DNA of 61,352 nt from Nitrospirota bacterium (lineage in GTDB: Bacteria; Nitrospirota; UBA9217). The stretch covers positions 1 through 61,352 of the forward strand of contig DATIZR010000065.1 of NCBI GenBank assembly GCA_035516965.1, in the 5' to 3' direction. Shown here one piece after another: positions 1 through 61,352 of the stretch. How positions within the stretch are numbered: position 1 is the first letter of the stretch; the number at the start of each line of letters is the position of its first letter. Below the pieces are notes generated by a model. That model saw nothing but the letters and a program-made list of their open reading frames with translations, made no database searches and was not told the origin of the DNA. The translations under genes were made by a program, and so were the position numbers.

Positions 1-23
1 TTCACCAGGGAAAGGAGATTCTT

Positions 24-449
24 ATGGTACAGAAAGCAAGCGCGGCATTGACAGATCTGCTCAACAAGGCAATCGCACGGGAGATCCAGGTGAGCGTCCA
101 GTACATGTGGCAGCATGTGATGGCCAAGGGCCTTGAATCCGCCGGGATCGCCGATGTGTTCGAGGACGTGGCGATCGCCGAGATGAAACATGCGGAAAAG
201 ATCGCTGAGCGCCTGTTCTACTTTGACATCGTTCCCACCACCAAGCCCGACCCGATCAAGGTCGGCGGATCCATGCAGGAGATGCTCGAGGCCGATGCCA
301 AGGCCGAGGAAGAAGCTATCGAACTCTACAAGGCCATCATCAAGCAGGCCTCGGCAGAGGGGGATTCCACGACGCGGCTTCTCTTTGAACAGATCCTCGC
401 CGATGAGGAGAGCCACCACGATACCTTCACCACGCTGCTGGGGAAATAG
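24..449 (+). CDS. Ferritin-like / bacterioferritin-type diiron protein
   Basis: The 141-residue product is an all-helical four-helix-bundle protein of the ferritin-like superfamily. Two E-x-x-H type metal motifs are visible (EMKHAEK near residue 56, and DEESHH near residue 129), as expected for a ferroxidase-like diiron site. The length is slightly below classical bacterioferritin (about 155-160), so it is closer to the short Bfr/Dps-like group common in anaerobes. The likely role is cytoplasmic iron storage or detoxification of iron and peroxide; this is family knowledge. A strong ribosome-binding site (AGGGAAAGGAG) ends just before the ATG. It is followed by a terminator hairpin and then two oppositely oriented tRNA genes, so it is probably the last gene of its transcription unit. 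Confidence 0.85.
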   Translation: MVQKASAALTDLLNKAIAREIQVSVQYMWQHVMAKGLESAGIADVFEDVAIAEMKHAEKIAERLFYFDIVPTTKPDPIKVGGSMQEMLEADAKAEEEAIELYKAIIKQASAEGDSTTRLLFEQILADEESHHDTFTTLLGK

Positions 450-473
450 CCGCGTTCGTTCCCGAGGGAAAGC

Positions 474-506
474 AAAAAAGCCGGGGCACCATGCCTCGGC
501 TTTTTT
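474..506. terminator. Bidirectional rho-independent terminator
   Basis: An A-run, a GC-rich inverted repeat (GCCGGGGCA / TGCCTCGGC with one G-T pair) and a T-run are visible. The A and T tracts on both sides let it end the ferritin-like gene on the plus strand and the tRNA-Val/tRNA-Asp transcript on the minus strand. Confidence 0.85.
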
Positions 507-525
507 ATTCTGTTGTCGGACTGAA

Positions 526-602
526 TGGCGGGGCGGACGGGGCTCGAACCCGCGACCTCCGGCGTGACAGGCCGGCGTTCTAACCAGCTGAACTACCACC
601 CC
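526..602 (-). tRNA. tRNA-Asp (anticodon GTC)
   Basis: Read on the minus strand, a 7-bp acceptor stem (GGGGTGG / CCGCCCC), D arm, anticodon loop CTGTCAC with anticodon GTC, T arm with GTTCGAGC and discriminator G followed by an encoded CCA are all present. It lies 78 bp after tRNA-Val on the same strand and is probably co-transcribed with it. Confidence 0.95.
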
Positions 603-680
603 TCGGATGAGTGCGTCGAAGAGAGTCCGGAGCAGTGAGTGGAGGGTACAACAAACTCATCGCTCCAAACGAGCATGATA

Positions 681-756
681 TGGTAGGCGGAACAGGGATC
701 GAACCTGTGACCCCAGCCTTGTAAGGGCTGTGCTCTCCCAGCTGAGCTATCCGCCC
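681..756 (-). tRNA. tRNA-Val (anticodon TAC)
   Basis: On the minus strand the acceptor stem GGGCGGA / TCCGCCT, D arm, anticodon stem CAGCC/GGCTG with loop CTTACAA (anticodon TAC), T loop TTCGATC and an encoded CCA end are visible. Position 1-72 is a G-U wobble. The gene is preceded by its own promoter next to the insertion sequence. Confidence 0.94.
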
Positions 757-779
757 GGTTCCCCCAAAAAGGAAGTATA

Positions 780-808
780 AATATCTATTATTCGGCCTGA
801 AAAGTCAA
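780..808 (-). promoter_or_regulatory. Probable sigma-70 promoter of the tRNA-Val/tRNA-Asp unit
   Basis: On the minus strand TTGACT (803-808) and GATATT (780-785) are separated by 17 bp, about 24 bp upstream of the tRNA-Val 5' end. The -35 box directly abuts the target-site duplication of the insertion sequence, so the insertion left the promoter core intact but replaced everything upstream of it. Confidence 0.55.
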
Positions 809-824
809 GAACAATTTCTTCATT
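809..824. repeat. Target-site duplication, left copy (16 bp)
   Basis: GAACAATTTCTTCATT is found here and again, identically, at 2235-2250, immediately outside both termini of the insertion sequence. Confidence 0.9.
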
Positions 825-2234
825 TGTCAAGCCCAAGCAGAAATGTCGTATTCTTACCAAAGCAGAAATGTCCTATTTTAAGGAACAGTGGACACTGCTG
901 GTTTTTGCCTTCGATCAGGGTTGAAGCTTGCTCTCCATGGGTGTATGCGCGTCGGTTTTCCCCGATCCCACGTCTTGTACAGCTTGGGCGACTCCTTACG
1001 TTCTTTCTCTGGGCGAGCAGTGATCTCCTGGTACTGCACCCGCTGGCCGTTATGCAGAATCCTCATTGATCCGTCTGTACGCTCTTCCACGGTTACCTTC
1101 TTGGCCCGGATATTGTCTTTGATCTGATAAAGTCTTTTGTCGTGCGCTACGGTAAAGTCGTTCCGCAAGGCCCGTGAGCAACGAATTGACAGGATCCGAT
1201 CCAATTCCCGATGGTTCTTGAACCGACGGTGCATATCCGTGTCCTTGGCTGGAGACACCCGATACCGCCGGTTATAATCCGGCAAGTACGTCTGCAAAAA
1301 GGCATTCCCCTCGTCTTTATTCCTGACGCCTGCCAGCCGCATTTCTTTTATCACCCGGTCCTGAAATGTCCCGAACAGCCGCTCCACCCGGCCCTTGGCC
1401 TGCGGGGAATAGGCATGGATCACCGTCACTCCGAGTTCCTGAAGGCTCCTTTCGAACTGGCTCATCAGATGCCGGTCTTCAAGCTGGTCCTCGATCGTCT
1501 GGTAGTGAACAGTCGATTTATAGGTCGAATGACGGTCTAAATACACGCTCTGAGGAATGCCGTACTGCTTGATATATCCTTTGAAACAGTCCATGGCCGG
1601 GAGGGTTCCCTCGTAATCATAGAACCTGGCGTACACTTCTCCCGTGGCATCATCCACAAATGCCATCAGCACACACTTCGGTCCCCGACCCTCGAACCAG
1701 TCGTGATGAGAACCGTCCAACTGGACCATGGCGCCCCGGCACGCTTTCCGTTCCCGCCACTGGCGATGTGGTCGCTTCTTGCGCTTCCGGTACGGCAATC
1801 CTGCCTCAAGAAACCAGGTCCGCAGCGTCTCGACGCTTACCTTGATACGATTCTTTTCCAGAAGCTTTTCACTCGCAAGGGTAGGGCCGAACTCCCGATA
1901 CCGTTCTCGGCAAAGCTCGATTGTCTTGTGCTTCATTGCCTCCGGTATCTGGTTGTTCGGTTTCCTGCCGCGCGCACGGTGACAAATTCCCGGGTCACCC
2001 TCCCTTCTGACCCGCCGAATAATCCGCTGCAGCTGCCGCAGGCATAAACCAGACAGCTCTGCCGCCTCTGCCTGCGTTATCCTTCTCTCTATGGCTTTCC
2101 GGACCAAATGCAGCCGCTTTGCTTCCCTCATGCTCATCGTGATAATGCCTCTCCCCATCGCGCCCTCCCTTGACGGGAGGACAATACGACATTTCTGCTT
2201 GGGAGAAATACGACATTATCACTTTGGGAGAACA
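825..2234 (-). mobile_element. Complete insertion sequence, IS1202/ISNCY-like, 1410 bp
   Basis: The element has one transposase gene, imperfect terminal inverted repeats beginning 5'-TGT and ending ACA-3', and a perfect 16-bp flanking direct repeat. Each terminus contains two spaced copies of a motif close to AGCAGAAATGTCGTATT, which may be repeated transposase-binding sites. As far as I recall, long target duplications are a trait of the ISTde1/IS1202 groups within ISNCY; the assignment needs a comparison with ISfinder. The perfect duplication and intact reading frame suggest recent insertion. Confidence 0.85.
878..2158 (-). CDS. DDE transposase of the ISNCY/IS1202-like element
   Basis: The product (426 residues, or 419 if the internal ATG at 2137 is used) has an N-terminal helix-turn-helix (about residues 25-60, with ITQAEAAELSG) and an integrase-type DDE core: VQLDGSHHD, a second aspartate in VYLDRHSTYK and the glutamate in KGRVERLFG. 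It catalyses cut and paste of the surrounding element. The frame is open from end to end with no stop or frameshift, so the transposase looks functional. Both candidate starts have a purine-rich ribosome-binding site. The gene stops about 50 bp inside the left terminus. It is unrelated to the neighbouring cheB and tRNA genes. Confidence 0.9.
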   Translation of the reverse strand: MGRGIITMSMREAKRLHLVRKAIERRITQAEAAELSGLCLRQLQRIIRRVRREGDPGICHRARGRKPNNQIPEAMKHKTIELCRERYREFGPTLASEKLLEKNRIKVSVETLRTWFLEAGLPYRKRKKRPHRQWRERKACRGAMVQLDGSHHDWFEGRGPKCVLMAFVDDATGEVYARFYDYEGTLPAMDCFKGYIKQYGIPQSVYLDRHSTYKSTVHYQTIEDQLEDRHLMSQFERSLQELGVTVIHAYSPQAKGRVERLFGTFQDRVIKEMRLAGVRNKDEGNAFLQTYLPDYNRRYRVSPAKDTDMHRRFKNHRELDRILSIRCSRALRNDFTVAHDKRLYQIKDNIRAKKVTVEERTDGSMRILHNGQRVQYQEITARPEKERKESPKLYKTWDRGKPTRIHPWRASFNPDRRQKPAVSTVP

Positions 2235-2250
2235 GAACAATTTCTTCATT
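2235..2250. repeat. Target-site duplication, right copy, containing the cheB stop codon
   Basis: This copy is identical to 809-824. The cheB TGA (2246-2248) lies within it, so the insertion occurred exactly at the gene end without changing the protein. Confidence 0.9.
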
Positions 2251-3334
2251 CGGCACGGTGATTCGTGCTCTTTCCCGTCCTGCAGCGCGCCAGGATCTCC
2301 CCTGCCATCGCACCAAGCGGCAGCACCTTGTCAACGGACCCCGTGCGGATGGCCTCCTGAGGCATGCCGAAGATGACGGCACTCTCCTCGCTCTCGGCCA
2401 GGCACTGCCCCTGCCGCCGTTTGATCGCCCGGACGCCTTCTGCGCCGTCTCTGCCCATTCCTGTCAGCACGACGCCCAGCGCGGCAGCTCCGCAGGCCTC
2501 GGCCACCGAGGTCATCAGCTGGTCAGCGGACGGCACGTATTTGTCGGAGGGTCCGCGGGAAACCAGATCGGTGAACAATCCGGTCCGGTCCCGTTTCAGC
2601 ACAAGGTGGTACCCTCCGGGCGCGATGAAAACCAGTCCCGGGCGGACCCGGTCGCCGGGGCCGGCCTCGGATATGACCAGGGACGAGAGCTTGTTCAGTC
2701 GTTCAGCGAAGCTCTTGGTGAACCCGGCCGGCATATGCTGCGCGACGACAATGGCGGCTCCGAAATCGGGCGGCAGGGCGGTCACAATGGCCTGCACCGC
2801 GGGCGGGCCTCCGGTCGAAGATGCCACGGCAACGACCTCGACGTTGCTCTTCTCGAACCGGACGTCGTCCTCCTTACGGGGGGGCGGGGCCGCCTTCTCG
2901 GCGGCAAGCAGCCCGATCGCGGATTGGACCTTCGCCATTTCGAGGTGTAGCACGGCCTGGACCTTGGCGACCAGCTCCTCGCGGACACCCTCGATGCTCC
3001 TCGAAATGCGCGCCTCGGGCTTCGCCAAAAAGTCAACGGCCCCGAGCTCCAGGGCGCGAAAGACGCTGCGGCTGTCCGAGCGCGACGAGATCACCAACAC
3101 CGGCGTCGGCCGCTCCCTCATGAGCCAGCGCAGGAAGGTGAACCCGTCCATGTTCGGCATTTCCAGGTCGAGCGTGATCACGTCGGGGGCAAGGCGCAGC
3201 GTCTTTGCAACGGCGTCAACGCCGTCATGCGCCGTGCCGACCACCTCGATCCCCGCGTCAGAGGCCAGCATGTGGGAGATGGTGGTCCGGTTATAGGCCG
3301 AATCATCAACAACGAGGGCCTTGATCGTCTTCAT
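2246..3334 (-). CDS. cheB: CheB, chemoreceptor glutamate methylesterase / response regulator
   Basis: The 362-residue protein has an N-terminal receiver domain (acid pocket D10-D11, phospho-acceptor D56, K105) and a C-terminal methylesterase domain with the triad Ser173 (in SSTGG), His200 (in AQHMPAG) and Asp296 (in GMGRDG). It removes methyl groups and deamidates glutamines on chemoreceptors when phosphorylated by CheA. It is the last gene of the chemosensory cluster, 118 bp after cheR. The insertion sequence lies at its 3' end but leaves the reading frame intact because the target duplication carries the stop. Length and motifs are normal for the family. Confidence 0.96.
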   Translation of the reverse strand: MKTIKALVVDDSAYNRTTISHMLASDAGIEVVGTAHDGVDAVAKTLRLAPDVITLDLEMPNMDGFTFLRWLMRERPTPVLVISSRSDSRSVFRALELGAVDFLAKPEARISRSIEGVREELVAKVQAVLHLEMAKVQSAIGLLAAEKAAPPPRKEDDVRFEKSNVEVVAVASSTGGPPAVQAIVTALPPDFGAAIVVAQHMPAGFTKSFAERLNKLSSLVISEAGPGDRVRPGLVFIAPGGYHLVLKRDRTGLFTDLVSRGPSDKYVPSADQLMTSVAEACGAAALGVVLTGMGRDGAEGVRAIKRRQGQCLAESEESAVIFGMPQEAIRTGSVDKVLPLGAMAGEILARCRTGKSTNHRAE

Positions 3335-3452
3335 ATCTCGTCCTGTCCCGCGGTCCCGCGTCTTTTCTCAATGTTGCGGCCGCGATGACGTTTGTCGGCT
3401 TCCCGTTCACACCCGGTGCTTGCAATGCGGGCTTTGCTCATCGGCCTTCCGC

Positions 3453-4310
3453 TCACTTCCCCCTGACAGGCTTCTGGTACACCATGTCGTATTTGAGCGT
3501 GCGCAGCAGGAAGGCGTTCGAAATGTTGATCAGGGACTCCGAGTGCCCGAGCAGCAGGTAGCCGCCTTCCCGGAGCTTGTCATAAAAACTGGCGATGACT
3601 TTTTTCTTCGCTTCCTTGTCGAAATAGATGATGACGTTCCTGCAGAATATGATGTCCATGTTGCTGATCAGGGCGGTCTTGTAGGGATCGAGCAGGTTCA
3701 GGTAGCTGAAGGACACCAGTTCCCGCACCCTGTCGATGATCCGGTAGTTGCCCTTCTCTTCTTCGATGAAATATTTCGCGAGCATCTCGGGGCTTGTGGC
3801 CCGGTAGGCACCCTTCTTGTACACGCCTTTTCTCGCCGTATGGAGAACCCGTTGATTGATATCGCTGCCGAGGATCTCCACCTGCCAGTCGCGCCACCAG
3901 GTTCCCGACTCGAGCAGCAGCATTGCGATCGTGTAGGGCTCCTCGCCGGTTGAACAGCCGGCGCTCCAGATCCGGAGCGTCCTGCGGGGCTCGAGGGTCT
4001 GCCGTAGTTCGGGCAGGATCTCCTCGGAAAAGGCCCGGAGCTGCGGGCTCTCCCGGAAGAAATAGGTCTCATTGGTCGTAAGGTTGTCGACGAGGACAGT
4101 CAGTTCCTCTTCACGCTTCCGGTCATAGCGGAGGAAATGGTAGTACTCTTCGAAGGTCTTGAGCTGGCGCTGCTCGAGCCGGCGCGACAGCCTCCGTTCG
4201 AGCAGGAACTTTGACCCGTCGTCGAAGTAGATACCGCAGTAGTCGTGGATGAAGTCCCGGAGGAGCCTGAAGACATCGTCAGGCAGGGGAATGATCTTCT
4301 CTTCAAACAT
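3453..4310 (-). CDS. cheR: CheR, SAM-dependent chemoreceptor methyltransferase
   Basis: The protein (285 residues) has the small helical N-terminal CheR domain followed by a Rossmann methyltransferase fold. The motif NETYFFR (80-86) and the SAM-binding GCSTGEEP (118-125) are intact, as is the late EVIIYFD-like strand (CRNVIIYFD). It methylates receptor glutamates, opposing CheB. There is no C-terminal TPR extension. Its start overlaps the end of the HEAT-repeat gene by 8 bp, which indicates translational coupling. Neither receptor in the cluster ends in a canonical CheR-docking pentapeptide, so tethering would have to be done differently. Confidence 0.95.
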   Translation of the reverse strand: MFEEKIIPLPDDVFRLLRDFIHDYCGIYFDDGSKFLLERRLSRRLEQRQLKTFEEYYHFLRYDRKREEELTVLVDNLTTNETYFFRESPQLRAFSEEILPELRQTLEPRRTLRIWSAGCSTGEEPYTIAMLLLESGTWWRDWQVEILGSDINQRVLHTARKGVYKKGAYRATSPEMLAKYFIEEEKGNYRIIDRVRELVSFSYLNLLDPYKTALISNMDIIFCRNVIIYFDKEAKKKVIASFYDKLREGGYLLLGHSESLINISNAFLLRTLKYDMVYQKPVRGK

Positions 4311-6300
4311 GATTCTTGAGCGCGTCCTTGGCAGTCTCCCGCACCGTGCCGTCAGGGTCCTCGTCGGCGATGCGCTCCAGCAGCGGCGCCGCAGCGGCGT
4401 CCCCTTTCTGGCCCAGGACCTCGATCGCCGTCTTCCGCACGCTCCAATGCTGGTCCGAAAGCTGAGCGATGACGGATTGTCGGACCAGGCCCCAGGGATA
4501 ACCGGCGAGCGCGCCGATGACCGTCTTGCGCACTTCGGGATCGGTATGGTCGGCGAGCTTCAGGAGCCGTTCGAGCGCGGCGGGAGGCCTGAGTTGTCCC
4601 AGGACCTCAACGATGGCGAGGAGAAAAATGTCAGCGGCCTGGGAAAGATGTCCGGCAAGCGCGTTGCCGATCCGGTCGCCGCCGATCTTGCCCAGACCCC
4701 GCGCCGCCGCTGCCCTGACCCAGAGGTCGGGGTCCTGGAGGAGGGACAGAAGCGTATCAGCCGCCTCCGGCCGGCCGGTGCCCCCCAGCGCGTCGGCAGC
4801 CAGCATGCGCACTTCCGGGTCGTCGTCGGTGACCGCCAGCATGAGTGACCGGTACGAGCGTTCGCCCGTCAGGGTTCCCAGCGAGTGTACCACTGCCTTG
4901 CGGACGGCCGGCTCCTCGTCCTTGAGCGCGAAGGCCATCGCCTCGATCGCCCGGTCGCTCGAGAACTTTCCCATGAGCAGCACAATGTTCCTGCGAAGAG
5001 CGGGGTCCCGGGAGGTAAAGTCCTTCAGAAGGCCGTCAAGCACCGACTCCTCGCCGATCTCCGCCAGCGCGATGATCGCCGACTCCTGGACGCTTTCATA
5101 TTCGTCGGTCAGCAGTTCCAGAAGCTGACCGATGGCGGTCCGGCTGTGCAGATGGCCCAGCGCCTCGGCGGCGGTGCTCCGGACATGTCCGTTTTCGTCC
5201 TGCAGCAGCTCAATGAGCTGTTCCTCTGCTTCGGCGCGCCCCTTGCTGCCCAGAACGCGGGCCACGGTCCGTCTGACGAGCGCGTTGTCATCGCGCAGGT
5301 ACTCCAGCAGAAAGCCGGTCGCGTCCGCTTCGAGGGTAACCAGCGCGCGCACCATCGGTTCTTCCATATCCTCTTCTCTGAGGAGCGCCAGCAGTTTCCT
5401 GATCGAGCTTTCCCTGCCTGCCCAACCGAGGGCTGCGATGGCCGCCTGCTGCAGTTCACCGGTGCTCGTGATCAGCATTTCCTCGAGAAAGTTCACGATC
5501 CGGTCGTTCGCGCCGCTCCTCACGGCTGCAACGATCCGGCCCCGGTCCGCCTCCGTGCTCTTCCGGTGGATCGCGATGAGCGCCGTGAGTGAAACTTCGC
5601 GCACGATCCTGAGGGGGTCGGCGATTCCGGCCAGGAGCGGCGCAAGCGTGTCCACGTTCCCGATCCTGCCGAGGGACTCCAGAACGGGCTCCCGTAGACT
5701 GCTCCGGCCGAGCGCCGCAATGAGCGGTCCGAGCGCCCGGTCGTCGCCGATCTCGCCCAGCGCCTCGGCCGCCGCATAATCGAGCCAGCCCTGATCGTAC
5801 CGCGAAAGACAGGCAAGCAGGGGGTCCACGGCCCTGCGGTCCCTGATCTTGCCCAGCGCCTCGGCGGACGCGACCCGGATATTCTCGTCGGGGTCAGACA
5901 GCCTCTCGATCAGCGCCGGCACGCTCCGCACGTCCCGGATGTCGCCGAGCACATCGACAATGAACTTCGTGACGTCGGGATCGGGGTCCGGCAGCGATGC
6001 GAGGAGGGGGCCGACCGACGCTGCGCCGATCTCGACGAGCGCTTCGATCGCCGAGTTCCTGGCCCCGGCATTGTCATGGGCCGCAAGGGCGTGCACGAGA
6101 CCCGCTACCACGTCGCTATCGGCAAGACCGACCAGCGCCTCGACAACGGTCTTCCGCACCCGCCAGTCGCTGTCGCCGATGACGCGAAACAGGTAGGGCA
6201 CGGCTTCGCGTCCGTATCGCCCGAGATCGACCGCGGCCTCCCGCCGTTCTTCGGCGTCCGTGCTCTGCAGTTTTCCACCCAGCCCTTCCAGATCAGCCAT
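4303..6300 (-). CDS. HEAT-repeat (PBS lyase-type) scaffold protein of the chemosensory cluster
   Basis: The 665-residue protein is made almost wholly of about 30-residue helical HEAT repeats from residue 5 to the end, with the recurring pattern DPD..VR..A..ALG.I and loop variants such as ENIRVASAEALGKI. No catalytic motif or signal peptide is visible, so it is a soluble protein-protein scaffold. Its ends overlap cheW (8 bp) upstream and cheR (8 bp) downstream, so the three are translated as a block, suggesting stoichiometric interaction with the signalling or adaptation enzymes. HEAT proteins are known in some delta-proteobacterial che clusters, but their function is unclear; a role in adaptation or array assembly is inference. 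Confidence 0.85.
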   Translation of the reverse strand: MADLEGLGGKLQSTDAEERREAAVDLGRYGREAVPYLFRVIGDSDWRVRKTVVEALVGLADSDVVAGLVHALAAHDNAGARNSAIEALVEIGAASVGPLLASLPDPDPDVTKFIVDVLGDIRDVRSVPALIERLSDPDENIRVASAEALGKIRDRRAVDPLLACLSRYDQGWLDYAAAEALGEIGDDRALGPLIAALGRSSLREPVLESLGRIGNVDTLAPLLAGIADPLRIVREVSLTALIAIHRKSTEADRGRIVAAVRSGANDRIVNFLEEMLITSTGELQQAAIAALGWAGRESSIRKLLALLREEDMEEPMVRALVTLEADATGFLLEYLRDDNALVRRTVARVLGSKGRAEAEEQLIELLQDENGHVRSTAAEALGHLHSRTAIGQLLELLTDEYESVQESAIIALAEIGEESVLDGLLKDFTSRDPALRRNIVLLMGKFSSDRAIEAMAFALKDEEPAVRKAVVHSLGTLTGERSYRSLMLAVTDDDPEVRMLAADALGGTGRPEAADTLLSLLQDPDLWVRAAAARGLGKIGGDRIGNALAGHLSQAADIFLLAIVEVLGQLRPPAALERLLKLADHTDPEVRKTVIGALAGYPWGLVRQSVIAQLSDQHWSVRKTAIEVLGQKGDAAAAPLLERIADEDPDGTVRETAKDALKNHV

Positions 6301-6817
6301 TGCTTGCCTCCGCCAGCGCCCGCCGCTCCTGCTGGCTCAATATGCGGGTGATGTCGAGCACGATGATCAGGCGCTCGCCAACCTTTGCCATCGCCGCGAT
6401 GAAATCCGCGCTCCTTCCTTTGGCCGCATCGGGCGCCGCGGCCATGTCCTTTTTCGGTACGGAAATAACCTCGTCGACGTTGTCCACCACGAGCCCGAGC
6501 AGGCCCGCCGAGCGCCCCGGCGCCGGCAGTGCGCCCCGCGTTACGATCATCCGCATTTTCCGCATGTCGTTCTGTACGTCCTTCAGCTCGAACCGGTTCC
6601 GCAGGTCAACGATGGGGATGATCGCGCCGCGCAGGTTGATCACCCCTTCGACGAACGCCGGCATCTTGGGGAGGGGAGTGATCTTCAGCGGACGGATCAC
6701 CTCGGTGATCGCATTGATGTCGAGCCCGTACTCCTCGGCCCCGACCCGGAATGTCACGAGCAGGACGTTCTCCTCAGCAGCGGCCGGCGTCTGGCTCTTT
6801 TTGTTTTTTACGAACAC
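6293..6817 (-). CDS. cheW: CheW adaptor, first of two in the cluster
   Basis: The 174-residue product matches a single CheW/SH3-like domain, from VLLVTFRVGAEEYGLDI (about 19-35) through LRGAIIPIVDLR (about 68-79) to a late helix, with a short lysine-rich N-terminus. It links receptors to CheA in the cytoplasmic array. The last codons overlap the HEAT gene start by 8 bp. It is encoded 36 bp after the small membrane protein gene. A second, longer CheW-domain protein sits at 18111-18770, so the cluster has two adaptors. Confidence 0.93.
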   Translation of the reverse strand: MFVKNKKSQTPAAAEENVLLVTFRVGAEEYGLDINAITEVIRPLKITPLPKMPAFVEGVINLRGAIIPIVDLRNRFELKDVQNDMRKMRMIVTRGALPAPGRSAGLLGLVVDNVDEVISVPKKDMAAAPDAAKGRSADFIAAMAKVGERLIIVLDITRILSQQERRALAEASNG

Positions 6818-6853
6818 GGCGCCTCCCCATTCCCCCCTGCCGGCAGGCAGCGG

Positions 6854-7159
6854 TCATACCTTGAATTTATCGATCTCCCGCGTGACGGCTTCGGCCACGA
6901 GTGCGTCCAGCGCGACCATGTCCTTGCCCGTGATGGGATCGGTCCCGGCCCTGCCGAGGAAGAGGCCCCGTTCGCGGCCGCGAGTTTCGATGGCGCGGTA
7001 CTGGCCGTAGATCAGAACGGGAGCCTCGAAGATCGTGCCGAGAACCATAAGCGCGGAGATGATGCCGGCGAACGCCACCGCGATCTGAAGGCCTCTGCTG
7101 GCTTCGATCTGCTTCCTCAGCGTAATCGTCCGTATGAGTTCCTTCGCACGAACCGGCAT
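6854..7159 (-). CDS. Small single-span membrane protein of unknown function
   Basis: The 101-residue product has a basic N-terminus, one hydrophobic segment (about residues 26-49, from LQIAVAFAGIIS to EAPVLIY) and a hydrophilic C-terminal part. I do not recognise a family. It lies 47 bp after a chemoreceptor gene and 36 bp before cheW and so is very probably translated with them. A partner or localisation factor for the receptor array is one possibility; this rests on position only. Confidence 0.6.
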   Translation of the reverse strand: MPVRAKELIRTITLRKQIEASRGLQIAVAFAGIISALMVLGTIFEAPVLIYGQYRAIETRGRERGLFLGRAGTDPITGKDMVALDALVAEAVTREIDKFKV

Positions 7160-7206
7160 CGCCCTTCTCCTGGAGCCCGCCCGGCCCTCGGCGGGGGCAA
7201 AACCGA

Positions 7207-9231
7207 TTACGCCTGCCGGGAAGGCCGGGCAGCCGATGTTCTCACCGTCATGGTGATCAGTTCCTGGCTCAGAAGCCGTGTCTGCTCCTCAAGGCTCCCG
7301 ATCGAAGCCTCCAGCTCTTCCATCCGCTTCATGGTCTTCCGGGGTAGATCCTGAACGCGCAGCATCGCGTCCAGGATCTGGCTGCCGAACTGGCCCTGCT
7401 CGTAGGAGCTCGCTGCAATCGTGCCGGCGCCCGCGGTCACGTTCTCGGCGGCCTCGGCGATCCGCTTGCCCCCCCGCTCCTGTTCGACCATCGCCGTATT
7501 CACGCGGCGTGCGATTTCCCGCATGCCTTCCGAAGCGTTCAGGATCATCTCGGTGCTCTTGCTCTGCGCCTGCGTGGCCGATGAGATCTGGCCCATCATC
7601 TGTTTGACATTGGCTATGGCGTCGCTCACCTGTTTGATCCCGCGCGACTGTTCCGCCGTGGCCCGTTCGATCATATTCGCTGTTTCCGCGGACTGGCCTG
7701 CGCTGGACAGGATTTTGTTGAGCGCGCCGCCGGCGGCATCGGACCGGCTTACACCCTCGTCGACGGCGGCCAGGCTCTCGTTCATGGCCTCGACGGCCTC
7801 CCGGGTCTCTTGCTGGACCGACGCGATGAGCTTCGCGATGTCCTGGGCCGATCCCGCGGTGCGGTCCGCGAGCGCCTTGATCTCCCCGGCTACGACCGCG
7901 AACCCCCTGCCCTGCTCGCCGGCCTGCGCTGCCAGGATCGAGGCGTTCAGCGCCAGCAGGTTGGTCCGCTCCGTCACGTCCACGATCACACCCAGGACCT
8001 TCCCGATCTCTTCGGAGCGGCTGCCCAGGTGGGTGATCAGGCCGGCGTACTTGGCCATGGACTCCTTGATGCGGCTCATGGCCCCGGTGATCTCATGGAT
8101 GGAATGGACACCGATGTCGTGCGCTTCGGACGACACCTGCTGGGAAAGGCGGGCCGACTCTCTCGCCGCCTGCTCGACTTCGCGGACCGTTGCTTCGATC
8201 TGGATCGACGACGCGGACGTCTCTTCGGCCGCCGAGGATACCGATTCGATGTGCTCGGCAACCTCGCGGAGAGACGCATTCATGGTCGTGACCGACGTGG
8301 TGACGCCTTCCGCGGCCGAGGCAAGCTCACCGGTGTGACGCGTCACCTCCAGGTTCGACGCGTTCATCTCGAGGATCGACGATGAGGTCTCTTCGGCGGA
8401 CGTCGACAGGGTCCCCGCGCTCTCCGCCACGGCCTGGACCGATGCCGACATCTTCCCGACAGAGGCCACGACGCTCGCGATCGTCGCTGCTTCGGCCGCG
8501 GCGTCCTGCCGGATATCCCTCGTTGCCTGCGCAATGCGCGGGCTGAGCTCGCTGATCCGGGATGCAATGGCGCTCATGTCGATCACGATCTCTTCGAGGC
8601 GTTCGATGAGGTAATTCACCCCGGCGGCAAGGGCGCCGATCTCGTCATCCCTGCTGGCATCGACGCGCCGCGTGAAATCCTTCCGGTCGATCACGTCCTT
8701 GAGCGCGGCCCCCAGTTCCTGGATCGGACCGGTGATGCTGCGGGAAACGGAGAGGTACAGGATGACCGCCAGAATGAGGAAGATGAAGAGGTGTTCGATA
8801 AGCGCGCTCGCCGCGTAGGCCCTGAGCCGGCCGGCCAGGTCCGCTGGATAGACGGCGATCCGCAGTTCGCCTATCCTCGACTGGCTCACCTCGATCGGAA
8901 AGGGGCCGAGGGCGATGCGTTCCCCGGCGGGGTCGGGCCGGATTGCGCGCACGATCTCATTGCCTTTGACGTCGAGCATCACGACCTCCTGCCCGTCGGA
9001 GGTGCGCAGGAAGTTCTGCGCCATGTAGTTGAGGGCAGTGAGATCCGAGGTCATCAGAAGCGGAGCCGCAAGCTCGGCCATGAGCTTGCCGGTCTGCTCG
9101 CCGTTCTGCTGTGTACTGCTGAGGATAGCCCGCTTTTCCATGACAGAGCGGTAGCCGATGATCAGGCTCATGGTGACGAACAGGCCGGAGAATATGAGGA
9201 AGATGAGCCGCTGGCGGACACCGAGTCGCAC
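7207..9231 (-). CDS. Methyl-accepting chemotaxis protein, cluster receptor 2
   Basis: The 674-residue receptor has TM1 (about 10-27), a periplasmic sensor of about 110 residues, TM2 (about 141-160), HAMP (about 163-215) and a long cytoplasmic coiled-coil hairpin. The tip (about 415-455) carries [20 protein letters not shown], i.e. ILAAQAGE in place of the usual IEAARAGE. The first receptor of this cluster shares the same substitution. No CheR-docking pentapeptide is present at the C-terminus. The gene follows the other receptor with a 137-bp gap. The ligand cannot be predicted from the sensor domain. Confidence 0.93.
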
Positions 9232-9368
9232 GATCCCTCCCGAGAATGTGGTTTTAGTGGAACAGCGCGGTACGAATGGACGGGTTGAGAGGCTCCTGGA
9301 TCATGATCCGTCCGCATCGATGCATCGGTGCGCGGCGCGGTCGATCAGCGATCGCTGCCCGGAACGTC

Positions 9369-11462
9369 TCACAGGCGGAAGCTTTCGAGTTCGCTGTGCA
9401 GGACGTCGGCCCGGGCCTTGAGAGCCTGGACCGCCATGTCCATCTCGATGGAAACATCCACGGTCTCCTGGGTGATCTTCTGGATCCTCCCGACCGCGTC
9501 GCTGATGTTCTTTGCGCCAACGTTCTGGTCGGAGGTGGCCCGCGCGATCTGGGCCGCCTGCTGCTTCACCGAATCGACAGCCGCTGCGATCTGCTTGCCC
9601 CCCGTGGTCTGCTCCTGCGTCGCGGTCTTCACCTGGCGGGTGATGTCGCGCATCTTGTCGGCCGCGCGGGCGATGCGTTCGCTCCCCCGCTGCTGTTCCT
9701 GCATGGCGCTGGCGATGTGTTCGATCTGGCTCGCGATGTTGACGGAATTCTCGGTGATCTGGGCCACGCCGCGGGCCTGCTCCGCCGTCGCCCGCTCGAT
9801 GGCCCGCGCCATTTCGGCGGACTGTTTCGAACTCTCGGCAACCTGCTCCAGCACGTTGCTCGTCACATTCACCAGAGAAGCGCCGGCCTCCACGGCCTGG
9901 ATCCCCCGCGCCATCGCCTGCACGCTCTGCTCTGTCTCCTCCCGAACTGCCATGATCAGACCGGTGATCTCCTGCGTAGAAGCTGCCGTCCGCTCCGCGA
10001 GGTCCTTGATCTCGTCGGCGACGACGGCAAACCCTTTCCCGTGCTCACCTGCCTGCGCCGCCAGGATCGCCGCGTTCAGGGCCAGGAGGCTGGTCTGGTC
10101 GGTCACTTCATCGATGACCTTCAGGATCTGGCCGATCTCCTGGGAGCGTTTGCCGAGCCGGTTGACGACATCTGCCGTGGCTTCCACCTCCGCCCTGATG
10201 TTCTGCATGCCCTTGATGGCTTCGCGGATCGCGGTCATCCCTCGCTCCGACGCTTCACGGGACACGCGCTCCGCGAGGCGGGCGGACTCGAGTGCCCGCT
10301 GCTCGACCTCCTTGACGTTCGAGCTCATTTCCGTGACGGACGACGACGTCTGTTCGGCAGAGGTCGAGAGCTGCTCCGTATTTTCCGATACCTGCCTGAT
10401 CGACGCGAGCATCTCCTCGATGGACGAGGCCGTGTCTTCGGCGGCCGCCGTGAGCGATACGGCGCTCTGCGCGACCTCCTCGATGGACAACGCCATCTCC
10501 GTGGCAGACGACGATGCGTTCGTCGAGGCCTGCGACATCTCTTCCGCGTTCTCGGCCACGCTCCTGATCGACGCCGACATCTCGCTCACGGTGCTTGCGC
10601 TCTGCTCCGTCGCCTCCTGCTGCACCCGCGCGCCCTCGCTCATCTTGACCGTCGCGCTGCTCATGAGCGCCGTTGCCTCGCCGAGGCTGGCCGCGGTCTG
10701 CTTGATCTTCCCGAGCATCTGCCGGAGGTTTGCCGACATCGTGTTGATGGCGATGCCCAGGGTCGCGATCTCCGTCTCTCCCCGGACATCGATCTCCCGC
10801 GAGAGGTTACCGGCCGCCATGCTGCTCGCGATGGTCACCTGCTCGCCAATCGGCTTCGTGATCACCCGGTCGACGAAAAGATAGACCAGGACCGTTGCGG
10901 CGGCGAAGCTGACGAACGCAACCATGAGCGCCCACAGGAGGAGGCTCCCGATCTGCTTGTTCACGGCGCTCTCCTTGAGCGCGATCCGGAACACGCCGAG
11001 CTGCTTGTTGTCAACGCTCATGATCGGGATCACCTTCTCATACTGGCCGCCCTTGTCCGTGGAATAGGAATGCACCAGGGGGCTCCGGGCGCCCAGCGCC
11101 GTCTTGCTCGCCGCATCGGTCAGCACCGAATTCTCCAGGGCCCGGTCGCTTGCGTAGAGCACGCGGCCATCCATGTCCATGATCATGGCGAGGGAGAGGT
11201 CCTTGTCTTCATCGCTCAGCGCGCGAAGCTTGTCACCCATGCCTTCCAGCGCATTCAGGGGAAGGCCGAATCCGACGGCCTTGACGATGTCCTTCCTGAC
11301 GCCATCGGCCGTCGCCGCTGTCCGGGCGATCAGGGCTTCCCGGTACCGGCTGGTCGTGACAGAGATGTTCACGATCGCGTTGAACGCCAGCACGAGCAGG
11401 AGAATGCAGGCCGTCGCGAAGACGGCCCGTGCTTTCAGGTTCATGCGGGACAGGAGTTTCAT
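9369..11462 (-). CDS. Methyl-accepting chemotaxis protein, cluster receptor 1, coupled to a binding protein
   Basis: The 697-residue receptor has TM1 (about 12-34), a periplasmic domain resembling a single Cache fold (about 35-170), TM2 (about 175-198), HAMP and a long helical signalling domain. Its tip (near residue 459) reads [20 protein letters not shown], again the ILAAQAGE variant. There is no CheR-docking pentapeptide. The ATG overlaps the stop of the upstream periplasmic binding-protein gene by 4 bp. No ABC permease or ATPase is nearby, so the binding protein is likely to present its ligand to this receptor. That pairing is inference from overlap and topology. Confidence 0.94.
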
Positions 11463-12385
11463 TTTATGATCCTCGTCGCGTCGGTAATCAAGTCCATGGG
11501 CACCTTGATGCCGAGGGCGTTCGCCTCCTTGAGGTTCAGGACGAGTTCCACCAGCTTCGGGACCTCGGGCGGGATGCTCGCGGGGCTCTCGCCTCTGAGC
11601 AGCCGCGCGGCGATCCGCCCCGCTGCCTCTCCCTGTTCCACGGGGCTCGGCGCGAGGCTCAGGATAACGCCCTTCTCGCTGGAACCGCCGGTCTGGCTCA
11701 CCGTCGGGATCTTGGACGCATGGGCGCTCTTCACGATCCCCTCCAGCGCCTCGTTGACCGCCGAGCTCATGGTGATGAACACGACGTCGGCCTTTCCGGC
11801 GAAGACGAGTTTCCGGGCGTCATCGGGCTTCTTGATAGGCATCCGCACGCTCTGGTACCCGTACTGGCCTTCGAGCTGGGTCAGTTCATCGGCCTGCCGC
11901 ACCGAGTCCGGTTCGTTCTCGTTGTACACGACGGCGAGCTTCGTGAACGGCATCATTTTGCGGAGATACTTGAGCAGGCTGGTCATCGGAACCTTGCAGC
12001 TGATCCCCGTGACGTTCCGCGCAGCTACGCCGATTGCCTGCGGATCATAGACCCCGGCGTACACGATCGGGATGCTCTTCGTCTCCTTGAGCGCCGAGAT
12101 CGCTGCGGGAGCGCCGTAGGCCACGATCACATTCACCTCGGCCACGGCCATTTTGCGGGCGGCGTTCGTCCAGGAGAGGGGGTCCGGGGACGGCATCTGG
12201 AGCAGGGTATCAACCTTGCGGTGATCGAACCCCTCCTTGCCGAGGGTGCCCGCAAACGCCTTGTGAACCTCCTGGTAGAAGCCCAGGTTCCCGGTCATGA
12301 TAACTCCCACCGTCTTGTCCGCGGCAGAGGCGGTAGAGGCCACCAGGGCCAGGATTGCTGAGAGTAGCCATTGCTGTGGTTTCAT
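11459..12385 (-). CDS. Orphan periplasmic binding protein (ABC_sub_bind family)
   Basis: The product (308 residues) has a cleavable signal peptide (about 1-21, ending ASTASA) and the two-lobed type I periplasmic binding fold of the ABC_sub_bind family, with [12 protein letters not shown] at the start of lobe 1 and [13 protein letters not shown] in the middle. Members normally feed ABC importers for aromatic or amino-acid-like compounds, but no permease or ATPase gene is present here. The gene follows the electron-conduit barrel by 10 bp and overlaps the receptor gene by 4 bp. A sensory role is therefore more likely than transport. The ligand is unknown. Confidence 0.88.
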
Positions 12386-12395
12386 AGTTCCTCCC

Positions 12396-14291
12396 CTACC
12401 ATTTCATGGACAGGGTGGCCAATGTCAGTTTCACCGTGCCGTCCTGAGAGTTGTCGACCTTGTCGTCGTAATGCCGGTACTGATACCGGATCTCGCAGCT
12501 CGCCAGCCTCGTGAGCTGCATCTCGGCTCCAATGCTGTAGAGCGAGTCAACCACTTTCATGTCCGAAAGCTCGGAGATGCCTGACACATTCGTCACACCG
12601 TTGGCCCCCGCGATCACGAAGTTGCCGCGGGAGTAGCTCCTGCTCGCCGATCCGATCAGGTTCAGGCCCTCGGAGGGCGCGACGGTCAGCGTCAGCGAAC
12701 CCATCTGGGAAGCATCGTTGTAGGGAACCCCGGGCTCCGTCGTCAACGCTCCCGACGTGCCGTCCGTAAGCGTGATCGTCTGGTTGACATCGTTCTTATA
12801 CAGGCCGTAGCTCGCCGTGAGCGAGGAGCGGTTGCCGAGCATCACCGTCGCGCTGGCGAGCCCCTGGTCGCGCTTGGCGTCCCGGGTGCCGCCGCCGAGC
12901 GGAGCGCTGAGATTGTCCCGTGTTTCCCGGACCAGGGAGTAGCTCAGCATGGTGTTGAACTTCGGCGTCGGCGTCCAGGTGAGGACCGTGCGTGCCCCAT
13001 GGGCCTTGTCGGGGTCCGTGGCATAGGCCGGATTGTCCACCTTGGTCTCGCTGACATCGGCGCGGAAGGACAGCTTGTTCATGATGCGGTAGGTCACGTT
13101 GATCTTTGCCGTGTTTTTTGTGGTGCTCTGGGGCAGGTCCCAGAAGGCCGGGTTCGTCGACCCGTCTATGTTCGTGTTGGTGCGGTCGGTCTTGTCGCCC
13201 ACGTACTCGCCCCGGAGCGTCAGGCGGTCGGTGGCCCGGTAGCGGACCACTCCGCTCACCGTGTCCCGCGTTGACGAGATGGACTGGCGCACATCGATCG
13301 GCGTGATGCCCGTCGCCGTGTTAAAGACCGCCGGGTTCGTCACTTCCGTGTCATAGTGGCGGTATTTGACGGTCAGGATCACGCTCGTCACTGGCATGAA
13401 CATCAGGTCGCCCGCCGCGTTCGTGAACTTCGCCTTTGCGCTGCTGTCCTCGTTCTGGTGGTCCCCGTTCGAGTACGTGCCGGACAGCACGAGCCTGCCC
13501 GAATAGGACGTATGCAGCTTGACCGTGTCCGTGGAGGACTTGAGGTCAGGGACCAGATTGTGGGGACCTCCCGCATCTGCGTCGGTCAGAAACTTCTGAT
13601 CGAGGACCGCGAGCTTCATCTCCGTATGGCTGTAGTCAGCCTCGACGGGACCCAGGTGGCTGTTCAAGCCGACCCGGTACTCGCTCGTGTTCCAGTCGAT
13701 GGGTCTTGATTCGGAAACCTTGTTCAGACCGCCAAGGGTCAGGAAGCGCTGCTGGACCAGCCCCTCCTTGTCCAGGGTTACTGCCTCGACGTAGAGATGG
13801 AGGGGGAAGTCGGGGGTCTTGAACCGAACGGACCCCCTGCGCAGCTGGCTCTCGACGCCGTAGAGATCAAAGGGGTTCAGGTCCGTGAAGCTCGGCGACG
13901 GCGTTGACAGGTCGTCTGCCCCGAAGCTATAATGATCCAGATTATGGAACAGGCCACGCGTGAGGCCGTTGATCAGGACGAGATCGCCGAACGCGTAGTT
14001 CACCTCGCCGAAGTAGTCCTTATTGTTCAGGAAGTAGGATTCGAGCAGGAAGCGCTGCGGAAGGGGGTCCCACTCCATGTCGAACCCGCCGGCGGGTGAC
14101 GACTTCAGATGGTCGTACTCCCCTGCTTTAGTGTTTCCGTTCTGATCCACCCCGTACCAGCCTGCGCCGACCCGGAACTCGGGCGGGACCTCCAGTTTCG
14201 TTTCTGTCGCCTTCTCTTCGGGCGCCTGTTGTGCCAGAAGCGGAGAGGCCCAGAGCATCAGGAATGCGATTGAATAGATGATTTTCTTCAT
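12396..14291 (-). CDS. MtrB/PioB-like outer-membrane beta-barrel of the electron conduit
   Basis: The 631-residue product has a signal peptide (1-20, ending SPLLA) and then many alternating-hydrophobicity beta-strands typical of a large porin (e.g. YRVGLNSHLGPVEADYSHTE, LTLRGEYVGDKTDRTN). It ends in an aromatic residue (LATLSMKW), the usual barrel-assembly signal. It lies 15 bp after the decahaem MtrA-like gene, the classic porin-cytochrome arrangement, in which the barrel sheathes the haem wire through the outer membrane. The N-terminal CxxC seen in Shewanella MtrB is absent. Family assignment rests on fold, size and context, so PioB/OmbB-type alternatives remain open. Confidence 0.78.
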   Translation of the reverse strand: MKKIIYSIAFLMLWASPLLAQQAPEEKATETKLEVPPEFRVGAGWYGVDQNGNTKAGEYDHLKSSPAGGFDMEWDPLPQRFLLESYFLNNKDYFGEVNYAFGDLVLINGLTRGLFHNLDHYSFGADDLSTPSPSFTDLNPFDLYGVESQLRRGSVRFKTPDFPLHLYVEAVTLDKEGLVQQRFLTLGGLNKVSESRPIDWNTSEYRVGLNSHLGPVEADYSHTEMKLAVLDQKFLTDADAGGPHNLVPDLKSSTDTVKLHTSYSGRLVLSGTYSNGDHQNEDSSAKAKFTNAAGDLMFMPVTSVILTVKYRHYDTEVTNPAVFNTATGITPIDVRQSISSTRDTVSGVVRYRATDRLTLRGEYVGDKTDRTNTNIDGSTNPAFWDLPQSTTKNTAKINVTYRIMNKLSFRADVSETKVDNPAYATDPDKAHGARTVLTWTPTPKFNTMLSYSLVRETRDNLSAPLGGGTRDAKRDQGLASATVMLGNRSSLTASYGLYKNDVNQTITLTDGTSGALTTEPGVPYNDASQMGSLTLTVAPSEGLNLIGSASRSYSRGNFVIAGANGVTNVSGISELSDMKVVDSLYSIGAEMQLTRLASCEIRYQYRHYDDKVDNSQDGTVKLTLATLSMKW

Positions 14292-14306
14292 AACAATGAG
14301 CCTCCT

Positions 14307-15314
14307 CTAACGTACGAAAGTGCCCTGGCCGGTCGCCGAAGGCGTATCGGTACCATGGATCTGGGAATGACAGTCGGTGCAGCGGGTGTAGTATGCCCGC
14401 TTCTGCTCTGCCGTGGTCGCTCCCGAAATCGGGTGGGTCGGGTGGCACTGGAGGCAGAGGAACGGCTCCCGCGCCGTGAGCAGGTTGTTGTTCACCGATC
14501 CATGGGGGAGATGGCAGGTGCGGCAGTCGTCGTTCAGGTCCGCGTGCTCGTACACGAAGGGGCCTGCCTTCTCGGCATGGCACTGGGTGCACGTATCCTT
14601 CACCGTATCCCGGCGGAGGTTCTTCTCGCCGCTGCCGCCGTGCGGGTCGTGGCAGTCGGTGCAGAAGACCTTCTTCTCGGGAACGGGGTGGTGATTCGGC
14701 AGGCTGAAGGACGCCTCCACGTCCCTGTGGCAGCGCTCGCACATCTCCGCCACATCCCGCGGCTTCACCTTGAGGTTATGACTGCCGTGGATCCGGTGGC
14801 AGTCCGAGCAGGAGATATCGTTCACGGCATGGGTGCTTGCGTTCCAGTTGTGCAGGTTGAACGTGGCATTGGCAGCGTGGCATTTGAGACAGATAAGGGA
14901 TTTCGCCGGCGCCGGCAGGTTCTTGATGTCCACCAGCGTTTTGAAGTCGCAGGGCGTCTTCTTTCCCACCTGTGCGTCGGCCGCGAGCTTCTGCGGTGTC
15001 AGCTGCTCGACGGCAAGGCTTCCGGGGCCGTGGCAGCTTTCGCAGTTCACGAGCGGCAGGCCCGATTCCCGCGAGAGCTGCGCGCCCATGGTCGAGAGGT
15101 CGAAGTCCCGGCGCCTCTTGTCATGCTCGTGGCACGCCTTGAGGCAGTTGTCGGTTCCGATATAGTCCGCGTCAAGCCGCCCCACGATCATTTTTTCATA
15201 CTCCTTGATCGGCAGGAGCGGCCTCGATTCCTTGAGCGCAGCGCACCCGGCGACGAAAAAGGCGCCCAAGGCCACGACCGCCAGCCATTTTCTCCATAGA
15301 ATGAATTGTTCCAT
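14307..15314 (-). CDS. MtrA-like decahaem c-type cytochrome lipoprotein
   Basis: The start is the ATG at 15314, which has AAGGAGG nine bases upstream; a TTG three codons earlier is less likely. The 335-residue product has a lipoprotein signal (VAGC, Cys24) and ten haem sites: a CX3CH site at 57-62 (CLKACH) followed by nine CXXCH sites at about 91, 142, 169, 192, 218, 242, 264, 287 and 312. The size and spacing match the MtrA/DmsE family, the periplasmic wire inside an MtrB-type barrel. It sits between the surface decahaem lipoprotein and the barrel gene. The lipid anchor and the non-canonical first haem motif are unusual. Confidence 0.88.
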   Translation of the reverse strand: MEQFILWRKWLAVVALGAFFVAGCAALKESRPLLPIKEYEKMIVGRLDADYIGTDNCLKACHEHDKRRRDFDLSTMGAQLSRESGLPLVNCESCHGPGSLAVEQLTPQKLAADAQVGKKTPCDFKTLVDIKNLPAPAKSLICLKCHAANATFNLHNWNASTHAVNDISCSDCHRIHGSHNLKVKPRDVAEMCERCHRDVEASFSLPNHHPVPEKKVFCTDCHDPHGGSGEKNLRRDTVKDTCTQCHAEKAGPFVYEHADLNDDCRTCHLPHGSVNNNLLTAREPFLCLQCHPTHPISGATTAEQKRAYYTRCTDCHSQIHGTDTPSATGQGTFVR

Positions 15315-15344
15315 TATAGACAACCTCCTTGTGCTGAGTATCGG

Positions 15345-18005
15345 TTAGGGCCGTTCCGCGGAAATGCCGATCACGCCGTTTGGCAGAAGATAGGTCATCG
15401 CCCCGTCACACCAGGCCGGCCGCCCGGGTCCGGGTGCGCAGATCGCCGTGAGCGTGGCGCCGGCGGAATAGTTCAGGACGCCGTCATCCAGCCAGTCGAT
15501 CGAGTCATAAATGAGCCGCTTCGCATAGTACCGGTTATGCACGAAAGCGCCGGGCTCTTCCGTGCTGCTGAACACCACCAGGTTGACGGCTGCGCCCATG
15601 GTGTTCTTGCCCGTCGTGTTGCCGGTGATATCGGTGTCTCCCCTGAAGAGCCAGTTATTATTGGCGCTGCTCCTGATGATGGTGAAAGCCCCGGTGGCGC
15701 TTGCGCCGGTGTACACAGATGACAGCGTCAGCGTCGTCGCATCCCGGTTGTTGATCTTGTACCACGTCCCATCGCTGTCAAGGCGGAAATAGTCGCCCGT
15801 CGTGCCCGAACCAGGCAATCCCACATCGAGGGTGAGAGGATTGGCTCCGGTTATCGTGACCGTCGCGCTGGCCGAAGTTACCGATGCCGTGGCGTTGTTC
15901 TGCAGCGAGAAGCCAGACGTGGTCGTTGACGCGCCGAGATAGTTCGTCGTCAAGGTAATCTGGGTATCGGAGTCAACGGAAGCGATGGAATACCAGACGC
16001 CGTTCTTGTCTACCCGGAACTTGTCTCCTGTTGCTATCAGGCTCGTCCAATTCGTATTGGTTCCGGTGACGATCGGCGAGCTGTATGTAACCGATACCGT
16101 TTCGTTCCTGCGGATGGTATAACTGACCCCGCTCGCCGAAGTAAAGGTCGCGCCGGTATAGGGCGTGGAGAGCGTGATCTGGGTCGCAAGGTCCACGGAG
16201 GCAATGGGGTACCATGCCCCGTCACTGTCAATGCGGAACTGATCGCCCGGATCGAGTGAAAGCGCAGTCCAGTTCGTCTTTATGCCGGTTATGACCGCGC
16301 TTCCGGTCACTGCGGTCACGGTTCCCGCCGTAATCAAGGACAGGTTCCTGGCGCGGTAAAAAGTGTTGCTGCCCGTTCTTTGGTAGAATCCGGCCTGATC
16401 CAGCACTTTCTGAAGGGCGCTCTGCGCGTTGGCGAACAAGTTCTTTTCGTTATTGATCATGGCAACAAAGGAAGAGTCGTTCAGGCCGTGGCATTTTGAG
16501 CAGACCTCGCTCGGAATGCTCGTGATGCTGCCCGTGATGCTCGAGATGACTGTTTGGTTGTCGTCGAACGCGGCCGGAAAGAACAGATGATCGCCGACGC
16601 CGTTCGGGCGGGACATATGACAGCCGACGCAGGGACCGTTCGTTCCCGTGTCCGGGGCGCCGGCCGTGCCGATTTTGTCGTGCAGGTATCTGGCGATATT
16701 CGTGTAATCCCTGCCGCTGTAGTTGTATCCCGCGGTCCGGAACATGACGGCGCCGACCATGAAGTGGTGGCCGTCGATGATCGTCCGGTTCGTGAAATCC
16801 ACGGGGACCACCGCCCCGACGTTCATGTTCTTGATCGAATCTCCGTTCTGCCTGCCGGTATGGCAGGGCATGCAGATATTCGAGCCTGCCAGGTCCGGAT
16901 AGGCAAAGGAAGCCACCGAGCTGATCGTGGCGACCGCCGGGGGGGTCACATAAAAGCTGTAGCTGTAATCCGCGGTATACGGGCCGGGATTGCGCAGGGC
17001 GCCCTTGTTGTCCGAGTGGCAGCCCGTGCATTCGAGCAGCTCGGGTTTCCAGCTCGCGGCCGAGGGCACCGGGAAGGTGGCAAGGGTCCCGTACAGGATG
17101 GCCTTGGCCTGAACGGCATTGCCGCTTGCCAGAGCGTCGGCATATTGTGCATACCCGGTCGTCGTATGACACCGCTGACACGTCGGGCTTCTGGACCAGT
17201 TGGTTCTCGACCACGCCTCGCTCGGCGCCCGCGAAGCGTGCGCCGACTCCGCCCACTCGTTACTGATAGCGATATCGCTGTTCTTGTGAGGGTTGTGACA
17301 GTCGGTACAGACCGTCTCGCGCGAAAAGTCCATGGCGTAACCCGTCGGGGTTATGGAACCAAAGCTCGTGAGAGCGGTGGCGAAGTGGGTATCGGTGATG
17401 ATCAGATTGTTACCGCTGGCACTCGCCGCCTCTGCTCCTCCCGCGTCATGCGCCGCGACTACGGTCCCCGTGCCCGTTGAATTCAGCAGTTCATGGCAGT
17501 ACGTGCACATGACGAACTGACCGGACAGGGTAACGGTCGGACCGCTGCCAAGGACGGTACCGGTTGTGTTCGAAAGGAGCGATATGGGCTGCACGCCGCC
17601 CGCGTTCGCGTGCAGACTGCCGGGGCCGTGGCAGGCTTCGCAGCCAACGACCGGACGGGCCGTCGTCCCCAGAGAGCCTGCGAGCGCCACACGCGCGCTG
17701 TCCCCGTTCGGGTTATGGCAGTTCTTGGTGCAGGTGCCTATCTGGCCGAGCGTCGGACTTCCCGGGCTGCCCAGGTCTCCCGCCGGGTTCAGGTTCGCGT
17801 GCGTCGTGGAGAGCCAATCCGCTGCCGTGTCCGTGTGGCAGCCCGCGCAGACGTCGATGCCCGCGGTCGGCGTCGATGCCGAGAGCACCGTTCCCGATGC
17901 CGGCGGCCTGTTCTCCGTGCTGGATCCGCACCCGTTGAGCGCTGCGGCAACCAGCATCGCGCCCAGCAGAGCGAACGCCATTCTGCTTCCTCTTTTCTGC
18001 TTCAT
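15345..18005 (-). CDS. Decahaem outer-membrane lipoprotein cytochrome with C-terminal beta-repeats
   Basis: The ATG at 18005 is preceded by GGGGGAGG and a lipobox (LNGC, Cys26), so it is chosen over an upstream in-frame start. The 886-residue protein has nine CXXCH sites (about 53, 122, 167, 233, 276, 326, 378, 459, 502) plus one CX3CH (CTKNCH, 92-97). Behind the haem region, about residues 563-778 contain three homologous units of about 70 residues with the pattern TNWT..L..GD.FR.D.DG.WY.I.SVD..TQITL. The protein is the probable cell-surface terminal reductase, as MtrC/OmcB in known conduits. It is encoded 30 bp before the MtrA-like gene. The repeats could serve adhesion or matrix binding. 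Confidence 0.87.
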   Translation of the reverse strand: MKQKRGSRMAFALLGAMLVAAALNGCGSSTENRPPASGTVLSASTPTAGIDVCAGCHTDTAADWLSTTHANLNPAGDLGSPGSPTLGQIGTCTKNCHNPNGDSARVALAGSLGTTARPVVGCEACHGPGSLHANAGGVQPISLLSNTTGTVLGSGPTVTLSGQFVMCTYCHELLNSTGTGTVVAAHDAGGAEAASASGNNLIITDTHFATALTSFGSITPTGYAMDFSRETVCTDCHNPHKNSDIAISNEWAESAHASRAPSEAWSRTNWSRSPTCQRCHTTTGYAQYADALASGNAVQAKAILYGTLATFPVPSAASWKPELLECTGCHSDNKGALRNPGPYTADYSYSFYVTPPAVATISSVASFAYPDLAGSNICMPCHTGRQNGDSIKNMNVGAVVPVDFTNRTIIDGHHFMVGAVMFRTAGYNYSGRDYTNIARYLHDKIGTAGAPDTGTNGPCVGCHMSRPNGVGDHLFFPAAFDDNQTVISSITGSITSIPSEVCSKCHGLNDSSFVAMINNEKNLFANAQSALQKVLDQAGFYQRTGSNTFYRARNLSLITAGTVTAVTGSAVITGIKTNWTALSLDPGDQFRIDSDGAWYPIASVDLATQITLSTPYTGATFTSASGVSYTIRRNETVSVTYSSPIVTGTNTNWTSLIATGDKFRVDKNGVWYSIASVDSDTQITLTTNYLGASTTTSGFSLQNNATASVTSASATVTITGANPLTLDVGLPGSGTTGDYFRLDSDGTWYKINNRDATTLTLSSVYTGASATGAFTIIRSSANNNWLFRGDTDITGNTTGKNTMGAAVNLVVFSSTEEPGAFVHNRYYAKRLIYDSIDWLDDGVLNYSAGATLTAICAPGPGRPAWCDGAMTYLLPNGVIGISAERP

Positions 18006-18110
18006 ACTCGTACCTCCCCCTTTTTGGATACGAGGGACAGAGGACGGTCGTTTCGCTTTCACGCGACGCTTCACCGGCCGTCAATCGCCTCTCGCACATT
18101 TCTTATTGGA

Positions 18111-18770
18111 TCATGTCCCCAATGCCCGCTCCACATCGAGCAGGATATACAGCTTGTCGTCCTTCCGCGCGATACCCTTCAGGTATTCCGCACCGTGCTC
18201 AATCGTTTCCGGTACCGGCCGTATGGCCTCGGGATGGATCTTGACGACTCCCGACACGCGGTCGACAATGAGCCCCGCGTCCTCATCGGTCACGCTCACG
18301 ACCAGGATACGCGACTTCTCGTCCCGTGCGGACGCAGGGAGACCGAGACGCTTTGAAAGGGCGATCACCGGAAGGACGGCGCCGCGCAGTGCGGTCACGC
18401 CCAGGACATAGTTGGGGGCGTTCGGCACGGGCGTCAGGTCCCTGCTCTTCAGCACTTCCTTCACGTCGTCGACCATGACCGCATAGTGTTCGTCGCCGAG
18501 ACGGAACGAGAGCATCTCGAGCTCCTGTTCCTGTTGCTCCTCAGCGACCGGTTCTGGCGGTGGACCGGCTTCGGCCTCTTCGCCCGCAGGAGAAGTGTCC
18601 TCGGGAACGGCCGCCGCAGGTAACGCTTCGACGGCCTGTTCGGGCTGCCCATGCTGCGACAGATCCTCATTGACCCCCGGCGCAGCAGGTGCGGTCTCCG
18701 CCGCCTGCTCCTTGACGGTACTTGCGCGGGCACGTTCCGCCGCTTTTTTCCGGGCTGCCAAAATGTCCAT
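18111..18770 (-). CDS. cheW: CheW-domain protein with Pro/Glu/Ala-rich N-terminal extension
   Basis: The 219-residue product has a basic N-terminus (MDILAARKKAAERARA), a low-complexity acidic and proline-rich linker (about 18-85) and a C-terminal CheW domain (about 86-219: EMLSFRLGDEHYAVMVDDVK, LRGAVLPVIALSKRLGL). The extension is absent from the shorter CheW at 6293-6817, so the two adaptors are not redundant copies. It sits between the ExeA-type ATPase gene and the electron-conduit genes. It probably links CheA to the cluster receptors; the long linker may reach a second partner. Confidence 0.9.
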   Translation of the reverse strand: MDILAARKKAAERARASTVKEQAAETAPAAPGVNEDLSQHGQPEQAVEALPAAAVPEDTSPAGEEAEAGPPPEPVAEEQQEQELEMLSFRLGDEHYAVMVDDVKEVLKSRDLTPVPNAPNYVLGVTALRGAVLPVIALSKRLGLPASARDEKSRILVVSVTDEDAGLIVDRVSGVVKIHPEAIRPVPETIEHGAEYLKGIARKDDKLYILLDVERALGT

Positions 18771-18780
18771 ACGTCGCTAA

Positions 18781-18892
18781 CGCTCCACTGAAAATTCCAA
18801 AGTGCAAATTTAAAATTGCAATTGATCTTCCCTTTGACTTCCTGTTCCCCTGCGCAATTTACAATTTGCGCTTTGCCTTTCGAGATCCCGGT
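18781..18892. repeat. AT-rich intergenic repeat-like spacer inside the che cluster
   Basis: The 112-bp spacer is strikingly AT-rich relative to its neighbours and contains two related inverted motifs, AAATTTAAAATTGCAATT and GCGCAATTTACAATTTGCGC. It encodes nothing I can support. It resembles the short dispersed AT-rich repeats seen between genes in many environmental genomes. Confidence 0.4.
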
Positions 18893-19687
18893 TCATTGAT
18901 CTCTTACGACGCTCTCGATGATCTCGGGGCCGATGATTTCGACGCCTCTGCCGAACCCTTCGAGCAGGGCATTCCCGGCGATGATATTGATGCGCCTCGG
19001 CACTCCGCCGCTCTCGCGGAACAGGAGTTCGAGCGCTCCCTCATCGAAGAGCCTGGCCTCCCTGCCCGCGACCCTGAGCCGGTGCGCTACGTACTCCCGC
19101 GTTTCCTGTGCTTCCAGCGGCCCCAGATGGAACTGCATGGCGACCCGCTGGCGGAGCGCCCGGTACGGACGACGATCGAGCCGGTCCCTCAGCTCGGTCT
19201 GGCCGATCAGGACAAGCGCCAGGAGGTTCCGGTCATCGAGCTGGAAGTTCGTGAGCAGCCGCAACTCCTCGAAGGTGGCCTTGCCGGGGATGAGCTGCGC
19301 TTCGTCGATAATGAGGACGGTCCGCTTCCCGGCCTCGAAGAGCTCGAACAGTTTTGCGTTGATCGCCTCAAGGAGGCCGTGACGCTGCCGGCCGGCATCC
19401 TCGATCCCCAGCCGCAGGGCGACCATCTGCAGGAGCTGGGACGGCGAAAGCCGCGGGTTGATGATGAGGACCGGATGGTAGCTCCGGTCCATCCAGTCGA
19501 TCAGAGCCCGGGACAGGGTCGTCTTGCCCGATCCGATCTCGCCGGTCAGGAGCACGATGTCCTGCTCGTCCACGGCGAGTTGCATCCTGGCCAACGCTTC
19601 GGCGTGCTTGGCGCCTTGAAAAAGGAAGCGCGGGTCCGGCGTCTTGTTGAAGGGCTTTTCCTTTAAGCCGTAGAATTCCTCGTACAT
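18893..19687 (-). CDS. ExeA/GspA-type AAA ATPase
   Basis: The product (264 residues) starts with the YEEFYGLKEKPFNKTPDP signature typical of the ExeA/MshM group, followed by Walker A GEIGSGKTT (49-57) and Walker B VLIIDEAQ (124-131). It then has the sensor and lid region (RRINIIAGNALL). ExeA assembles secretins through peptidoglycan, and relatives act in type IV pilus or secretion gene sets. The peptidoglycan-binding C-terminal domain of ExeA is missing, so only the ATPase module is here. Its location between cheA and cheW is unusual and suggests a role in positioning or assembling an envelope complex, perhaps the electron conduit. That function is inference. Confidence 0.88.
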   Translation of the reverse strand: MYEEFYGLKEKPFNKTPDPRFLFQGAKHAEALARMQLAVDEQDIVLLTGEIGSGKTTLSRALIDWMDRSYHPVLIINPRLSPSQLLQMVALRLGIEDAGRQRHGLLEAINAKLFELFEAGKRTVLIIDEAQLIPGKATFEELRLLTNFQLDDRNLLALVLIGQTELRDRLDRRPYRALRQRVAMQFHLGPLEAQETREYVAHRLRVAGREARLFDEGALELLFRESGGVPRRINIIAGNALLEGFGRGVEIIGPEIIESVVRDQ

Positions 19688-19803
19688 ATCAGTCAGATGA
19701 CAGAGAGCAGAACACTGGCAACTGCGGGCCTGACCAATGCTTTCAGGCTGTCCGACGATTGACCGTCAGTCTTCTGACATCGGGATTTCGGTCTTTTCCT
19801 TTC

Positions 19804-21804
19804 CTATCTTATCGGCCCTGCCGAAGTTTTCTTTAGCACGCCCTCCATGAGGGACTCCACGTCCAGCACCAGCACGACACCGCGCCGGTCGCCCAATTCG
19901 GTTGCGCCGGCAATACCCCGCACCTTCGAAAGCCGTTTTCCCATGGGCTTGATAACGATTTCCTGCTGGTCCCGCAGCGCCTCCACCACGATGCCGAGCC
20001 GGCGCTCGGCGAGGCCCACGATGATAAGATACAGGGATGAACGCCCTTCCCGGACCGGCAGCATGAATGCCTCGGTGAGCCGCAGGAGCGGCACCGTTTC
20101 GTTGCGGATGGCGATGACCTCGCGTGTTTCAACGGTCTCCACCTGGTCCTCGGTGGTCCTGATGATCTCCAGGACGGAACTGAGCGGCACGGCAAACGTC
20201 TGTCCGCCGGCTTCCACGATAAGCGCCTTGATGATGGCGAGCGTGATCGGGAGTGTCATCGTGAACCGGCTGCCTTCGCCGATTTCCGTTTCGACGTCTA
20301 TCATGCCCGAAAGCTTCGAAAGGTTCTTCTTCACGACGTCCATGCCCACGCCGCGGCCCGAGATTTCCGTGACCGTTTCCCGGGTGGTGAATCCCGGCAG
20401 GAAGACGAGGTCCAGGATCTCCTTGCGGTCCGTTTCGGGATCGAGCCCGTGGTCGGGCGTCAGCACGCCCTTCTCGACGGCCTTCGCGAGGATCTTCCGC
20501 GGGTCCATCCCCGCGCCATCGTCCTCCACGGTGATGACAACATGGTTTCCCTTCGGAGAAGCGGACAGCACCACCACGCCCTGTTCGGGCTTCCCGCCCT
20601 GTCTGCGGACTTCCGGAGATTCGATGCCGTGGTCAACGGCGTTCCGGATCAGGTGCATCAGCGGGTCGGCGAGGTCCTCGACCATCAGCTTGTCGAGCTC
20701 GGTCTCCTCGCCGGACAGCCGGAGGTCGATCTCCTTGCCCGCGTCCTTCGCGTATTTCCTGACCATCTGCGTCAGGCGGTTGAAGATCTGCCCGATCGGC
20801 ACCATCCTGACCTCAAGGATGCCTTCCTGCAGTTCGTTCAGTTTGCGTTCGAGCCCCCGCTGCGCCTTGTGCAGGTCTGCGGCAAGGCTGCTGGCGCCCT
20901 GCTGGGACTTGAGCTCCCGCACGATGCGACCTATGATGTTCTTGACGAGGTGCATTTCGCCTACGGTGTTCATCAGGCTGTCGAGTTTGTAAATGTCGAC
21001 GCGGACCGTATTGCTGACGGACCGGAGCCCGGCTTCCTGCCGCGGTTCCTCGGCCTTCCGTCCCTCCACGTAGGGAACCTGCTCGATTGCCGCGTTGGGC
21101 ACGGTGACCGACGCCTTCAGTTCATCGCGCGACTTGGCCGTCCCGACCATGATCGTGAAGCCGATGCCGCTACCCCCGGCGCCCGCCGTGGGAAGCGTGC
21201 AGATGATCTCGGCTTCCTTCTTGAGCGTTTCGTTGAGCCCCGTGATGCCCGCTTCAAAATCGGCCAGCTCGAAGACGACCTTGACGAGAAACAGGTTCTT
21301 GCGTCCCCTGATATTCTCCTTCAGCCGGAATTCCTCGTACTCGGTCAGCACCTGGAGCAGCCCCCGGTCGAGATCGATCTCGTTCAGGACCGACCGGTCG
21401 GAAGCGGCCGCGGGCTTCGCCTGGAGGACCGCGTCGATCCGCTCGACCATGGGTGCGATCTCTTCCGGCTCCTGCCCGCTGCCCGCCTGCTGGACCAGGC
21501 GGCCGAGCAGCGCCGCCGCATCGAAGAGGACATCGAGCGCCTCGCGGCTCAACCCCACCTTGCCGAGCCGGACCTCATCGAGCAGGAACTCCATCTTGTG
21601 GGACAGGTCAGCCGGCACCTTGAGGTCGAACATGCCGGCAAGCCCCTTGAAAGAGTGGATGGCGCGGAACAGCGCGTTCACCTGCTCGGGCTCCGGACGC
21701 CCCTCGCTCTGCCCGGACTCGATCGTGAGCAGCGCTTGGCTGGCGCTCTCGAGGATGTCCTCGGCCTCGGCAAGAAAATCTTTTATGTTCCGGTCTGACT
21801 TCAT
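19804..21804 (-). CDS. cheA: CheA histidine kinase
   Basis: The 666-residue kinase has a P1/HPt domain with the phospho-acceptor His50 in AIHSFKGLAGMF, a linker with a P2-like region (about 160-235), the dimerisation helices (about 265-320), the HATPase domain (N-box HLIRNAVDHGIE 384-395, G1 DDGAGMD 428-434, G2 GRGVGMD 483-489) and a C-terminal CheW-like domain (about 527-666). All catalytic motifs are intact. It phosphorylates the CheY encoded just upstream and the CheB at the far end of the cluster. It is preceded by cheY with about 100 bp spacing. Confidence 0.97.
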   Translation of the reverse strand: MKSDRNIKDFLAEAEDILESASQALLTIESGQSEGRPEPEQVNALFRAIHSFKGLAGMFDLKVPADLSHKMEFLLDEVRLGKVGLSREALDVLFDAAALLGRLVQQAGSGQEPEEIAPMVERIDAVLQAKPAAASDRSVLNEIDLDRGLLQVLTEYEEFRLKENIRGRKNLFLVKVVFELADFEAGITGLNETLKKEAEIICTLPTAGAGGSGIGFTIMVGTAKSRDELKASVTVPNAAIEQVPYVEGRKAEEPRQEAGLRSVSNTVRVDIYKLDSLMNTVGEMHLVKNIIGRIVRELKSQQGASSLAADLHKAQRGLERKLNELQEGILEVRMVPIGQIFNRLTQMVRKYAKDAGKEIDLRLSGEETELDKLMVEDLADPLMHLIRNAVDHGIESPEVRRQGGKPEQGVVVLSASPKGNHVVITVEDDGAGMDPRKILAKAVEKGVLTPDHGLDPETDRKEILDLVFLPGFTTRETVTEISGRGVGMDVVKKNLSKLSGMIDVETEIGEGSRFTMTLPITLAIIKALIVEAGGQTFAVPLSSVLEIIRTTEDQVETVETREVIAIRNETVPLLRLTEAFMLPVREGRSSLYLIIVGLAERRLGIVVEALRDQQEIVIKPMGKRLSKVRGIAGATELGDRRGVVLVLDVESLMEGVLKKTSAGPIR

Positions 21805-21907
21805 GGGTCGGTTCGCTCCCTGGAGGATGGGAAAATTTCAAGTGGTCGCTTCCTGTTCTCCATGTTCAATCTTCGCTGGTTCATGCGTCGGGCCGCCCCG
21901 CCGCCTA

Positions 21908-22276
21908 TCAGCCGCCCAGCGCTCCCCTCACGGCCGACATCAGGTCTTCCTTGGTGAACGGCTTGATCACGTAGCTCGAGGCGCCGAGGGCGAGGCCCCG
22001 CTTCTTGTCCTCGTCGCTCTTTTCGGTGCTCACGATGATGAGCGGTATCTCCCGGTATGCCGGGTTGGACCTGACGAAACCGATGAGCTCCAGCCCGTTG
22101 ATATCGGGCATGTTGATGTCGGTCACGATGAGGTCGAACCGGCGGGAGGGAAGGGCCTTGAGCGCCTCGAAGCCGTTGGCGGCCTCCACGACGAAGAAAC
22201 CGCCTGCCTCCTCAAGGGAGACGCGCATCATCGAGCGGATCGCCTTGGAGTCCTCGACGATCAGAACGTTCCTCAT
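21908..22276 (-). CDS. cheY: CheY-type single-domain response regulator
   Basis: The 122-residue product is a stand-alone receiver domain with E8-D9, phospho-acceptor D53 (in VTDINMPD), T84 and K106 (KPF). Its start overlaps the stop of the PATAN/DUF4388 gene by 4 bp (ATGA). It is probably the output of the CheA encoded downstream. No flagellar switch genes are nearby, so the target may be pili, gene expression or another envelope machine. Confidence 0.94.
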   Translation of the reverse strand: MRNVLIVEDSKAIRSMMRVSLEEAGGFFVVEAANGFEALKALPSRRFDLIVTDINMPDINGLELIGFVRSNPAYREIPLIIVSTEKSDEDKKRGLALGASSYVIKPFTKEDLMSAVRGALGG

Positions 22277-23436
22277 CTTCTCTCCTTTTGAAGCTCGGCG
22301 ATCCGTTTTTCGAGCAGTGCTTTTTCGAGCGCCATGCCCGCCTGGTTCATGAAGATCTCGAGCGTATCGACGCCCTTGATCGGCCTTCGTTCCGGGATGT
22401 TGTCGCCGTAGACGACGAGGGCGACCTTTCCGTCCACGACGAGCGGGATGGCAAGCACCTGATCGGGCATCACACCGCCCAACTCGTTCACGAGGTACTT
22501 GTTGCTCTCATTCTGCTCGATCTGCCCCTGGTAGGTGCGGCGGTTTTCGATCACGGTAAGAAACAGGGAGGGCTGGTTCAGCGGGATCCTGATATTGCGG
22601 ACCACCTGGTCCGGAGACTGGCCCGTAAGCTCGATGCCGAACTGGCCGAGGCCTCGCACTTCGTCCTTCTTCACCATGAACAGGATCGCCCGGTTCACCA
22701 CTTCGCTCGCGTACCGAAGAATGAGGAGGGTCACCTCCGCCGTGGCCGTTGGGAACCGCAGCTCATCGAACATGGACTTGAGGGTGGAGATCTCTTTTTG
22801 CGGCGTTTCCGTCTCGATGCGGGCGCGGAACTCCTCCCTGGCAGGTTCATAGGAGAGAGGGGATGGTGTTAGGGGCGGGGGGGATGCGCCGTGCACCTTG
22901 GGCGGGGGCGCGGGCCGGGTCGTGCCCTTTCGCCTCTCGTCGAGTATCCGTGTGCCTTCCATCAGGAGGTACTCGGCGCTGATGCCGTGCTTCAGCAGGA
23001 ATTCCTGCGTATCGATCTCGATCTTGTCCTTCGGGGCTATCTCGCCGAGCTCAAAGTTGAAAAAACCTTCCTCCCAGGCAAGCAGGTCATAGATGATCTC
23101 CTCGATCTGCTTCCGCACAACGGCTTCGAGCGTCTGGGCGGTCACGGCCCCCATGTCCTGGAGGATCATGCCCAGGGGCTTGTCTGCCTCCCGCCGCTGC
23201 ACGGAGAGCGCCTGTGAGAGGGCGGTCTCGGAAAGCATGCCCTGGGAAACGAGCATATTGCCGAGAGAATCACGAATGCTGTCGCTCGCGGCCTGGATCA
23301 CCTGACCGTTCTTGAACACGACCATGCCGGTGCCCTTGCGGCTGCGCACGATGAGCGTGCCTGTTTTTTTACTCAGACTGATAATCTGGAAGATATCGGG
23401 TAGCGCAAGGTCTTCCAGCCTGCCCACAAGACTCAT
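22273..23436 (-). CDS. PATAN/DUF4388-domain protein heading the chemosensory cluster
   Basis: The 387-residue protein begins with a DUF4388 (PATAN) domain (about 1-150: GRLEDLALPDIFQIISLSKK, then FKNGQVIQAASDS). A proline-rich linker follows (about 170-205), then a GAF-like C-terminal domain (about 215-380, ending in a short coiled coil). PATAN domains occur in response regulators that control pilus-driven movement in cyanobacteria and occur often in delta-proteobacteria. The gene follows a good promoter by about 28 bp and overlaps cheY by 4 bp. It has a full-length relative in this window at 49632-51431, next to pilT. The C-terminal assignment is tentative. Confidence 0.8.
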   Translation of the reverse strand: MSLVGRLEDLALPDIFQIISLSKKTGTLIVRSRKGTGMVVFKNGQVIQAASDSIRDSLGNMLVSQGMLSETALSQALSVQRREADKPLGMILQDMGAVTAQTLEAVVRKQIEEIIYDLLAWEEGFFNFELGEIAPKDKIEIDTQEFLLKHGISAEYLLMEGTRILDERRKGTTRPAPPPKVHGASPPPLTPSPLSYEPAREEFRARIETETPQKEISTLKSMFDELRFPTATAEVTLLILRYASEVVNRAILFMVKKDEVRGLGQFGIELTGQSPDQVVRNIRIPLNQPSLFLTVIENRRTYQGQIEQNESNKYLVNELGGVMPDQVLAIPLVVDGKVALVVYGDNIPERRPIKGVDTLEIFMNQAGMALEKALLEKRIAELQKERR

Positions 23437-23464
23437 GAAATCTCCTGCTCCGAATTGTCATCCG

Positions 23465-23492
23465 ATTATATCAATTTGAATGAAAAAAGCAA
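23465..23492 (-). promoter_or_regulatory. Sigma-70 promoter of the chemosensory/electron-conduit cluster
   Basis: On the minus strand TTGCTT (23487-23492) and a perfect TATAAT (23465-23470) are separated by 16 bp, followed by a short leader and the ribosome-binding site GGAGCAGGAG of the DUF4388 gene. No other equally good promoter was found between here and cheB, although gaps of 100-140 bp (18006-18110, 9232-9368, 3335-3452) could hold internal ones. Confidence 0.65.
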
Positions 23493-23676
23493 CGGTTTAA
23501 TAATCGGTTAGGCGGCGGGACCGCTGGTGGCAGGGAATACCTTTGTTGCAGAGTCGTTGATGCTTTTTGATTACTGTCTGCCGTACTTCCCGGCCGTTAT
23601 TCCGGCAGATGCCAGACCCTGCCAGGTGAGGGGACGGATTGGTGGGACAGCCGCGATTTCGATGCGCTTGAGCCCC

Positions 23677-24174
23677 TCATGAGCTCCGGTAGTTCTCGAA
23701 TTGCAGTTCGATCCCGAAATCCTTTCCCTTGAGGAGCTGGATAGCTGTCTGCAGATCATCCCTGCTTTTGCCCGATACGCGGACCTGGTCGGCCTGGATC
23801 GCCGCCTGAACCTTCATCTTCGAGTCTTTGATGGCTTTTACGATCTCCTTTGCCTTGTCAGTCGGGATGCCCTGCTGCAGGCCGAGCCGCTGGCGGACGG
23901 TTCCTGCGAGGGCCGACTCCATCTTGCCAAAGGAAAGGTTCTTGACCGGCACACCCCGCTTGACAAGCTTCGTCTGCAGGATGTCGACCACACTTTTCAG
24001 TTTGTACTCATCGTCCGATACAATCACGAGGGCATCTTTCTCCTGGGTTATGTTCGACTTGCTGCCCTTGAAGTCGAACCGCTGCCCGATCTCCTTCATC
24101 GCCTGGCTCACGGCATTCGTCACCTCTGCCATATTGATCTTCGAAACGATGTCGAATGAATTCTCTGCTGCCAT
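23677..24174 (-). CDS. yajQ: YajQ/UPF0234 family nucleotide-binding protein
   Basis: The 165-residue product matches the YajQ family over its whole length: [16 protein letters not shown] at the N-terminus, [10 protein letters not shown] near 34 and [28 protein letters not shown] in the second half. Family members bind nucleotides or RNA. In Xanthomonas a homologue binds cyclic di-GMP and acts as a transcriptional co-regulator; whether this holds here is unknown. It starts 240 bp upstream of the che cluster's first gene, transcribed in the same direction but with the cluster promoter between them. Confidence 0.95.
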
Positions 24175-24222
24175 GTGACACCTCCGGCGAAAATGAAGTG
24201 TGGCGAATTTTCAACGTGCATT

Positions 24223-24260
24223 TTTCGTTTTGCGATGATCCTTTCGTTTTGCGATGATCC
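24223..24260. repeat. Perfect tandem duplication of 19 bp
   Basis: TTTCGTTTTGCGATGATCC occurs twice back to back (24223-24241 and 24242-24260) just after the lolA stop codon on its 3' side. It is probably a replication-slippage duplication. Confidence 0.9.
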
Positions 24261-24910
24261 TACTGTTCGATTACTTCCGTCCCCTTCGGCGCCGTGAACG
24301 TGAATTGCCTGTCATCCAGTCCCTCGTTTTCCCGCACGCCGGTAAAGCGTATTTCCGTTACGTTGCCGGACCGGTCATGGATCGTGAGGCCGGTGACGCG
24401 GCCGTTCTCGTCCGAGTCCAGCTGCAGTTTCCTCATGGCGGCCCCGGACTTCCTGGGAATCAATTCGAGCTGGCGGGGCGCCCTCGGGTCGGGCTGCAGA
24501 ACGTCAAAATCATTGCGGATATGCGCCGCTCCGAGCAGGAACGCAACAGGGACGTTCATATGTTCGAAATCGGAGAAGGCCTTTTTGATCACCTGCTCGC
24601 TTTTCTTCGAATAGAAGAGCGCGGCCTTGCCGTCGATGAGGATGAGCTGCCCGTTCGCGTACTCGAGCTTGAGCTTGCCCGGCTTCTTGATCCAGAGCCT
24701 GCCTTCGAAGGTCTGTGTCTTGTCCAGCGTCTTGAGAAAGTTCTTCTGGATGACATTGGCCGTCAGGTCGCTGACGCCCTGATAATGCTTCTCGACGGAA
24801 AGAACGGCCTCGTCCACGCTCTGCGCGGGCAGGAGGGCGGGTGTGAGCACCGCGAGGCCCGCTGACGCGAGAATGATGAGAGCCTTGCTTGTCCGGGGGA
24901 GCCGTTTCAT
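24260..24910 (-). CDS. lolA: LolA, periplasmic lipoprotein chaperone
   Basis: The 216-residue product has a signal peptide (about 1-30, ending in LLPAQS) and the LolA/LolB half-barrel fold: SDLTANVIQKNF, FEGRLWIKKPGKLKLEY and LILIDGKAALFYSKKSEQV are typical. LolA carries outer-membrane lipoproteins across the periplasm, which matters here because three cytochromes in the window are lipoproteins. The ATG at 24910 is preferred to a start 13 codons upstream, because that earlier start lies in the -35 box of a good promoter whose predicted transcript begins about four bases before 24910. The mRNA would be almost leaderless. Confidence 0.9.
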   Translation of the reverse strand: MKRLPRTSKALIILASAGLAVLTPALLPAQSVDEAVLSVEKHYQGVSDLTANVIQKNFLKTLDKTQTFEGRLWIKKPGKLKLEYANGQLILIDGKAALFYSKKSEQVIKKAFSDFEHMNVPVAFLLGAAHIRNDFDVLQPDPRAPRQLELIPRKSGAAMRKLQLDSDENGRVTGLTIHDRSGNVTEIRFTGVRENEGLDDRQFTFTAPKGTEVIEQ

Positions 24911-24920
24911 CACAGGTGCC

Positions 24921-24949
24921 ATTATAGTATTAATTGCCATCCGGCGCAA
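24921..24949 (-). promoter_or_regulatory. Promoter of lolA, located in the acyltransferase remnant
   Basis: On the minus strand TTGCGC (24944-24949), a 17-bp spacer and TATAAT (24921-24926). The expected start of transcription is at about 24914, four bases before the chosen ATG. Confidence 0.6.
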
Positions 24950-25485
24950 GAACTGAGGATCGAACCTCTTCCCCTGTTGTACAAGTTTTCGTTGTGGAGG
25001 AAGTTGCCGTAGAAGGACTCCCGGAGCATGGTCCAGATATTAGGACCGAAGCGCCAGAACCCGACCAGCCACTCGCTTGATCGGGTAATTGCGCTCGCGG
25101 GGCCGCTGAAAAAAAGCGATGATGACAGCATTGCGTAGGCGAGGACGTTGGAGAACAGGACGGGGACGAGCAGGCGTACGTATCGCTTGGCAACGAGGGG
25201 CGCAAGCAGAACGTCCGACGTCCGGTCCTTGAAGAACTTGTAGCTCAGGACGAATCCGCTCAGGACGAAGAAGATGGAGACCGAGAAGTCGCCGTTGTAC
25301 AGCACGTTGAGCGGCGTTCCGGCAATGAGGAACTCCACGTTCCCGGCTGTATGGGCATGGTCTGCCCCGGGCCAGAAGAGGGCTGGGTAGAAGCCCACGG
25401 CATAATGGGCGAACACCACGACCAGCGCGGCAATCCCACGCAGACTTTCCAGATAGCCGAGCTTTTTCAAGAAACCCTCCGGCAC
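24922..25485 (-). pseudogene. Truncated acyltransferase-3 (OafA/YrhL-like) membrane protein
   Basis: The 187-residue frame starts like a normal acyltransferase 3: LGYLESLRGIAALVVVFAHY with the catalytic-type histidine, DFSVSIFFVLSGFVLSYKFF, then further membrane segments. Full-length members have about 350-400 residues and ten helices. Here similarity stops after NENLYN (about residue 168), followed by a short unrelated tail, and lolA begins at once. The C-terminal half is therefore lost. The family O-acylates cell-surface sugars. A functional short protein cannot be excluded but is unlikely because half of the membrane bundle is missing. Confidence 0.75.
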
Positions 25486-25584
25486 GAGGACGCAGAAGGG
25501 GCTCGATCACCGGGAGCGGACAGGTGGAACGGGCAGGAAACATCAATTTTAGTATAGGACAGAAACTGCATCGCACGGCCGCGG

Positions 25585-27774
25585 TCAATCATCGAGGCTC
25601 CTCACGGTCCCGTCCATGTTCTTGCGCACGAGCACTTCCCGCGGCTTGGCGCCGTCCGCCGGGCCAACGATGCCGTCCTCCTGCATCATCTCGATCATGC
25701 GGGCGGCGCGGTTGTAGCCCACGCGCAGCCTGCGCTGCAGGAAGGACGTCGAGGCCTGGCCGTTCAGCTGGACCAGCTCCACGGCCCGGTTGTACAGCTC
25801 GTCCCGCTCTCCGTCCTCCACCTCCGCGACCTCGGCCTCGGCGACCTCCTTGACCCGCTGCTGGAGAAGTTCGTAGTTCGGCCTTCCCTGCCTCTTCACG
25901 AACTCCACGACGCGCTTGATCTCGGCTTCGGACTCGAAGCACCCGTGGACGCGGACGAGGTGGGCGGAGCCTGGCGGGAGGAACAGCATGTCGCCCATGC
26001 CCAGGAGGTTCTCGGCGCCGTTCGCATCCAGGATCGTGCGCGAGTCGGTCTTGGATGACACCTGGAAGGAGATCCGCGCGGGGAGGTTGGCCTTGATGAG
26101 CCCCGTGATGACGTCCACGCTCGGCCGCTGGGTCGCCACGATCAGGTGGATCCCCGCGGCGCGGGCCATCTGGGCCAGACGCATGATCGAGTCCTCGACC
26201 TCGCGCTGCACCGTCATCATGAGGTCCGCCAGTTCGTCGATGATCACCACAATGAACGGCAGCCGCTCCGCGTCGGACACGGCCTTGTTGAAGGACTCGA
26301 TGTTCTTCGAACCCTTTTCCGCGAGCTGGCGGTACCGACGCTCCATCTCGGCGACCAGCGCCCGAAGCGTCTCGGCCGCCTTCTTGGGCTGCGTCACGAC
26401 CGGCGTCAACAAGTGGGGAATATCGTTGTAAAGCGACAGCTCGAGCATCTTGGGGTCCACGAGTGCGAGCTTTACCTCGTTCGGACGGGCGTTGAACAGA
26501 AGCGCCATGATGATGGAGTTGATGGCAACACTTTTCCCCGAGCCGGTCGCGCCGGCCACAAGGAGGTGGGGCATCTTCTCGATGCTCGAGACCACCGACG
26601 CCCCGAAGATGTCCTTGCCGAGGGGTATCTTAAGCTTCGATTTATGAGACTGGTATTCGGGCGATTCGAGGATCTGCCGGAAGTAGACGGTCTCGCGCGT
26701 GTTGTTCGGCACCTCGATGCCCACGGCCGCCTTGCCGGGCAACGGGGCCACGATGCGCACGGACGCCGCCTTCATGGACAGCGCAAGGTCGTCGGCGAGA
26801 TTCACGATCCTGCTCACCTTCACGCCCGGCGCCGGCTCAAACTCGAACATGGTGACCACGGGGCCGGGGTAAACCTGGGTCACCCGGCCCTGGATGTCGA
26901 AATCCTGGAGCTTGCGCGCGAGCAGTTCGGATTGGGCGAGCATGTCCTCCTTCGAGATCTTTTTCGTGATGTGTGGCAGAGGATCGAGCAGGTCGGGGGT
27001 CGGCAACTGGTATGCGCCCTTGCCGTCCTTCGGCTCCATGAATTCGAAGGTCGCCTGCACCGGCTTCGGCTGCTTCTCGGGCCGGGGCTCCTTCGCGAAG
27101 GCGGCGGTCTTCGTGTCGACGATCTTCGGCGGCTCCTTGGGGAGCACGGGCCGCTGCTTCGCCTCTCTCGCCTTCTCCCTCCTGCCCCGGCGTACCGCCA
27201 TGAGCAGGTCCAGGCGTTCGAGAAGCCGGCCTGACACGTCGCGGAGCCATGCCAGGGCCTTGAGCGGCGAGAACGGCGTGAGCAGCATCAGGGAGATGAC
27301 CATGGCGGTCAGCGTAATGATGTAGGCTCCGGGAGACGAAAATCCCTTGAGCAGAAGATAGGAAGCGGCGCCGCCCAGCATGCCGCCTGAAGGCACCTCT
27401 TCGCGGAAGAGCGAAACCTTCTCATTCTGGAGCCCGCAAAAGGCCGCAAAGGAGATGAAGAGTACAAGGCCTCCGACCTTCTTAAGATTGGGATGCACGG
27501 CACGGCCCTGGACGGCGAAGTAAACGGCATAGCCGAAGAGATAGAGCGGGAGGAAATAGGACGACAGTCCGAAGAGGTGTAGCAGCGCGTCAGAGAGATA
27601 GGCACCGAAGATGCCGATATAGTTCTTCGTTTCGCCGCCCGAGCCCGAGATGCTGAAGCAGGGGTCCGACGCGCTGTACGAGACCAGGCTCAGCATGATC
27701 AGGAGACCGGCGGCGAAGAGCAGCAGCGCCGCCATCTCGTTCCCGTGCTTATGTTTTTCCGCGGAAACCGCCAT
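25585..27774 (-). CDS. ftsK: FtsK/SpoIIIE DNA translocase
   Basis: The 729-residue protein has four N-terminal membrane helices (about 10-170), a short charged linker (about 195-260), the FtsK alpha/beta motor with Walker A GATGSGKS (about 405-412) and Walker B (VVIIDELADLM), and a C-terminal winged-helix gamma domain (QLNGQASTSFLQRRLRVGYN). It pumps chromosome ends through the division septum and orients dimer resolution at dif. The linker is short compared with E. coli FtsK, as usual outside enterobacteria. uppP lies 22 bp upstream on the same strand, so they are probably co-transcribed. Confidence 0.97.
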   Translation of the reverse strand: MAVSAEKHKHGNEMAALLLFAAGLLIMLSLVSYSASDPCFSISGSGGETKNYIGIFGAYLSDALLHLFGLSSYFLPLYLFGYAVYFAVQGRAVHPNLKKVGGLVLFISFAAFCGLQNEKVSLFREEVPSGGMLGGAASYLLLKGFSSPGAYIITLTAMVISLMLLTPFSPLKALAWLRDVSGRLLERLDLLMAVRRGRREKAREAKQRPVLPKEPPKIVDTKTAAFAKEPRPEKQPKPVQATFEFMEPKDGKGAYQLPTPDLLDPLPHITKKISKEDMLAQSELLARKLQDFDIQGRVTQVYPGPVVTMFEFEPAPGVKVSRIVNLADDLALSMKAASVRIVAPLPGKAAVGIEVPNNTRETVYFRQILESPEYQSHKSKLKIPLGKDIFGASVVSSIEKMPHLLVAGATGSGKSVAINSIIMALLFNARPNEVKLALVDPKMLELSLYNDIPHLLTPVVTQPKKAAETLRALVAEMERRYRQLAEKGSKNIESFNKAVSDAERLPFIVVIIDELADLMMTVQREVEDSIMRLAQMARAAGIHLIVATQRPSVDVITGLIKANLPARISFQVSSKTDSRTILDANGAENLLGMGDMLFLPPGSAHLVRVHGCFESEAEIKRVVEFVKRQGRPNYELLQQRVKEVAEAEVAEVEDGERDELYNRAVELVQLNGQASTSFLQRRLRVGYNRAARMIEMMQEDGIVGPADGAKPREVLVRKNMDGTVRSLDD

Positions 27775-27796
27775 AATTCCTTGAGTCAGTCCCCCG

Positions 27797-28606
27797 TCAT
27801 GCTCTCAGCATCCACATCACCATGACCGCCGCGGCCAGCGCCAGGCGATATCCGACGAAGAGATTCAGCGAATGCCGGTTGAGGTAGGCGAGCAGGAATT
27901 TGATGCTCAGGTACCCCACCAGGGCCGAACTGGCAACGCCCAGGCCGAAGGGAAGCAGTTCGCCCGGCGCGAGGTGGAGTTTCCTGAGCTTCAGGAGCGC
28001 CGCGCCGGCAATGACCGGCGTGGACAGCAGGAAGGAGAACCGTGCAGCGCTCTCGCGCGTGTACCCCGTCACGAGGCCGCCGACGATCGTGCTGCCTGAG
28101 CGTGAGACTCCAGGAACGAGGGCAAGGGCCTGGGCGCAGCCGATGATGATGGCGTGCCCCAGCTTCATCCGGTCGATGGTCGCGGCCTTGCGCGAGAACC
28201 GATCAACGGACCAAATCACGATGCTGAAGATGCCGAGCGCCGCGGCGATCAGCGGGGGATTCCGGAAGTTTTCCTCGATGACATGCTCGTACTTGAGCCC
28301 CAGGATGCCCGCCGGCACCGTGGCAAGCACGATGTACCAGACGAGTCTCCCCTCCCCGGTCTTCCAGGCGCCGTCGCCCAGGCCGGCGAGCAGTTTCCTG
28401 ATCAGGTCGACCCAGTCCTTCCAGAAAAAGGCCAGGATCGCGACGAGCGTGCCCGCGTGCAGCGCCACGTCAAAGGTCAGACTGTCCACGAGGGTGCCCT
28501 GCCACCCGAAGATCCAGGGGAGCAGGATCAGGTGCGCAGAAGAGCTGATCGGCAGGAATTCCGCAACCCCCTGCACAATGCCCAGTATGATCGCCTCAAG
28601 AACCAT
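27797..28606 (-). CDS. uppP: Undecaprenyl-diphosphatase UppP (BacA)
   Basis: The 269-residue membrane protein carries both UppP signatures: VQGVAEFLPISSSAHL (about 11-26) and PGVSRSGSTIVGG in the second half, with about eight helices. It recycles the lipid carrier for peptidoglycan and O-antigen synthesis by dephosphorylating undecaprenyl diphosphate. I start at the ATG at 28606, because family members begin close to this point; a TTG nine codons upstream is also in frame. ftsK follows 22 bp downstream. Confidence 0.95.
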   Translation of the reverse strand: MVLEAIILGIVQGVAEFLPISSSAHLILLPWIFGWQGTLVDSLTFDVALHAGTLVAILAFFWKDWVDLIRKLLAGLGDGAWKTGEGRLVWYIVLATVPAGILGLKYEHVIEENFRNPPLIAAALGIFSIVIWSVDRFSRKAATIDRMKLGHAIIIGCAQALALVPGVSRSGSTIVGGLVTGYTRESAARFSFLLSTPVIAGAALLKLRKLHLAPGELLPFGLGVASSALVGYLSIKFLLAYLNRHSLNLFVGYRLALAAAVMVMWMLRA

Positions 28607-28987
28607 CAGTACACCCGCTTCGTTCCCTTTCAAAAGTGATCACCCATTATTTCACAACGGCATGATGATTTCAACATGAATGTTGCCGCGGCAGGCGAAT
28701 TGAACGCTCTTTTGAATGAATTGACCGGTGCGAATGGCCGTCCTCTGAAGTGCTCGCGATTGGATTTTTTCAAGAATGAAGGGGGGATTTTACCGCGAAG
28801 GCGAAAGAACACTTTTTTTGACACTGATGGGCACTGATAACGTATGAAAAAACCTCGAGGGATGGGACAGTTGGCTCTTCATTTTTTTAGGCCCGCTTTT
28901 TCAGCGTTCATCCGCGTTTGTCAGTGTCGAGTATTGTTGGGGTCGCCGGTCTTTCTCTGCGTCCTCTGCGCACTGCAGGATCGACCA
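28607..28987. other. Intergenic region with degraded dispersed repeat
   Basis: No gene is supported in this 381-bp stretch. It contains phrases of a common environmental intergenic repeat: TTTTACCGCGAAGGCGAA near 28792, TGACACTGATGGGCACTGAT near 28820, GCGTTCATCCGCGTTTGTCA near 28905, and TCTCTGCGTCCTCTGCGC near 28954. Related fragments are at 37630-37660, 51450-51485 and 51605-51640. Confidence 0.5.
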
Positions 28988-30013
28988 TCAGACCCGCACC
29001 ACGATCTTTCCGAAGAATTGCCTGCTCAGCAGCTTCTCGTACGCCTTCTTCGCATCGGAAAATTCGAACACGGAATCGATCACCGTCCTGATCTTGTGGG
29101 GCATCAGTTTCAAAGAATGGTGCATGGCAGCCTTCGGCCCCACATACACGCCGTGGATGGTAATGTTCTTGCCGAACACATAGCGCAGGCTGATCGGCAC
29201 CTCGTCCCCGCCGGTCGCGCCGAAGGTGACGAGCCTGCCCCCGCGCCTCAGGCAGGACAGGGATTTGTTGAAGGTCGCCCCGCCCACGTGGTCGACGGCG
29301 ATGTCAGCCAGCGCGCCCATCGTGATGCGCTTCACCGACTCGGCAAAATCCTCCCTGCGGTGGTTGATGACGAAATCGGCGCCAAGGTCCTTCGCTTTCG
29401 CGATCTTCCAGTCGTCGCCGACCGTGGCGATGATTGTGGCGTTAAAGAGCTTCGCAACCTGGATGAGCGCGCTGCCCGCCCCGCTCCCGGCCGCATGGAC
29501 CAGCACCGTGTCTCCCTGCTGGATGCCTGCTCGAAGCACCAGGGAGTTCCAGGCGGTCGTGTACGTGACGCCCACACCCGCAGCCTCCTCGAAGGTCAGG
29601 CCTTCGGGCTTCTTGAAGATGTTCGCTGCGGGGACCCTGGCATACTCCGCTGATACCCCCTGGGTCAGTACGCCCAGGACCGAAAAGCCGGCGCATTCGT
29701 TGTCGCGGCCGCTCAGGCAGCGTTCGCAGCGGCCGCAGGATAGCCCGGGGAAGAGGATTACTTCGTCTCCGGCTTTCAGATGATCGACCGCCGTTCCCGC
29801 CCGCTCTATGATGCCCGAAGCGTCGGATCCGAAGATATGCGGCAACGGCACCGAAACGGGATACTTCCCTCCCATCACCCAGACATCAAGGTGGTTCAGC
29901 GAGAAGGCCTTGACCTTGACCAGGACCTCGTTTTCAGCAATCTCGGGAATCGGGAATTCGCCGACCTTGATTCCCTGGAAACCTTTCAGTTCATCGTAAT
30001 AGAGTGCTTTCAT
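28988..30013 (-). CDS. Zinc-type alcohol dehydrogenase-like oxidoreductase (MDR family)
   Basis: The 341-residue product is a medium-chain dehydrogenase/reductase: N-terminal GroES-like domain with VKVKAFSLNHLDVWVMGGKY, a structural-zinc loop with C-x2-C-x2-C (CGRCERC, plus a fourth Cys in NECAG), and a Rossmann domain with VHAAGSGAGSALIQVAK. The catalytic-zinc histidine region is modified (NHLD), as in quinone-oxidoreductase relatives. Substrate cannot be predicted. The ATG at 30013 has GGGGGG upstream and matches family starts; a longer upstream frame is rejected. It is divergent from the haem-chemoreceptor gene. Confidence 0.9.
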   Translation of the reverse strand: MKALYYDELKGFQGIKVGEFPIPEIAENEVLVKVKAFSLNHLDVWVMGGKYPVSVPLPHIFGSDASGIIERAGTAVDHLKAGDEVILFPGLSCGRCERCLSGRDNECAGFSVLGVLTQGVSAEYARVPAANIFKKPEGLTFEEAAGVGVTYTTAWNSLVLRAGIQQGDTVLVHAAGSGAGSALIQVAKLFNATIIATVGDDWKIAKAKDLGADFVINHRREDFAESVKRITMGALADIAVDHVGGATFNKSLSCLRRGGRLVTFGATGGDEVPISLRYVFGKNITIHGVYVGPKAAMHHSLKLMPHKIRTVIDSVFEFSDAKKAYEKLLSRQFFGKIVVRV

Positions 30014-30136
30014 GGCCCCCCATGCAGTTAAGTATAGCCGCTTCCAGATCGTGCTGTCAATGAAAGGAGAGTACGCGTAAGCCCACATCGGCCGCTCCTG
30101 CCCGTGAGCTCAAACGCGAACAGCTTAATATTAAAG

Positions 30137-30163
30137 TAAAGTTTTCCAATAAAAAACCGATAT
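30137..30163 (+). promoter_or_regulatory. FliA (sigma-28)-type promoter of the haem chemoreceptor
   Basis: TAAAGTTT (30137-30144, perfect), an 11-bp spacer and ACCGATAT (30156-30163, six of eight matches to GCCGATAA). This fits the classical flagellar sigma factor consensus and lies 40 bp upstream of the GTG start. It places this receptor in a flagellar late regulon. Confidence 0.65.
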
Positions 30164-30202
30164 AGTATTAAGCCGGCAACCATGCCGCCGATGGAGTGTT
30201 TC

Positions 30203-31825
30203 GTGAGACTAATTGAAAGAATAAAAAATATTACTATCAAATGGAAACTGATGCTGCCTGTCGTGATTCTCATGGCGGGGGTAGGGCTTGCCAACAGCAC
30301 CTGGGTAGGGCTCAAGGTCCATGATCTGTCCATGGAGCAGAGCAGGCGCGACCTGACCAATCTGTCGGAGACCGTGTTCGGCGTGATGACGGATTACATG
30401 ATCACGGGCATGATGAAGGACCACAAGAAGCCCTTTCTGGAACATATGAACAAGATGCTCCCGGTCCGGATGGTCTGGGGGGAAATCCTGAACAGGCAGT
30501 ACGGCCGGAAGCCGGCAGAAGATTACCCGCGGGACGATTCGGAAAAAGAGGTTTTCAAAACAGGGAAGCCGACATTCACCATCGATCTGATCAATGGGGA
30601 AGAATACCTGAGGGGCGTGTTTCCGTACATCAATGTCACCAATTACATGGGATCGAACTGCATTCCCTGCCATAGTGATGGAGCCAGGGAAGGAGATGTC
30701 CTCGGCGCTCTCAGCATCAGCACCTCCATGAAAACGACCCGGGAGTCCGTGGCGAAGACCCGCACCATTATTGCGCTCATAACCATGCTTCTCTCCCTCG
30801 CCGGCATCGGCATTCTGCTCTTCGCCGTGAACACCGCGCTCATCTCGCCTCTTGCGAAGGTCATTCACATCGTTGAGGGTGCATCGCGAAAGGACTTCCA
30901 GGGGCGGCTCAATGTCGTGTTCGACGACGACATCGGCCAGCTGTCCACGTCCATCAACCAGATGGCGGAGGGTCTGGGGTCGGCCATCCGCGGTGTTGCG
31001 AACGTTACCGGAGACCTGTCGAAGAATGCGACGCTTCTCAAGGATGCTGTGGACGAAACACTGCGGGGGACCGGCCAGCAGGCGCAGCAGGCTGCTCAGA
31101 TCGCGACCGCGGCCGAGGAGATGTCCCAGACCGCGCAGGGCATCTCGAAGAACAGCACGACGGCCTCGCTGTCGGCACGGGATGCCATGGAAGTCGCCAA
31201 CCGGGGCAAGGATGTGGTGAGGCAATCCATGGACAAGATCACCGCCGCCGGAGAGTCCACCCGCGAGCTGGCCGCGATGATCGAGAAGATGAACGCGCGG
31301 GTGCTCGAGATCGGCAGCATCCTTTCCGTCATCAGCGAGATCGCCGATCAGACGAATCTGCTCGCCCTGAACGCGGCCATTGAAGCGGCTCGCGCCGGAG
31401 AGCAGGGCCGCGGGTTCGCCGTAGTGGCCGACGAGGTGCGGAAGCTTGCAGCAAAGACCATGCACGCCACTGGCGAGATCGCAATCAAGATCAAGGCTGT
31501 GCAGGAGGATTCCGAGAAGACCGAGCAGTCGATGAAGAGCGCCCTGGGCCACGTGACCGACGGCGTCAGCTTCATGTCCACCGCTGGCGAATCCCTGGGT
31601 AGCATCGTGGCCTCGGTGCAGAAGACCGCCGACGAGATCACCCAGATCGCGACCTCCGTCGAGGAGCAGTCGGCTACGTCGGAAGAGGTCGCGAAGAACA
31701 TCGAGGACATCTCGCTCATCGCGGTAAAGACCCAGGCTTCGACGGAAAACCTGAAGGCTATATTCGAGGAGTTAAAGAGCCTGTCTCAGCAGCTGAAGAC
31801 CACGGTGGACGAGTTCAAGGTGTAA
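30203..31825 (+). CDS. Chemoreceptor with periplasmic c-type haem site
   Basis: The GTG at 30203 with GGAG six bases upstream is the likely start (540 residues). TM1 (about 14-34) and TM2 (about 190-212) bound a periplasmic sensor of the DUF3365/Tll0287-like type with one CXXCH (CIPCH, 153-157) after [14 protein letters not shown]; this predicts covalent haem c. HAMP follows, then a signalling domain whose tip has the canonical [15 protein letters not shown] sequence (near 386). It probably senses redox potential or a diatomic gas, as haem chemoreceptors of Geobacter are proposed to do. Its FliA-type promoter and classical tip separate it from the two receptors in the che cluster. Confidence 0.9.
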
Positions 31826-32189
31826 ACATCCCCCGCGTCACCCGTAATCCTCAGCCTCACCGCCTGCGCCGTCGCGCCATCTCCCTGCGCATCCCCGCAC
31901 CGCAGTTCCTCGCCTGTCTGGTGCAGCCTCTTCCCCTTCGCTGCAGGACGCATCTCCAGCACTATTCAGCCGGCATGCCCCACTCGCTCGAGTTCCCGCT
32001 CAAGAGTGCGCACCGGCTATGGCCGGCATCGGGACTGCGGACCTTTTTGTCACCTGTTCCCCGGGTTGATCGCCGGGTCAATGGCCCGGGTGGTAGCCCT
32101 TCCCGGCCCGATCTCACTGCCAGTTGCGATGACCTTTGCCGGATTGCGCAACGTCTCGTTTCCCGAGAGGGAAAAAGATTCTCATGCCA
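31826..32189. other. Intergenic region without recognisable gene
   Basis: The 364 bp between the convergent receptor and glgP genes are GC-rich. No frame here resembles a protein and I see no clear terminator. A short GGGTCAATGGCCCGGG palindrome-like phrase near 32084 has a near match (GGATCAATGGCCCGGG) near 47057. Confidence 0.4.
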
Positions 32190-34670
<2,481 letters not shown>

Positions 34671-34772
34671 GGCGCCTCCGGTACGGGGTACGTGCCTGTT
34701 TTTTTATTGTACCTGAAAAAGACCAAACCGACCGTTCTTTTCCTTAGAAATAGGGGGCTTCGGGAGCAGGGC

Positions 34773-35366
34773 TTATCGCGAACGGAGTGCCTTGCGGAAC
34801 ACCTCGAGCGGCTGCGCGCCGACAACTGACTTTTTCTCGTCGATGAAAAAGGCCGGCACCCCGGTCACGCCAAGGCGGGTAGCCTCATCATGTGCCTTCT
34901 GGAGCGTCCGCAGATAGGTCCCGTCTTGAACCGCGTTCTTCATGGCTTCCGGATCAACGCCGGTATCGGCTGCGACGCGCATGAGGACGTCGACGTTCCC
35001 GATGTCGAGACCCTGCGAGAAGTAGGCGGAGAAGAGCGCCTCGTGGAACGGCTGGAACCTGCCCTTGTCGCGAGCAAACTCGGCCGCCATGAGGGCCTTG
35101 CGTGAATTGGACAGGAGAGGGCGGTCCGCAAAGGTGATGCCGAAGGGGGCGCCCATCTGGCGCAGGTGCTTCATCATGCGTTCGATGTCCTCCCGGCGGA
35201 ACCGTGCGGTCATGGGCGTTCCTTCCTGCGGCGTCTCGGGATGGATCTCGACGCCCAGCCACTCGACGGAGAGCTCGAACTCCTGTCTCAGCTTGTCGAC
35301 GAGGCCCTCGCCGATGTAGCAGAAGGGTCAGATGTAGTCGGAAAATATCCTGACGTTGATCGTCAT
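34773..35366 (-). CDS. DsbA/FrnE-family oxidoreductase, probable selenoprotein (Sec13)
   Basis: The frame from the ATG at 35366 to 34773 is open except for one TGA (35328-35330, codon 13) that falls exactly on the first cysteine of the active-site C-P-F-C: FSDYI-TGA-PFCYIG. Reading TGA as selenocysteine gives a 197-residue FrnE-like thioredoxin-fold protein with the helical insertion and a cis-proline loop TGVPAFFID near residue 165. A hairpin directly after the TGA could be the bacterial SECIS. No signal peptide is seen, so it is a cytoplasmic thiol/selenol oxidoreductase. A sequencing error or nonsense mutation is the alternative. Automated pipelines would start at 35213 and lose the active site. 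Confidence 0.82.
35296..35314 (-). promoter_or_regulatory. Candidate bacterial SECIS hairpin
   Basis: Starting 13 nt after the TGA, an 8-bp stem TCGGCGAG / CTCGTCGA (one G-U pair) closes a GGC loop 21 nt downstream of the codon. The distance and a G at the loop start fit the general bacterial SECIS rules; the three-base loop is short. Confidence 0.5.
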
Positions 35367-35447
35367 GGGGCGTCCCGTTCTTTACGTTATTCTCTCGGCT
35401 CTTTCAATGATATCACAAGGGATGGCGTTGCAGTGAAACTTGGGGTT

Positions 35448-36059
35448 CTACACTTCTTTCATTTCATTCCCGCCTTTTTCAACATAGGCAATTCGATCGC
35501 TTTGCAACTCATAAGCGCGCTCGATCAAGGCACCCGGGTCAACGTCGTCAAACAGGTCGGGTTGAAGCCTTAAGTGCGCGATCAGGCGCTTCTCAAGGTC
35601 GGCCTGTGCCTCCGTGGTCTCGTAATCGATGATGTGTTCAATAGCGATGCCCGCGCAGCGCAGGTTTCTGCATATCAATATCGACCGATGGCAGGCCATC
35701 GGGTCCTTTTCCGCGCACATAAGGGCAAGGACACGGTTTTGTTGCATGCAAAGCCTGATGCGCTCCAGGCCTTTCTGAAACACGGCCGAGGCGGCGATCT
35801 TCCGATGAACCGCCTTCCCGCTGACGTAACACGGGCGGTCTTTCGGCCTTGCTCCCACCTCTTCGCCAAGGAACACATACTCGATGTCGTGGGCCTGTAA
35901 TGCTTTCTTGAGCGGCTCGCGATTGAACTGGGGATGCCGTCTGCTGTACGGTGTTGAACGCACATCACACAGCGCGGTTATTGTGTGCTGCTTGAGGAGG
36001 GCGACCAGATCATCGATTGAGCGGTCCGAATGGCCGATGGTGAAGAGTGTGGTTGTCAC
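35448..36059 (-). CDS. DUF488 family protein
   Basis: The 203-residue product shows the DUF488 hallmarks: LFTIGHSDRSIDDLVALL at the start, DVRSTPYSRRHPQFN near residue 33 and a late Cys-His motif ALMCAEKDPMACHRSIL near residue 113. The family is widespread and of uncertain function; the conserved Cys/His residues suggest metal or nucleic-acid binding. It is about 80 bp upstream of the selenoprotein-like gene on the same strand, possibly co-transcribed with it. Confidence 0.9.
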   Translation of the reverse strand: MTTTLFTIGHSDRSIDDLVALLKQHTITALCDVRSTPYSRRHPQFNREPLKKALQAHDIEYVFLGEEVGARPKDRPCYVSGKAVHRKIAASAVFQKGLERIRLCMQQNRVLALMCAEKDPMACHRSILICRNLRCAGIAIEHIIDYETTEAQADLEKRLIAHLRLQPDLFDDVDPGALIERAYELQSDRIAYVEKGGNEMKEV

Positions 36060-36263
36060 TTATTGATTTGCCCGCGCGGGTTCATGATGAAGTATTCTTA
36101 CTTTCCCAATTCGAGTTATCGGTCTTTCCGGAAGGACTGTCTCCGCGTCTCCACGTTCCCATGTCGGTCCTTGCACCGAGGCCGGGCGGGAACGCGCCCC
36201 GCGGCGGCTTGTGCCGTTTTAATGATACCAAGCGACCGTGCGGGATGTGACTCCGTGTGATCC

Positions 36264-37571
36264 TCACGCCTGCCTGCCATAGCCGATCGCCTTTTTCAGC
36301 GGTGTGAGCAGCGCAAAGAACGCCAGGCCCGCCGCAAAGGACAGGACGAACATCAGCAGGAAGAAATTCTCCCTGGGCATTTTCTCCCAGAACGTCCCGA
36401 GATATCCCGACAAATAGTTGCCGAAAAAGCTCGAGAGGAACCAGACGCCCATCATCATGGAAACGATCCGGGCGGGGGCGATCCTGGTCACCAGCGAGAG
36501 GCCGATCGGGGAAAGATAGACTTCGCCGAGCGTGAGCACGAAGGTGCAGGCGGTGAGCCACCAGAGGCTCGCCCGGGGAGTGACGGCCAGTTCCCGGGCC
36601 GGCGGTATCAGGATCAGGAAGGCCGCGGCAAGCAGGATGCAGCCGATCCCCATCTTGGCGATGCTCGACGGTTCTTTTCCTCGGCGGTCCTGCCAGCCCC
36701 AGAACAGATTCAGCAGAGGAACGAAAATGAAGATCATGAGCGGATTGAACGATTGGAACCATGAGGCCGGCATCTCCCAGCCGAAGATCATCCGGTCCGT
36801 ATTAGCGTCGGCCCAGAGCGCCATCGTGTTGCCCTGCTGCTCGTACACGCTCCAAAAGACAATGGAGAGGGCCATCATGACGAAGATCGCGCCGATCTTC
36901 AGCCAGTCCTCGCGCGTCATCGGTTCTGGAGACTTCCGCTGCCCGGAGTCCCTTTTCAGCATGATCAGATCGGGGGCAAGGTGCTTCTGGCCCGAGAGAT
37001 ATACGAGAAGCCCGATCACCATGCCGACGCCCGCTGCTGCAAAGCCCCAGTGATACCCCACCTTCTCGCCGAGGGTCCCGCAGACGAGGGGGGAAAAGAA
37101 CGCGCCGAGATTGATGCCCATATAGAATATGCTGAACGCGCGGTCGCGGCGATGGTCGTGGGCAGGGTAAAGCGCCCCGACCTGCGTCGAGATATTCGGC
37201 TTGAAGGCGCCGTTTCCGAGGATCAGGAAGATCAGCGCCGGGAAGAACAGGCTCTCAACGGCCATCAGGAAATGTCCGACGGCCATGAGCACCCCTCCCA
37301 GGACCACCGTTCGTCGCTGCCCCAGGAGCCGGTCCGCAAGCATGCCGCCGAAGAGCGGTGTGAAGTAGACGAACCCGGTATAGAGACCGTAGATCTGGGA
37401 CGACCGTTCCTGCGTGAATTGCAGGTGCTTGATCATGTAGTATACCAGCAGAGACCGCATCCCGTAGTAGGAGAACCGCTCCCACATCTCGGTAAAAAAG
37501 AGAACATACAATCCAGCAGGGTGTCTCTGGCCCTTGGTCCCGTTCACGGATATGGTTATCGCGTCGCGCAT
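36264..37571 (-). CDS. POT/PTR2-family proton-coupled peptide transporter
   Basis: The 435-residue membrane protein has the POT signature EMWERFSYYGMR (about 28-39), which binds protons and peptide, and the second motif FYMGINLGAFFSPLVCG near residue 148. Twelve or so hydrophobic helices are visible. It imports di- or tripeptides driven by the proton gradient. The N-terminus is preceded by a short soluble stretch. It is slightly shorter than the usual 480-500 residues but retains both signature regions and the C-terminal helices. Confidence 0.93.
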   Translation of the reverse strand: MRDAITISVNGTKGQRHPAGLYVLFFTEMWERFSYYGMRSLLVYYMIKHLQFTQERSSQIYGLYTGFVYFTPLFGGMLADRLLGQRRTVVLGGVLMAVGHFLMAVESLFFPALIFLILGNGAFKPNISTQVGALYPAHDHRRDRAFSIFYMGINLGAFFSPLVCGTLGEKVGYHWGFAAAGVGMVIGLLVYLSGQKHLAPDLIMLKRDSGQRKSPEPMTREDWLKIGAIFVMMALSIVFWSVYEQQGNTMALWADANTDRMIFGWEMPASWFQSFNPLMIFIFVPLLNLFWGWQDRRGKEPSSIAKMGIGCILLAAAFLILIPPARELAVTPRASLWWLTACTFVLTLGEVYLSPIGLSLVTRIAPARIVSMMMGVWFLSSFFGNYLSGYLGTFWEKMPRENFFLLMFVLSFAAGLAFFALLTPLKKAIGYGRQA

Positions 37572-37930
37572 CTGTCGCTCCGAGAAATCAACCAGATAAG
37601 AACAAAAACCTTATCAAGAGGGAAAGAGAGTTTACCGCGAAGCAGCTAAGGACGCAAAGGAATTCTTTAATGGACTGGTCGGGATGGGCTCGATGCCGAG
37701 ATCGGCGGTCGGGCTACGGTACAACCTTCGTTATAGATACTCCTTGGGCAGCTCCTTCTTGTGCCATTTCTCCCCTTTTTTGTGCGGATTTCTTGTCGTT
37801 CTTTCCTGTTTTCCGGAACGAGTGATATACTTTATTGTAAGTAAGAATATTTTTCCCAAACGAGCATGAAGGTGCAGAGCTCTCGCCTTTTTGAGAGCAG
37901 TGGCAGTGACGGAAGAAAGGAGGAATGATC

Positions 37931-38470
37931 ATGAAAGAGGAACTAACGAATAGGAAAGGTTCGATCCTGATACCGGTTCTGACAGGCGGCGCTCTAGGGG
38001 CCGGGATAGCGCTCTTGCTGGCGCCGAAATCGGGAAGCGAGACCAGGAAAGATTTGAAGCGGATCGGCAACCGGCTCTCACAGGCTGTTGATATAGGCAA
38101 GGACCTCTACGGAGAGAGCAGAGAGTTTGTGAGCAAAGCCGTTGAAGCCGGCAAGAAGGCCTATGTGGAGGAAAAGCCCTTGGAGCCCTTGAGCAGCGAG
38201 GGGCGCTCATTCCTCGTGCCGATCCTGGCGAGCAGTATCATCGGGGCAGGCATTGGGGCAGGCATTGCGCTTCTGCTGGCGCCGAAATCGGGAAGCGAGA
38301 CCAGGGAGGACCTGAAGCGGTTCGCATCGCGCACACGGGAGAAGGTTGTTTCCGCCTATGACAAGGGCAAAGATCTCTACGAGACAGGCAAAGGAGCGAT
38401 AACCGAGGCGGTGGAAGCTGGCAAGAAAGTGTACGTCGAAGGGAAGGAGAGGCTTGAGCATGCAGCGTAG
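37931..38470 (+). CDS. YtxH-like protein with two tandem domains
   Basis: The ATG at 37931 has GGAGG seven bases upstream and is preferred to the ATG two codons earlier. The 179-residue protein contains two copies of a YtxH unit: GALGAGIALLLAPKSGSETRKDLKR (about 20-45) and GIGAGIALLLAPKSGSETREDL (about 108-130), each with a glycine-rich hydrophobic helix followed by a long amphipathic helix ending in EAGKKAYVE / EAGKKVYVE. YtxH proteins are usually single-domain and linked to general stress responses; this is an internal duplication. Function is otherwise unknown. Confidence 0.82.
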   Translation: MKEELTNRKGSILIPVLTGGALGAGIALLLAPKSGSETRKDLKRIGNRLSQAVDIGKDLYGESREFVSKAVEAGKKAYVEEKPLEPLSSEGRSFLVPILASSIIGAGIGAGIALLLAPKSGSETREDLKRFASRTREKVVSAYDKGKDLYETGKGAITEAVEAGKKVYVEGKERLEHAA

Positions 38471-38555
38471 CAGCAGGCGACTCCGGGAGATTGCACCAGG
38501 GGGTGAGGCCTCTGCTCCCGTTCAACAATCGGTGTTCAACCGGCTTTTCAGTAGC

Positions 38556-38592
38556 GAGGCACCGGGGCCATAGGTTCCGGTGCCTCTTGTTG
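38556..38592 (+). terminator. Possible terminator after the YtxH gene
   Basis: A perfect 10-bp stem (GAGGCACCGG / CCGGTGCCTC) with an 11-nt loop is followed by TTGTTGT, about 85 bp after the stop codon. The T-run is weak. Confidence 0.5.
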
Positions 38593-38946
38593 TCTCCCCG
38601 AGGGGCGCAGCGTTTTCAGGGATCAGCATCTCACCGGCTTCAAGCTTCTCGCTCTCTCCATAACAATTTAGGCAAAGCAACGTTAAAACAGCGCCCGTAA
38701 TATTCTCCGATCTCACGGAACTGCTTCAGCGCCAGTTTGACCATCGGTCCTTATAATGAAAGACCTGAAAATCAGACCTGATAATCATAGAAAGGACACC
38801 TCCGGGCATACCTATGATGCCCGACATCCCGTCCGATTTTCCCTCCCTTGCTCACGGCTACCTTCTTTCGCCGGGTACCTTCCCCGCTCCTTCACCGGGA
38901 GGGTTGAAAACCAAGTTGAAAACCAAAACGCGACCAATATTTATTG

Positions 38947-38975
38947 TTGACATCTCATCGGGCTTACGATATGCT
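38947..38975 (+). promoter_or_regulatory. Sigma-70 promoter upstream of the 14-haem cytochrome
   Basis: Consensus TTGACA (38947-38952), a 17-bp spacer and TATGCT (38970-38975). The region around it is AT-rich compared with the flanks. Confidence 0.65.
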
Positions 38976-39206
38976 TTTTGAACCTGCCACTGCAATACGT
39001 GCTTTTTTTATCCTGAAAACATCTAGAGATTATCCTTCCGCGGATACGTTCACGCATGATGTGCCGAAACGAACGGGTCCGAACGGTTTCGCCGGAGCTG
39101 CAGACGTTGCTCCGGGCTGCTTCACTCACAAATATACCATCGACGACCGGGCCGCTGCCTTGTTATTCCCCTGTCCCGGCCGCCGGAACAACGAAAGGCG
39201 CCGACC

Positions 39207-40637
39207 ATGCCACGGGGAGAAGACAAAAAGGTCCTGTATTGCTGTTTCCTTTTACTGGCGCTGTCCCTTGCCGGCTGCAGCGACCCGAATACGAAGGCTG
39301 TCGTCAATACCGACACGGGCCAACACGCGTCAGGCTGGCTTCCCGCCGGTCACATGACGGCGGCCAGGACCGACGCAGTCGTTTGCGAATCCTGTCACGG
39401 AAGCAACCTGCAGGGAGGCATATCCGGCATCTCCTGCACCTCCTGCCATCTTGGAAGCCCCTCATCGGTCCATCCGGCTGACTGGAATCCCGTGTACAGC
39501 GCTCACGGCCCCTATGTGAAGACAAAAACGACGAGTTCCTGCGCAAACCAGTATTGCCACGGCGCCTCATTGACTGGCGTCCCGGAAAGCGGCCCCTCCT
39601 GCTCGTCCTGTCATATCGGAGGCACCACATCGGAGCATCCGGCAAACTGGGACCCCGTATATAGCGCTCACGGTCCCTATGCAAAGGTAAACGGCACCAC
39701 GACCTGTTCAAGCCAGTATTGCCATGGGCCTTCGCTTGCCGGCGTTCCCGGCAGCGGACCCTCCTGCACTTCCTGCCATTTGGGAGGTGTCACCAGCTTC
39801 CATCCGGCCGAGTGGGCGGGCGACGCTTGCACGAACCACGGGGCGTATGCTTTCGCGAACGGAACTGGCGGCTGCGCGAACGCGGCCTGTCATGGCGCGG
39901 GCCTTCAGGGCGTGCTGAAAAGCGGGCCTTCCTGCACCCAGTGTCATCCGACGATCCCCAATGCATCCAGCTGCAATACCTGCCACGGCATCCCGCCCGA
40001 CGGGGCAGGGACGATCGGTTCCGTGTATCCGAACCTTCCTGGCAGCCACGCGCAGCATATGCAGCTGAGCGGCGTCACGTGCGCCACCTGTCATAACCGG
40101 ACCTGCGATCAGCACATCGACGGCGTGGTCGAGGTCCTCTTCGGCCCTGCATACAACGCGGAAACGGGGCTCGCGTCTCTGGTGACGACGACCGGAGCGG
40201 CATGCTCGAACGTAAGCTGTCACGGCGGGCCGCGGTCCCAGCAGATCCGTACGATACCCGCCCAGGGGATCTATACGCAGGTCACGTCGCAAAGCACATG
40301 GACGTCCGATCCCGCCCAGACCCCCGACTGGTATACAGGAAGCATCAGCCTGAACGACACAAACCAGTGCTTTTCGTGCCACGTGTACGGAGATACGCTG
40401 TACAACGGCTATTTCTCCGGACGGCATTACCTCCATGTCATGGAGCACGGCATCACCTGCATTTCCTGCCATGACACGCTGAAGCTTTCAAATATCTCGT
40501 TCCATTTCCCCGATCTAAGCTCACAGGTGATCTCCACGGCAACGGCGTCTGCGTCCACCAACAGCTGGCTGAACTTCGACGGTACGACCTGCACGTCGCA
40601 GTCCTGTCACTCGGATACGAGAAACTGGTGGCAGTGA
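39207..40637 (+). CDS. Lipoprotein c-type cytochrome with alternating CX4CH and CXXCH haem sites (14 sites)
   Basis: The 476-residue protein has a lipobox (SLAGC, Cys24) and 14 potential haem motifs: nine CXXCH and five CX4CH (CANQYCH, CSSQYCH, CANAACH, CSNVSCH, CTSQSCH). The two types alternate within three repeats of about 55 residues near the N-terminus (HPA.W.P.YSAHGPYVK... C....CHG.SL.GVP.SGPSC.SCH). This is the CxxxxCH/CxxCH domain known mainly from Geobacter relatives. It is probably an outer-surface or periplasmic electron carrier. It stands alone behind its own promoter and long leader and is not part of the conduit operon. Confidence 0.88.
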   Translation: MPRGEDKKVLYCCFLLLALSLAGCSDPNTKAVVNTDTGQHASGWLPAGHMTAARTDAVVCESCHGSNLQGGISGISCTSCHLGSPSSVHPADWNPVYSAHGPYVKTKTTSSCANQYCHGASLTGVPESGPSCSSCHIGGTTSEHPANWDPVYSAHGPYAKVNGTTTCSSQYCHGPSLAGVPGSGPSCTSCHLGGVTSFHPAEWAGDACTNHGAYAFANGTGGCANAACHGAGLQGVLKSGPSCTQCHPTIPNASSCNTCHGIPPDGAGTIGSVYPNLPGSHAQHMQLSGVTCATCHNRTCDQHIDGVVEVLFGPAYNAETGLASLVTTTGAACSNVSCHGGPRSQQIRTIPAQGIYTQVTSQSTWTSDPAQTPDWYTGSISLNDTNQCFSCHVYGDTLYNGYFSGRHYLHVMEHGITCISCHDTLKLSNISFHFPDLSSQVISTATASASTNSWLNFDGTTCTSQSCHSDTRNWWQ

Positions 40638-40971
40638 TTCGGCGGGAGTACGGCGGGGATGTTGAACCGTTCTGCGGTGAATCAGAATGGGGACATCCCG
40701 TCCTTCGGGCACCTTGAAATCGGCGTTCTCGATACGAAGACAGAGAAACGCGGAAGGCACATCCTGGGGAAAACTGCCCACGGCGGTACACTTACTTCAA
40801 AAAGTTCAGAGCGAGCTTTTCTTCACACCCTTAACGGCTTTTACAAGTCTATCCGACTGCATCTTCTCCGCGCTTTCCGCCTTCACCCGACGCTTGCGAA
40901 CGGTCGGGTGAGCATAACGTACGGCTCCTTGCCTCCCCGATGCTCTTCAAGGCTCCTCTGTTAAAACCCGA
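40638..40971. other. Intergenic region between convergent genes
   Basis: No gene is supported in these 334 bp. A 9-bp inverted repeat (TCACCCGAC / GTCGGGTGA, 40883-40911) with an 11-nt loop may end one or both of the convergent transcripts, but it lacks a T-run. Confidence 0.4.
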
Positions 40972-41607
40972 TTACATCTGCGCATCCTTCGGCCCGGCAT
41001 TCCGGAGGCGTTCGATCTGCCGGTCCTGTTCCCTCGACAGGCCTGCCATGGCGACAACAGCCCCGATAAAGCACGTGAACATGTCCCATTGCGTGTCCCA
41101 GGGGTCTCCCTGGGTGCCCAGGAAGTCGTCTGCTTTCTGGCCGAGTACCACGGCGGCAGCCCATTCGATCAGTTCGTACCAGGCGCTGATCGCCATGGCA
41201 ACACAGATCGAGAGGAACAAGGCCATGCGTCGGCTTGAAACATAGGGCTTACGGAGCAGGATTTCCCGCGCCACGAGGGCGGGCACGAGTCCTTGAAAGA
41301 AGTGGCCGATCCGGTCATAGTTGTTACGGCCGAACTGGAACAGGTCCTGGAGCCAGAACCCGAGGGGAACGCGTGCGTAGGAGTAGGCGCCGCCCGTGAT
41401 CAGGATGATCGCGTGCAGAAAGATAAGATAGTAAAGGAGCGGCGTCAGGGGAAACCGGCGATAGGTCAGGACGAGGACGGGCAGAGCGATCAGCACGGGC
41501 GTCACTTCCATGAGCCAGGTGGCCCGATCGTAGGGGCTGACGGCTGTGGCAATGAGAACGCCGCCGAGGATAAAGAGTAACATGATCAGGATTCGTTCGC
41601 GAGACAT
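40972..41607 (-). CDS. DUF2238 / YjdF-type inner-membrane protein
   Basis: The 211-residue product has about six hydrophobic helices and the family features DRIGHFFQGLVPALVAREILLR (about 99-120) and the C-terminal GDPWDTQWDMFTCFIGAV region (about 166-183), both with conserved Asp/His/Trp residues facing the membrane. The family is of unknown function. The gene is separate from its neighbours, 85 bp upstream of the end of the MaoC gene on the same strand. Confidence 0.88.
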   Translation of the reverse strand: MSRERILIMLLFILGGVLIATAVSPYDRATWLMEVTPVLIALPVLVLTYRRFPLTPLLYYLIFLHAIILITGGAYSYARVPLGFWLQDLFQFGRNNYDRIGHFFQGLVPALVAREILLRKPYVSSRRMALFLSICVAMAISAWYELIEWAAAVVLGQKADDFLGTQGDPWDTQWDMFTCFIGAVVAMAGLSREQDRQIERLRNAGPKDAQM

Positions 41608-41692
41608 TGTTGATAGTTCCTTTCAGCAGAAGCTGCGCGTCGACGCAATCTTTTAGATATGACCCTGTGCGGTCCCGGCTCGATCGCCTTTT

Positions 41693-42100
41693 TCAAGCCT
41701 TCGGCGAGAAAGTATAACACCACGCCTCGCCTTCGAGGACCGTTTCCCCATCCTGCCGCACGACTTTGATTCTGAGTTGGGTGACCGGCTTGCCGGGATG
41801 CACGCTGACGACCTCGGCCTCAGCGGTGATCATGTCTCCGATAAAAACCGGTGCGGTAAACTTCCAGTTCTGGCTCAGAAATACCGTTCCCGGTCCGGGC
41901 AAATCGTTGGCTACCAGCGCATGCAAAAGACCCGTTGTCAGGCCGCCCTGAACAACAGGCCGGCGGAACTTGGTTCCTGCAGCAAAAGATTCATCGAAAT
42001 GAAGGGGGTTGAAATCACCGGTCAGCTCGGCATACCTCCTGACATGTTCGGCCGTGAGAGCGATGCTGCGGTTTGCTTTTTGTCCGACATATATATTCAT
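41693..42100 (-). CDS. MaoC-like (R)-specific enoyl-CoA hydratase
   Basis: Starting at the ATG at 42100 the product has 135 residues, the usual size of a single hot-dog MaoC domain. The hydratase-2 motif is intact: AELTGDFNPLHFDESFA (D and H catalytic), followed by VVQGGLTTGLLHALV. It hydrates trans-2-enoyl-CoA to (R)-3-hydroxyacyl-CoA, or acts on a related thioester. The frame extends 33 codons upstream without homology. It is 95 bp after the prohibitin gene on the same strand; no acyl-CoA gene is adjacent. Confidence 0.88.
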   Translation of the reverse strand: MNIYVGQKANRSIALTAEHVRRYAELTGDFNPLHFDESFAAGTKFRRPVVQGGLTTGLLHALVANDLPGPGTVFLSQNWKFTAPVFIGDMITAEAEVVSVHPGKPVTQLRIKVVRQDGETVLEGEAWCYTFSPKA

Positions 42101-42195
42101 AAAGGGTCTACTGCTTATTCCCGGTCCAAGTCCCTGGAGCCCACCGGACCTGTTGTTGCAAGTAGGCGCGATACTCTTCCCTGGCCGGCAACTTG

Positions 42196-43017
42196 TCAAT
42201 TTTTACTTTTTGTCAGATCAATAAAGGGCACCGCAGAGCCGGGCACCATCTGTGTGGGAAGACGTCCATCCCATTTTTCAATCGCTTTGAGCTGCACATA
42301 ATCCTTGCCCCCCTGCGAAGTAACGGCCTTTGCCTGAATGGAGATCGCGGTGGCGTCCGCGGTGGCCGTGGTCACTTTTTGTTCCGCCAAAAACTTCACT
42401 TTGGCTAAATTATTCTTTTCCATGAGGGCTTCCTGCTCCGCCGTCACTTTTTGCTCGATAGCGTGATTGAATTCCTTGGAAAATTCAAAGTTGGTTATGA
42501 ACACGTTGTCCACGATCACGTTGTTCACCGACAGCGCGGCGGTCAGCGACCTCTTGAACTCCTCCTTGACCGATTCCCGCTTGGAAATAAGCTCCTCCGC
42601 GGTAAACATCGCGGTTGATTTTTTCAAATATTCCTGTATGGCCGGAGCAATGATACGTCCGCCTACGTCGTCCCCGAGCGTTTGAAATATTTTATTTACT
42701 TTCAGGGCGTCCAGATGGTAGTTCAAGGCAACTCGTGCAGCGACCATTTGCAGATCCTTTGATGACGCCTCCGACGATACTTCGACCTTCTGTATTTGAA
42801 CATCCATTTTTTTCACCGTCTGCGTAATCGGCATAACGAAGTGAACACCCTCACCAAGGATCGTGTCCTGCACGGCGCCGAGTTGAATTACAACGCCGCG
42901 CTGTCCAGGGTGTACGATCACGAGCGGGTTAAGGGACATAAATGCGACAAGCGCAATCACCGCAAGCGCCACCATGACAATTGCCTTGACTTTACTCTCC
43001 ATGGCTTTATTCTCCAT
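42196..43017 (-). CDS. Prohibitin-family (SPFH) membrane protein
   Basis: The 273-residue protein has one N-terminal membrane segment (about 10-33) and an SPFH/prohibitin domain (VIVHPGQRGVVIQLGAVQDT, then EGVHFVMPI) followed by the long coiled coil (KVTAEQEALMEKNNLAKVKFLAEQKV, split here by its hinge). Prohibitins form ring-like membrane scaffolds and regulate proteases. The GGAG ribosome-binding site lies inside the end of a tiny upstream gene, whose stop overlaps the prohibitin start by 11 bp. Confidence 0.9.
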   Translation of the reverse strand: MENKAMESKVKAIVMVALAVIALVAFMSLNPLVIVHPGQRGVVIQLGAVQDTILGEGVHFVMPITQTVKKMDVQIQKVEVSSEASSKDLQMVAARVALNYHLDALKVNKIFQTLGDDVGGRIIAPAIQEYLKKSTAMFTAEELISKRESVKEEFKRSLTAALSVNNVIVDNVFITNFEFSKEFNHAIEQKVTAEQEALMEKNNLAKVKFLAEQKVTTATADATAISIQAKAVTSQGGKDYVQLKAIEKWDGRLPTQMVPGSAVPFIDLTKSKN

Positions 43018-43126
43018 CGCTTTTCTCCTTCTTTTTCGGGAATAGATAGCTTATGAGTATTTTATAAAACAACACGACCGCCCCTATCACGATTGATAAG
43101 AGTAAAACTTCAAACAGAATTCTCAT
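43007..43126 (-). CDS. 39-residue single-span membrane protein overlapping prohibitin
   Basis: A short frame from ATG 43126 to TAA 43007 has an excellent ribosome-binding site (AAGGGGGG, seven bases upstream). The product begins MRILFEVLLLSIVIG, has one hydrophobic helix (about 4-29) and ends in a charged tail (FPKKKEKSDGE). Its last four codons overlap the prohibitin start, so the two are translationally coupled. The topology resembles small companions of SPFH proteins, but I recognise no family. It is too short for most gene callers. Confidence 0.65.
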   Translation of the reverse strand: MRILFEVLLLSIVIGAVVLFYKILISYLFPKKKEKSDGE

Positions 43127-43614
43127 TATTACACCCCCCTTGACGGCATGTTACCTTTTTTCATATCCGTTTCTCTCATCCTACAGCCCCGCAGGAACTT
43201 TGGGAGGGACGTTGCTACCCTACGTTGCGCTCCCCCTTTTCCATCCAAGGACACCGGAAGGCTGTCGACCCGTTCACGCGCTATGTCTTCGAGGCCTTGC
43301 GCCATGCTTCGTCTTTTCACCTTAATGCAGTTCGTAATGCTTTTATCCTATTAGCTCAAAAAGCTTATTATAATTGGCTCGAAATATCAAGGCGAAAGAT
43401 ATTCCTTTAAAGACGGGTTTAGTTTCGTTCGATCAGATATATGTATATGTTCATCGGGCTGCAACGTCCCGAATATGTTTCGGCTCCCTGCCAATACAAA
43501 AAAGTTGAAAAGGAAGCCGGTGCTATAATTATCGTAGACGTGTTTTTTCCCGCTCCAATGTTCAGCGGCGAATCGCACGGACTGAAGAAAGGATCTCTAA
43601 AGGGAGATGAAGAC
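43127..43614. other. Divergent intergenic region
   Basis: The 488 bp separate the prohibitin unit (minus) from the oxidoreductase gene (plus). It is AT-rich from about 43330 to 43460, with TATAAT-like hexamers on both strands near 43367-43374, but no convincing -35 boxes. No gene is supported. Confidence 0.4.
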
Positions 43615-44286
43615 ATGAAGACAAATAAAATAAATAGAATCGGGATCGTCGGATCAGGTCATATCGGGGGAAATCTTGGGATTCTGCTCGCAAAGGCGGG
43701 ATACGAGGTCCTTTATAGTTCGAGACATCCTGATACGCTCAAAGACCTTGTAAAGACCTCCGGGCCTAAAGCCTGCGCCGGGACCGTTGCCGAGGCGATC
43801 GCATTTGGAGATGTTATCGTGCTGTCGCTTCCGCTCAAGGCCATGCCGGAGCTTGACGCCAAGGCAAAGGAGGCCCTGAAGGGCAAGATCGTGATCGACA
43901 CGTCGAATCCTTATCCTGAGAGAGACGGGAAGATCGCTGAAGAGGCTAGAAAAGACCCGGGCGGCATGGGCGTCTTCGTGGCCCGACTCCTGCCGGGGGC
44001 GCGAATAGTGAGGGCGTTCAATACTGTCTATTTTGAAGACCTCAAAAGAACAACGAACGAAGGCGGTGAAAAGATCGGGATCCCGATAGCCGGCGACGAC
44101 CAGGAAGGATTGAAAGTGACCGGCGAGCTTGTGGAGCGTGCGGGTCTTGACCCTGTAGTCGTGGGAAGCTTGAGCACATCAAAATTGTTCGATGTCGGGA
44201 CCGCCGTGTATGCAACGAGCGCCCCGGCAAGCGAGATCAGAAAAAAATTAAACTTGAAACCGGCCGGTTCAAGGCGTGCGGCTTAG
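43615..44286 (+). CDS. NADPH-dependent F420 reductase-like Rossmann oxidoreductase
   Basis: Starting at the ATG at 43615 (AGGGAG eight bases upstream), the 223-residue product has an N-terminal dinucleotide-binding motif IGIVGSGHIGGNLGILLAKAG (split: G-x-G-x-x-G at about 12-17) with NADP-favouring SSRHPDTL, then VIVLSLPLKAMPEL and RAFNTVYFEDL. This is the COG2085 family, related to F420:NADP reductase and the STEAP reductase domain. The true substrate is unknown. The upstream part of the longer frame has no homology and is rejected as start. Confidence 0.87.
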   Translation: MKTNKINRIGIVGSGHIGGNLGILLAKAGYEVLYSSRHPDTLKDLVKTSGPKACAGTVAEAIAFGDVIVLSLPLKAMPELDAKAKEALKGKIVIDTSNPYPERDGKIAEEARKDPGGMGVFVARLLPGARIVRAFNTVYFEDLKRTTNEGGEKIGIPIAGDDQEGLKVTGELVERAGLDPVVVGSLSTSKLFDVGTAVYATSAPASEIRKKLNLKPAGSRRAA

Positions 44287-44375
44287 TTCGACCGCGTATA
44301 GGCTTGTGATTGAATGGGGAAGTCCTTCAGAGACATACTAAGAGAGAAAATGGATTATTTGACAGGAGGTTGGCT

Positions 44376-44579
44376 ATGGAGACACTTCCTCTGAAATGCG
44401 CGAAGGTCAATGCGGTCGGTTCATTCTGCGACTGCGTCGCCGGCGAGGAAACCGCGGGTCCCGCAGCAGAGGCATTCTGCAGCCGGGCGAAAACCGATAA
44501 CAGCATCACCAGCGAGGATCTTGGCGAGCTGAAAATGGCGCTGATGGATCTGGAAGAAGGGGCATGCTGCGACTGCTAG
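44376..44579 (+). CDS. Small cysteine-rich protein of unknown function
   Basis: The 67-residue product from the ATG at 44376 (GGAGG seven bases upstream) has eight cysteines for its size: KCAK, FCDC, FCSRAK and a C-terminal ACCDC. There is no signal peptide, so it is cytoplasmic. The C-terminal vicinal cysteines suggest metal or cofactor binding. It is 89 bp after the Rossmann oxidoreductase gene on the same strand. I do not recognise a family. Confidence 0.6.
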   Translation: METLPLKCAKVNAVGSFCDCVAGEETAGPAAEAFCSRAKTDNSITSEDLGELKMALMDLEEGACCDC

Positions 44580-44612
44580 GGAAGAGGGCAGGCCGGCATC
44601 AATAGTCTCATC

Positions 44613-44652
44613 TGCGATTCGTCCTGTTCGTTTGCGATTCGTCCTGTTCGTT
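44613..44652. repeat. Perfect tandem duplication of 20 bp
   Basis: TGCGATTCGTCCTGTTCGTT occurs twice without gap (44613-44632, 44633-44652), 33 bp after the stop of the small Cys-rich gene. Confidence 0.9.
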
Positions 44653-44762
44653 CACGGTCTTCTCTCCGCGTGCGCCTGGTGTTCCCGTGTTTTGGCATCA
44701 GCAGGCTTCGGCTCCGCACAAGCTCACATCATTCACGATCATCGGGACTGCTCCAGCCCCGC

Positions 44763-45584
44763 CTACGAGGGGCCTGCAGACCGCTTCGCCATCAATCCGC
44801 CTCTCCGGATGGTCCAGAAATCATCGGACAGGTTCCTGTCCTTCAGGTACGCGTAGGGCATCGTAAAATAGCCTTTCATGCCCCAGCCCGCTCCCCAGGA
44901 ATTGCGCACGATGAACCGTTTCTTGACATCATTGTACCCCACGGCGAGCACGGCGTGTCCGCCCGCGACGGTCTCGCCTTTTGCGGGCATGTTCACGACG
45001 CCCGTTCTGGCGACCTGTTGCGATTCGAAGCTGTCATACACGGTGAAGCCGAACACGAACGGAAACCCTTCGGCAAGACACGTCCGCATCTCATCGAGGG
45101 TCAGAATGCGGTGATAGGAGGTGATCGTGTGGGTCAAGGCTTCCTTATAGCAGCCGGCGACCGGTTTCACCTCAAACCTGGAGACCACATAGGGCCACGT
45201 TCTTTCGGAGCAGACGCCGTACTTCGCAAGGGTCTTGATGCCGTCTCGGATCATGGCGCCTGAATCCGAATGGACCGAGTGTTCGATGAGCCGCTCGTTG
45301 TAGTAGATGAACAGCCTGCTGAAATCGACGAAAGAGACCTTGTCCTTCCGCTCCAGGAACTCCAAAGCGCCCGCGAGCGCGTTCCCGGTGCAGCTGCCGA
45401 GGTCGCCCTGGTCTTCGACCTTTGAACACAGCGGCCGCAGGTCCACAGAGGAAGGGAGCTTCGCGGGCACTTTTCTCACAGCGCGGAACAGGTAATCACG
45501 CTGATCGGGCAAATCCGGCACCCACCCGTAACCGCTTTTCCTCGCCTTGTTTATTCTCTTGCCCGCCTTATTCTTTAGAGGCAT
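44763..45584 (-). CDS. Papain-like (C1) cysteine protease
   Basis: The 273-residue product has the C1 peptidase catalytic set: Q in KVEDQGDLGSCTGNAL with the nucleophilic Cys (about residue 65), His in GGHAVLAVGYN (about 209) and Asn in VRNSWGAGWG (about 228). The N-terminus is short and basic, without a clear signal peptide or the long inhibitory propeptide of eukaryotic papain; YGWVPDLPDQRDY is typical of bacterial members. Substrate is unknown. It stands alone, with small lipoprotein and membrane-protein genes nearby. Confidence 0.92.
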   Translation of the reverse strand: MPLKNKAGKRINKARKSGYGWVPDLPDQRDYLFRAVRKVPAKLPSSVDLRPLCSKVEDQGDLGSCTGNALAGALEFLERKDKVSFVDFSRLFIYYNERLIEHSVHSDSGAMIRDGIKTLAKYGVCSERTWPYVVSRFEVKPVAGCYKEALTHTITSYHRILTLDEMRTCLAEGFPFVFGFTVYDSFESQQVARTGVVNMPAKGETVAGGHAVLAVGYNDVKKRFIVRNSWGAGWGMKGYFTMPYAYLKDRNLSDDFWTIRRGGLMAKRSAGPS

Positions 45585-45743
45585 AGACGTCCTCCTTAAA
45601 AGGTTATTGCTGCATGGAGCGGCCGCTTACCCGCATTCTGCCCGCCAGCGGGCTGCCTGGAAACTCAACGCGCACGATCGCGGCACGTGCAACAGCATTG
45701 GACCGGTTCCGGCTCCTCACGACATGTCCTCGAGCCGTTGAGA

Positions 45744-46115
45744 TCATTTCTCCTTTTTCGTTGACCCGGGGCATTCCTGCGGTTCCTTTTTCGTCAGGTC
45801 GTAGCACTCATACTTGAACCCCATGGGCCAGGCGATGATGGCGTAAATGGGCGGCCAGAATATCGACACGACCCTGAACTTGGCCGGCAGTTTTCCCGAC
45901 TTGACGACCTTGCCCTTTTTCAGGAGCTGGTAGTCTATCCCGGCCGCCGCTTTCCAGGGGAACGGAGTCGTGGTGACCATACCCGCCTTGAATTCGGCTT
46001 CCCGGTCCATGACCTTCATCTCCGTACCCTGAGGAAGTTTGAACGTAGCCACCGACGTACAGCCGATAAGACAGAGGATAAGACACAACACAAGAAGCTT
46101 GGACATGGCTTTCAT
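45744..46115 (-). CDS. Small lipoprotein of unknown function
   Basis: The ATG at 46115 follows a strong AAGGAGG, so it is preferred to an upstream ATG that overlaps that site. The 123-residue product has a type II signal with lipobox CLIGC (Cys19) and a compact domain that includes a hydrophobic hairpin VVSIFWPPIYAIIAWPMGFKY (about residues 80-100, here split by proline pairs). I recognise no family with confidence. Confidence 0.75.
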   Translation of the reverse strand: MKAMSKLLVLCLILCLIGCTSVATFKLPQGTEMKVMDREAEFKAGMVTTTPFPWKAAAGIDYQLLKKGKVVKSGKLPAKFRVVSIFWPPIYAIIAWPMGFKYECYDLTKKEPQECPGSTKKEK

Positions 46116-46395
46116 ACTGACCTCCTTCAAGAGGATAAAGAATACGAATTAAGTATACACGAATACGGGCGAGCCAGGAGTTCCATGAAAGAAATATTGC
46201 GACACCATACAACGAAGATTTTTTTCGAACTGCAGGGTAGGAACATTGTCGTATTCGCTCGCTTGCACTTACTCCTACATGAAGGCCGAGTCGTCCGCTG
46301 CTTCTCAATTTTATTCTCTCATTCAACCAGCCGGATATATGATAGACTAATCAATAATTGTTTCTCCGCCTTCGTTATCATAGGTGAGGAGTCAT

Positions 46396-46971
46396 ATGGA
46401 TATGAAGATTTTGGAACGGTTGGACAAGCAACCAAGAAGATACCATTTGGCCATAAGCATCCTTTTTACTCTGGCGATAGGAATCCTGGATTATTGGGCG
46501 GGTTTCGAATATCGCGTGAAAATATTTTATCTCATGCCGATTTCCTATGCTACCTGGTTTATCGGCAAAAGAACCGGCATGGTATTCTCGACTTGGCCTG
46601 TTATGACGACGCTGTATTCGGGAATGATATCCGGGATAAAATACGGTAATTCCCCGATCGAGATTTGGAATATGGCTATGTACCTCGCTTTTTTTATCAT
46701 CGTGACATTGCTGCTTTCCAAATTGCGGATCACTATGCAGCAGCGAGCAGGCCTCATTACGAAGCTGCAAAATGCTTTAAACGCGGTTAAGGAACTGAGC
46801 GGCATACTGCCCATTTGCGCCAATTGCAAGAAAATACGCGATGAAGAAGGATATTGGCATGATGTTGATGTATACATCAGCAGACACACGAAAGCGGAAT
46901 TCACCCACGGTATGTGCGCGGAATGCGCAAACAAGCTCTATCCTTCCTTATTTGACAAAATAGAAAAATGA
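46396..46971 (+). CDS. Membrane protein with C-terminal CxxC...CxxC zinc-ribbon-like tail
   Basis: The ATG at 46396 has GAGGAG nearby. The 191-residue product has four predicted helices (about 18-120), a short coiled coil (ITKLQNALNAVKEL) and the tail SGILPICANCKKIRDEEGYW...HGMCAECANKLYP. That tail is common at the C-terminus of response regulators and PAS/GAF proteins in sediment bacteria, where it follows a signalling coiled coil. Here it is attached directly to a membrane sensor-like domain with no output domain. A redox- or metal-sensing role is possible but unproved. Confidence 0.75.
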   Translation: MDMKILERLDKQPRRYHLAISILFTLAIGILDYWAGFEYRVKIFYLMPISYATWFIGKRTGMVFSTWPVMTTLYSGMISGIKYGNSPIEIWNMAMYLAFFIIVTLLLSKLRITMQQRAGLITKLQNALNAVKELSGILPICANCKKIRDEEGYWHDVDVYISRHTKAEFTHGMCAECANKLYPSLFDKIEK

Positions 46972-47348
46972 GTTTGTCGCTGAATTTTTTTCGCTGACCC
47001 TCAGCCTTTTTTATGGGAACACGCCCCATGCGCGCGTGATCAGGGCGGAGGACCCGGATCAATGGCCCGGGATGCGCAATCTCTGCCCCTTATGGCTCGT
47101 AACGATTGTCCGCTCATGAATAGCTGCTGATTCACTTCTGACCTTACTCCCCCCGGAGATTCCCCGAGCATCACAAGCGGGATTACTCGCTGCGCTCGAA
47201 ATGCAGCGAGGGGCCTTTCTATTTGCTTCCATCACGTGTTATAATCATGCACGAACAGGGTATCTTGCCTGGTAAGACGACCATGGTGAACCCCGGTCGT
47301 GCGACCTGCATGCCCGGGATCACGTGATACAAGGAGCTGGAAAAAATC
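46972..47348. other. Intergenic region with hairpin
   Basis: No gene is supported in these 377 bp. A hairpin at 47186-47210 (CTCGCTGC / GCAGCGAG) precedes a pyrimidine-rich stretch, and a TATAAT lies at 47240-47245 without a good -35 box; it may serve the AsmA gene. Confidence 0.4.
47186..47217 (+). terminator. Possible terminator upstream of the AsmA gene
   Basis: An 8-bp stem with a 9-nt loop is followed by GGGCCTTTCTATTT. It is 215 bp after the nearest upstream plus-strand gene, so its partner is uncertain. Confidence 0.4.
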
Positions 47349-49253
47349 ATGGCCCGACGGAGAAAGTGGCTTCTCGGAACAGGCGTAGCCCTGTTGCTGC
47401 TGGTCGTGATCGTGAGTGCGTTTGACTGGAATGTGGCTCGTCCGTATATAGCGCGCCAGGTCACCCGTTCGACGGGCAGAGGCTTCGAGATCAAGGGTGA
47501 TCTGGAGGTGCATCTTTCGCTCTGGCCGCGCATCATCGCCAACGACATCGTGATGGGCAACGCCGCATGGAGTAACGATCCGGCCATGGCGCGGATCAAG
47601 CGAGCCGACTTCACGATCAGCATACCGAAGCTCATGATCGGCCGCCTGTCATTTCCTGAAATATCCTTGTCCGACTTTCATCTGGCGCTCGACGTGAACA
47701 AGGACGGTACGCCGAACTGGGTATTCGGCAAGGCCGGCAAGAACAGGGAATTCCCTCACATAGGTTCGCTCTCCATCGACAACGGGACCCTCACGTTCCG
47801 CGACCCATCGATCAACACCGACCTGTCGTTCGTGATCAACACATTGGCCGCCAAGGGCGAGAAGGATACCATTGTCGAGGCCGTTGGGAAAGGCACCTTC
47901 AGGGGAATGGACGCCAAACTCCAGCTCCGCGGCGGAGCGCTGCTTTCGCTGCGCCGAGCCGATCGGCCCTACCCGATCAAGGCGACCTTGATCGTGGGTA
48001 AGACCAGGGCCAGTATCAACGGAACACTGCTCGATCCCCTGAACCTGAAAAAAGAAAAGGTGAACTTCGTTCTCGAAGGAAGCGATCTTGCGCAGCTGTA
48101 TCCGATCACCGGCGTACCCTTCCCGCCGACACCTGCGTACAAGTTATCAGGGTACCTGACCCATACCGGCAATATCTGGACATTCGAGCGCATCGAGGGG
48201 AAAGTGGGAAAGAGCGATCTGAACGGAGATCTGTCGGTGGACAATAGCAAACTCCCCCAGCTGATCACCGGCAACCTGGAATCGCGCAGCCTGGACTTGA
48301 AGGACTTGGGCGGCTTCATCGGCGCAAGCCCGGGGAAAAAACGGCGCGACAGGGTGCTGCCGACCAAGCCCTTCAACCTCGAAAAGATCCGCGCTGCGGA
48401 TGTCGATGTCCTTTTCAAGGGCGAGGAGATCATTAACGAGGACCTGCCGATCGAAAAGATGGATGCCCATCTCATCATAACGGACGGGACGCTCGAACTT
48501 GCGCCTCTGAACTTCGAAACCGCCGGCGGCCATCTGGTCACGGCGATCACGATGGACGGGCGCAAGTCACCCATCATCACTCGTGCCGACATCACGGCGA
48601 AAGGCCTGCACCTGGCCGAACTGTTCCCGACCTCGAAGCTGACCGCCTCCAACCGGGGCATCATCGGCGGTCGCACAAAGCTCGACGCCGCCGGAGACTC
48701 GATCTCGCAAATGATGGGAACGGCGAACGGCGAGGCGGCGCTGATCATGGACGGCGGCAGCATCAGCGAGATGCTGCTCAGGTTATCCAACCTCGACTTC
48801 GCCAACTCGTTCCTGGTGCTGCTGGGCGGCGACAAGAATGTCCCGATACGATGCATGGTCGCGAACTTTAAGGCCGTCGGGGGGGATTTCAAGGTCCAGG
48901 ACCTGGTGCTCGAGACGCCCAAGGTTAATATTACGGGAGACGGCGATGTGAACTTTGCCGATGAGTCGCTGCACTTGAGATTGGTATCGCGGTCGAAGGG
49001 GTTCAGCCTGGTATCGCTGCGGGGCCCGATCCTTGTCACCGGCACGCTCCTGAAGCCGAAGTTTAAGCCGGACACGACCAGTGTGGCAACGCGTGTCGGC
49101 GCCTCGGTGGGACTGGCCGCGCTGACGACAGGCATAGCGGGGCTGATACCACTTCTCGATTTCGGCGACAAAAAGGACAGCAACTGCGCCGCCTTGATGG
49201 ATCAAGCCAGGTCGGATGCGGGCATCAAACAGGGCGATATCGCGCCGCAGTGA
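47349..49253 (+). CDS. AsmA-family envelope protein
   Basis: The 634-residue product has one N-terminal membrane anchor (about 7-25) and the AsmA N-terminal signature YIARQVTRSTGRGFEIKGDLEVHLSLWPRI (split here; about 33-62) with the following VMGNAAW. The long periplasmic part is a repeat-beta-groove architecture, and the C-terminal region (about 380-560) is the conserved AsmA-2 part. AsmA-like proteins are thought to move phospholipids between membranes or affect outer-membrane assembly. It stands alone between two intergenic gaps. Confidence 0.9.
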   Translation: MARRRKWLLGTGVALLLLVVIVSAFDWNVARPYIARQVTRSTGRGFEIKGDLEVHLSLWPRIIANDIVMGNAAWSNDPAMARIKRADFTISIPKLMIGRLSFPEISLSDFHLALDVNKDGTPNWVFGKAGKNREFPHIGSLSIDNGTLTFRDPSINTDLSFVINTLAAKGEKDTIVEAVGKGTFRGMDAKLQLRGGALLSLRRADRPYPIKATLIVGKTRASINGTLLDPLNLKKEKVNFVLEGSDLAQLYPITGVPFPPTPAYKLSGYLTHTGNIWTFERIEGKVGKSDLNGDLSVDNSKLPQLITGNLESRSLDLKDLGGFIGASPGKKRRDRVLPTKPFNLEKIRAADVDVLFKGEEIINEDLPIEKMDAHLIITDGTLELAPLNFETAGGHLVTAITMDGRKSPIITRADITAKGLHLAELFPTSKLTASNRGIIGGRTKLDAAGDSISQMMGTANGEAALIMDGGSISEMLLRLSNLDFANSFLVLLGGDKNVPIRCMVANFKAVGGDFKVQDLVLETPKVNITGDGDVNFADESLHLRLVSRSKGFSLVSLRGPILVTGTLLKPKFKPDTTSVATRVGASVGLAALTTGIAGLIPLLDFGDKKDSNCAALMDQARSDAGIKQGDIAPQ

Positions 49254-49631
49254 ACGAGTGAAGCTGACCCCGGGGCTCTCTCCTTTCGTCGGTAACTGCA
49301 TTGGAATTTTCATCAGGTGTTTCATGACTTGCAATGAGATGAATCGGTCACATTCTCCCTGAACTGTTTCAGGATTGCTTCGCGTTATTGTTCCTTTCTT
49401 TCCCCGTGTTTCCCCGGTCTCCGTGTCGGCCGCTTGGAGCCGGGGGATTGCAGGTCGCCGGATTCCTGATCCTGTTCATTCTTAGATGTTTTGAGAAGGG
49501 CACTTGCTTCTCATCCCCTGTCATACTATAATATCCTCGCTGAGGCACCAAATGAGCGAAGTCCTCCGGACTTTACAAAAGGTGTGCTTTCTCGGCTGAT
49601 CGTTTTGCACCCCTGAGGGACCATTACCGAC
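49254..49631. other. Intergenic region and structured leader of the DUF4388 gene
   Basis: The first 250 bp hold nothing I can support. From the promoter at 49504-49532 a leader of about 93 nt runs to the ATG; it contains a tight hairpin AAGTCC-TCC-GGACTT and a second potential pairing GGTGTGC / GCACCC around the ribosome-binding region, so the leader may be structured. Confidence 0.45.
49504..49532 (+). promoter_or_regulatory. Sigma-70 promoter of the second DUF4388 gene
   Basis: TTGCTT (49504-49509), a 17-bp spacer and a perfect TATAAT (49527-49532). The -35 hexamer is the same as that of the chemosensory cluster promoter at 23465-23492. Confidence 0.65.
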
Positions 49632-51431
49632 ATGGCATTTACCGGAGATTTAGAACATCTGCCAATAATAGACATCATCCAGTTGGTCCACACAACGCGG
49701 AAGTCGGGCATTTTTTCCGTAAAGGCGGACAAGGGGGAGAGCAAGATCGTCTTCAGCAGTGGATCGATTGTCGGTGCAAATCACATCAATAACAGGGTAC
49801 GCATCGGGACCGTTCTGGTAAAGTCGGGCGCCATAACGATCGATGATCTCAAGCAGGCATTGGGCGTTGCGAACGATGTTGCCGGGGACCGCAAACCGCT
49901 TATGGCCACGTTAATGCAGATGGGCAAGCTGAAGCGGGAAGACGCTCTGCGGGGACTCAAAAAGCTTGTCGAGATGACCATCGTCGAGCTGATGAGCTGG
50001 ACCAAGGGTACTTTTACGTTCGATACGGAGACATTCGTCTTCTCTCCGGAAGGCGGGGCTGCGCTCGACGACACGGAGCAGGATGTGGGAGTCGACGCCC
50101 AGATGGTCTTGATGGATGCGCTTCGTATCTTTGACGAGCGTGAGCGCGACCGTGCGAAGGGGAAAGAGGTCCCGTCCTTTGAGGCGCTCTATGCCGATGT
50201 CCTTCCAACGGAAGGCGCCGGGGGAACCAAAAGAGAGCGCCCGACCATTACCGCGGATGATCTCGGGCTTGCCGATATCGACCGGCTGGAAAAGAGGATA
50301 CCCCGGCCCGTTTCTGAAATGGCAATCTTCGACCCCGTCGAGATCCATCGCCAGAACATAAAGGAAATGCTCGCGGGTTTTTCCTTCGAAGAGCAGGAGG
50401 CATTTGTTTCTTTTCTGAGGAAATCCCTGGGTCATAAGGCGCCGCCCGACGCCGCGGCGCAGCAGGCGGGCAAGGCTGTCGTCATGTTCAGCAGTGACCA
50501 GCTGATCAGGCATTCGGTTCTGACCATCTGTAAAGAGGATGGAATGCCCGTATTTGCAACGGACGACGAAGCTGATCTCGAGCGGATTATATCGCAGTGT
50601 CTCTCTGCCATGAGAACGCCGGTGGTCGTTTTTGACAGTCCCGCGGGACCCGAAGTCGGGCTTCCCGAGGAAAAGATCGTTGACCTGCGGAGCCGGGTGA
50701 GGGGCAGGCACCCTTCGGTTCCTCTCCTGCAACTCGCCTCTCCCCGGGAGAGCAACTTCATCCTTCAATCATACAATGACGGCGTCTGGGCCGTTTTTCC
50801 GAAACCGCTCAAAGAGGTCCGGAGAGAAACGTACGTCGCGGATACAATAAAGTTTCTTACTACCTTCAAGTCGTACATCAAAGGTTTTCAGTACCGGCCC
50901 GATACCACCGACAGGTACGTGAAGGAGCTGAAAAAGGACATCAAATCACTTCGCGAGATCGCCACCCCTTCCGATGCGGCGATGGTGATGCTCGCAGCTG
51001 TTGCGGAAATGTTCGAGCGTTCGGTCACGTTTCTTGTCCGTCCTGCAGAACTGATCGGCGAAAGGGCCGTAGGAGTGAGCTCCGAAAAAAGCGCGGGACC
51101 GACTCCGGCGGACAGGCTGAAGATTCCGCTCTCAAAACCCTCAGTTTTCCGGGAGGCGCTCGAAAAAGGGCTGGCGTATTACGGCGAAAGCGGCGATGAA
51201 GCGCTCAAGGGACTCTTTCAGGAAATAGGCAAACCCCTGAGTCCGGTTGTTGTCCTGCTGCCCCTGATAAGCGATCGAAAGGTCGTAGCGGTCGTGTACG
51301 GGGATTTCGGCAAGAAAGAGGCATCCCCGGTTCAGCTCGATATACTCGAGATCCTTGCCCAGCAGGTCGGCATCTCACTGGAATATGCGCTATTCCGCAG
51401 ACAGATGACGAAAGCGGCGCAAAAAACATAG
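49632..51431 (+). CDS. PATAN/DUF4388 protein with GAF-like C-terminal domain
   Basis: The 599-residue product starts with DUF4388 (GDLEHLPIIDIIQLVHTTRK, then FSSGSIVGANHI) and the helical DUF4388 partner region (about 55-140). The middle part (about 270-420) resembles a receiver-like fold without a visible phospho-aspartate set. The C-terminal part (about 430-590) is GAF-like, ending ISLEYALFRRQM. It shares architecture with the protein heading the che cluster. It precedes pilT by 282 bp. PATAN proteins of cyanobacteria link to pilus motility, so a role in pilus control is plausible but inferred. Confidence 0.78.
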   Translation: MAFTGDLEHLPIIDIIQLVHTTRKSGIFSVKADKGESKIVFSSGSIVGANHINNRVRIGTVLVKSGAITIDDLKQALGVANDVAGDRKPLMATLMQMGKLKREDALRGLKKLVEMTIVELMSWTKGTFTFDTETFVFSPEGGAALDDTEQDVGVDAQMVLMDALRIFDERERDRAKGKEVPSFEALYADVLPTEGAGGTKRERPTITADDLGLADIDRLEKRIPRPVSEMAIFDPVEIHRQNIKEMLAGFSFEEQEAFVSFLRKSLGHKAPPDAAAQQAGKAVVMFSSDQLIRHSVLTICKEDGMPVFATDDEADLERIISQCLSAMRTPVVVFDSPAGPEVGLPEEKIVDLRSRVRGRHPSVPLLQLASPRESNFILQSYNDGVWAVFPKPLKEVRRETYVADTIKFLTTFKSYIKGFQYRPDTTDRYVKELKKDIKSLREIATPSDAAMVMLAAVAEMFERSVTFLVRPAELIGERAVGVSSEKSAGPTPADRLKIPLSKPSVFREALEKGLAYYGESGDEALKGLFQEIGKPLSPVVVLLPLISDRKVVAVVYGDFGKKEASPVQLDILEILAQQVGISLEYALFRRQMTKAAQKT

Positions 51432-51713
51432 AGGCAAGAGCAAATCACGGTCTTTGACACTGAGGACGCGGAGAGAGGCTATGAGAAAGGCGTATAACGC
51501 AGTTCTTTCAGGAGAAATGGGGAGATTGGGAGAAACGGGGAATGAATCTGACACGTGATCTTCTCCCCCTTTCGCCTTAACCTTCTCTCCTTCCCCTTGT
51601 GGAGGGTTGCTTTTCTTTGCGTCTTTGCGGCTTGGCACGAAAATATTCCAGCCGTTTTGAGAAGAATTTCATTCGCAACTGACTCAGAGTGAACGCGGAG
51701 GGACAACACCGTC

Positions 51714-52781
51714 ATGGACAATGCAATCCTGAATCAGATCCTGAACATTGCCTTCGAAAAAAAGGTTTCGGACATCCATTTTGAGGTCGACAACCCCCCG
51801 ATGTTCCGGGCGCGGGGCCATCTCATCCGCGCCAAGCTCGGGAACCTGACGAAACAGGATACCGAGTTCGTCGCAAAGACGGTCATGGAGCAGCACAGCC
51901 GCAAGCTGCCCGAAGACCTGAAGGAGTTCGATACATCCTACACCCTGGCGAACGTCGGCCGTTTCCGCGTGAGCATCTTCCGGCAGCGCGGCAACCTCGG
52001 CGTCGTCATGCGGGTCATACCCCATCAGATAAGCACCTTCGAGGAGCTGAATCTTCCCCCGGTCCTCGGCAGGATCACGCAGGTCCCGAACGGCCTGATA
52101 CTCGTCACCGGACCGACCGGCAACGGCAAATCAACGACGCTCGCGTCGATGATGAAGTATATCAATGATCAGTTCGATTACAATATCATTACCGTCGAGG
52201 ACCCGATCGAGTTCCTGTTCACCTCGAGCAAGAGCTGTGTCATTCAGCGGGAAGTGGGCATCGATACGGACAGTTTCAGCGTCGCGCTCCGGTCCGCGAT
52301 GCGCATGAATCCCGACGTCATCATGGTCGGAGAAATGCGCGATCTCGAGACCATAGACGCCTGTGTCAAGGCCGCGGAAACGGGGCATCTGGTATTGTCC
52401 ACGCTGCATACCCATAATACGGCCTCGACCATCAACCGGATCGTCGGTTATTTCCCGCCCGACGCGCAGGAGAATACCCGGCAGAGGCTTGCAGAGAGTC
52501 TCACCGCCGTCATATCCATGAGGCTCATACGGGGAAAGAGCGGCGAGACCGTTCTGCCGGTCCTCGAAGTGATGTATGCAACGCCCACCATCAAGGCCTG
52601 CATCCGGGACAATAAGCTCGATGAGATCGAGCAGTACATCGAAAAGGGGCGCGACGAGTACGGCATGCAGACGTTGGACCAGCATCTCATTCAGCTCTGC
52701 AGGGACGAGCTCATAACGCTCGATGAGGCAAAGCGCGTCTCCCGCTCAAAAGACCTCGAGCGAAAACTGATGTACAGTTAG
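51714..52781 (+). CDS. pilT: PilT, type IV pilus retraction ATPase
   Basis: The 355-residue ATPase has an N-terminal PAS-like domain (about 1-100) and a RecA-like motor with Walker A GPTGNGKST (133-141), Walker B VIMVGEMRD (202-210) and the His box HLVLSTLHTHN (225-235). It depolymerises the pilus for twitching. The gene order (DUF4388 gene, pilT, PhnD-like gene, GGDEF gene) is all on the plus strand. Several delta-proteobacteria have multiple PilT copies; which one this is cannot be told here. Confidence 0.94.
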   Translation: MDNAILNQILNIAFEKKVSDIHFEVDNPPMFRARGHLIRAKLGNLTKQDTEFVAKTVMEQHSRKLPEDLKEFDTSYTLANVGRFRVSIFRQRGNLGVVMRVIPHQISTFEELNLPPVLGRITQVPNGLILVTGPTGNGKSTTLASMMKYINDQFDYNIITVEDPIEFLFTSSKSCVIQREVGIDTDSFSVALRSAMRMNPDVIMVGEMRDLETIDACVKAAETGHLVLSTLHTHNTASTINRIVGYFPPDAQENTRQRLAESLTAVISMRLIRGKSGETVLPVLEVMYATPTIKACIRDNKLDEIEQYIEKGRDEYGMQTLDQHLIQLCRDELITLDEAKRVSRSKDLERKLMYS

Positions 52782-52844
52782 GACACGAGACAGAGACGCA
52801 AGTATGACCTCAGAGCAGGGCGACAACCTCTCGCCCCGTACCCC

Positions 52845-52872
52845 GATCGCCTTTTGGGTCGCCGCGTCTGTT
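52845..52872. repeat. Short dispersed repeat, copy 1
   Basis: A phrase of about 27 bp (GATCGCCTTTTGGG then GTCGCCGCGTCTGTT overlapping by one base) recurs with small changes at 60059-60085. Both copies are intergenic. Confidence 0.5.
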
Positions 52873-52917
52873 CCAGAACTTCCGCAAAAGACAAGAGGAG
52901 ATATTCGGCCCGCAAAT

Positions 52918-53814
52918 ATGGCACTTATGAGGAGCATGCTTCTTGGAGCCTTGATGGCATTCGTCGCCTGCGCCTGCGGTTCCGGGGCTTCGGCAGAAGA
53001 TGCGGGAAGGGAATTCAGGGTCGGGCTCATCGGCGCGGACCCGGGACAGATCTTGCAGGATTTCGATCCCTTCGTGGAATATTTGAGGAGCAGGCTCAGG
53101 GGTTCCGGGGTCCGGGACGTAACCGTCTTCGTCGCAAAAGACGTGGACCAGATGCACACCCGGGTAAAAGAAGGAAAACTGGATTTCATTCTCGCCTCCG
53201 CTTTCCCGATCGTTGAAATGGAGCGCGATGGGCTCGTGCCCACGGTCCTCGCCGTACAAGGAACGGACCGTGCATACCCCGCGGTATTTTTCGTACGAAG
53301 ACAGAGCTCCCTGCGGGGCCTGGGCGATCTGCGGGGAAAGACCCTTGTTTTCGGAACACCCTCGTCCACGGCAGGGTACGCCATGGCAAAAGCCGTGCTG
53401 ATCATGAACGATGTATCCGTGAGCGAAACCACGGCCGAACTCGCGCCCGACGGCGCGGTTCGCTGCGAGTTTGCCGGCGAGGCGATCAACCAGGCTTTCC
53501 GGGTCATCCGGGACCGGGCGGACGCCGGCGTTTTCAGCAGCAGCGACTGGTCAGAGCTTTCCCGGAAGGAACGGTCCCAATTGCGGATCATTCACCGCAC
53601 AGCGCCGGTCATCAACCTGCTCGGCTCTTTTCACCCGTCTTTTCCTCCGGCCCTCAGGGAAGTCGTTGAGAATACGCTGGTCGACATGTCCGGGAACGGG
53701 AAGGGACGGGTTGCATTGGCCAGGGCGCTCCATATGACAAAATTTGAACGGCTGACGGAGGAGGACGGATACTCCCTTCTTCGTTTTAAGCGGCTGTTGT
53801 TTGCCACGGACTGA
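52918..53814 (+). CDS. PhnD-like periplasmic binding protein coupled to a diguanylate cyclase
   Basis: I start at the ATG at 52918, where a signal peptide begins (hydrophobic core LLGALMAFVACAC); upstream codons show no homology. The 298-residue product has the two-lobed PhnD fold of phosphate/phosphonate binding proteins: VGLIGADPGQILQDFDPFVEYL, then DFILASAFPIVEMERDG and FGTPSSTAGYAMAKAVL. No ABC permease or ATPase is adjacent. The stop is three bases before the start of a transmembrane GGDEF protein, which suggests that it is a sensory subunit. The ligand is not predictable. Confidence 0.85.
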   Translation: MALMRSMLLGALMAFVACACGSGASAEDAGREFRVGLIGADPGQILQDFDPFVEYLRSRLRGSGVRDVTVFVAKDVDQMHTRVKEGKLDFILASAFPIVEMERDGLVPTVLAVQGTDRAYPAVFFVRRQSSLRGLGDLRGKTLVFGTPSSTAGYAMAKAVLIMNDVSVSETTAELAPDGAVRCEFAGEAINQAFRVIRDRADAGVFSSSDWSELSRKERSQLRIIHRTAPVINLLGSFHPSFPPALREVVENTLVDMSGNGKGRVALARALHMTKFERLTEEDGYSLLRFKRLLFATD

Positions 53815-53817
53815 CGC

Positions 53818-55179
53818 ATGAGGATCAACATCAGCAAGAAATACGCCCTCTTCTTCGGTATCAGCAGCGTCGCGATCATGCTGATCCTGGTCGCATCCTT
53901 CGCCTTTATCATGGTCAAAAAGGGAGCGAAGCTCAGGAAGAACATCAAGGTCAATGACGCCATCTTTTACCGGGAGAGCCAGGGGAAAACGCTCTTCAAT
54001 ATCGCCCAGTACCTGGGACAGCATCTTTTTGTTCCGCTGTATCAGAGCGATATCGGCGCCGTCAACCGCCTGATCAACGACATGAAGCTCGGATTGCCGT
54101 TCACCTCGTTCGTCGTGGCCGACGCAAAAGGCATGATCCTGACCGACGGGTCCCGGCGGAATGACGCATTTGGAACAAAGCTTGACGTGGACCTTGCGCG
54201 GCTGAAGCAGCAACAGATCATCGTGGAGAATACCGAACAGGGGGAGCGCATTTCTTTCACGATTCAATCAAAAAATCACTTCGCCGGATACGGCCAGATC
54301 ATTTATTCGAAAGCACCCCTGACATCGGCGATCGGGAAACTCCACGCGATGCTCGATTCGGAATGGATGGACTTCCGGACGGTGTTCCTGCGGATCAGCC
54401 TGATCGGCATCGGGGCGTCGCTGGCGATTGCGGCGCTGCTGAGCTTTCTGTTTTCCGGCACCATCTCCCGTCCGCTCGTGCTTCTGAAGCACGCCGCAAA
54501 CCGCGTCGCGCAAGGCGACCTTGATTGCCGCGTTGAGATCGATACCCATGACGAGATAGGTGAACTGGCGGCGACCTTCAACCGGATGGTCGCGGACATG
54601 AAACGGTCGACCCAACAGCTCCAGGAGGTCAACCGGAAACTGCACGAAGTCTCCATCACGGACGGCCTCACGGGCCTGTGCAATTACGCGCACTTCATGG
54701 ACGAGCTGATAAAGGAGGAGGCCCGGGCCCAGCGGAGCAATTCGAACTTCGGCGTCATCCTCTTCGATCTCGACCTGTTCAAGGCGGTGAACGATACCTA
54801 CGGCCATGAAAAGGGGAACATCCTGCTCAGGGCGGTGTCCGACATCCTGAAGGCGAATGCGCGGCGGATGGATACCGTGGCGCGCTACGGCGGCGAGGAG
54901 TTCGCCATGCTCATGCCGGACAGCAAAGGCGCGGAGCGGGAGGTGGCCGAGCGCATACGGAAAAAGATCGAAGGCACGGAGTTCACGGGCATCGCAGACA
55001 CCCCCGTCAGGATCACGATCAGCGGGGGCGTCTGCACCTATCCCCGGGACGCACAGAGCGTGAGCGAGCTGCTCGACAGGGCCGACAAGGGATTGTATAT
55101 GGCGAAGACCGGCGGCAGGAACAAGACGTGCTATTACGAGCCGGCCGGGGCCTCGCAGGGGAGGGCGGGAAGCACCTAG
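53818..55179 (+). CDS. Transmembrane diguanylate cyclase with HAMP and GGDEF domains
   Basis: The 453-residue product has TM1 (about 9-31), a periplasmic sensor (about 32-190), TM2 (about 195-218), HAMP (about 218-272) and a GGDEF domain with GGEEF at 358-362. The inhibitory I-site RRMD lies five residues before it, so product inhibition should be intact. It makes cyclic di-GMP. The start follows the PhnD-like gene by three bases, so the binding protein probably signals through the periplasmic domain. The last 43 codons are duplicated downstream at 57748-57887. Confidence 0.93.
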   Translation: MRINISKKYALFFGISSVAIMLILVASFAFIMVKKGAKLRKNIKVNDAIFYRESQGKTLFNIAQYLGQHLFVPLYQSDIGAVNRLINDMKLGLPFTSFVVADAKGMILTDGSRRNDAFGTKLDVDLARLKQQQIIVENTEQGERISFTIQSKNHFAGYGQIIYSKAPLTSAIGKLHAMLDSEWMDFRTVFLRISLIGIGASLAIAALLSFLFSGTISRPLVLLKHAANRVAQGDLDCRVEIDTHDEIGELAATFNRMVADMKRSTQQLQEVNRKLHEVSITDGLTGLCNYAHFMDELIKEEARAQRSNSNFGVILFDLDLFKAVNDTYGHEKGNILLRAVSDILKANARRMDTVARYGGEEFAMLMPDSKGAEREVAERIRKKIEGTEFTGIADTPVRITISGGVCTYPRDAQSVSELLDRADKGLYMAKTGGRNKTCYYEPAGASQGRAGST

Positions 55180-55192
55180 ACAGGGGAACCTG
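55053..55192 (+). repeat. Direct repeat, copy 1: 3' end of the GGDEF gene
   Basis: About 140 bp that recur at 57748-57887 with only a few mismatches. This copy contains the true end and stop codon of the GGDEF gene. Confidence 0.9.
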
Positions 55193-55372
55193 GCGGCGAT
55201 AACTCAATCGTTCCGCCGGACCGCACACCCTGCAGTCAGGTCTCACCCCTTAATACATCCCGTTCAGGCCCGGGAAATAGGCTGAATAAGGAACGCAACC
55301 TTGGTAACGACGTCCTCTCCTGTTCATGGTCGGAGAAGATCCGCATTTCTTAAGCATTGAAAGGAGCCACCC

Positions 55373-56533
55373 TTGGGCGACAACAACCTTTTCTTTCTCG
55401 AATTTATCGAATGGTTCGACGAAACGGGCAAAGAGATCGTACACCGGATTCCTGAACGGGGCTCGGGTGAAATCAAGTGGGGCGCACAGCTTATCGTGCG
55501 TGAATACCAGGCTGCGGTATTCTTCTACAAGGGCAAAGCCTTTGACGCAATAGGACCCGGCAAGCATACGCTGAAGACGGGCAATATCCCTGTTCTGAAC
55601 AAAGTGCTGGCAATCCCGTGGGCCATGAACAACCCGCTCCGGACCGAGGTCTATTTCGTCAACATGAATCTCTTTACCGACCTCAAGTGGGGCACGCGCG
55701 ACCCGGTGGCGTTCAAGGACTCTGAACTCGGTCTGGTGCGCCTCAGGGCTTTCGGCATCTTCAATATGCGGGTGCTTCAGCCCGTGCTCTTCGTGAACAC
55801 CATTGTGGGAGCGCAGGGAGCATATTCAACCGCCGACATCGAAGAATACCTCGGCCGGGTGATCGTCTCGCGGCTGAATGACGTGCTGGGCGAAAAGGTG
55901 GATACCATGCTGAACCTGCCGAAGCTCTACGACGAGATGGCGGAGGAGCTCATGAAGCGGCTGGCAGCGGATTTCAACCGCCTGGGGCTCGGCCTGGCCC
56001 AGCTTTATATCAATTCCATTACCCCGCCCCAGGAAGTCCAGCAGGCCATCGACGACCGGTCAAAGCTGAGCGCGCTTAACGACATGAACGCGTTCCTGAA
56101 GCTGAAGGCCGCCGCGTCCCTCGAGAACGTGAGCAGGCAGCCGGGAGGCGGTACTGCGGCCGGCCCGGCAGGCAACATGGCATCGACCATGGGCGCGGGC
56201 ATGGGGCTCGGCATGGGCTTCATGATGCCCTCGATGATCGCCGGACTTTTCAAGGACCCCGCAAAGCCGGAGCTTCTGAAGCAGGCCCTCGTCTGTCCGG
56301 AGTGCGGGAACCCGATCGCGGCAGATGCAAAGTTCTGCGCGGCCTGCGGTCATCAACTCATGGTCGTTCAGCAGTGCGGCGCGTGCGGAACGGACCTCCC
56401 GCCGACTGCGAAATTCTGTCTCCGGTGCGGGGCGGCCGTTGACCAGAAGCCCGCACCGCGGAAATGTCCGCACTGCGGGACCGAGAACCTGAAGGACGCC
56501 ACCTACTGCAATCACTGTGGAGAAAAGCTCTGA
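55373..56533 (+). CDS. SPFH-domain protein with three C-terminal zinc ribbons
   Basis: A TTG start at 55373 is supported by AAAGGAG six bases upstream and by the family N-terminus. The 386-residue product has an SPFH/virion-core-like domain (about 1-255), a Gly/Met-rich linker (about 260-300) and three zinc ribbons of the CxxCG type: CPECGNPIAADAKFCAACG, CGACGTDLPPTAKFCLRCG and CPHCGTENLKDATYCNHCG. It lacks a membrane span. Similar proteins (YdjI group) occur with envelope-stress systems. Its end overlaps the next gene by 17 bp. The pair lies between two direct repeats. Confidence 0.88.
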   Translation: MGDNNLFFLEFIEWFDETGKEIVHRIPERGSGEIKWGAQLIVREYQAAVFFYKGKAFDAIGPGKHTLKTGNIPVLNKVLAIPWAMNNPLRTEVYFVNMNLFTDLKWGTRDPVAFKDSELGLVRLRAFGIFNMRVLQPVLFVNTIVGAQGAYSTADIEEYLGRVIVSRLNDVLGEKVDTMLNLPKLYDEMAEELMKRLAADFNRLGLGLAQLYINSITPPQEVQQAIDDRSKLSALNDMNAFLKLKAAASLENVSRQPGGGTAAGPAGNMASTMGAGMGLGMGFMMPSMIAGLFKDPAKPELLKQALVCPECGNPIAADAKFCAACGHQLMVVQQCGACGTDLPPTAKFCLRCGAAVDQKPAPRKCPHCGTENLKDATYCNHCGEKL

Positions 56534-57758
56534 CAACGGCTTGCTGATCCGGCACGAATGCCCCCAGTGCGGCGCGCCGATCACCCTGCTCGAGGATGAT
56601 CGCATGTTCTGCTGCGCCTACTGCAGGGTGAAATTGTTCCTGTCCGGCCGGGACTTCTTCAGATTCACCATCCCGCCCGCCGAAGACGTCCAGGGGGAGA
56701 TATTCTATGTCCCCTACTGGAGGTTCAAGGGCCTGGCGTACACGGTTGTGCCCTTCGAGGTCTCGGGCAAATATATGGACCAGACGTCCCTGGCCTTCGG
56801 TTCAGGATCGTTCCCGGCCACTCTCGGGTTCCGCACCCAGGTCCTGACGCTGCGGTTCCTCTCGCCCGATGCAGCCGGCAGGTTTCTTCCCACCAACGTC
56901 CCGATAAGCGATGCGTTCACCCTCGTTGAAGGTCATGCCGGCGGCGACGCGAACATGCTCCACCATGCCTTTGTCGGCAGGACCGCCAGCATGATCTACG
57001 CGCCTGTTTATGATCGGGACGGGACGATCTATGATGCCGTGCTGAAAAGACCGTTGTCCGCGCGCACGCCGGCGATCGCGGAAGCGCTCAGGACGGCGGC
57101 AACGCGGGCCGACTGGAGCGTGGAATTCCTTTCCACGCTCTGTCCCGAATGCGGCTGGCAGCTGACCGGCGAAAACGAAAGCGCCATCTTCATCTGCGGC
57201 AACTGCGTTTCCGTCTGGGAAGTGTCCGGCGGGGCCCTCCGGAGGGTCGAATGCATCATCGCTCCCGGCGGGGATGAGGGGCTGTTCTACGCTCCCTTCT
57301 GGAGGATCTCGGTCGGCACGAAGGTAATCGATCTCCGCACATACGGCGATTTTGCGCGGGCCGTCAACCTGCCGAAGGCGATCAAACCGGAGTGGGAGCG
57401 GCAGGAGCTGTTTTTCTGGTTCCCCGCGTTCAAGACGAGCCCCGATTATTTTTTGCGGATCGCCACGCTCCTCACCATCGACCAGCCCCAAGTCGTGAAT
57501 GACGAAAAACGCATCTGGACCGGCAGGCAGTCCTTCGCAGCCGTCTCCCTCCGGGCGCAGGAGGCCGCGAACGGACTCAAGGCTGCGCTGGCGAAAATCG
57601 CTCCGAAAAAACTCTACCCTGATCTGCCCGCTGCGGAACTGACGCTGAAGAACGCTCAGATCGTGCTGCTCCCTTTTCGGCAGACCGGCGCGGAGTTCGT
57701 GGAAGTCAACCTGAATTTCAGGATGCCGCGCAACGTGTTTATTACTAACAGAGCGTGA
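56517..57758 (+). CDS. Zinc-ribbon protein paired with the SPFH gene
   Basis: A GTG start at 56517 overlaps the end of the SPFH gene. The 413-residue product has an N-terminal ribbon (CPQCGAPITLLEDDRMFCCAYC, split by its turn; about 15-36), a beta-rich part with repeated aromatic YVPYWRFKGL and FYAPFWRISVG phrases, and a second ribbon (CPECGWQ...FICGNC, about 210-233). I recognise the general YdjH-like type but no function. The final codons and the TGA lie within the downstream direct repeat, so its original C-terminus may have been replaced. Confidence 0.75.
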   Translation: MEKSSDNGLLIRHECPQCGAPITLLEDDRMFCCAYCRVKLFLSGRDFFRFTIPPAEDVQGEIFYVPYWRFKGLAYTVVPFEVSGKYMDQTSLAFGSGSFPATLGFRTQVLTLRFLSPDAAGRFLPTNVPISDAFTLVEGHAGGDANMLHHAFVGRTASMIYAPVYDRDGTIYDAVLKRPLSARTPAIAEALRTAATRADWSVEFLSTLCPECGWQLTGENESAIFICGNCVSVWEVSGGALRRVECIIAPGGDEGLFYAPFWRISVGTKVIDLRTYGDFARAVNLPKAIKPEWERQELFFWFPAFKTSPDYFLRIATLLTIDQPQVVNDEKRIWTGRQSFAAVSLRAQEAANGLKAALAKIAPKKLYPDLPAAELTLKNAQIVLLPFRQTGAEFVEVNLNFRMPRNVFITNRA

Positions 57759-57887
57759 GCGAGCTGCTCGACAGGGCTGACAAGGGATTGTCTACGGTAA
57801 AGACCGGCGGCAGGAACAAGACGTGCTATTACGAGCCGGCCGGCGCCTCGCAGGGGCGGGCGGGAAGCACCCATGCAGGGGACCTCT
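57748..57887 (+). repeat. Direct repeat, copy 2: displaced 3' end of the GGDEF gene
   Basis: This copy encodes the same 40 or so C-terminal GGDEF residues (SELLDRADKGL, then KTGGRNKTCYYEPAGASQ), still in an open frame but without a start or catalytic part. It provides the stop codon of the zinc-ribbon gene in another frame. Confidence 0.9.
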
Positions 57888-57895
57888 GAACGTTC

Positions 57896-58144
57896 TTAGG
57901 GAGACAGATTGCCGATGACCTTGGCCGGGATGCTGAACCGTTTGCTGTACCACTCGCCATCGCCTCCGCCCCAATTGATGCCGTCCGCGCAGTGGACGTC
58001 ATCGCCGAAGAATTCGAGGTAGGACCCGTCGGTGAAGACCAGGAAGAACCGCCGTTTCGACCCGTAGAGCATGTTCGCATCGCACACCACGGCCTTGATG
58101 GTTTTCCCCACGATCTCGCGCAGTGCCAGTTCCGGCATGGCCAT
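57896..58144 (-). CDS. Small conserved-looking protein of unknown function
   Basis: The ATG at 58144 has GGGGAGG five bases upstream and gives an 82-residue soluble protein with a compact alternating beta pattern: VGKTIKAVVCDAN, RRFFLVFTDGSYLEFFGD and DGEWYSKRFS. It is rich in aromatic residues and lacks signal or membrane segments. I recognise no family. It is convergent with the SPFH/zinc-ribbon unit. Confidence 0.65.
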   Translation of the reverse strand: MAMPELALREIVGKTIKAVVCDANMLYGSKRRFFLVFTDGSYLEFFGDDVHCADGINWGGGDGEWYSKRFSIPAKVIGNLSP

Positions 58145-58476
58145 AGACGCCTCCCCTTCACGCACCTTTCAGAGTCTTCGGGAACAGCAAGCCCTATTAT
58201 ATACCAATCGGAAAGAAAGTTCCACGCGGCCCGGGAAGGACAAGGAGCTCTTCATCCCCGGCGTTCCTTCATGGTTCCCTTCTGCTCCGCCTTTCTTGCG
58301 TGCCCAAGCAAGGCGTCCCTCTCTGTGCCCCCAACGCGATTATGAGGAGATATCAAGTTGAAACTTCAGCTTAGATTTATTCTTTTTTCCTTGCACCCGG
58401 CAGGGACTTGGGCTATACTCGGTTTAAACAGGACCCCATCGGTCCTCTATCAGCCGTGCCAAGGAGGGAGCATAGT

Positions 58477-58998
58477 ATGGATACCAGCGCCGTCGCCTCA
58501 TGGGAGTACAAGAACGATTTCTTCTCCATCACGATTCACGAGTCCGAACACCGCCCCGGGAGCTACATCTTCTCCAGCGGCATCAGCATGCCCAGGTTCG
58601 ACCCCATCTGCTGGGGAAAGACCGGGATCTGCTCCAACCCGGCATTCAAGGGCCTTCAGCTGCTACGGGCCGATGTCTCCCACTTTGCCCTCCAGCGGGG
58701 GATCGTGACGAAGAACGCCGTCAGCCCCTGCGATTCGACAGGCGGACACGGCGACGGCTGGTATCAGGAGAATGCCCTCTTGATCGAGGACGCGTCTCCC
58801 GAGGCTGTCCGGGAGATCCTGGAGTTCAGCGCACGGGACCTTGTCCAGACGGTGCTGACTGCCTGCTATCCGGATGTCAAAGTACCGGCCGGATCCCTTG
58901 ATCCCGAAGAAATGCAGCGCTTCCTCGAATCTTTGAACGTTCCCAATTACCGTGAATTGGCTCCGCCGCCGATCGCGAAACCGCAGGCTGCTGCCTGA
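58477..58998 (+). CDS. Soluble protein of unknown function
   Basis: The ATG at 58477 has AAGGAGGGAG upstream. The 173-residue product contains many Cys, Asp and Gly residues in the first two thirds (FDPICWGKTGICSN, AVSPCDSTGGHGDGWYQEN) and an acidic helical C-terminus (SPEAVREILEFSARDLVQTV) ending in a proline/alanine-rich tail. There is no signal or membrane segment. I do not recognise a family. It is followed by a clear terminator, so it is a single-gene unit. Confidence 0.65.
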   Translation: MDTSAVASWEYKNDFFSITIHESEHRPGSYIFSSGISMPRFDPICWGKTGICSNPAFKGLQLLRADVSHFALQRGIVTKNAVSPCDSTGGHGDGWYQENALLIEDASPEAVREILEFSARDLVQTVLTACYPDVKVPAGSLDPEEMQRFLESLNVPNYRELAPPPIAKPQAAA

Positions 58999-59027
58999 CA
59001 GGCAGGTAAACCGTAATTGTAAGCAAG

Positions 59028-59055
59028 AAGGCCCGGGGATTTCCGGGCCTTTATT
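59028..59055 (+). terminator. Rho-independent terminator
   Basis: A perfect stem AAGGCCCGG / CCGGGCCTT with loop GGATTT, followed by TATTATT, 30 bp after the upstream stop codon. Confidence 0.85.
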
Positions 59056-59369
59056 ATTGCATGGGAGAGACGTGCCGCTGATAGTCGGGACGCTGCCTGG
59101 TTATCGCCATTATGGGAACATATTCAGGCAGCCATGCATGACGCTAAAGAAACGCCGGCACGCTTAAAATCGAGAATAAGGAAAGTTCTCTTTTCACGGG
59201 CGTGTATTGGAAATGATTCAGGACGGTCCCCGCTGTGTTATTGAAGCGGCCGAATGTCAATTCTAAAGTATGACCTGCTGGAAACCCCAAACTTGACATC
59301 GGGAGAGAAACGCGCTTTCATTGAATTGTGAGAAGAGAGATCACAATGTTTTCGCAAAGGAGAACTGCC

Positions 59370-59921
59370 ATGGCAAAGAAAGAGACCAAAATGGACATGC
59401 AGAAGATCATGGAGATATACAAGAAAGTGGGAACTCCGGGCGAACCCCATAAATTGCTGGCAAAACTCGAGGGAAGCTGGACAACCAGGAGCAGGGGGTG
59501 GATGGAGCCCGACAAGCCGCCGGTGGTATCGACCGGCACGTGCGAGCAGAAGCTGATCCTTGACGGCCATTACCTGCGGCAGGAGTATACCGGGGATATG
59601 ATGGGACAACCTTTCACCGGCATCAATATCCTGGGATACAACAACCATACGAAGAAATATGAGTCGATCTGGATCGATTCGATGAGCACTGCCATCTACT
59701 TCTTCGAGGGGACTGCAAGCGCGGACGGCAGGACCATTACGCAGAAATGCAGCTACGACGACCCTGTCAGAGGCCCCAGCGTGTGGCGCAGTGTGACGAA
59801 GATCAAGGATGACAATACCCAGGAGTTTGAGATGTTCATTACTCCCAAGGGAGGCAAGGCAGAGAAGATGATGGAGATGACGGTCAGCCGGAAGGAAGCC
59901 ATCGCCCGCAAGGCGGCATAG
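59370..59921 (+). CDS. DUF1579 family protein
   Basis: The ATG at 59370 has AAAGGAG seven bases upstream. The 183-residue product matches DUF1579: PGEPHKLLAKLEGSWTTRSR near the N-terminus, YLRQEYTGDMMGQPFTGINI and YNNHTKKYESIWIDSMST. The fold is a lipocalin-like barrel, and the function of the family is unknown. The C-terminus ends in a basic helix. The upstream 14 codons of the frame lack a ribosome-binding site. Confidence 0.9.
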   Translation: MAKKETKMDMQKIMEIYKKVGTPGEPHKLLAKLEGSWTTRSRGWMEPDKPPVVSTGTCEQKLILDGHYLRQEYTGDMMGQPFTGINILGYNNHTKKYESIWIDSMSTAIYFFEGTASADGRTITQKCSYDDPVRGPSVWRSVTKIKDDNTQEFEMFITPKGGKAEKMMEMTVSRKEAIARKAA

Positions 59922-60245
59922 GGCCGGCTACTATGGGGGGACGCTGCAAGTAGAGCGAGGCAACGTCCCCCAAGCTGTCCCGATCGCTTTTTCAGGAAAA
60001 AGGCTCAAGTCAACATTATGGACTGACCCCGGAATTCCGGTAAGACCTCCCGCCTCAGGATCGCTTTGTGGTCGCCGCGTCTGTTTCATTTCCCGGCGTC
60101 TCTTCGCTGCGCAACAGGTGCAACAGATACACCGAAAGGATGCAGTCAAAGGGAGAGCTTGGGCCCTATAGGTTCACAACAACAGCCCCGCGACGTTATT
60201 GTCAACCGCAAGACCTTTCTCTATGAAGTTCCCCGTCAAATGGCA
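59922..60245. other. Degraded region with dispersed repeat copy
   Basis: No intact gene. It contains the second copy of the short repeat at 60059-60085. The minus-strand part next to 60245 is the downstream side of the broken baseplate gene and shows no continuation of it. Confidence 0.45.
60059..60085. repeat. Short dispersed repeat, copy 2
   Basis: GATCGCTTTGTGGTCGCCGC followed by GTCTGTT; compare 52845-52872. Confidence 0.5.
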
Positions 60246-60392
60246 TCAACCGAAGTCCGGACGGTCCACCCGTTCGCCGGGGCTCGTGAAGAGGATCTGC
60301 TCGATCAGATCCCGAACGTGATCCTCGACTGTTGTCGGCACAGCGTGTATGTCGCTGGGCTCGAACGCTACCCTTTGCGTGCCGCGGTTCAT
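60246..60392 (-). pseudogene. Truncated GPW/gp25-like baseplate protein
   Basis: The 48-residue frame (ATG 60392 with GAGGGGAG upstream) has the hallmark of gp25-like baseplate proteins: VEDHVRDLIEQILFTSPGER followed by VDRPDFG. Intact members continue for another 80 or so residues after DFG, but here a TGA follows at once and no other frame continues the similarity. These proteins are parts of phage tails, type VI secretion and extracellular contractile injection systems. It appears to be the remains of such a locus, decayed in place. Confidence 0.65.
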
Positions 60393-60772
60393 GCTCCCCT
60401 CGACAAACAGGTGAAGACACCGCACCGGCACATATTTCTACCGGCAATGTGAAGCTCTGCAGGCATGCGGCGATCGTACATCCGCTCCCGGCGGCTGCAA
60501 AGTACCCTATCCCGATCGGCACGCGCTGCTCGTTGTCCGGACGGCGGGAACCAGGTGTCGTCATGCAATGCCTCGGGAATGCGGCGTCGATGATACTCTT
60601 GCTGTTGGCAGTGATGATTGCCGGACCCTCGCAGGGCTCCATCCGCCGGAACAGGTAACTCGTTTCCCGGTTGGCGTAGCGGCCGCGGCCGTGCTGCGTC
60701 TCTCTTCCTGCCTTTGATCTGGTTGTTCAAACCCTTCGCGATCCTCAACCGCCGCGCGCGATCGTAAAAAAT
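60393..60772. other. Region upstream of the gp25 remnant, probably decayed coding sequence
   Basis: No intact gene in these 380 bp. On the minus strand a frame around 60450-60650 contains GPAIITANSKSIID, which weakly recalls the C-terminal part of PAAR spike-tip proteins that often precede gp25 genes. This is a guess from a few residues. Confidence 0.3.
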
Positions 60773-61352
60773 TTACTCCTGCCGGGCCAGCCTCGCGATG
60801 TCAGGCACGTCAAGCACGCGCTTGTCAGGACCGCGCTCGACGCAGTTGATCATGGCCAGGCCGATCTCTTTGAGGGTCAGGACGGCGTTCGGAAACAACC
60901 ATTTCCCGAGAGGAAAGAGCGGATCGAGCACGCGATAGAACGCATGCGTGTTCTGCAGACCCTTTGTCGGGCGGATAAAGCCGGGACGGAACATATAGGC
61001 CGCGCGGAAGGGGAGCTGCATCAGGTCGTTCTCGGTCTTTCCTTTGATCCGCGCCCACATGACGCGTCCTTTTTCGCTGCTGTCCGTGCCCATGCCGGAC
61101 ACATAGCAGATCGTCATGTCCGGATCCAAGCGGGAGAGCGGGCGGGCCAGGGCCACCGTGAGGTCGTAGGTGAGGTGCCGGTACGTTTCTTCCGTCATGC
61201 CGAGGGAAGATACGCCCATGCAGAAGAACCCCGCGTTGTAGCCGGTCAGTTCCTTTTCAAGGCCGCTGAAATCGGAAAAGTCCTGATGCAGGACCTCTTT
61301 CAACTTGTCATGGCGCTTTCCGCAGGTCCGCCTGCTGATGGACAGGACGGAT
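60773..61352 (-). CDS. NAD(P)-binding Rossmann protein, partial (5' end outside the window)
   Basis: The frame is open through the right edge. The visible part includes KLKEVLHQDFSDFSGLEKEL, FFCMGVSSLGM, YVSGMGTDSSEKGRVMWARI and FRPGFIRPTKGLQN, typical of the atypical short-chain dehydrogenase group related to NAD(P)H-binding proteins (HTATIP2-like). The N-terminal G-x-x-G-x-x-G motif would lie beyond the window, so a catalytic or regulatory role cannot be assigned. Confidence 0.8.
   Translation of the reverse strand, partial: SVLSISRRTCGKRHDKLKEVLHQDFSDFSGLEKELTGYNAGFFCMGVSSLGMTEETYRHLTYDLTVALARPLSRLDPDMTICYVSGMGTDSSEKGRVMWARIKGKTENDLMQLPFRAAYMFRPGFIRPTKGLQNTHAFYRVLDPLFPLGKWLFPNAVLTLKEIGLAMINCVERGPDKRVLDVPDIARLARQE

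Follow-up and report, generated by a model that had tools for sequence, protein, structure and literature searches.

An outer-membrane electron conduit and a dedicated chemoreceptor form one conserved genetic unit. In the window (the whole stretch of DNA analysed, 61,352 nucleotides from a Nitrospirota bacterium), this unit lies inside a complete che operon on the minus strand (23436-2246), which encloses the conduit, a binding protein and receptor 1. A sequence-only reading had placed these genes on one strand in the order given below, and each gene it named was found again.

22273..23436, minus strand: DUF4388 protein, first gene of the operon (Pfam PF14332, 117 bits; weak GAF), carrying an MshE-type c-di-GMP-binding motif (NCBIfam NF053729, 43 bits, cut-off 38)
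21908..22276, minus strand: CheY, receiver domain only (PF00072)
19804..21804, minus strand: CheA kinase with Hpt, dimer, ATPase and CheW domains (domain matches; orthologues in relatives)
18893..19687, minus strand: ExeA-like AAA ATPase (PF13401; TIGR03015, 244 bits, below cut-off)
18111..18770, minus strand: CheW 1 (PF01584)
15345..18005, minus strand: surface decahaem lipoprotein cytochrome with LNGC lipobox (MtrC/MtrF-like domain II/IV)
14307..15314, minus strand: MtrA-like decahaem lipoprotein of the CX3CH subfamily (TIGR03508; match to chain 6r2q_A)
12396..14291, minus strand: MtrB/PioB-family outer-membrane barrel, GSU2204-like (PF11854; NF041027, 112 bits)
11459..12385, minus strand: orphan ABC_sub_bind / TrpX-type periplasmic binding protein (PF04392, 117 bits)
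9369..11462, minus strand: receptor 1 (MCP1) with single Cache sensor, HAMP and MCP signalling domain (domain matches)
7207..9231, minus strand: receptor 2 (MCP2) with HAMP and MCP signalling domain (domain matches)
6854..7159, minus strand: small ORF, probable remnant of the N-terminal sensor region of a further receptor (identity to an MCP of relative L057)
6293..6817, minus strand: CheW 2 (PF01584)
4303..6300, minus strand: HEAT-repeat protein (PF13646)
3453..4310, minus strand: CheR methyltransferase (PF01739)
2246..3334, minus strand: CheB methylesterase (PF01339, PF00072)

The gap between CheW 1 and the cytochrome is 105 bp, and those that follow are 30, 15 and 10 bp; the binding protein gene overlaps MCP1 by 4 bp, and MCP1 and MCP2 are separated by 137 bp. 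The three conduit spacings and the overlap, re-measured here, are the same as those given before. No terminator-like site was found in the gaps on the coding strand by a pattern scan. The conduit genes have the same GC3 as the che genes, indicating that the conduit is no fresh insertion; chance insertion or recent transfer is ruled out by this agreement together with the conservation of the arrangement in relatives. The small ORF had been taken for a membrane protein, and is instead probably what remains of a receptor sensor region; across 82 aa it is 38% identical to the second MCP of the relative L057.

Among the conduit proteins, the window MtrA belongs to the MtrA/DmsE family by its about 10 c-haem motifs, its score against TIGR03508 (247 bits; cut-off 192) and the MtrB/PioB barrel 15 bp away, and its sequence matches PDB chain 6r2q_A. 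Its first haem motif is CLKACHEHD (CX3CH), followed by 9 CxxCH, and thus departs from the all-CX2CH pattern seen in the ordinary MtrA members compared, a pattern that does not define exclusion from the family. The CX3CH first motif is invariant in 79 of 79 readable MtrA relatives, while other Nitrospirota MtrA loci start with CX2CH, and we take it as a putative mark of an MtrA subfamily. The barrel exceeds the Pfam MtrB_PioB (PF11854) cut-off (25.7 bits vs 23) and matches the NCBIfam GSU2204 model with a score under the cut-off; its family model mentions seleno forms, and a selenocysteine MtrB is ruled out by open MtrB frames. The surface cytochrome contains 9 CxxCH and one CX3CH motif (CTKNCH), and is missing at the corresponding place in two relatives (G002 and G004) and in family f4. 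It is an optional part, whereas MtrAB is not.

The binding protein matches PDB entries 3lkv, 6hni and 3lft by sequence, and no permease or ATPase gene adjoins it in the window locus; the earlier description of an orphan binding protein is narrowed to a TrpX-like protein. For MCP1, an AlphaFold2 model (pLDDT 86) is matched by Foldseek to the sensor domains of WalK, DcuS and CitA, and the sensor is predicted to be an sCache fold. Among the receptors compared, the only kin of MCP2 is a receptor of G013, a member of the same family. A motif scan of the window found no CxxCH in MCP1 or MCP2, which rules out a haem receptor there and membership of class 40H. In the receptor tree, a single clade (SH-aLRT 100) unites MCP1 of the window and MCP1 of family f4 with 20 receptors linked to conduits away from che operons; the slot-mate receptors of conduit-less che operons fall outside it. 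In several of these conduit-less versions the MCP1 slot is filled by receptors with a periplasmic c-haem motif, and the one scanned matches Mcp40H-20_sensor.

When relatives were searched for the gene order, as proposed with the original gene list, most members of the family and also a second Nitrospirota family proved to have the conduit embedded among che genes; related genomes do keep it there. Outside che operons, an MtrA-MtrB-binding protein unit occurs in Nitrospirota and Desulfobacterota. Where 6.5 kb or more of sequence follows MtrA, as it does at 56 loci, the barrel is present in all 56 and the binding protein in 51, and 47 have the binding protein with a transducer next to it (28 MCPs and 19 haem sensor kinases, never both); two further loci have an MCP just upstream. 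All 20 aligned partner kinases share an invariant periplasmic CxxCHH and a HAMP-HisKA architecture, and their helical sensor model shows only weak fold resemblance to NarQ and LytSN. Kinase-type loci also carry a second, PhnD-type binding protein next to the transmembrane kinase. A sigma-54 response regulator is next in line at a single such locus (L081), and most have no regulator adjoining the kinase. As a control, 18 MtrA loci of the CX2CH type were taken from this phylum (15 of them with at least 3 kb of downstream sequence); none has a binding protein, MCP or haem kinase directly downstream. According to the MtrA tree, the transducer type switched at least two to three times while MtrA-MtrB-binding protein stayed constant; this fits a module for input better than a target of regulation.

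The host operon resembles the electrode-sensing (Esn) block of Geobacter in having the order DUF4388-CheY-CheA-ATPase-CheW ... CheW-HEAT-CheR-CheB. Its CheA is 45-46% identical to those of Geobacter-like genomes L207 and L208, and the tree separates Nitrospirota and Desulfobacterota groups. In G. sulfurreducens, the CheW-ATPase-CheA block (GSU2220, GSU2221, GSU2222) stands in matching order, with the "ATPase" GSU2221 at the position of the window ATPase, and forms an electrode-sensing network needed on electrodes, a growth requirement known only for this species (PMC5585712). CheY, DUF4388, CheW2, HEAT, CheR and CheB are present in L207 and L208 too. In contrast to the window, published EsnA has a GAF domain, lacks a periplasmic domain and is not encoded in the operon, and no conduit lies within the Geobacter operon, which is followed by a 27-haem cytochrome; in L227 an OmcK-like MtrA is found about 7-10 kb beyond the operon on the opposite strand. 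Of 20 genomes that have a conduit-linked MCP of the MCP1 clade outside che genes, 17 encode an Esn-class CheA elsewhere, against 118 of 396 phylum-wide, a comparison confounded by kinship. However, this co-occurrence is not higher than that for kinase-type modules in Nitrospirota (6 of 9; p 0.34), so a need of the MCP-type module for Esn CheA holds against the phylum and fails against these.

We lean towards the reading that MtrA, barrel and binding protein form the input end of receptor 1, making it a conduit-fed redox or contact receptor. This is suggested by the MtrA-MtrB-binding protein-transducer unit at 47 of 56 loci and its absence from ordinary CX2CH loci, by the CxxCHH of the alternative transducer, by the specificity of the MCP1 clade for conduit-linked receptors, by the c-haem receptors in the slot of several conduit-less operons and by the frequent Esn-class CheA (17 of 20). 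Published precedents are the Geobacter block that senses electrodes (PMC5585712) and Shewanella, in which mtrBC/omcA and a Cache MCP are required for cells to congregate on minerals (PMC5789149). We infer the entry of electrons, the contact between binding protein and receptor, the direction of the signal and the output as follows. The barrel would hold decahaem MtrA through the outer membrane, and the haem chain would adopt the redox state of an external partner: a mineral, an electrode, humics or another acceptor or donor outside the cell. Where there is a surface cytochrome, contact with this partner would run through it. This charge state, or a small molecule captured or turned over there, would act on the TrpX-type binding protein in the periplasm and through it on the Cache domain of receptor 1; as MCP1 has no haem motif, electron hand-over as in the kinases would be impossible and a ligand step needed. 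Receptor 1 would set CheA activity via the two CheW proteins, with adaptation by CheR and CheB, and the output via CheY and the c-di-GMP-motif DUF4388 protein would most likely reach type IV pili, attachment or gene expression.

The array had been proposed to steer pili, taxis or expression. FlhA is absent in 10 of 11 conduit-che genomes, and most have PilT without FlhA, so the output is probably pili or biofilm rather than flagellar taxis; as a general output flagellar taxis is ruled out (FlhA in one of 11), and this part of the proposal is unlikely for most carriers. The other part of the proposal, sensing of the conduit or of its substrates, gains from the persistence of the arrangement in two families and from the unit outside che genes, and loses from G013, which lost conduit and binding protein and kept MCP1 (60% identical to window MCP1 in the sensor region and 75% in the signalling region). 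G013 also speaks against the input-end reading, as do the lack of a haem motif in MCP1 and the Esn-type CheA co-occurrence, no higher than for kinase-type modules. Work on the c-haem receptors GSU0582/0935 of Geobacter has treated them as redox sensors (PMC8396549); against a redox reading, one sCache_haem signalling domain acts as an NO sensor and not as a redox sensor (PMC12889525).

The SBP-receptor adjacency with overlap and the sCache fold of MCP1 are those of a classical ligand receptor, and PhnD-type proteins beside kinases recall AioX with AioS. The binding protein might capture something soluble (an amino acid-like compound, a flavin, a quinone or a metal chelate) and present it to receptor 1. 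In that case the conduit would serve ordinary respiration of this or a related substrate and would only be co-expressed, and the array would steer cells to the substrate and not read the conduit. The surface cytochrome in the window agrees with this, and the locus is the only strong MtrA/DmsE-type match in the window's genome (G000), so the conduit may also respire, a point against the input-end reading. Nevertheless we regard substrate sensing as unlikely, considering that no transporter adjoins the binding protein, the module's kinases bear c-haem motifs, the surface cytochrome, unlike MtrAB, is dispensable, and the phylum's ordinary MtrAB loci are without these partners.

The conduit could also be the target, with a kinase or receptor sensing the acceptor and driving conduit expression or assembly, as the one-operon layout and the regulator at L081 would allow; this is improbable, as chemoreceptors, which on their own exert no control over transcription, make up over half of the linked transducers, and most kinase-type loci lack a regulator beside the kinase. 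An incidental neighbourhood, in which the conduit landed in a che operon and hitchhikes, is strongly disfavoured and in our estimate very improbable. It could draw on the loss in G013 and on the two che-embedded lineages (f1 and f4), whose single origin is neither rejected nor supported (AU p 0.26; CheA tree unresolved), but the order is conserved over two families, the unit with transducers also exists outside che operons, and the receptor clade is specific to the conduit. Going beyond the input-end reading of receptor 1, we suggest tentatively, and with some doubt, that the CX3CH MtrAB subfamily of Nitrospirota and Desulfobacterota could be a sensory organ and not primarily respiratory, a haem wire across the outer membrane with its own chemoreceptor or c-haem kinase to read its redox state.

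The question of how bacteria that use metals or electrodes detect a solid acceptor can be approached through the proteins that the conduit-receptor unit names for testing. The unit offers a part that could report the extracellular redox state to the cell, and the arrangement suggests that cells can feel the redox state of a surface through proteins of the type with which other bacteria respire minerals. MtrCAB and PioAB conduits share with it the decahaem MtrA homologue, the adjoining MtrB/PioB barrel and the decahaem MtrC-like surface lipoprotein; here, however, MtrA is a lipoprotein with a CX3CH first haem, a binding protein with an MCP or haem kinase are fixed partners, the surface cytochrome is dispensable, and the conduit lies inside a che operon. 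AioXSR, TorTSR and XylFII-LytS are binding-protein three-component systems. Kinase-type loci are similar to them in pairing a PhnD-like binding protein with a transmembrane kinase; at L081 a sigma-54 regulator joins the pair, an AioXSR-like set that the window operon does not have. They differ in the full MtrAB conduit and second binding protein within the unit and in the periplasmic c-haem motif of the kinase. We know of no earlier case of wire and receptor being physically linked, and no published conduit with a receptor or kinase in one operon was found in the openly available literature searched. Shewanella congregation and energy taxis likewise depend on an Mtr conduit, on the Cache-domain MCP SO_2240 and on a CheA, but the genes are unlinked and the link was read as pmf or energy taxis (PMC5789149), whereas here a conserved unit joins conduit and receptor, and FlhA is missing from most carriers.

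An electron conduit, consisting of an MtrA-like decahaem lipoprotein and an MtrB/PioB-family barrel with or without a surface decahaem lipoprotein, lies inside a chemosensory (che) operon, and this arrangement is real, conserved and specific. The features concerned in the window are:

23436 to 2246, minus strand: sixteen genes, which run DUF4388, cheY, cheA, ExeA-like ATPase, cheW, decahaem surface lipoprotein, MtrA-like decahaem lipoprotein, MtrB/PioB-family barrel, TrpX-type binding protein (SBP), receptor 1 (MCP1), receptor 2 (MCP2), small ORF, cheW, HEAT, cheR, cheB
15345-18005, within the operon: surface cytochrome, whose haem-free C-terminal part (residues about 605-740) contains two or more copies of the repeat FRIDSDGxWYxIASVDxxTQITL, with a possible role in substrate binding
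13904-13933, plus strand: perfect (12/12) antisense sigma-70-like promoter with an 18-bp spacer, inside the barrel gene
878-2158, minus strand: transposase with an rve integrase core, which starts about 90 bp past the cheB end and bounds the operon there
30182-31825, plus strand: lone further MCP gene
49632-55179, plus strand: in a row, a second DUF4388 protein (599 aa), a PilT-family ATPase, a PhnD-like SBP and a HAMP-GGDEF diguanylate cyclase, i.e. another SBP-transducer pair, adjoining a pilus motor

The intergenic distances in the sequence-only reading agree with the measured values. The small ORF after MCP2, which it had called a membrane protein, is present, but is probably a receptor remnant instead.

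In order to assess conservation, 99 relatives were searched with an MtrA family model, and longer stretches around the matches were then compared. The order DUF4388-CheY-CheA-ATPase-CheW-[cytochrome]-MtrA-MtrB-SBP-MCP is shared by G001 (Nitrospirae bacterium GWC2_57_9, of the same genus as the window's genome, itself a Nitrospirota), G003, G009 and G010; the ORF filter did not pick the SBP of G009 or the CheW of G010. The same conduit-che order without the surface cytochrome is found in G002 and G004, and in a second family (f4) in G016, G025 and G048, partly in G041, and with an extra receptor in G033. In G007 and G012 a contig break separates the operon halves and only parts are visible. The earlier proposal of a conduit built into che genes thus holds beyond the window, in its own family and in f4. 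Since the cytochrome is missing in G002, G004 and f4, it is an option, while MtrA-MtrB-SBP-MCP is the core. In G013, a member of the window's family, MCP1 directly follows CheW with neither conduit nor SBP between them; in the CheA tree this genome branches from within the conduit carriers, indicating that both were apparently lost. The che-embedded state may have arisen once or twice (AU p 0.26).

Without a conduit, the operon has a wide distribution that takes in both Nitrospirota (families f35, f29, f3, f30, f41, f21, f5 and f37) and Desulfobacterota, including Geobacter-like genomes, where a 27-haem cytochrome follows it. These genomes were recognised by that neighbour, which we take to be GSU2210. 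In conduit-less operons the receptor slot is often occupied by a 948-960 aa MCP with a c-haem motif in its periplasmic domain, and the one scanned (L174) matches Mcp40H-20_sensor. In the receptor tree, MCP1 of the window, MCP1 of f4 and 20 receptors of non-che conduit units form one clade (SH-aLRT 100), and the slot receptors of conduit-less operons fall outside it, except that of G013, indicating that the receptor travels with the conduit and not with the che operon. MCP1 at four f4 loci (L047, L048, L050, L051) is 965-968 aa long with a PhnD-like binding domain fused at the C-terminus (scanned in L048), which should be cytoplasmic, as only two TM segments were found in each.

To look outside che operons, the MtrA alignment was used to scan genome contigs; 392 related stretches came up, of which the best 80, from Nitrospirota and Desulfobacterota, were fetched. 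Among these 80, all 79 readable MtrA proteins start with a CLxxCHxHD haem (CX3CH) followed by nine CxxCH, and 56 loci have at least 6.5 kb downstream, in which MtrB is found in 56, an SBP in 51 and an SBP plus transducer in 47. Of the 47 transducers, 28 are MCPs and 19 are sensor kinases, and no locus combines the two types; at two other loci an MCP lies immediately upstream. In the kinase type, a PhnD-like SBP precedes a kinase with periplasmic CxxCHH at residue 88-89, then HAMP-(PAS/GAF)-HisKA-HATPase, and C89, C92, H93 and H94 are invariant in 20 of 20 aligned kinases. By contrast, SBP, MCP and haem-kinase partners are absent directly downstream of ordinary Nitrospirota MtrA loci with a CX2CH first haem (n=18; 15 with at least 3 kb downstream); at one of them, L238, a plain kinase with a regulator is encoded. 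For partner linkage, the Fisher p value is about 7e-12, a figure that ignores kinship. The transducer type switched at least 2-3 times on the MtrA tree. At L109, L112, L113 and L130, a 13-haem cytochrome gene lies between the SBP and an MCP of an unrelated clade, and these genomes are without CheA of the type in the Geobacter electrode-sensing network (Esn).

In its structural model (pLDDT 86; best folds WalK, DcuS and CitA), the MCP1 sensor domain is one Cache domain, and it has no haem. For this unit we infer electron path, ligand and output alike. In the simplest scheme, the conduit would act on the SBP, or on a redox-dependent ligand bound to it, and the SBP on the MCP1 Cache domain and so on CheA; in kinase-type relatives, electrons might be handed directly to the c-haem of the kinase. 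Among 11 conduit-che genomes, FlhA is found in one (the window's own, G000 contig C93:114739-116676) and PilT in all 11, and the DUF4388 protein carries a c-di-GMP motif, which favours pili, attachment or expression as the output. The conduit may also respire, since it holds the only strong MtrA/DmsE-type match in the genome. The parts are known already, while their union as a conduit-receptor unit is undescribed as far as could be checked, no description being found in the papers searched. A proven sensor role of the conduit would make the unit categorically new.

The scheme has precedents. In Shewanella, congregation on minerals requires mtrBC/omcA and a Cache MCP (PMC5789149). In G. sulfurreducens, the CheW-ATPase-CheA block is that of Esn (PMC5585712), and redox sensing was proposed for the c-haem receptors GSU0582/GSU0935 (PMC8396549); one signalling-type sCache_haem protein acts as an NO sensor (PMC12889525). 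OmcK (GSU2203) and GSU2204, the Geobacter relatives of the window's MtrA and barrel, increase on hematite and magnetite (PMC4070692). At L227, from the Geobacter-like genome G466, the 27-haem cytochrome lies downstream of an Esn-like operon, and some 7-10 kb on, an OmcK-like CX2CH MtrA and a 665-aa protein with one CxxCH are encoded on the other strand; here, the same che system has a separate set of cytochrome neighbours.

Follow-up and report, generated by a model that had tools for sequence, protein, structure and literature searches.

A predicted selenocysteine at the active site of a FrnE/DsbA-like thiol-disulfide oxidoreductase in a Nitrospirota bacterium

Within the 61,352 nt stretch of Nitrospirota DNA analysed here (the window), the minus-strand frame running from the ATG at 35366 to the TAA at 34775-34773 contains a single internal stop codon, a TGA at codon 13, which lies in the context DYI-U-PFC-YIG when the frame is read through (Table 1). 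The product of the gene is very probably a cytoplasmic thiol-disulfide oxidoreductase of the FrnE/DsbA-like type whose active site reads Sec-Pro-Phe-Cys, with the UGA decoded as selenocysteine, and this reading is directly supported by the frame, its conservation in relatives, the selenocysteine machinery, the position of a downstream hairpin and the predicted fold. An earlier note on this DNA had proposed selenocysteine insertion, and the proposal is upheld by the conserved TGA, by the sel genes of the genome and by the division of relatives into Cys and Sec copies according to the presence of selA.

Table 1. Positions of the selenoprotein gene and its elements (window coordinates) and of the selenocysteine machinery of the same genome (contig:positions)
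Feature	Position	Strand	Remarks
Selenoprotein gene	34773..35366	-	Thioredoxin-fold protein of DsbA/FrnE type, 197 aa; TAA stop
ATG start	35364..35366	-	ATG 12 codons upstream of the TGA in 10/10 family orthologs
In-frame TGA, codon 13, predicted selenocysteine	35328..35330	-	Aligned to catalytic Cys22 of Deinococcus radiodurans FrnE (numbering of PMC8945050)
TGC, Cys16, resolving partner	35319..35321	-	Sole Cys in the protein
Bacterial SECIS-like hairpin	35296..35314	-	8 pairs, loop GGC at 35306-35304
Pro171, GVPAFF loop	34854..34856	-	Invariant in 22/22 aligned proteins
Truncated ORF expected from standard gene calling	34773..35213	-	146 aa; start Met52
selC	C42:279-373		Own genome; ARAGORN: tRNA-SeC, anticodon tca
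selB	C42:7085-8971		Own genome
selA	C42:9278-10666		Own genome
selD	C86:4133-5059		Own genome; internal TGA

The TGA at 35330-35328 indeed takes the place of the first Cys of a C-P-F-C motif at codon 13, as the earlier note had described. A single match to the Pfam family DSBA (PF01323) covers residues 5-194 of the read-through product (E 4e-36, 125 bits against a cut-off of 25.6), so that the sequences before and after the TGA are of the same family, again in agreement with that note. The UxxC motif, present as UPFC, and the PF01323 match above the gathering score place the protein in the DsbA-like UxxC family. U13 and C16 are the only residues of their kind in all ten family orthologs, and since no further Cys is available, a thiol-type enzyme would have to use the Sec/Cys pair as its redox centre. 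The invariant Pro171 is presumably the cis-proline of thioredoxin folds. No NCBIfam equivalog scored above cut-off for the protein, and the Rcas_1661 selenolipoprotein family was rejected as an assignment (NCBIfam model score 45.6 versus a cut-off of 190). For this gene the ORF list contains just the 146 aa ORF from 35213, which confirmed the expectation that standard gene calling would start there and lose the active site.

The predicted structure, in which Cys was modelled in place of Sec, has a mean pLDDT of 95.1, and its best matches in the PDB are five entries of Deinococcus radiodurans FrnE (5co3, 5coh, 5cnw, 5xwh and 5cp1; TM-score by query 0.86-0.92). The closest solved structures are thus FrnE, which points to membership of the FrnE subfamily. 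Residues 3-9 already form the first strand of the predicted structure and leave no room for a signal peptide, suggesting a cytoplasmic location.

Conservation of the TGA was followed in a set of 14 genomes of the same family, the window's own genome included. An ortholog was found in 10/14, each with exactly one TGA, always at codon 13 and always followed by P-F/Y-C; the other nine orthologs are 54-70% identical to the protein studied here. The four family genomes in which no ortholog was found (G004, G007, G011 and G012) include three with selA, and the gene is therefore dispensable. Comparison of the own gene with its family orthologs gave dN values of 0.13-0.29 before and 0.19-0.39 after the TGA, with a dS of 1.03-1.91 after it, and codons 14-51 alone gave a dN of 0.12-0.20 versus a dS of 0.35-0.90. 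Purifying selection thus acts on both sides of the TGA, and retention of the codon in 10/10 orthologs while downstream dS is about 1 to 1.9 is more than chance conservation.

A wider search of the phylum gave matches at E 1e-15 or better in 110 of 395 genomes, with a TGA in 16 of these. Six of the TGA copies lie outside the family (L140-L144 and L150) and likewise carry the TGA at UP[FW]C; in one of them (L144, genome G208) N bases directly before the TGA hide the start of the copy. The nine Cys rows that were examined have CPFC or CPWC at the active site, and conservation of an in-frame UGA at a position occupied by Cys in homologs is the pattern of bacterial selenoproteins. All 80 relatives derived from contigs have CPFC, which is uninformative on the frequency of Sec because the retrieval patterns included DYICPFCY. 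One further FrnE-like match (G192:C49:6316-6915) contains one internal TAG and is possibly a pseudogene.

The genome was searched for selA, selB, selC and selD, as the earlier note had advised, and all four are present; their absence, which that note had given as a refutation, is thereby excluded. Its selD has an internal TGA of its own in the context SSCAG-U-ASK, which we take to be the catalytic position, and its two full-length formate dehydrogenase matches (C9 and C27) contain one TGA each. Outside the window, one TGA was also seen in each of two other formate dehydrogenase-like matches, at G000:C42:40906-41679 and C23:37328-37771, indicating that this genome encodes more selenoproteins than those considered here. 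A second selA-selB pair (L157) lies outside the window on a 4.9 kb contig (G000:C71:1919-4887), its SelA and SelB being 79% and 84% identical to those of the C42 pair; either a second copy or the contig of a related organism binned with this genome (contamination 2.95%) could account for it.

Across the 19 genomes searched, selB scored above cut-off in 11, selA in 11, selD in 12 and tRNA-Sec in 13. The corresponding counts for the ten gene-bearing family genomes were nine, eight, eight and ten; G005 (74% complete) gave no selA, selB or selD above cut-off, G008 has selA as a fragment only, and G013 (74% complete) gave no selD above cut-off. The five Cys genomes in this set had none above cut-off in any of the four machinery searches (0/5 each). 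Among 14 further genomes, which formed another set, selA was found in 6/6 with TGA copies and 0/8 with Cys copies, and tRNA-Sec above cut-off in 4/6 and 0/8, respectively; the two TGA genomes in which tRNA-Sec was not found (G218 and G312) do have selA. Both sets together have selA above cut-off in 14/16 TGA genomes and 0/13 of the Cys genomes tested, and whether relatives carry Cys or Sec at this position, which the earlier note had suggested checking, therefore goes in step with the presence of selA. A separate observation concerns G004, a family genome that is 96% complete and has tRNA-Sec and a TGA-containing selD, with no selA or selB above cut-off and no FrnE-like gene, which could reflect either missing contigs or a loss in progress.

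The hairpin downstream of the TGA has exactly the form that had been claimed for it, with eight pairs, a GGC loop and an onset 13 nt past the TGA. All ten orthologs share invariant outer stem arms (TCGGC and GTCGA) and a G-rich loop, and have a hairpin directly downstream of the UGA with a small apical loop containing G; in selD and fdhA of the family, too, the hairpin loop is G-rich and lies at a similar distance. Bacterial SECIS elements are described as a stem-loop that follows the UGA directly on its 3′ side (PMC9312934) and as having a small apical loop containing guanosine (PMC1088965). The eight-pair stem has 91.7% paired cells in nine distinct sequences, more than any slid version of it, and five of its pairs are invariant. 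One pair changes on both sides, from G-C to A-U, in 3/9 distinct sequences, so that covariation support is limited to one pair in a mostly invariant stem. An Rfam scan of the window returned two tRNAs only, and no SECIS match.

Observed folding energies were compared with 500 synonymous recodings per sequence. The energy was matched or beaten by 15 recodings for the own gene and by 123, 126, 28, 10, 148, 9, 215, 69 and 132 for the other family members, and by 14, 438, 152, 283, 341 and 156 for the six other TGA relatives, of which four (L141-L144) have a minimum-energy fold of the 46 nt segment that differs from the expected stem. Hairpin energy alone is weak and mixed evidence, and does not exclude chance. 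Synonymous conservation was taken as the better test: the same-codon fraction is 0.797 in codons 14-28 versus 0.535 from codon 29 to the end, and only 4/182 windows of codons reach the former value, all of them starting at codons 14-17. Such conservation directly after the TGA would be expected of an RNA element lying within the reading frame, and selection on the protein alone would not readily account for conserved third positions.

The distribution of Sec and Cys was mapped on a 56-row tree (16 Sec and 40 Cys; 27 of the 80 contig-derived relatives and 29 genome-search matches), on which the Sec label needs four changes, at least three of them forced by the starred branches. Grouping all Sec relatives into a single clade was rejected (p-AU 4e-6) in a test on 54 rows with 14 Sec, from which L150 (long branch) and L144 (masked bases) were left out, whereas a clade of the family plus f11/f26 was not rejected (p 0.069); L140 is placed among Cys proteins of other phyla. 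The changes on the tree and the rejection of a single Sec clade point to at least two Cys/Sec switches, in either direction. On balance, we favour the view that the active-site Cys of FrnE became Sec, or the reverse, at least twice in one phylum, and that a downstream hairpin was accommodated in the coding sequence on each occasion. Such switches agree with the conversions between Cys and Sec, in both directions, that PMC1794560 discusses for bacterial selenoproteins, and would make this small family a natural test set for the gain or loss of a Sec codon together with its SECIS.

A glycogen phosphorylase gene is the neighbour in only 3/10 genomes, the own genome included, and operon context gives no functional hint. 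Elsewhere in the window, a 476 aa ORF at 39207-40637 (+) has many CxxCH motifs and is a probable multihaem cytochrome, and a 181 aa ORF at 37925-38470 (+) has an internal duplication around LLAPKSGSETR.

As the window comes from a single draft assembly of 120 contigs, and TGA and TGC differ by one base, the TGA might be an error for a true TGC, but the same codon is TGA in nine other family genomes and the same motif position is TGA in six more genomes of the phylum, which disposes of the read error at 35328-35330 that the earlier note had named as a refutation and leaves it a negligible probability. It is also extremely unlikely that the gene is a pseudogene, or a truncated gene translated from the internal start of the 146 aa ORF without the active site: codons 14-51 are under purifying selection, the U13/C16 pair is retained in 10/10 orthologs, and Met52 is Met in only 4/10.

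UGA encodes Trp or Gly in some lineages, and Cys could enter at UGA under selenium starvation, so that reassignment or read-through as another amino acid, such as Trp or Cys and with no selenium, has to be considered. We regard it as very unlikely, since TGA terminates 16 of the 30 window ORFs that do not overlap and are at least 250 aa long, and the code is thus not reassigned, selA, selB, selD and tRNA-Sec are all present, and relatives have the catalytic Cys at the same position. The UGA might also act mainly as a selenium-dependent switch, with partial, regulatory recoding and a 12-residue leader ending at low selenium; termination just 12 codons past the start would waste little, but there is no sign of a regulated downstream product and the neighbours are not conserved, making such a switch improbable.

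If, as we prefer, UGA is recoded as selenocysteine, translation would start at 35366, and at codon 13 SelB carrying Sec-tRNA-Sec would bind the downstream hairpin, allowing selenocysteine to enter instead of termination. Sec13 would then be the attacking nucleophile and Cys16 would resolve the mixed selenosulfide, the enzyme cycling between a reduced Sec/Cys pair and an Se-S bond, perhaps with a higher reactivity as an oxidoreductase, as the earlier note had supposed. By analogy with Deinococcus FrnE, the most likely role would be that of a cytoplasmic disulfide reductase or isomerase fed by thioredoxin or thioredoxin reductase; selenium insertion, catalytic direction, electron donor and cellular location are here what we infer from the features described above.

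The enzyme type itself is already known: publications have described DsbA-like UxxC selenoproteins of COG2761, which we take to be the FrnE group, since 2005. The present analysis adds a Sec clade in a Nitrospirae-like lineage, together with the at least two separate Cys/Sec switches proposed for the phylum; the titles and abstracts within the partial coverage of our literature search describe no FrnE selenoprotein in this lineage. Misannotation as a 146 aa protein without the active site would hide a selenium-dependent redox enzyme in this lineage, and the relatives, 16 with Sec and many with Cys, divided according to the presence of selA, provide material on the benefit of Sec to FrnE and on Cys/Sec switching. 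The overall picture of selenoprotein biology is unchanged.

Compared with known systems, the protein has the same fold as D. radiodurans FrnE (5cnw, 5co3 and 5cp1; sequence match 1.2e-23), whose C22-P-W-C25 aligns with U13-P-F-C16 and which has Cys, not Sec, at the active site. In vitro, the Deinococcus enzyme acts as an isomerase and reduces insulin, and its C-terminal CXXXXC serves in regeneration (PMC8945050). This tail, which many FrnE proteins have, is missing from the protein described here, but the same source reports that some FrnE proteins lack it, and it is thus not strictly required. SCO1869 of Streptomyces coelicolor (3gl5), a putative DsbA oxidoreductase, is related in fold and sequence (26% identical in the structural alignment), and its PDB listing does not call it a selenoprotein. 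DsbA-like UxxC selenoproteins were reported from the Sargasso Sea in 2005 (nine sequences, COG2761; PMC1088965), as DsbA 1 of pfam01323 (63 sequences; PMC2398784), as a DsbA-like protein in 41 organisms (PMC5029168), with PF01323 and UxxC in the reviews PMC9312934 and PMC13188914, and as two selenoproteins in Asgard archaea (PMC11227280). Passages from this literature name Anaeromyxobacter, Desulfovibrio, Desulfotomaculum and Asgard archaea as sources, and not the present lineage, and the features they give for the family, namely PF01323, UxxC, widespread Cys homologs and a SECIS whose small apical loop contains a G, are shared by the gene described here.
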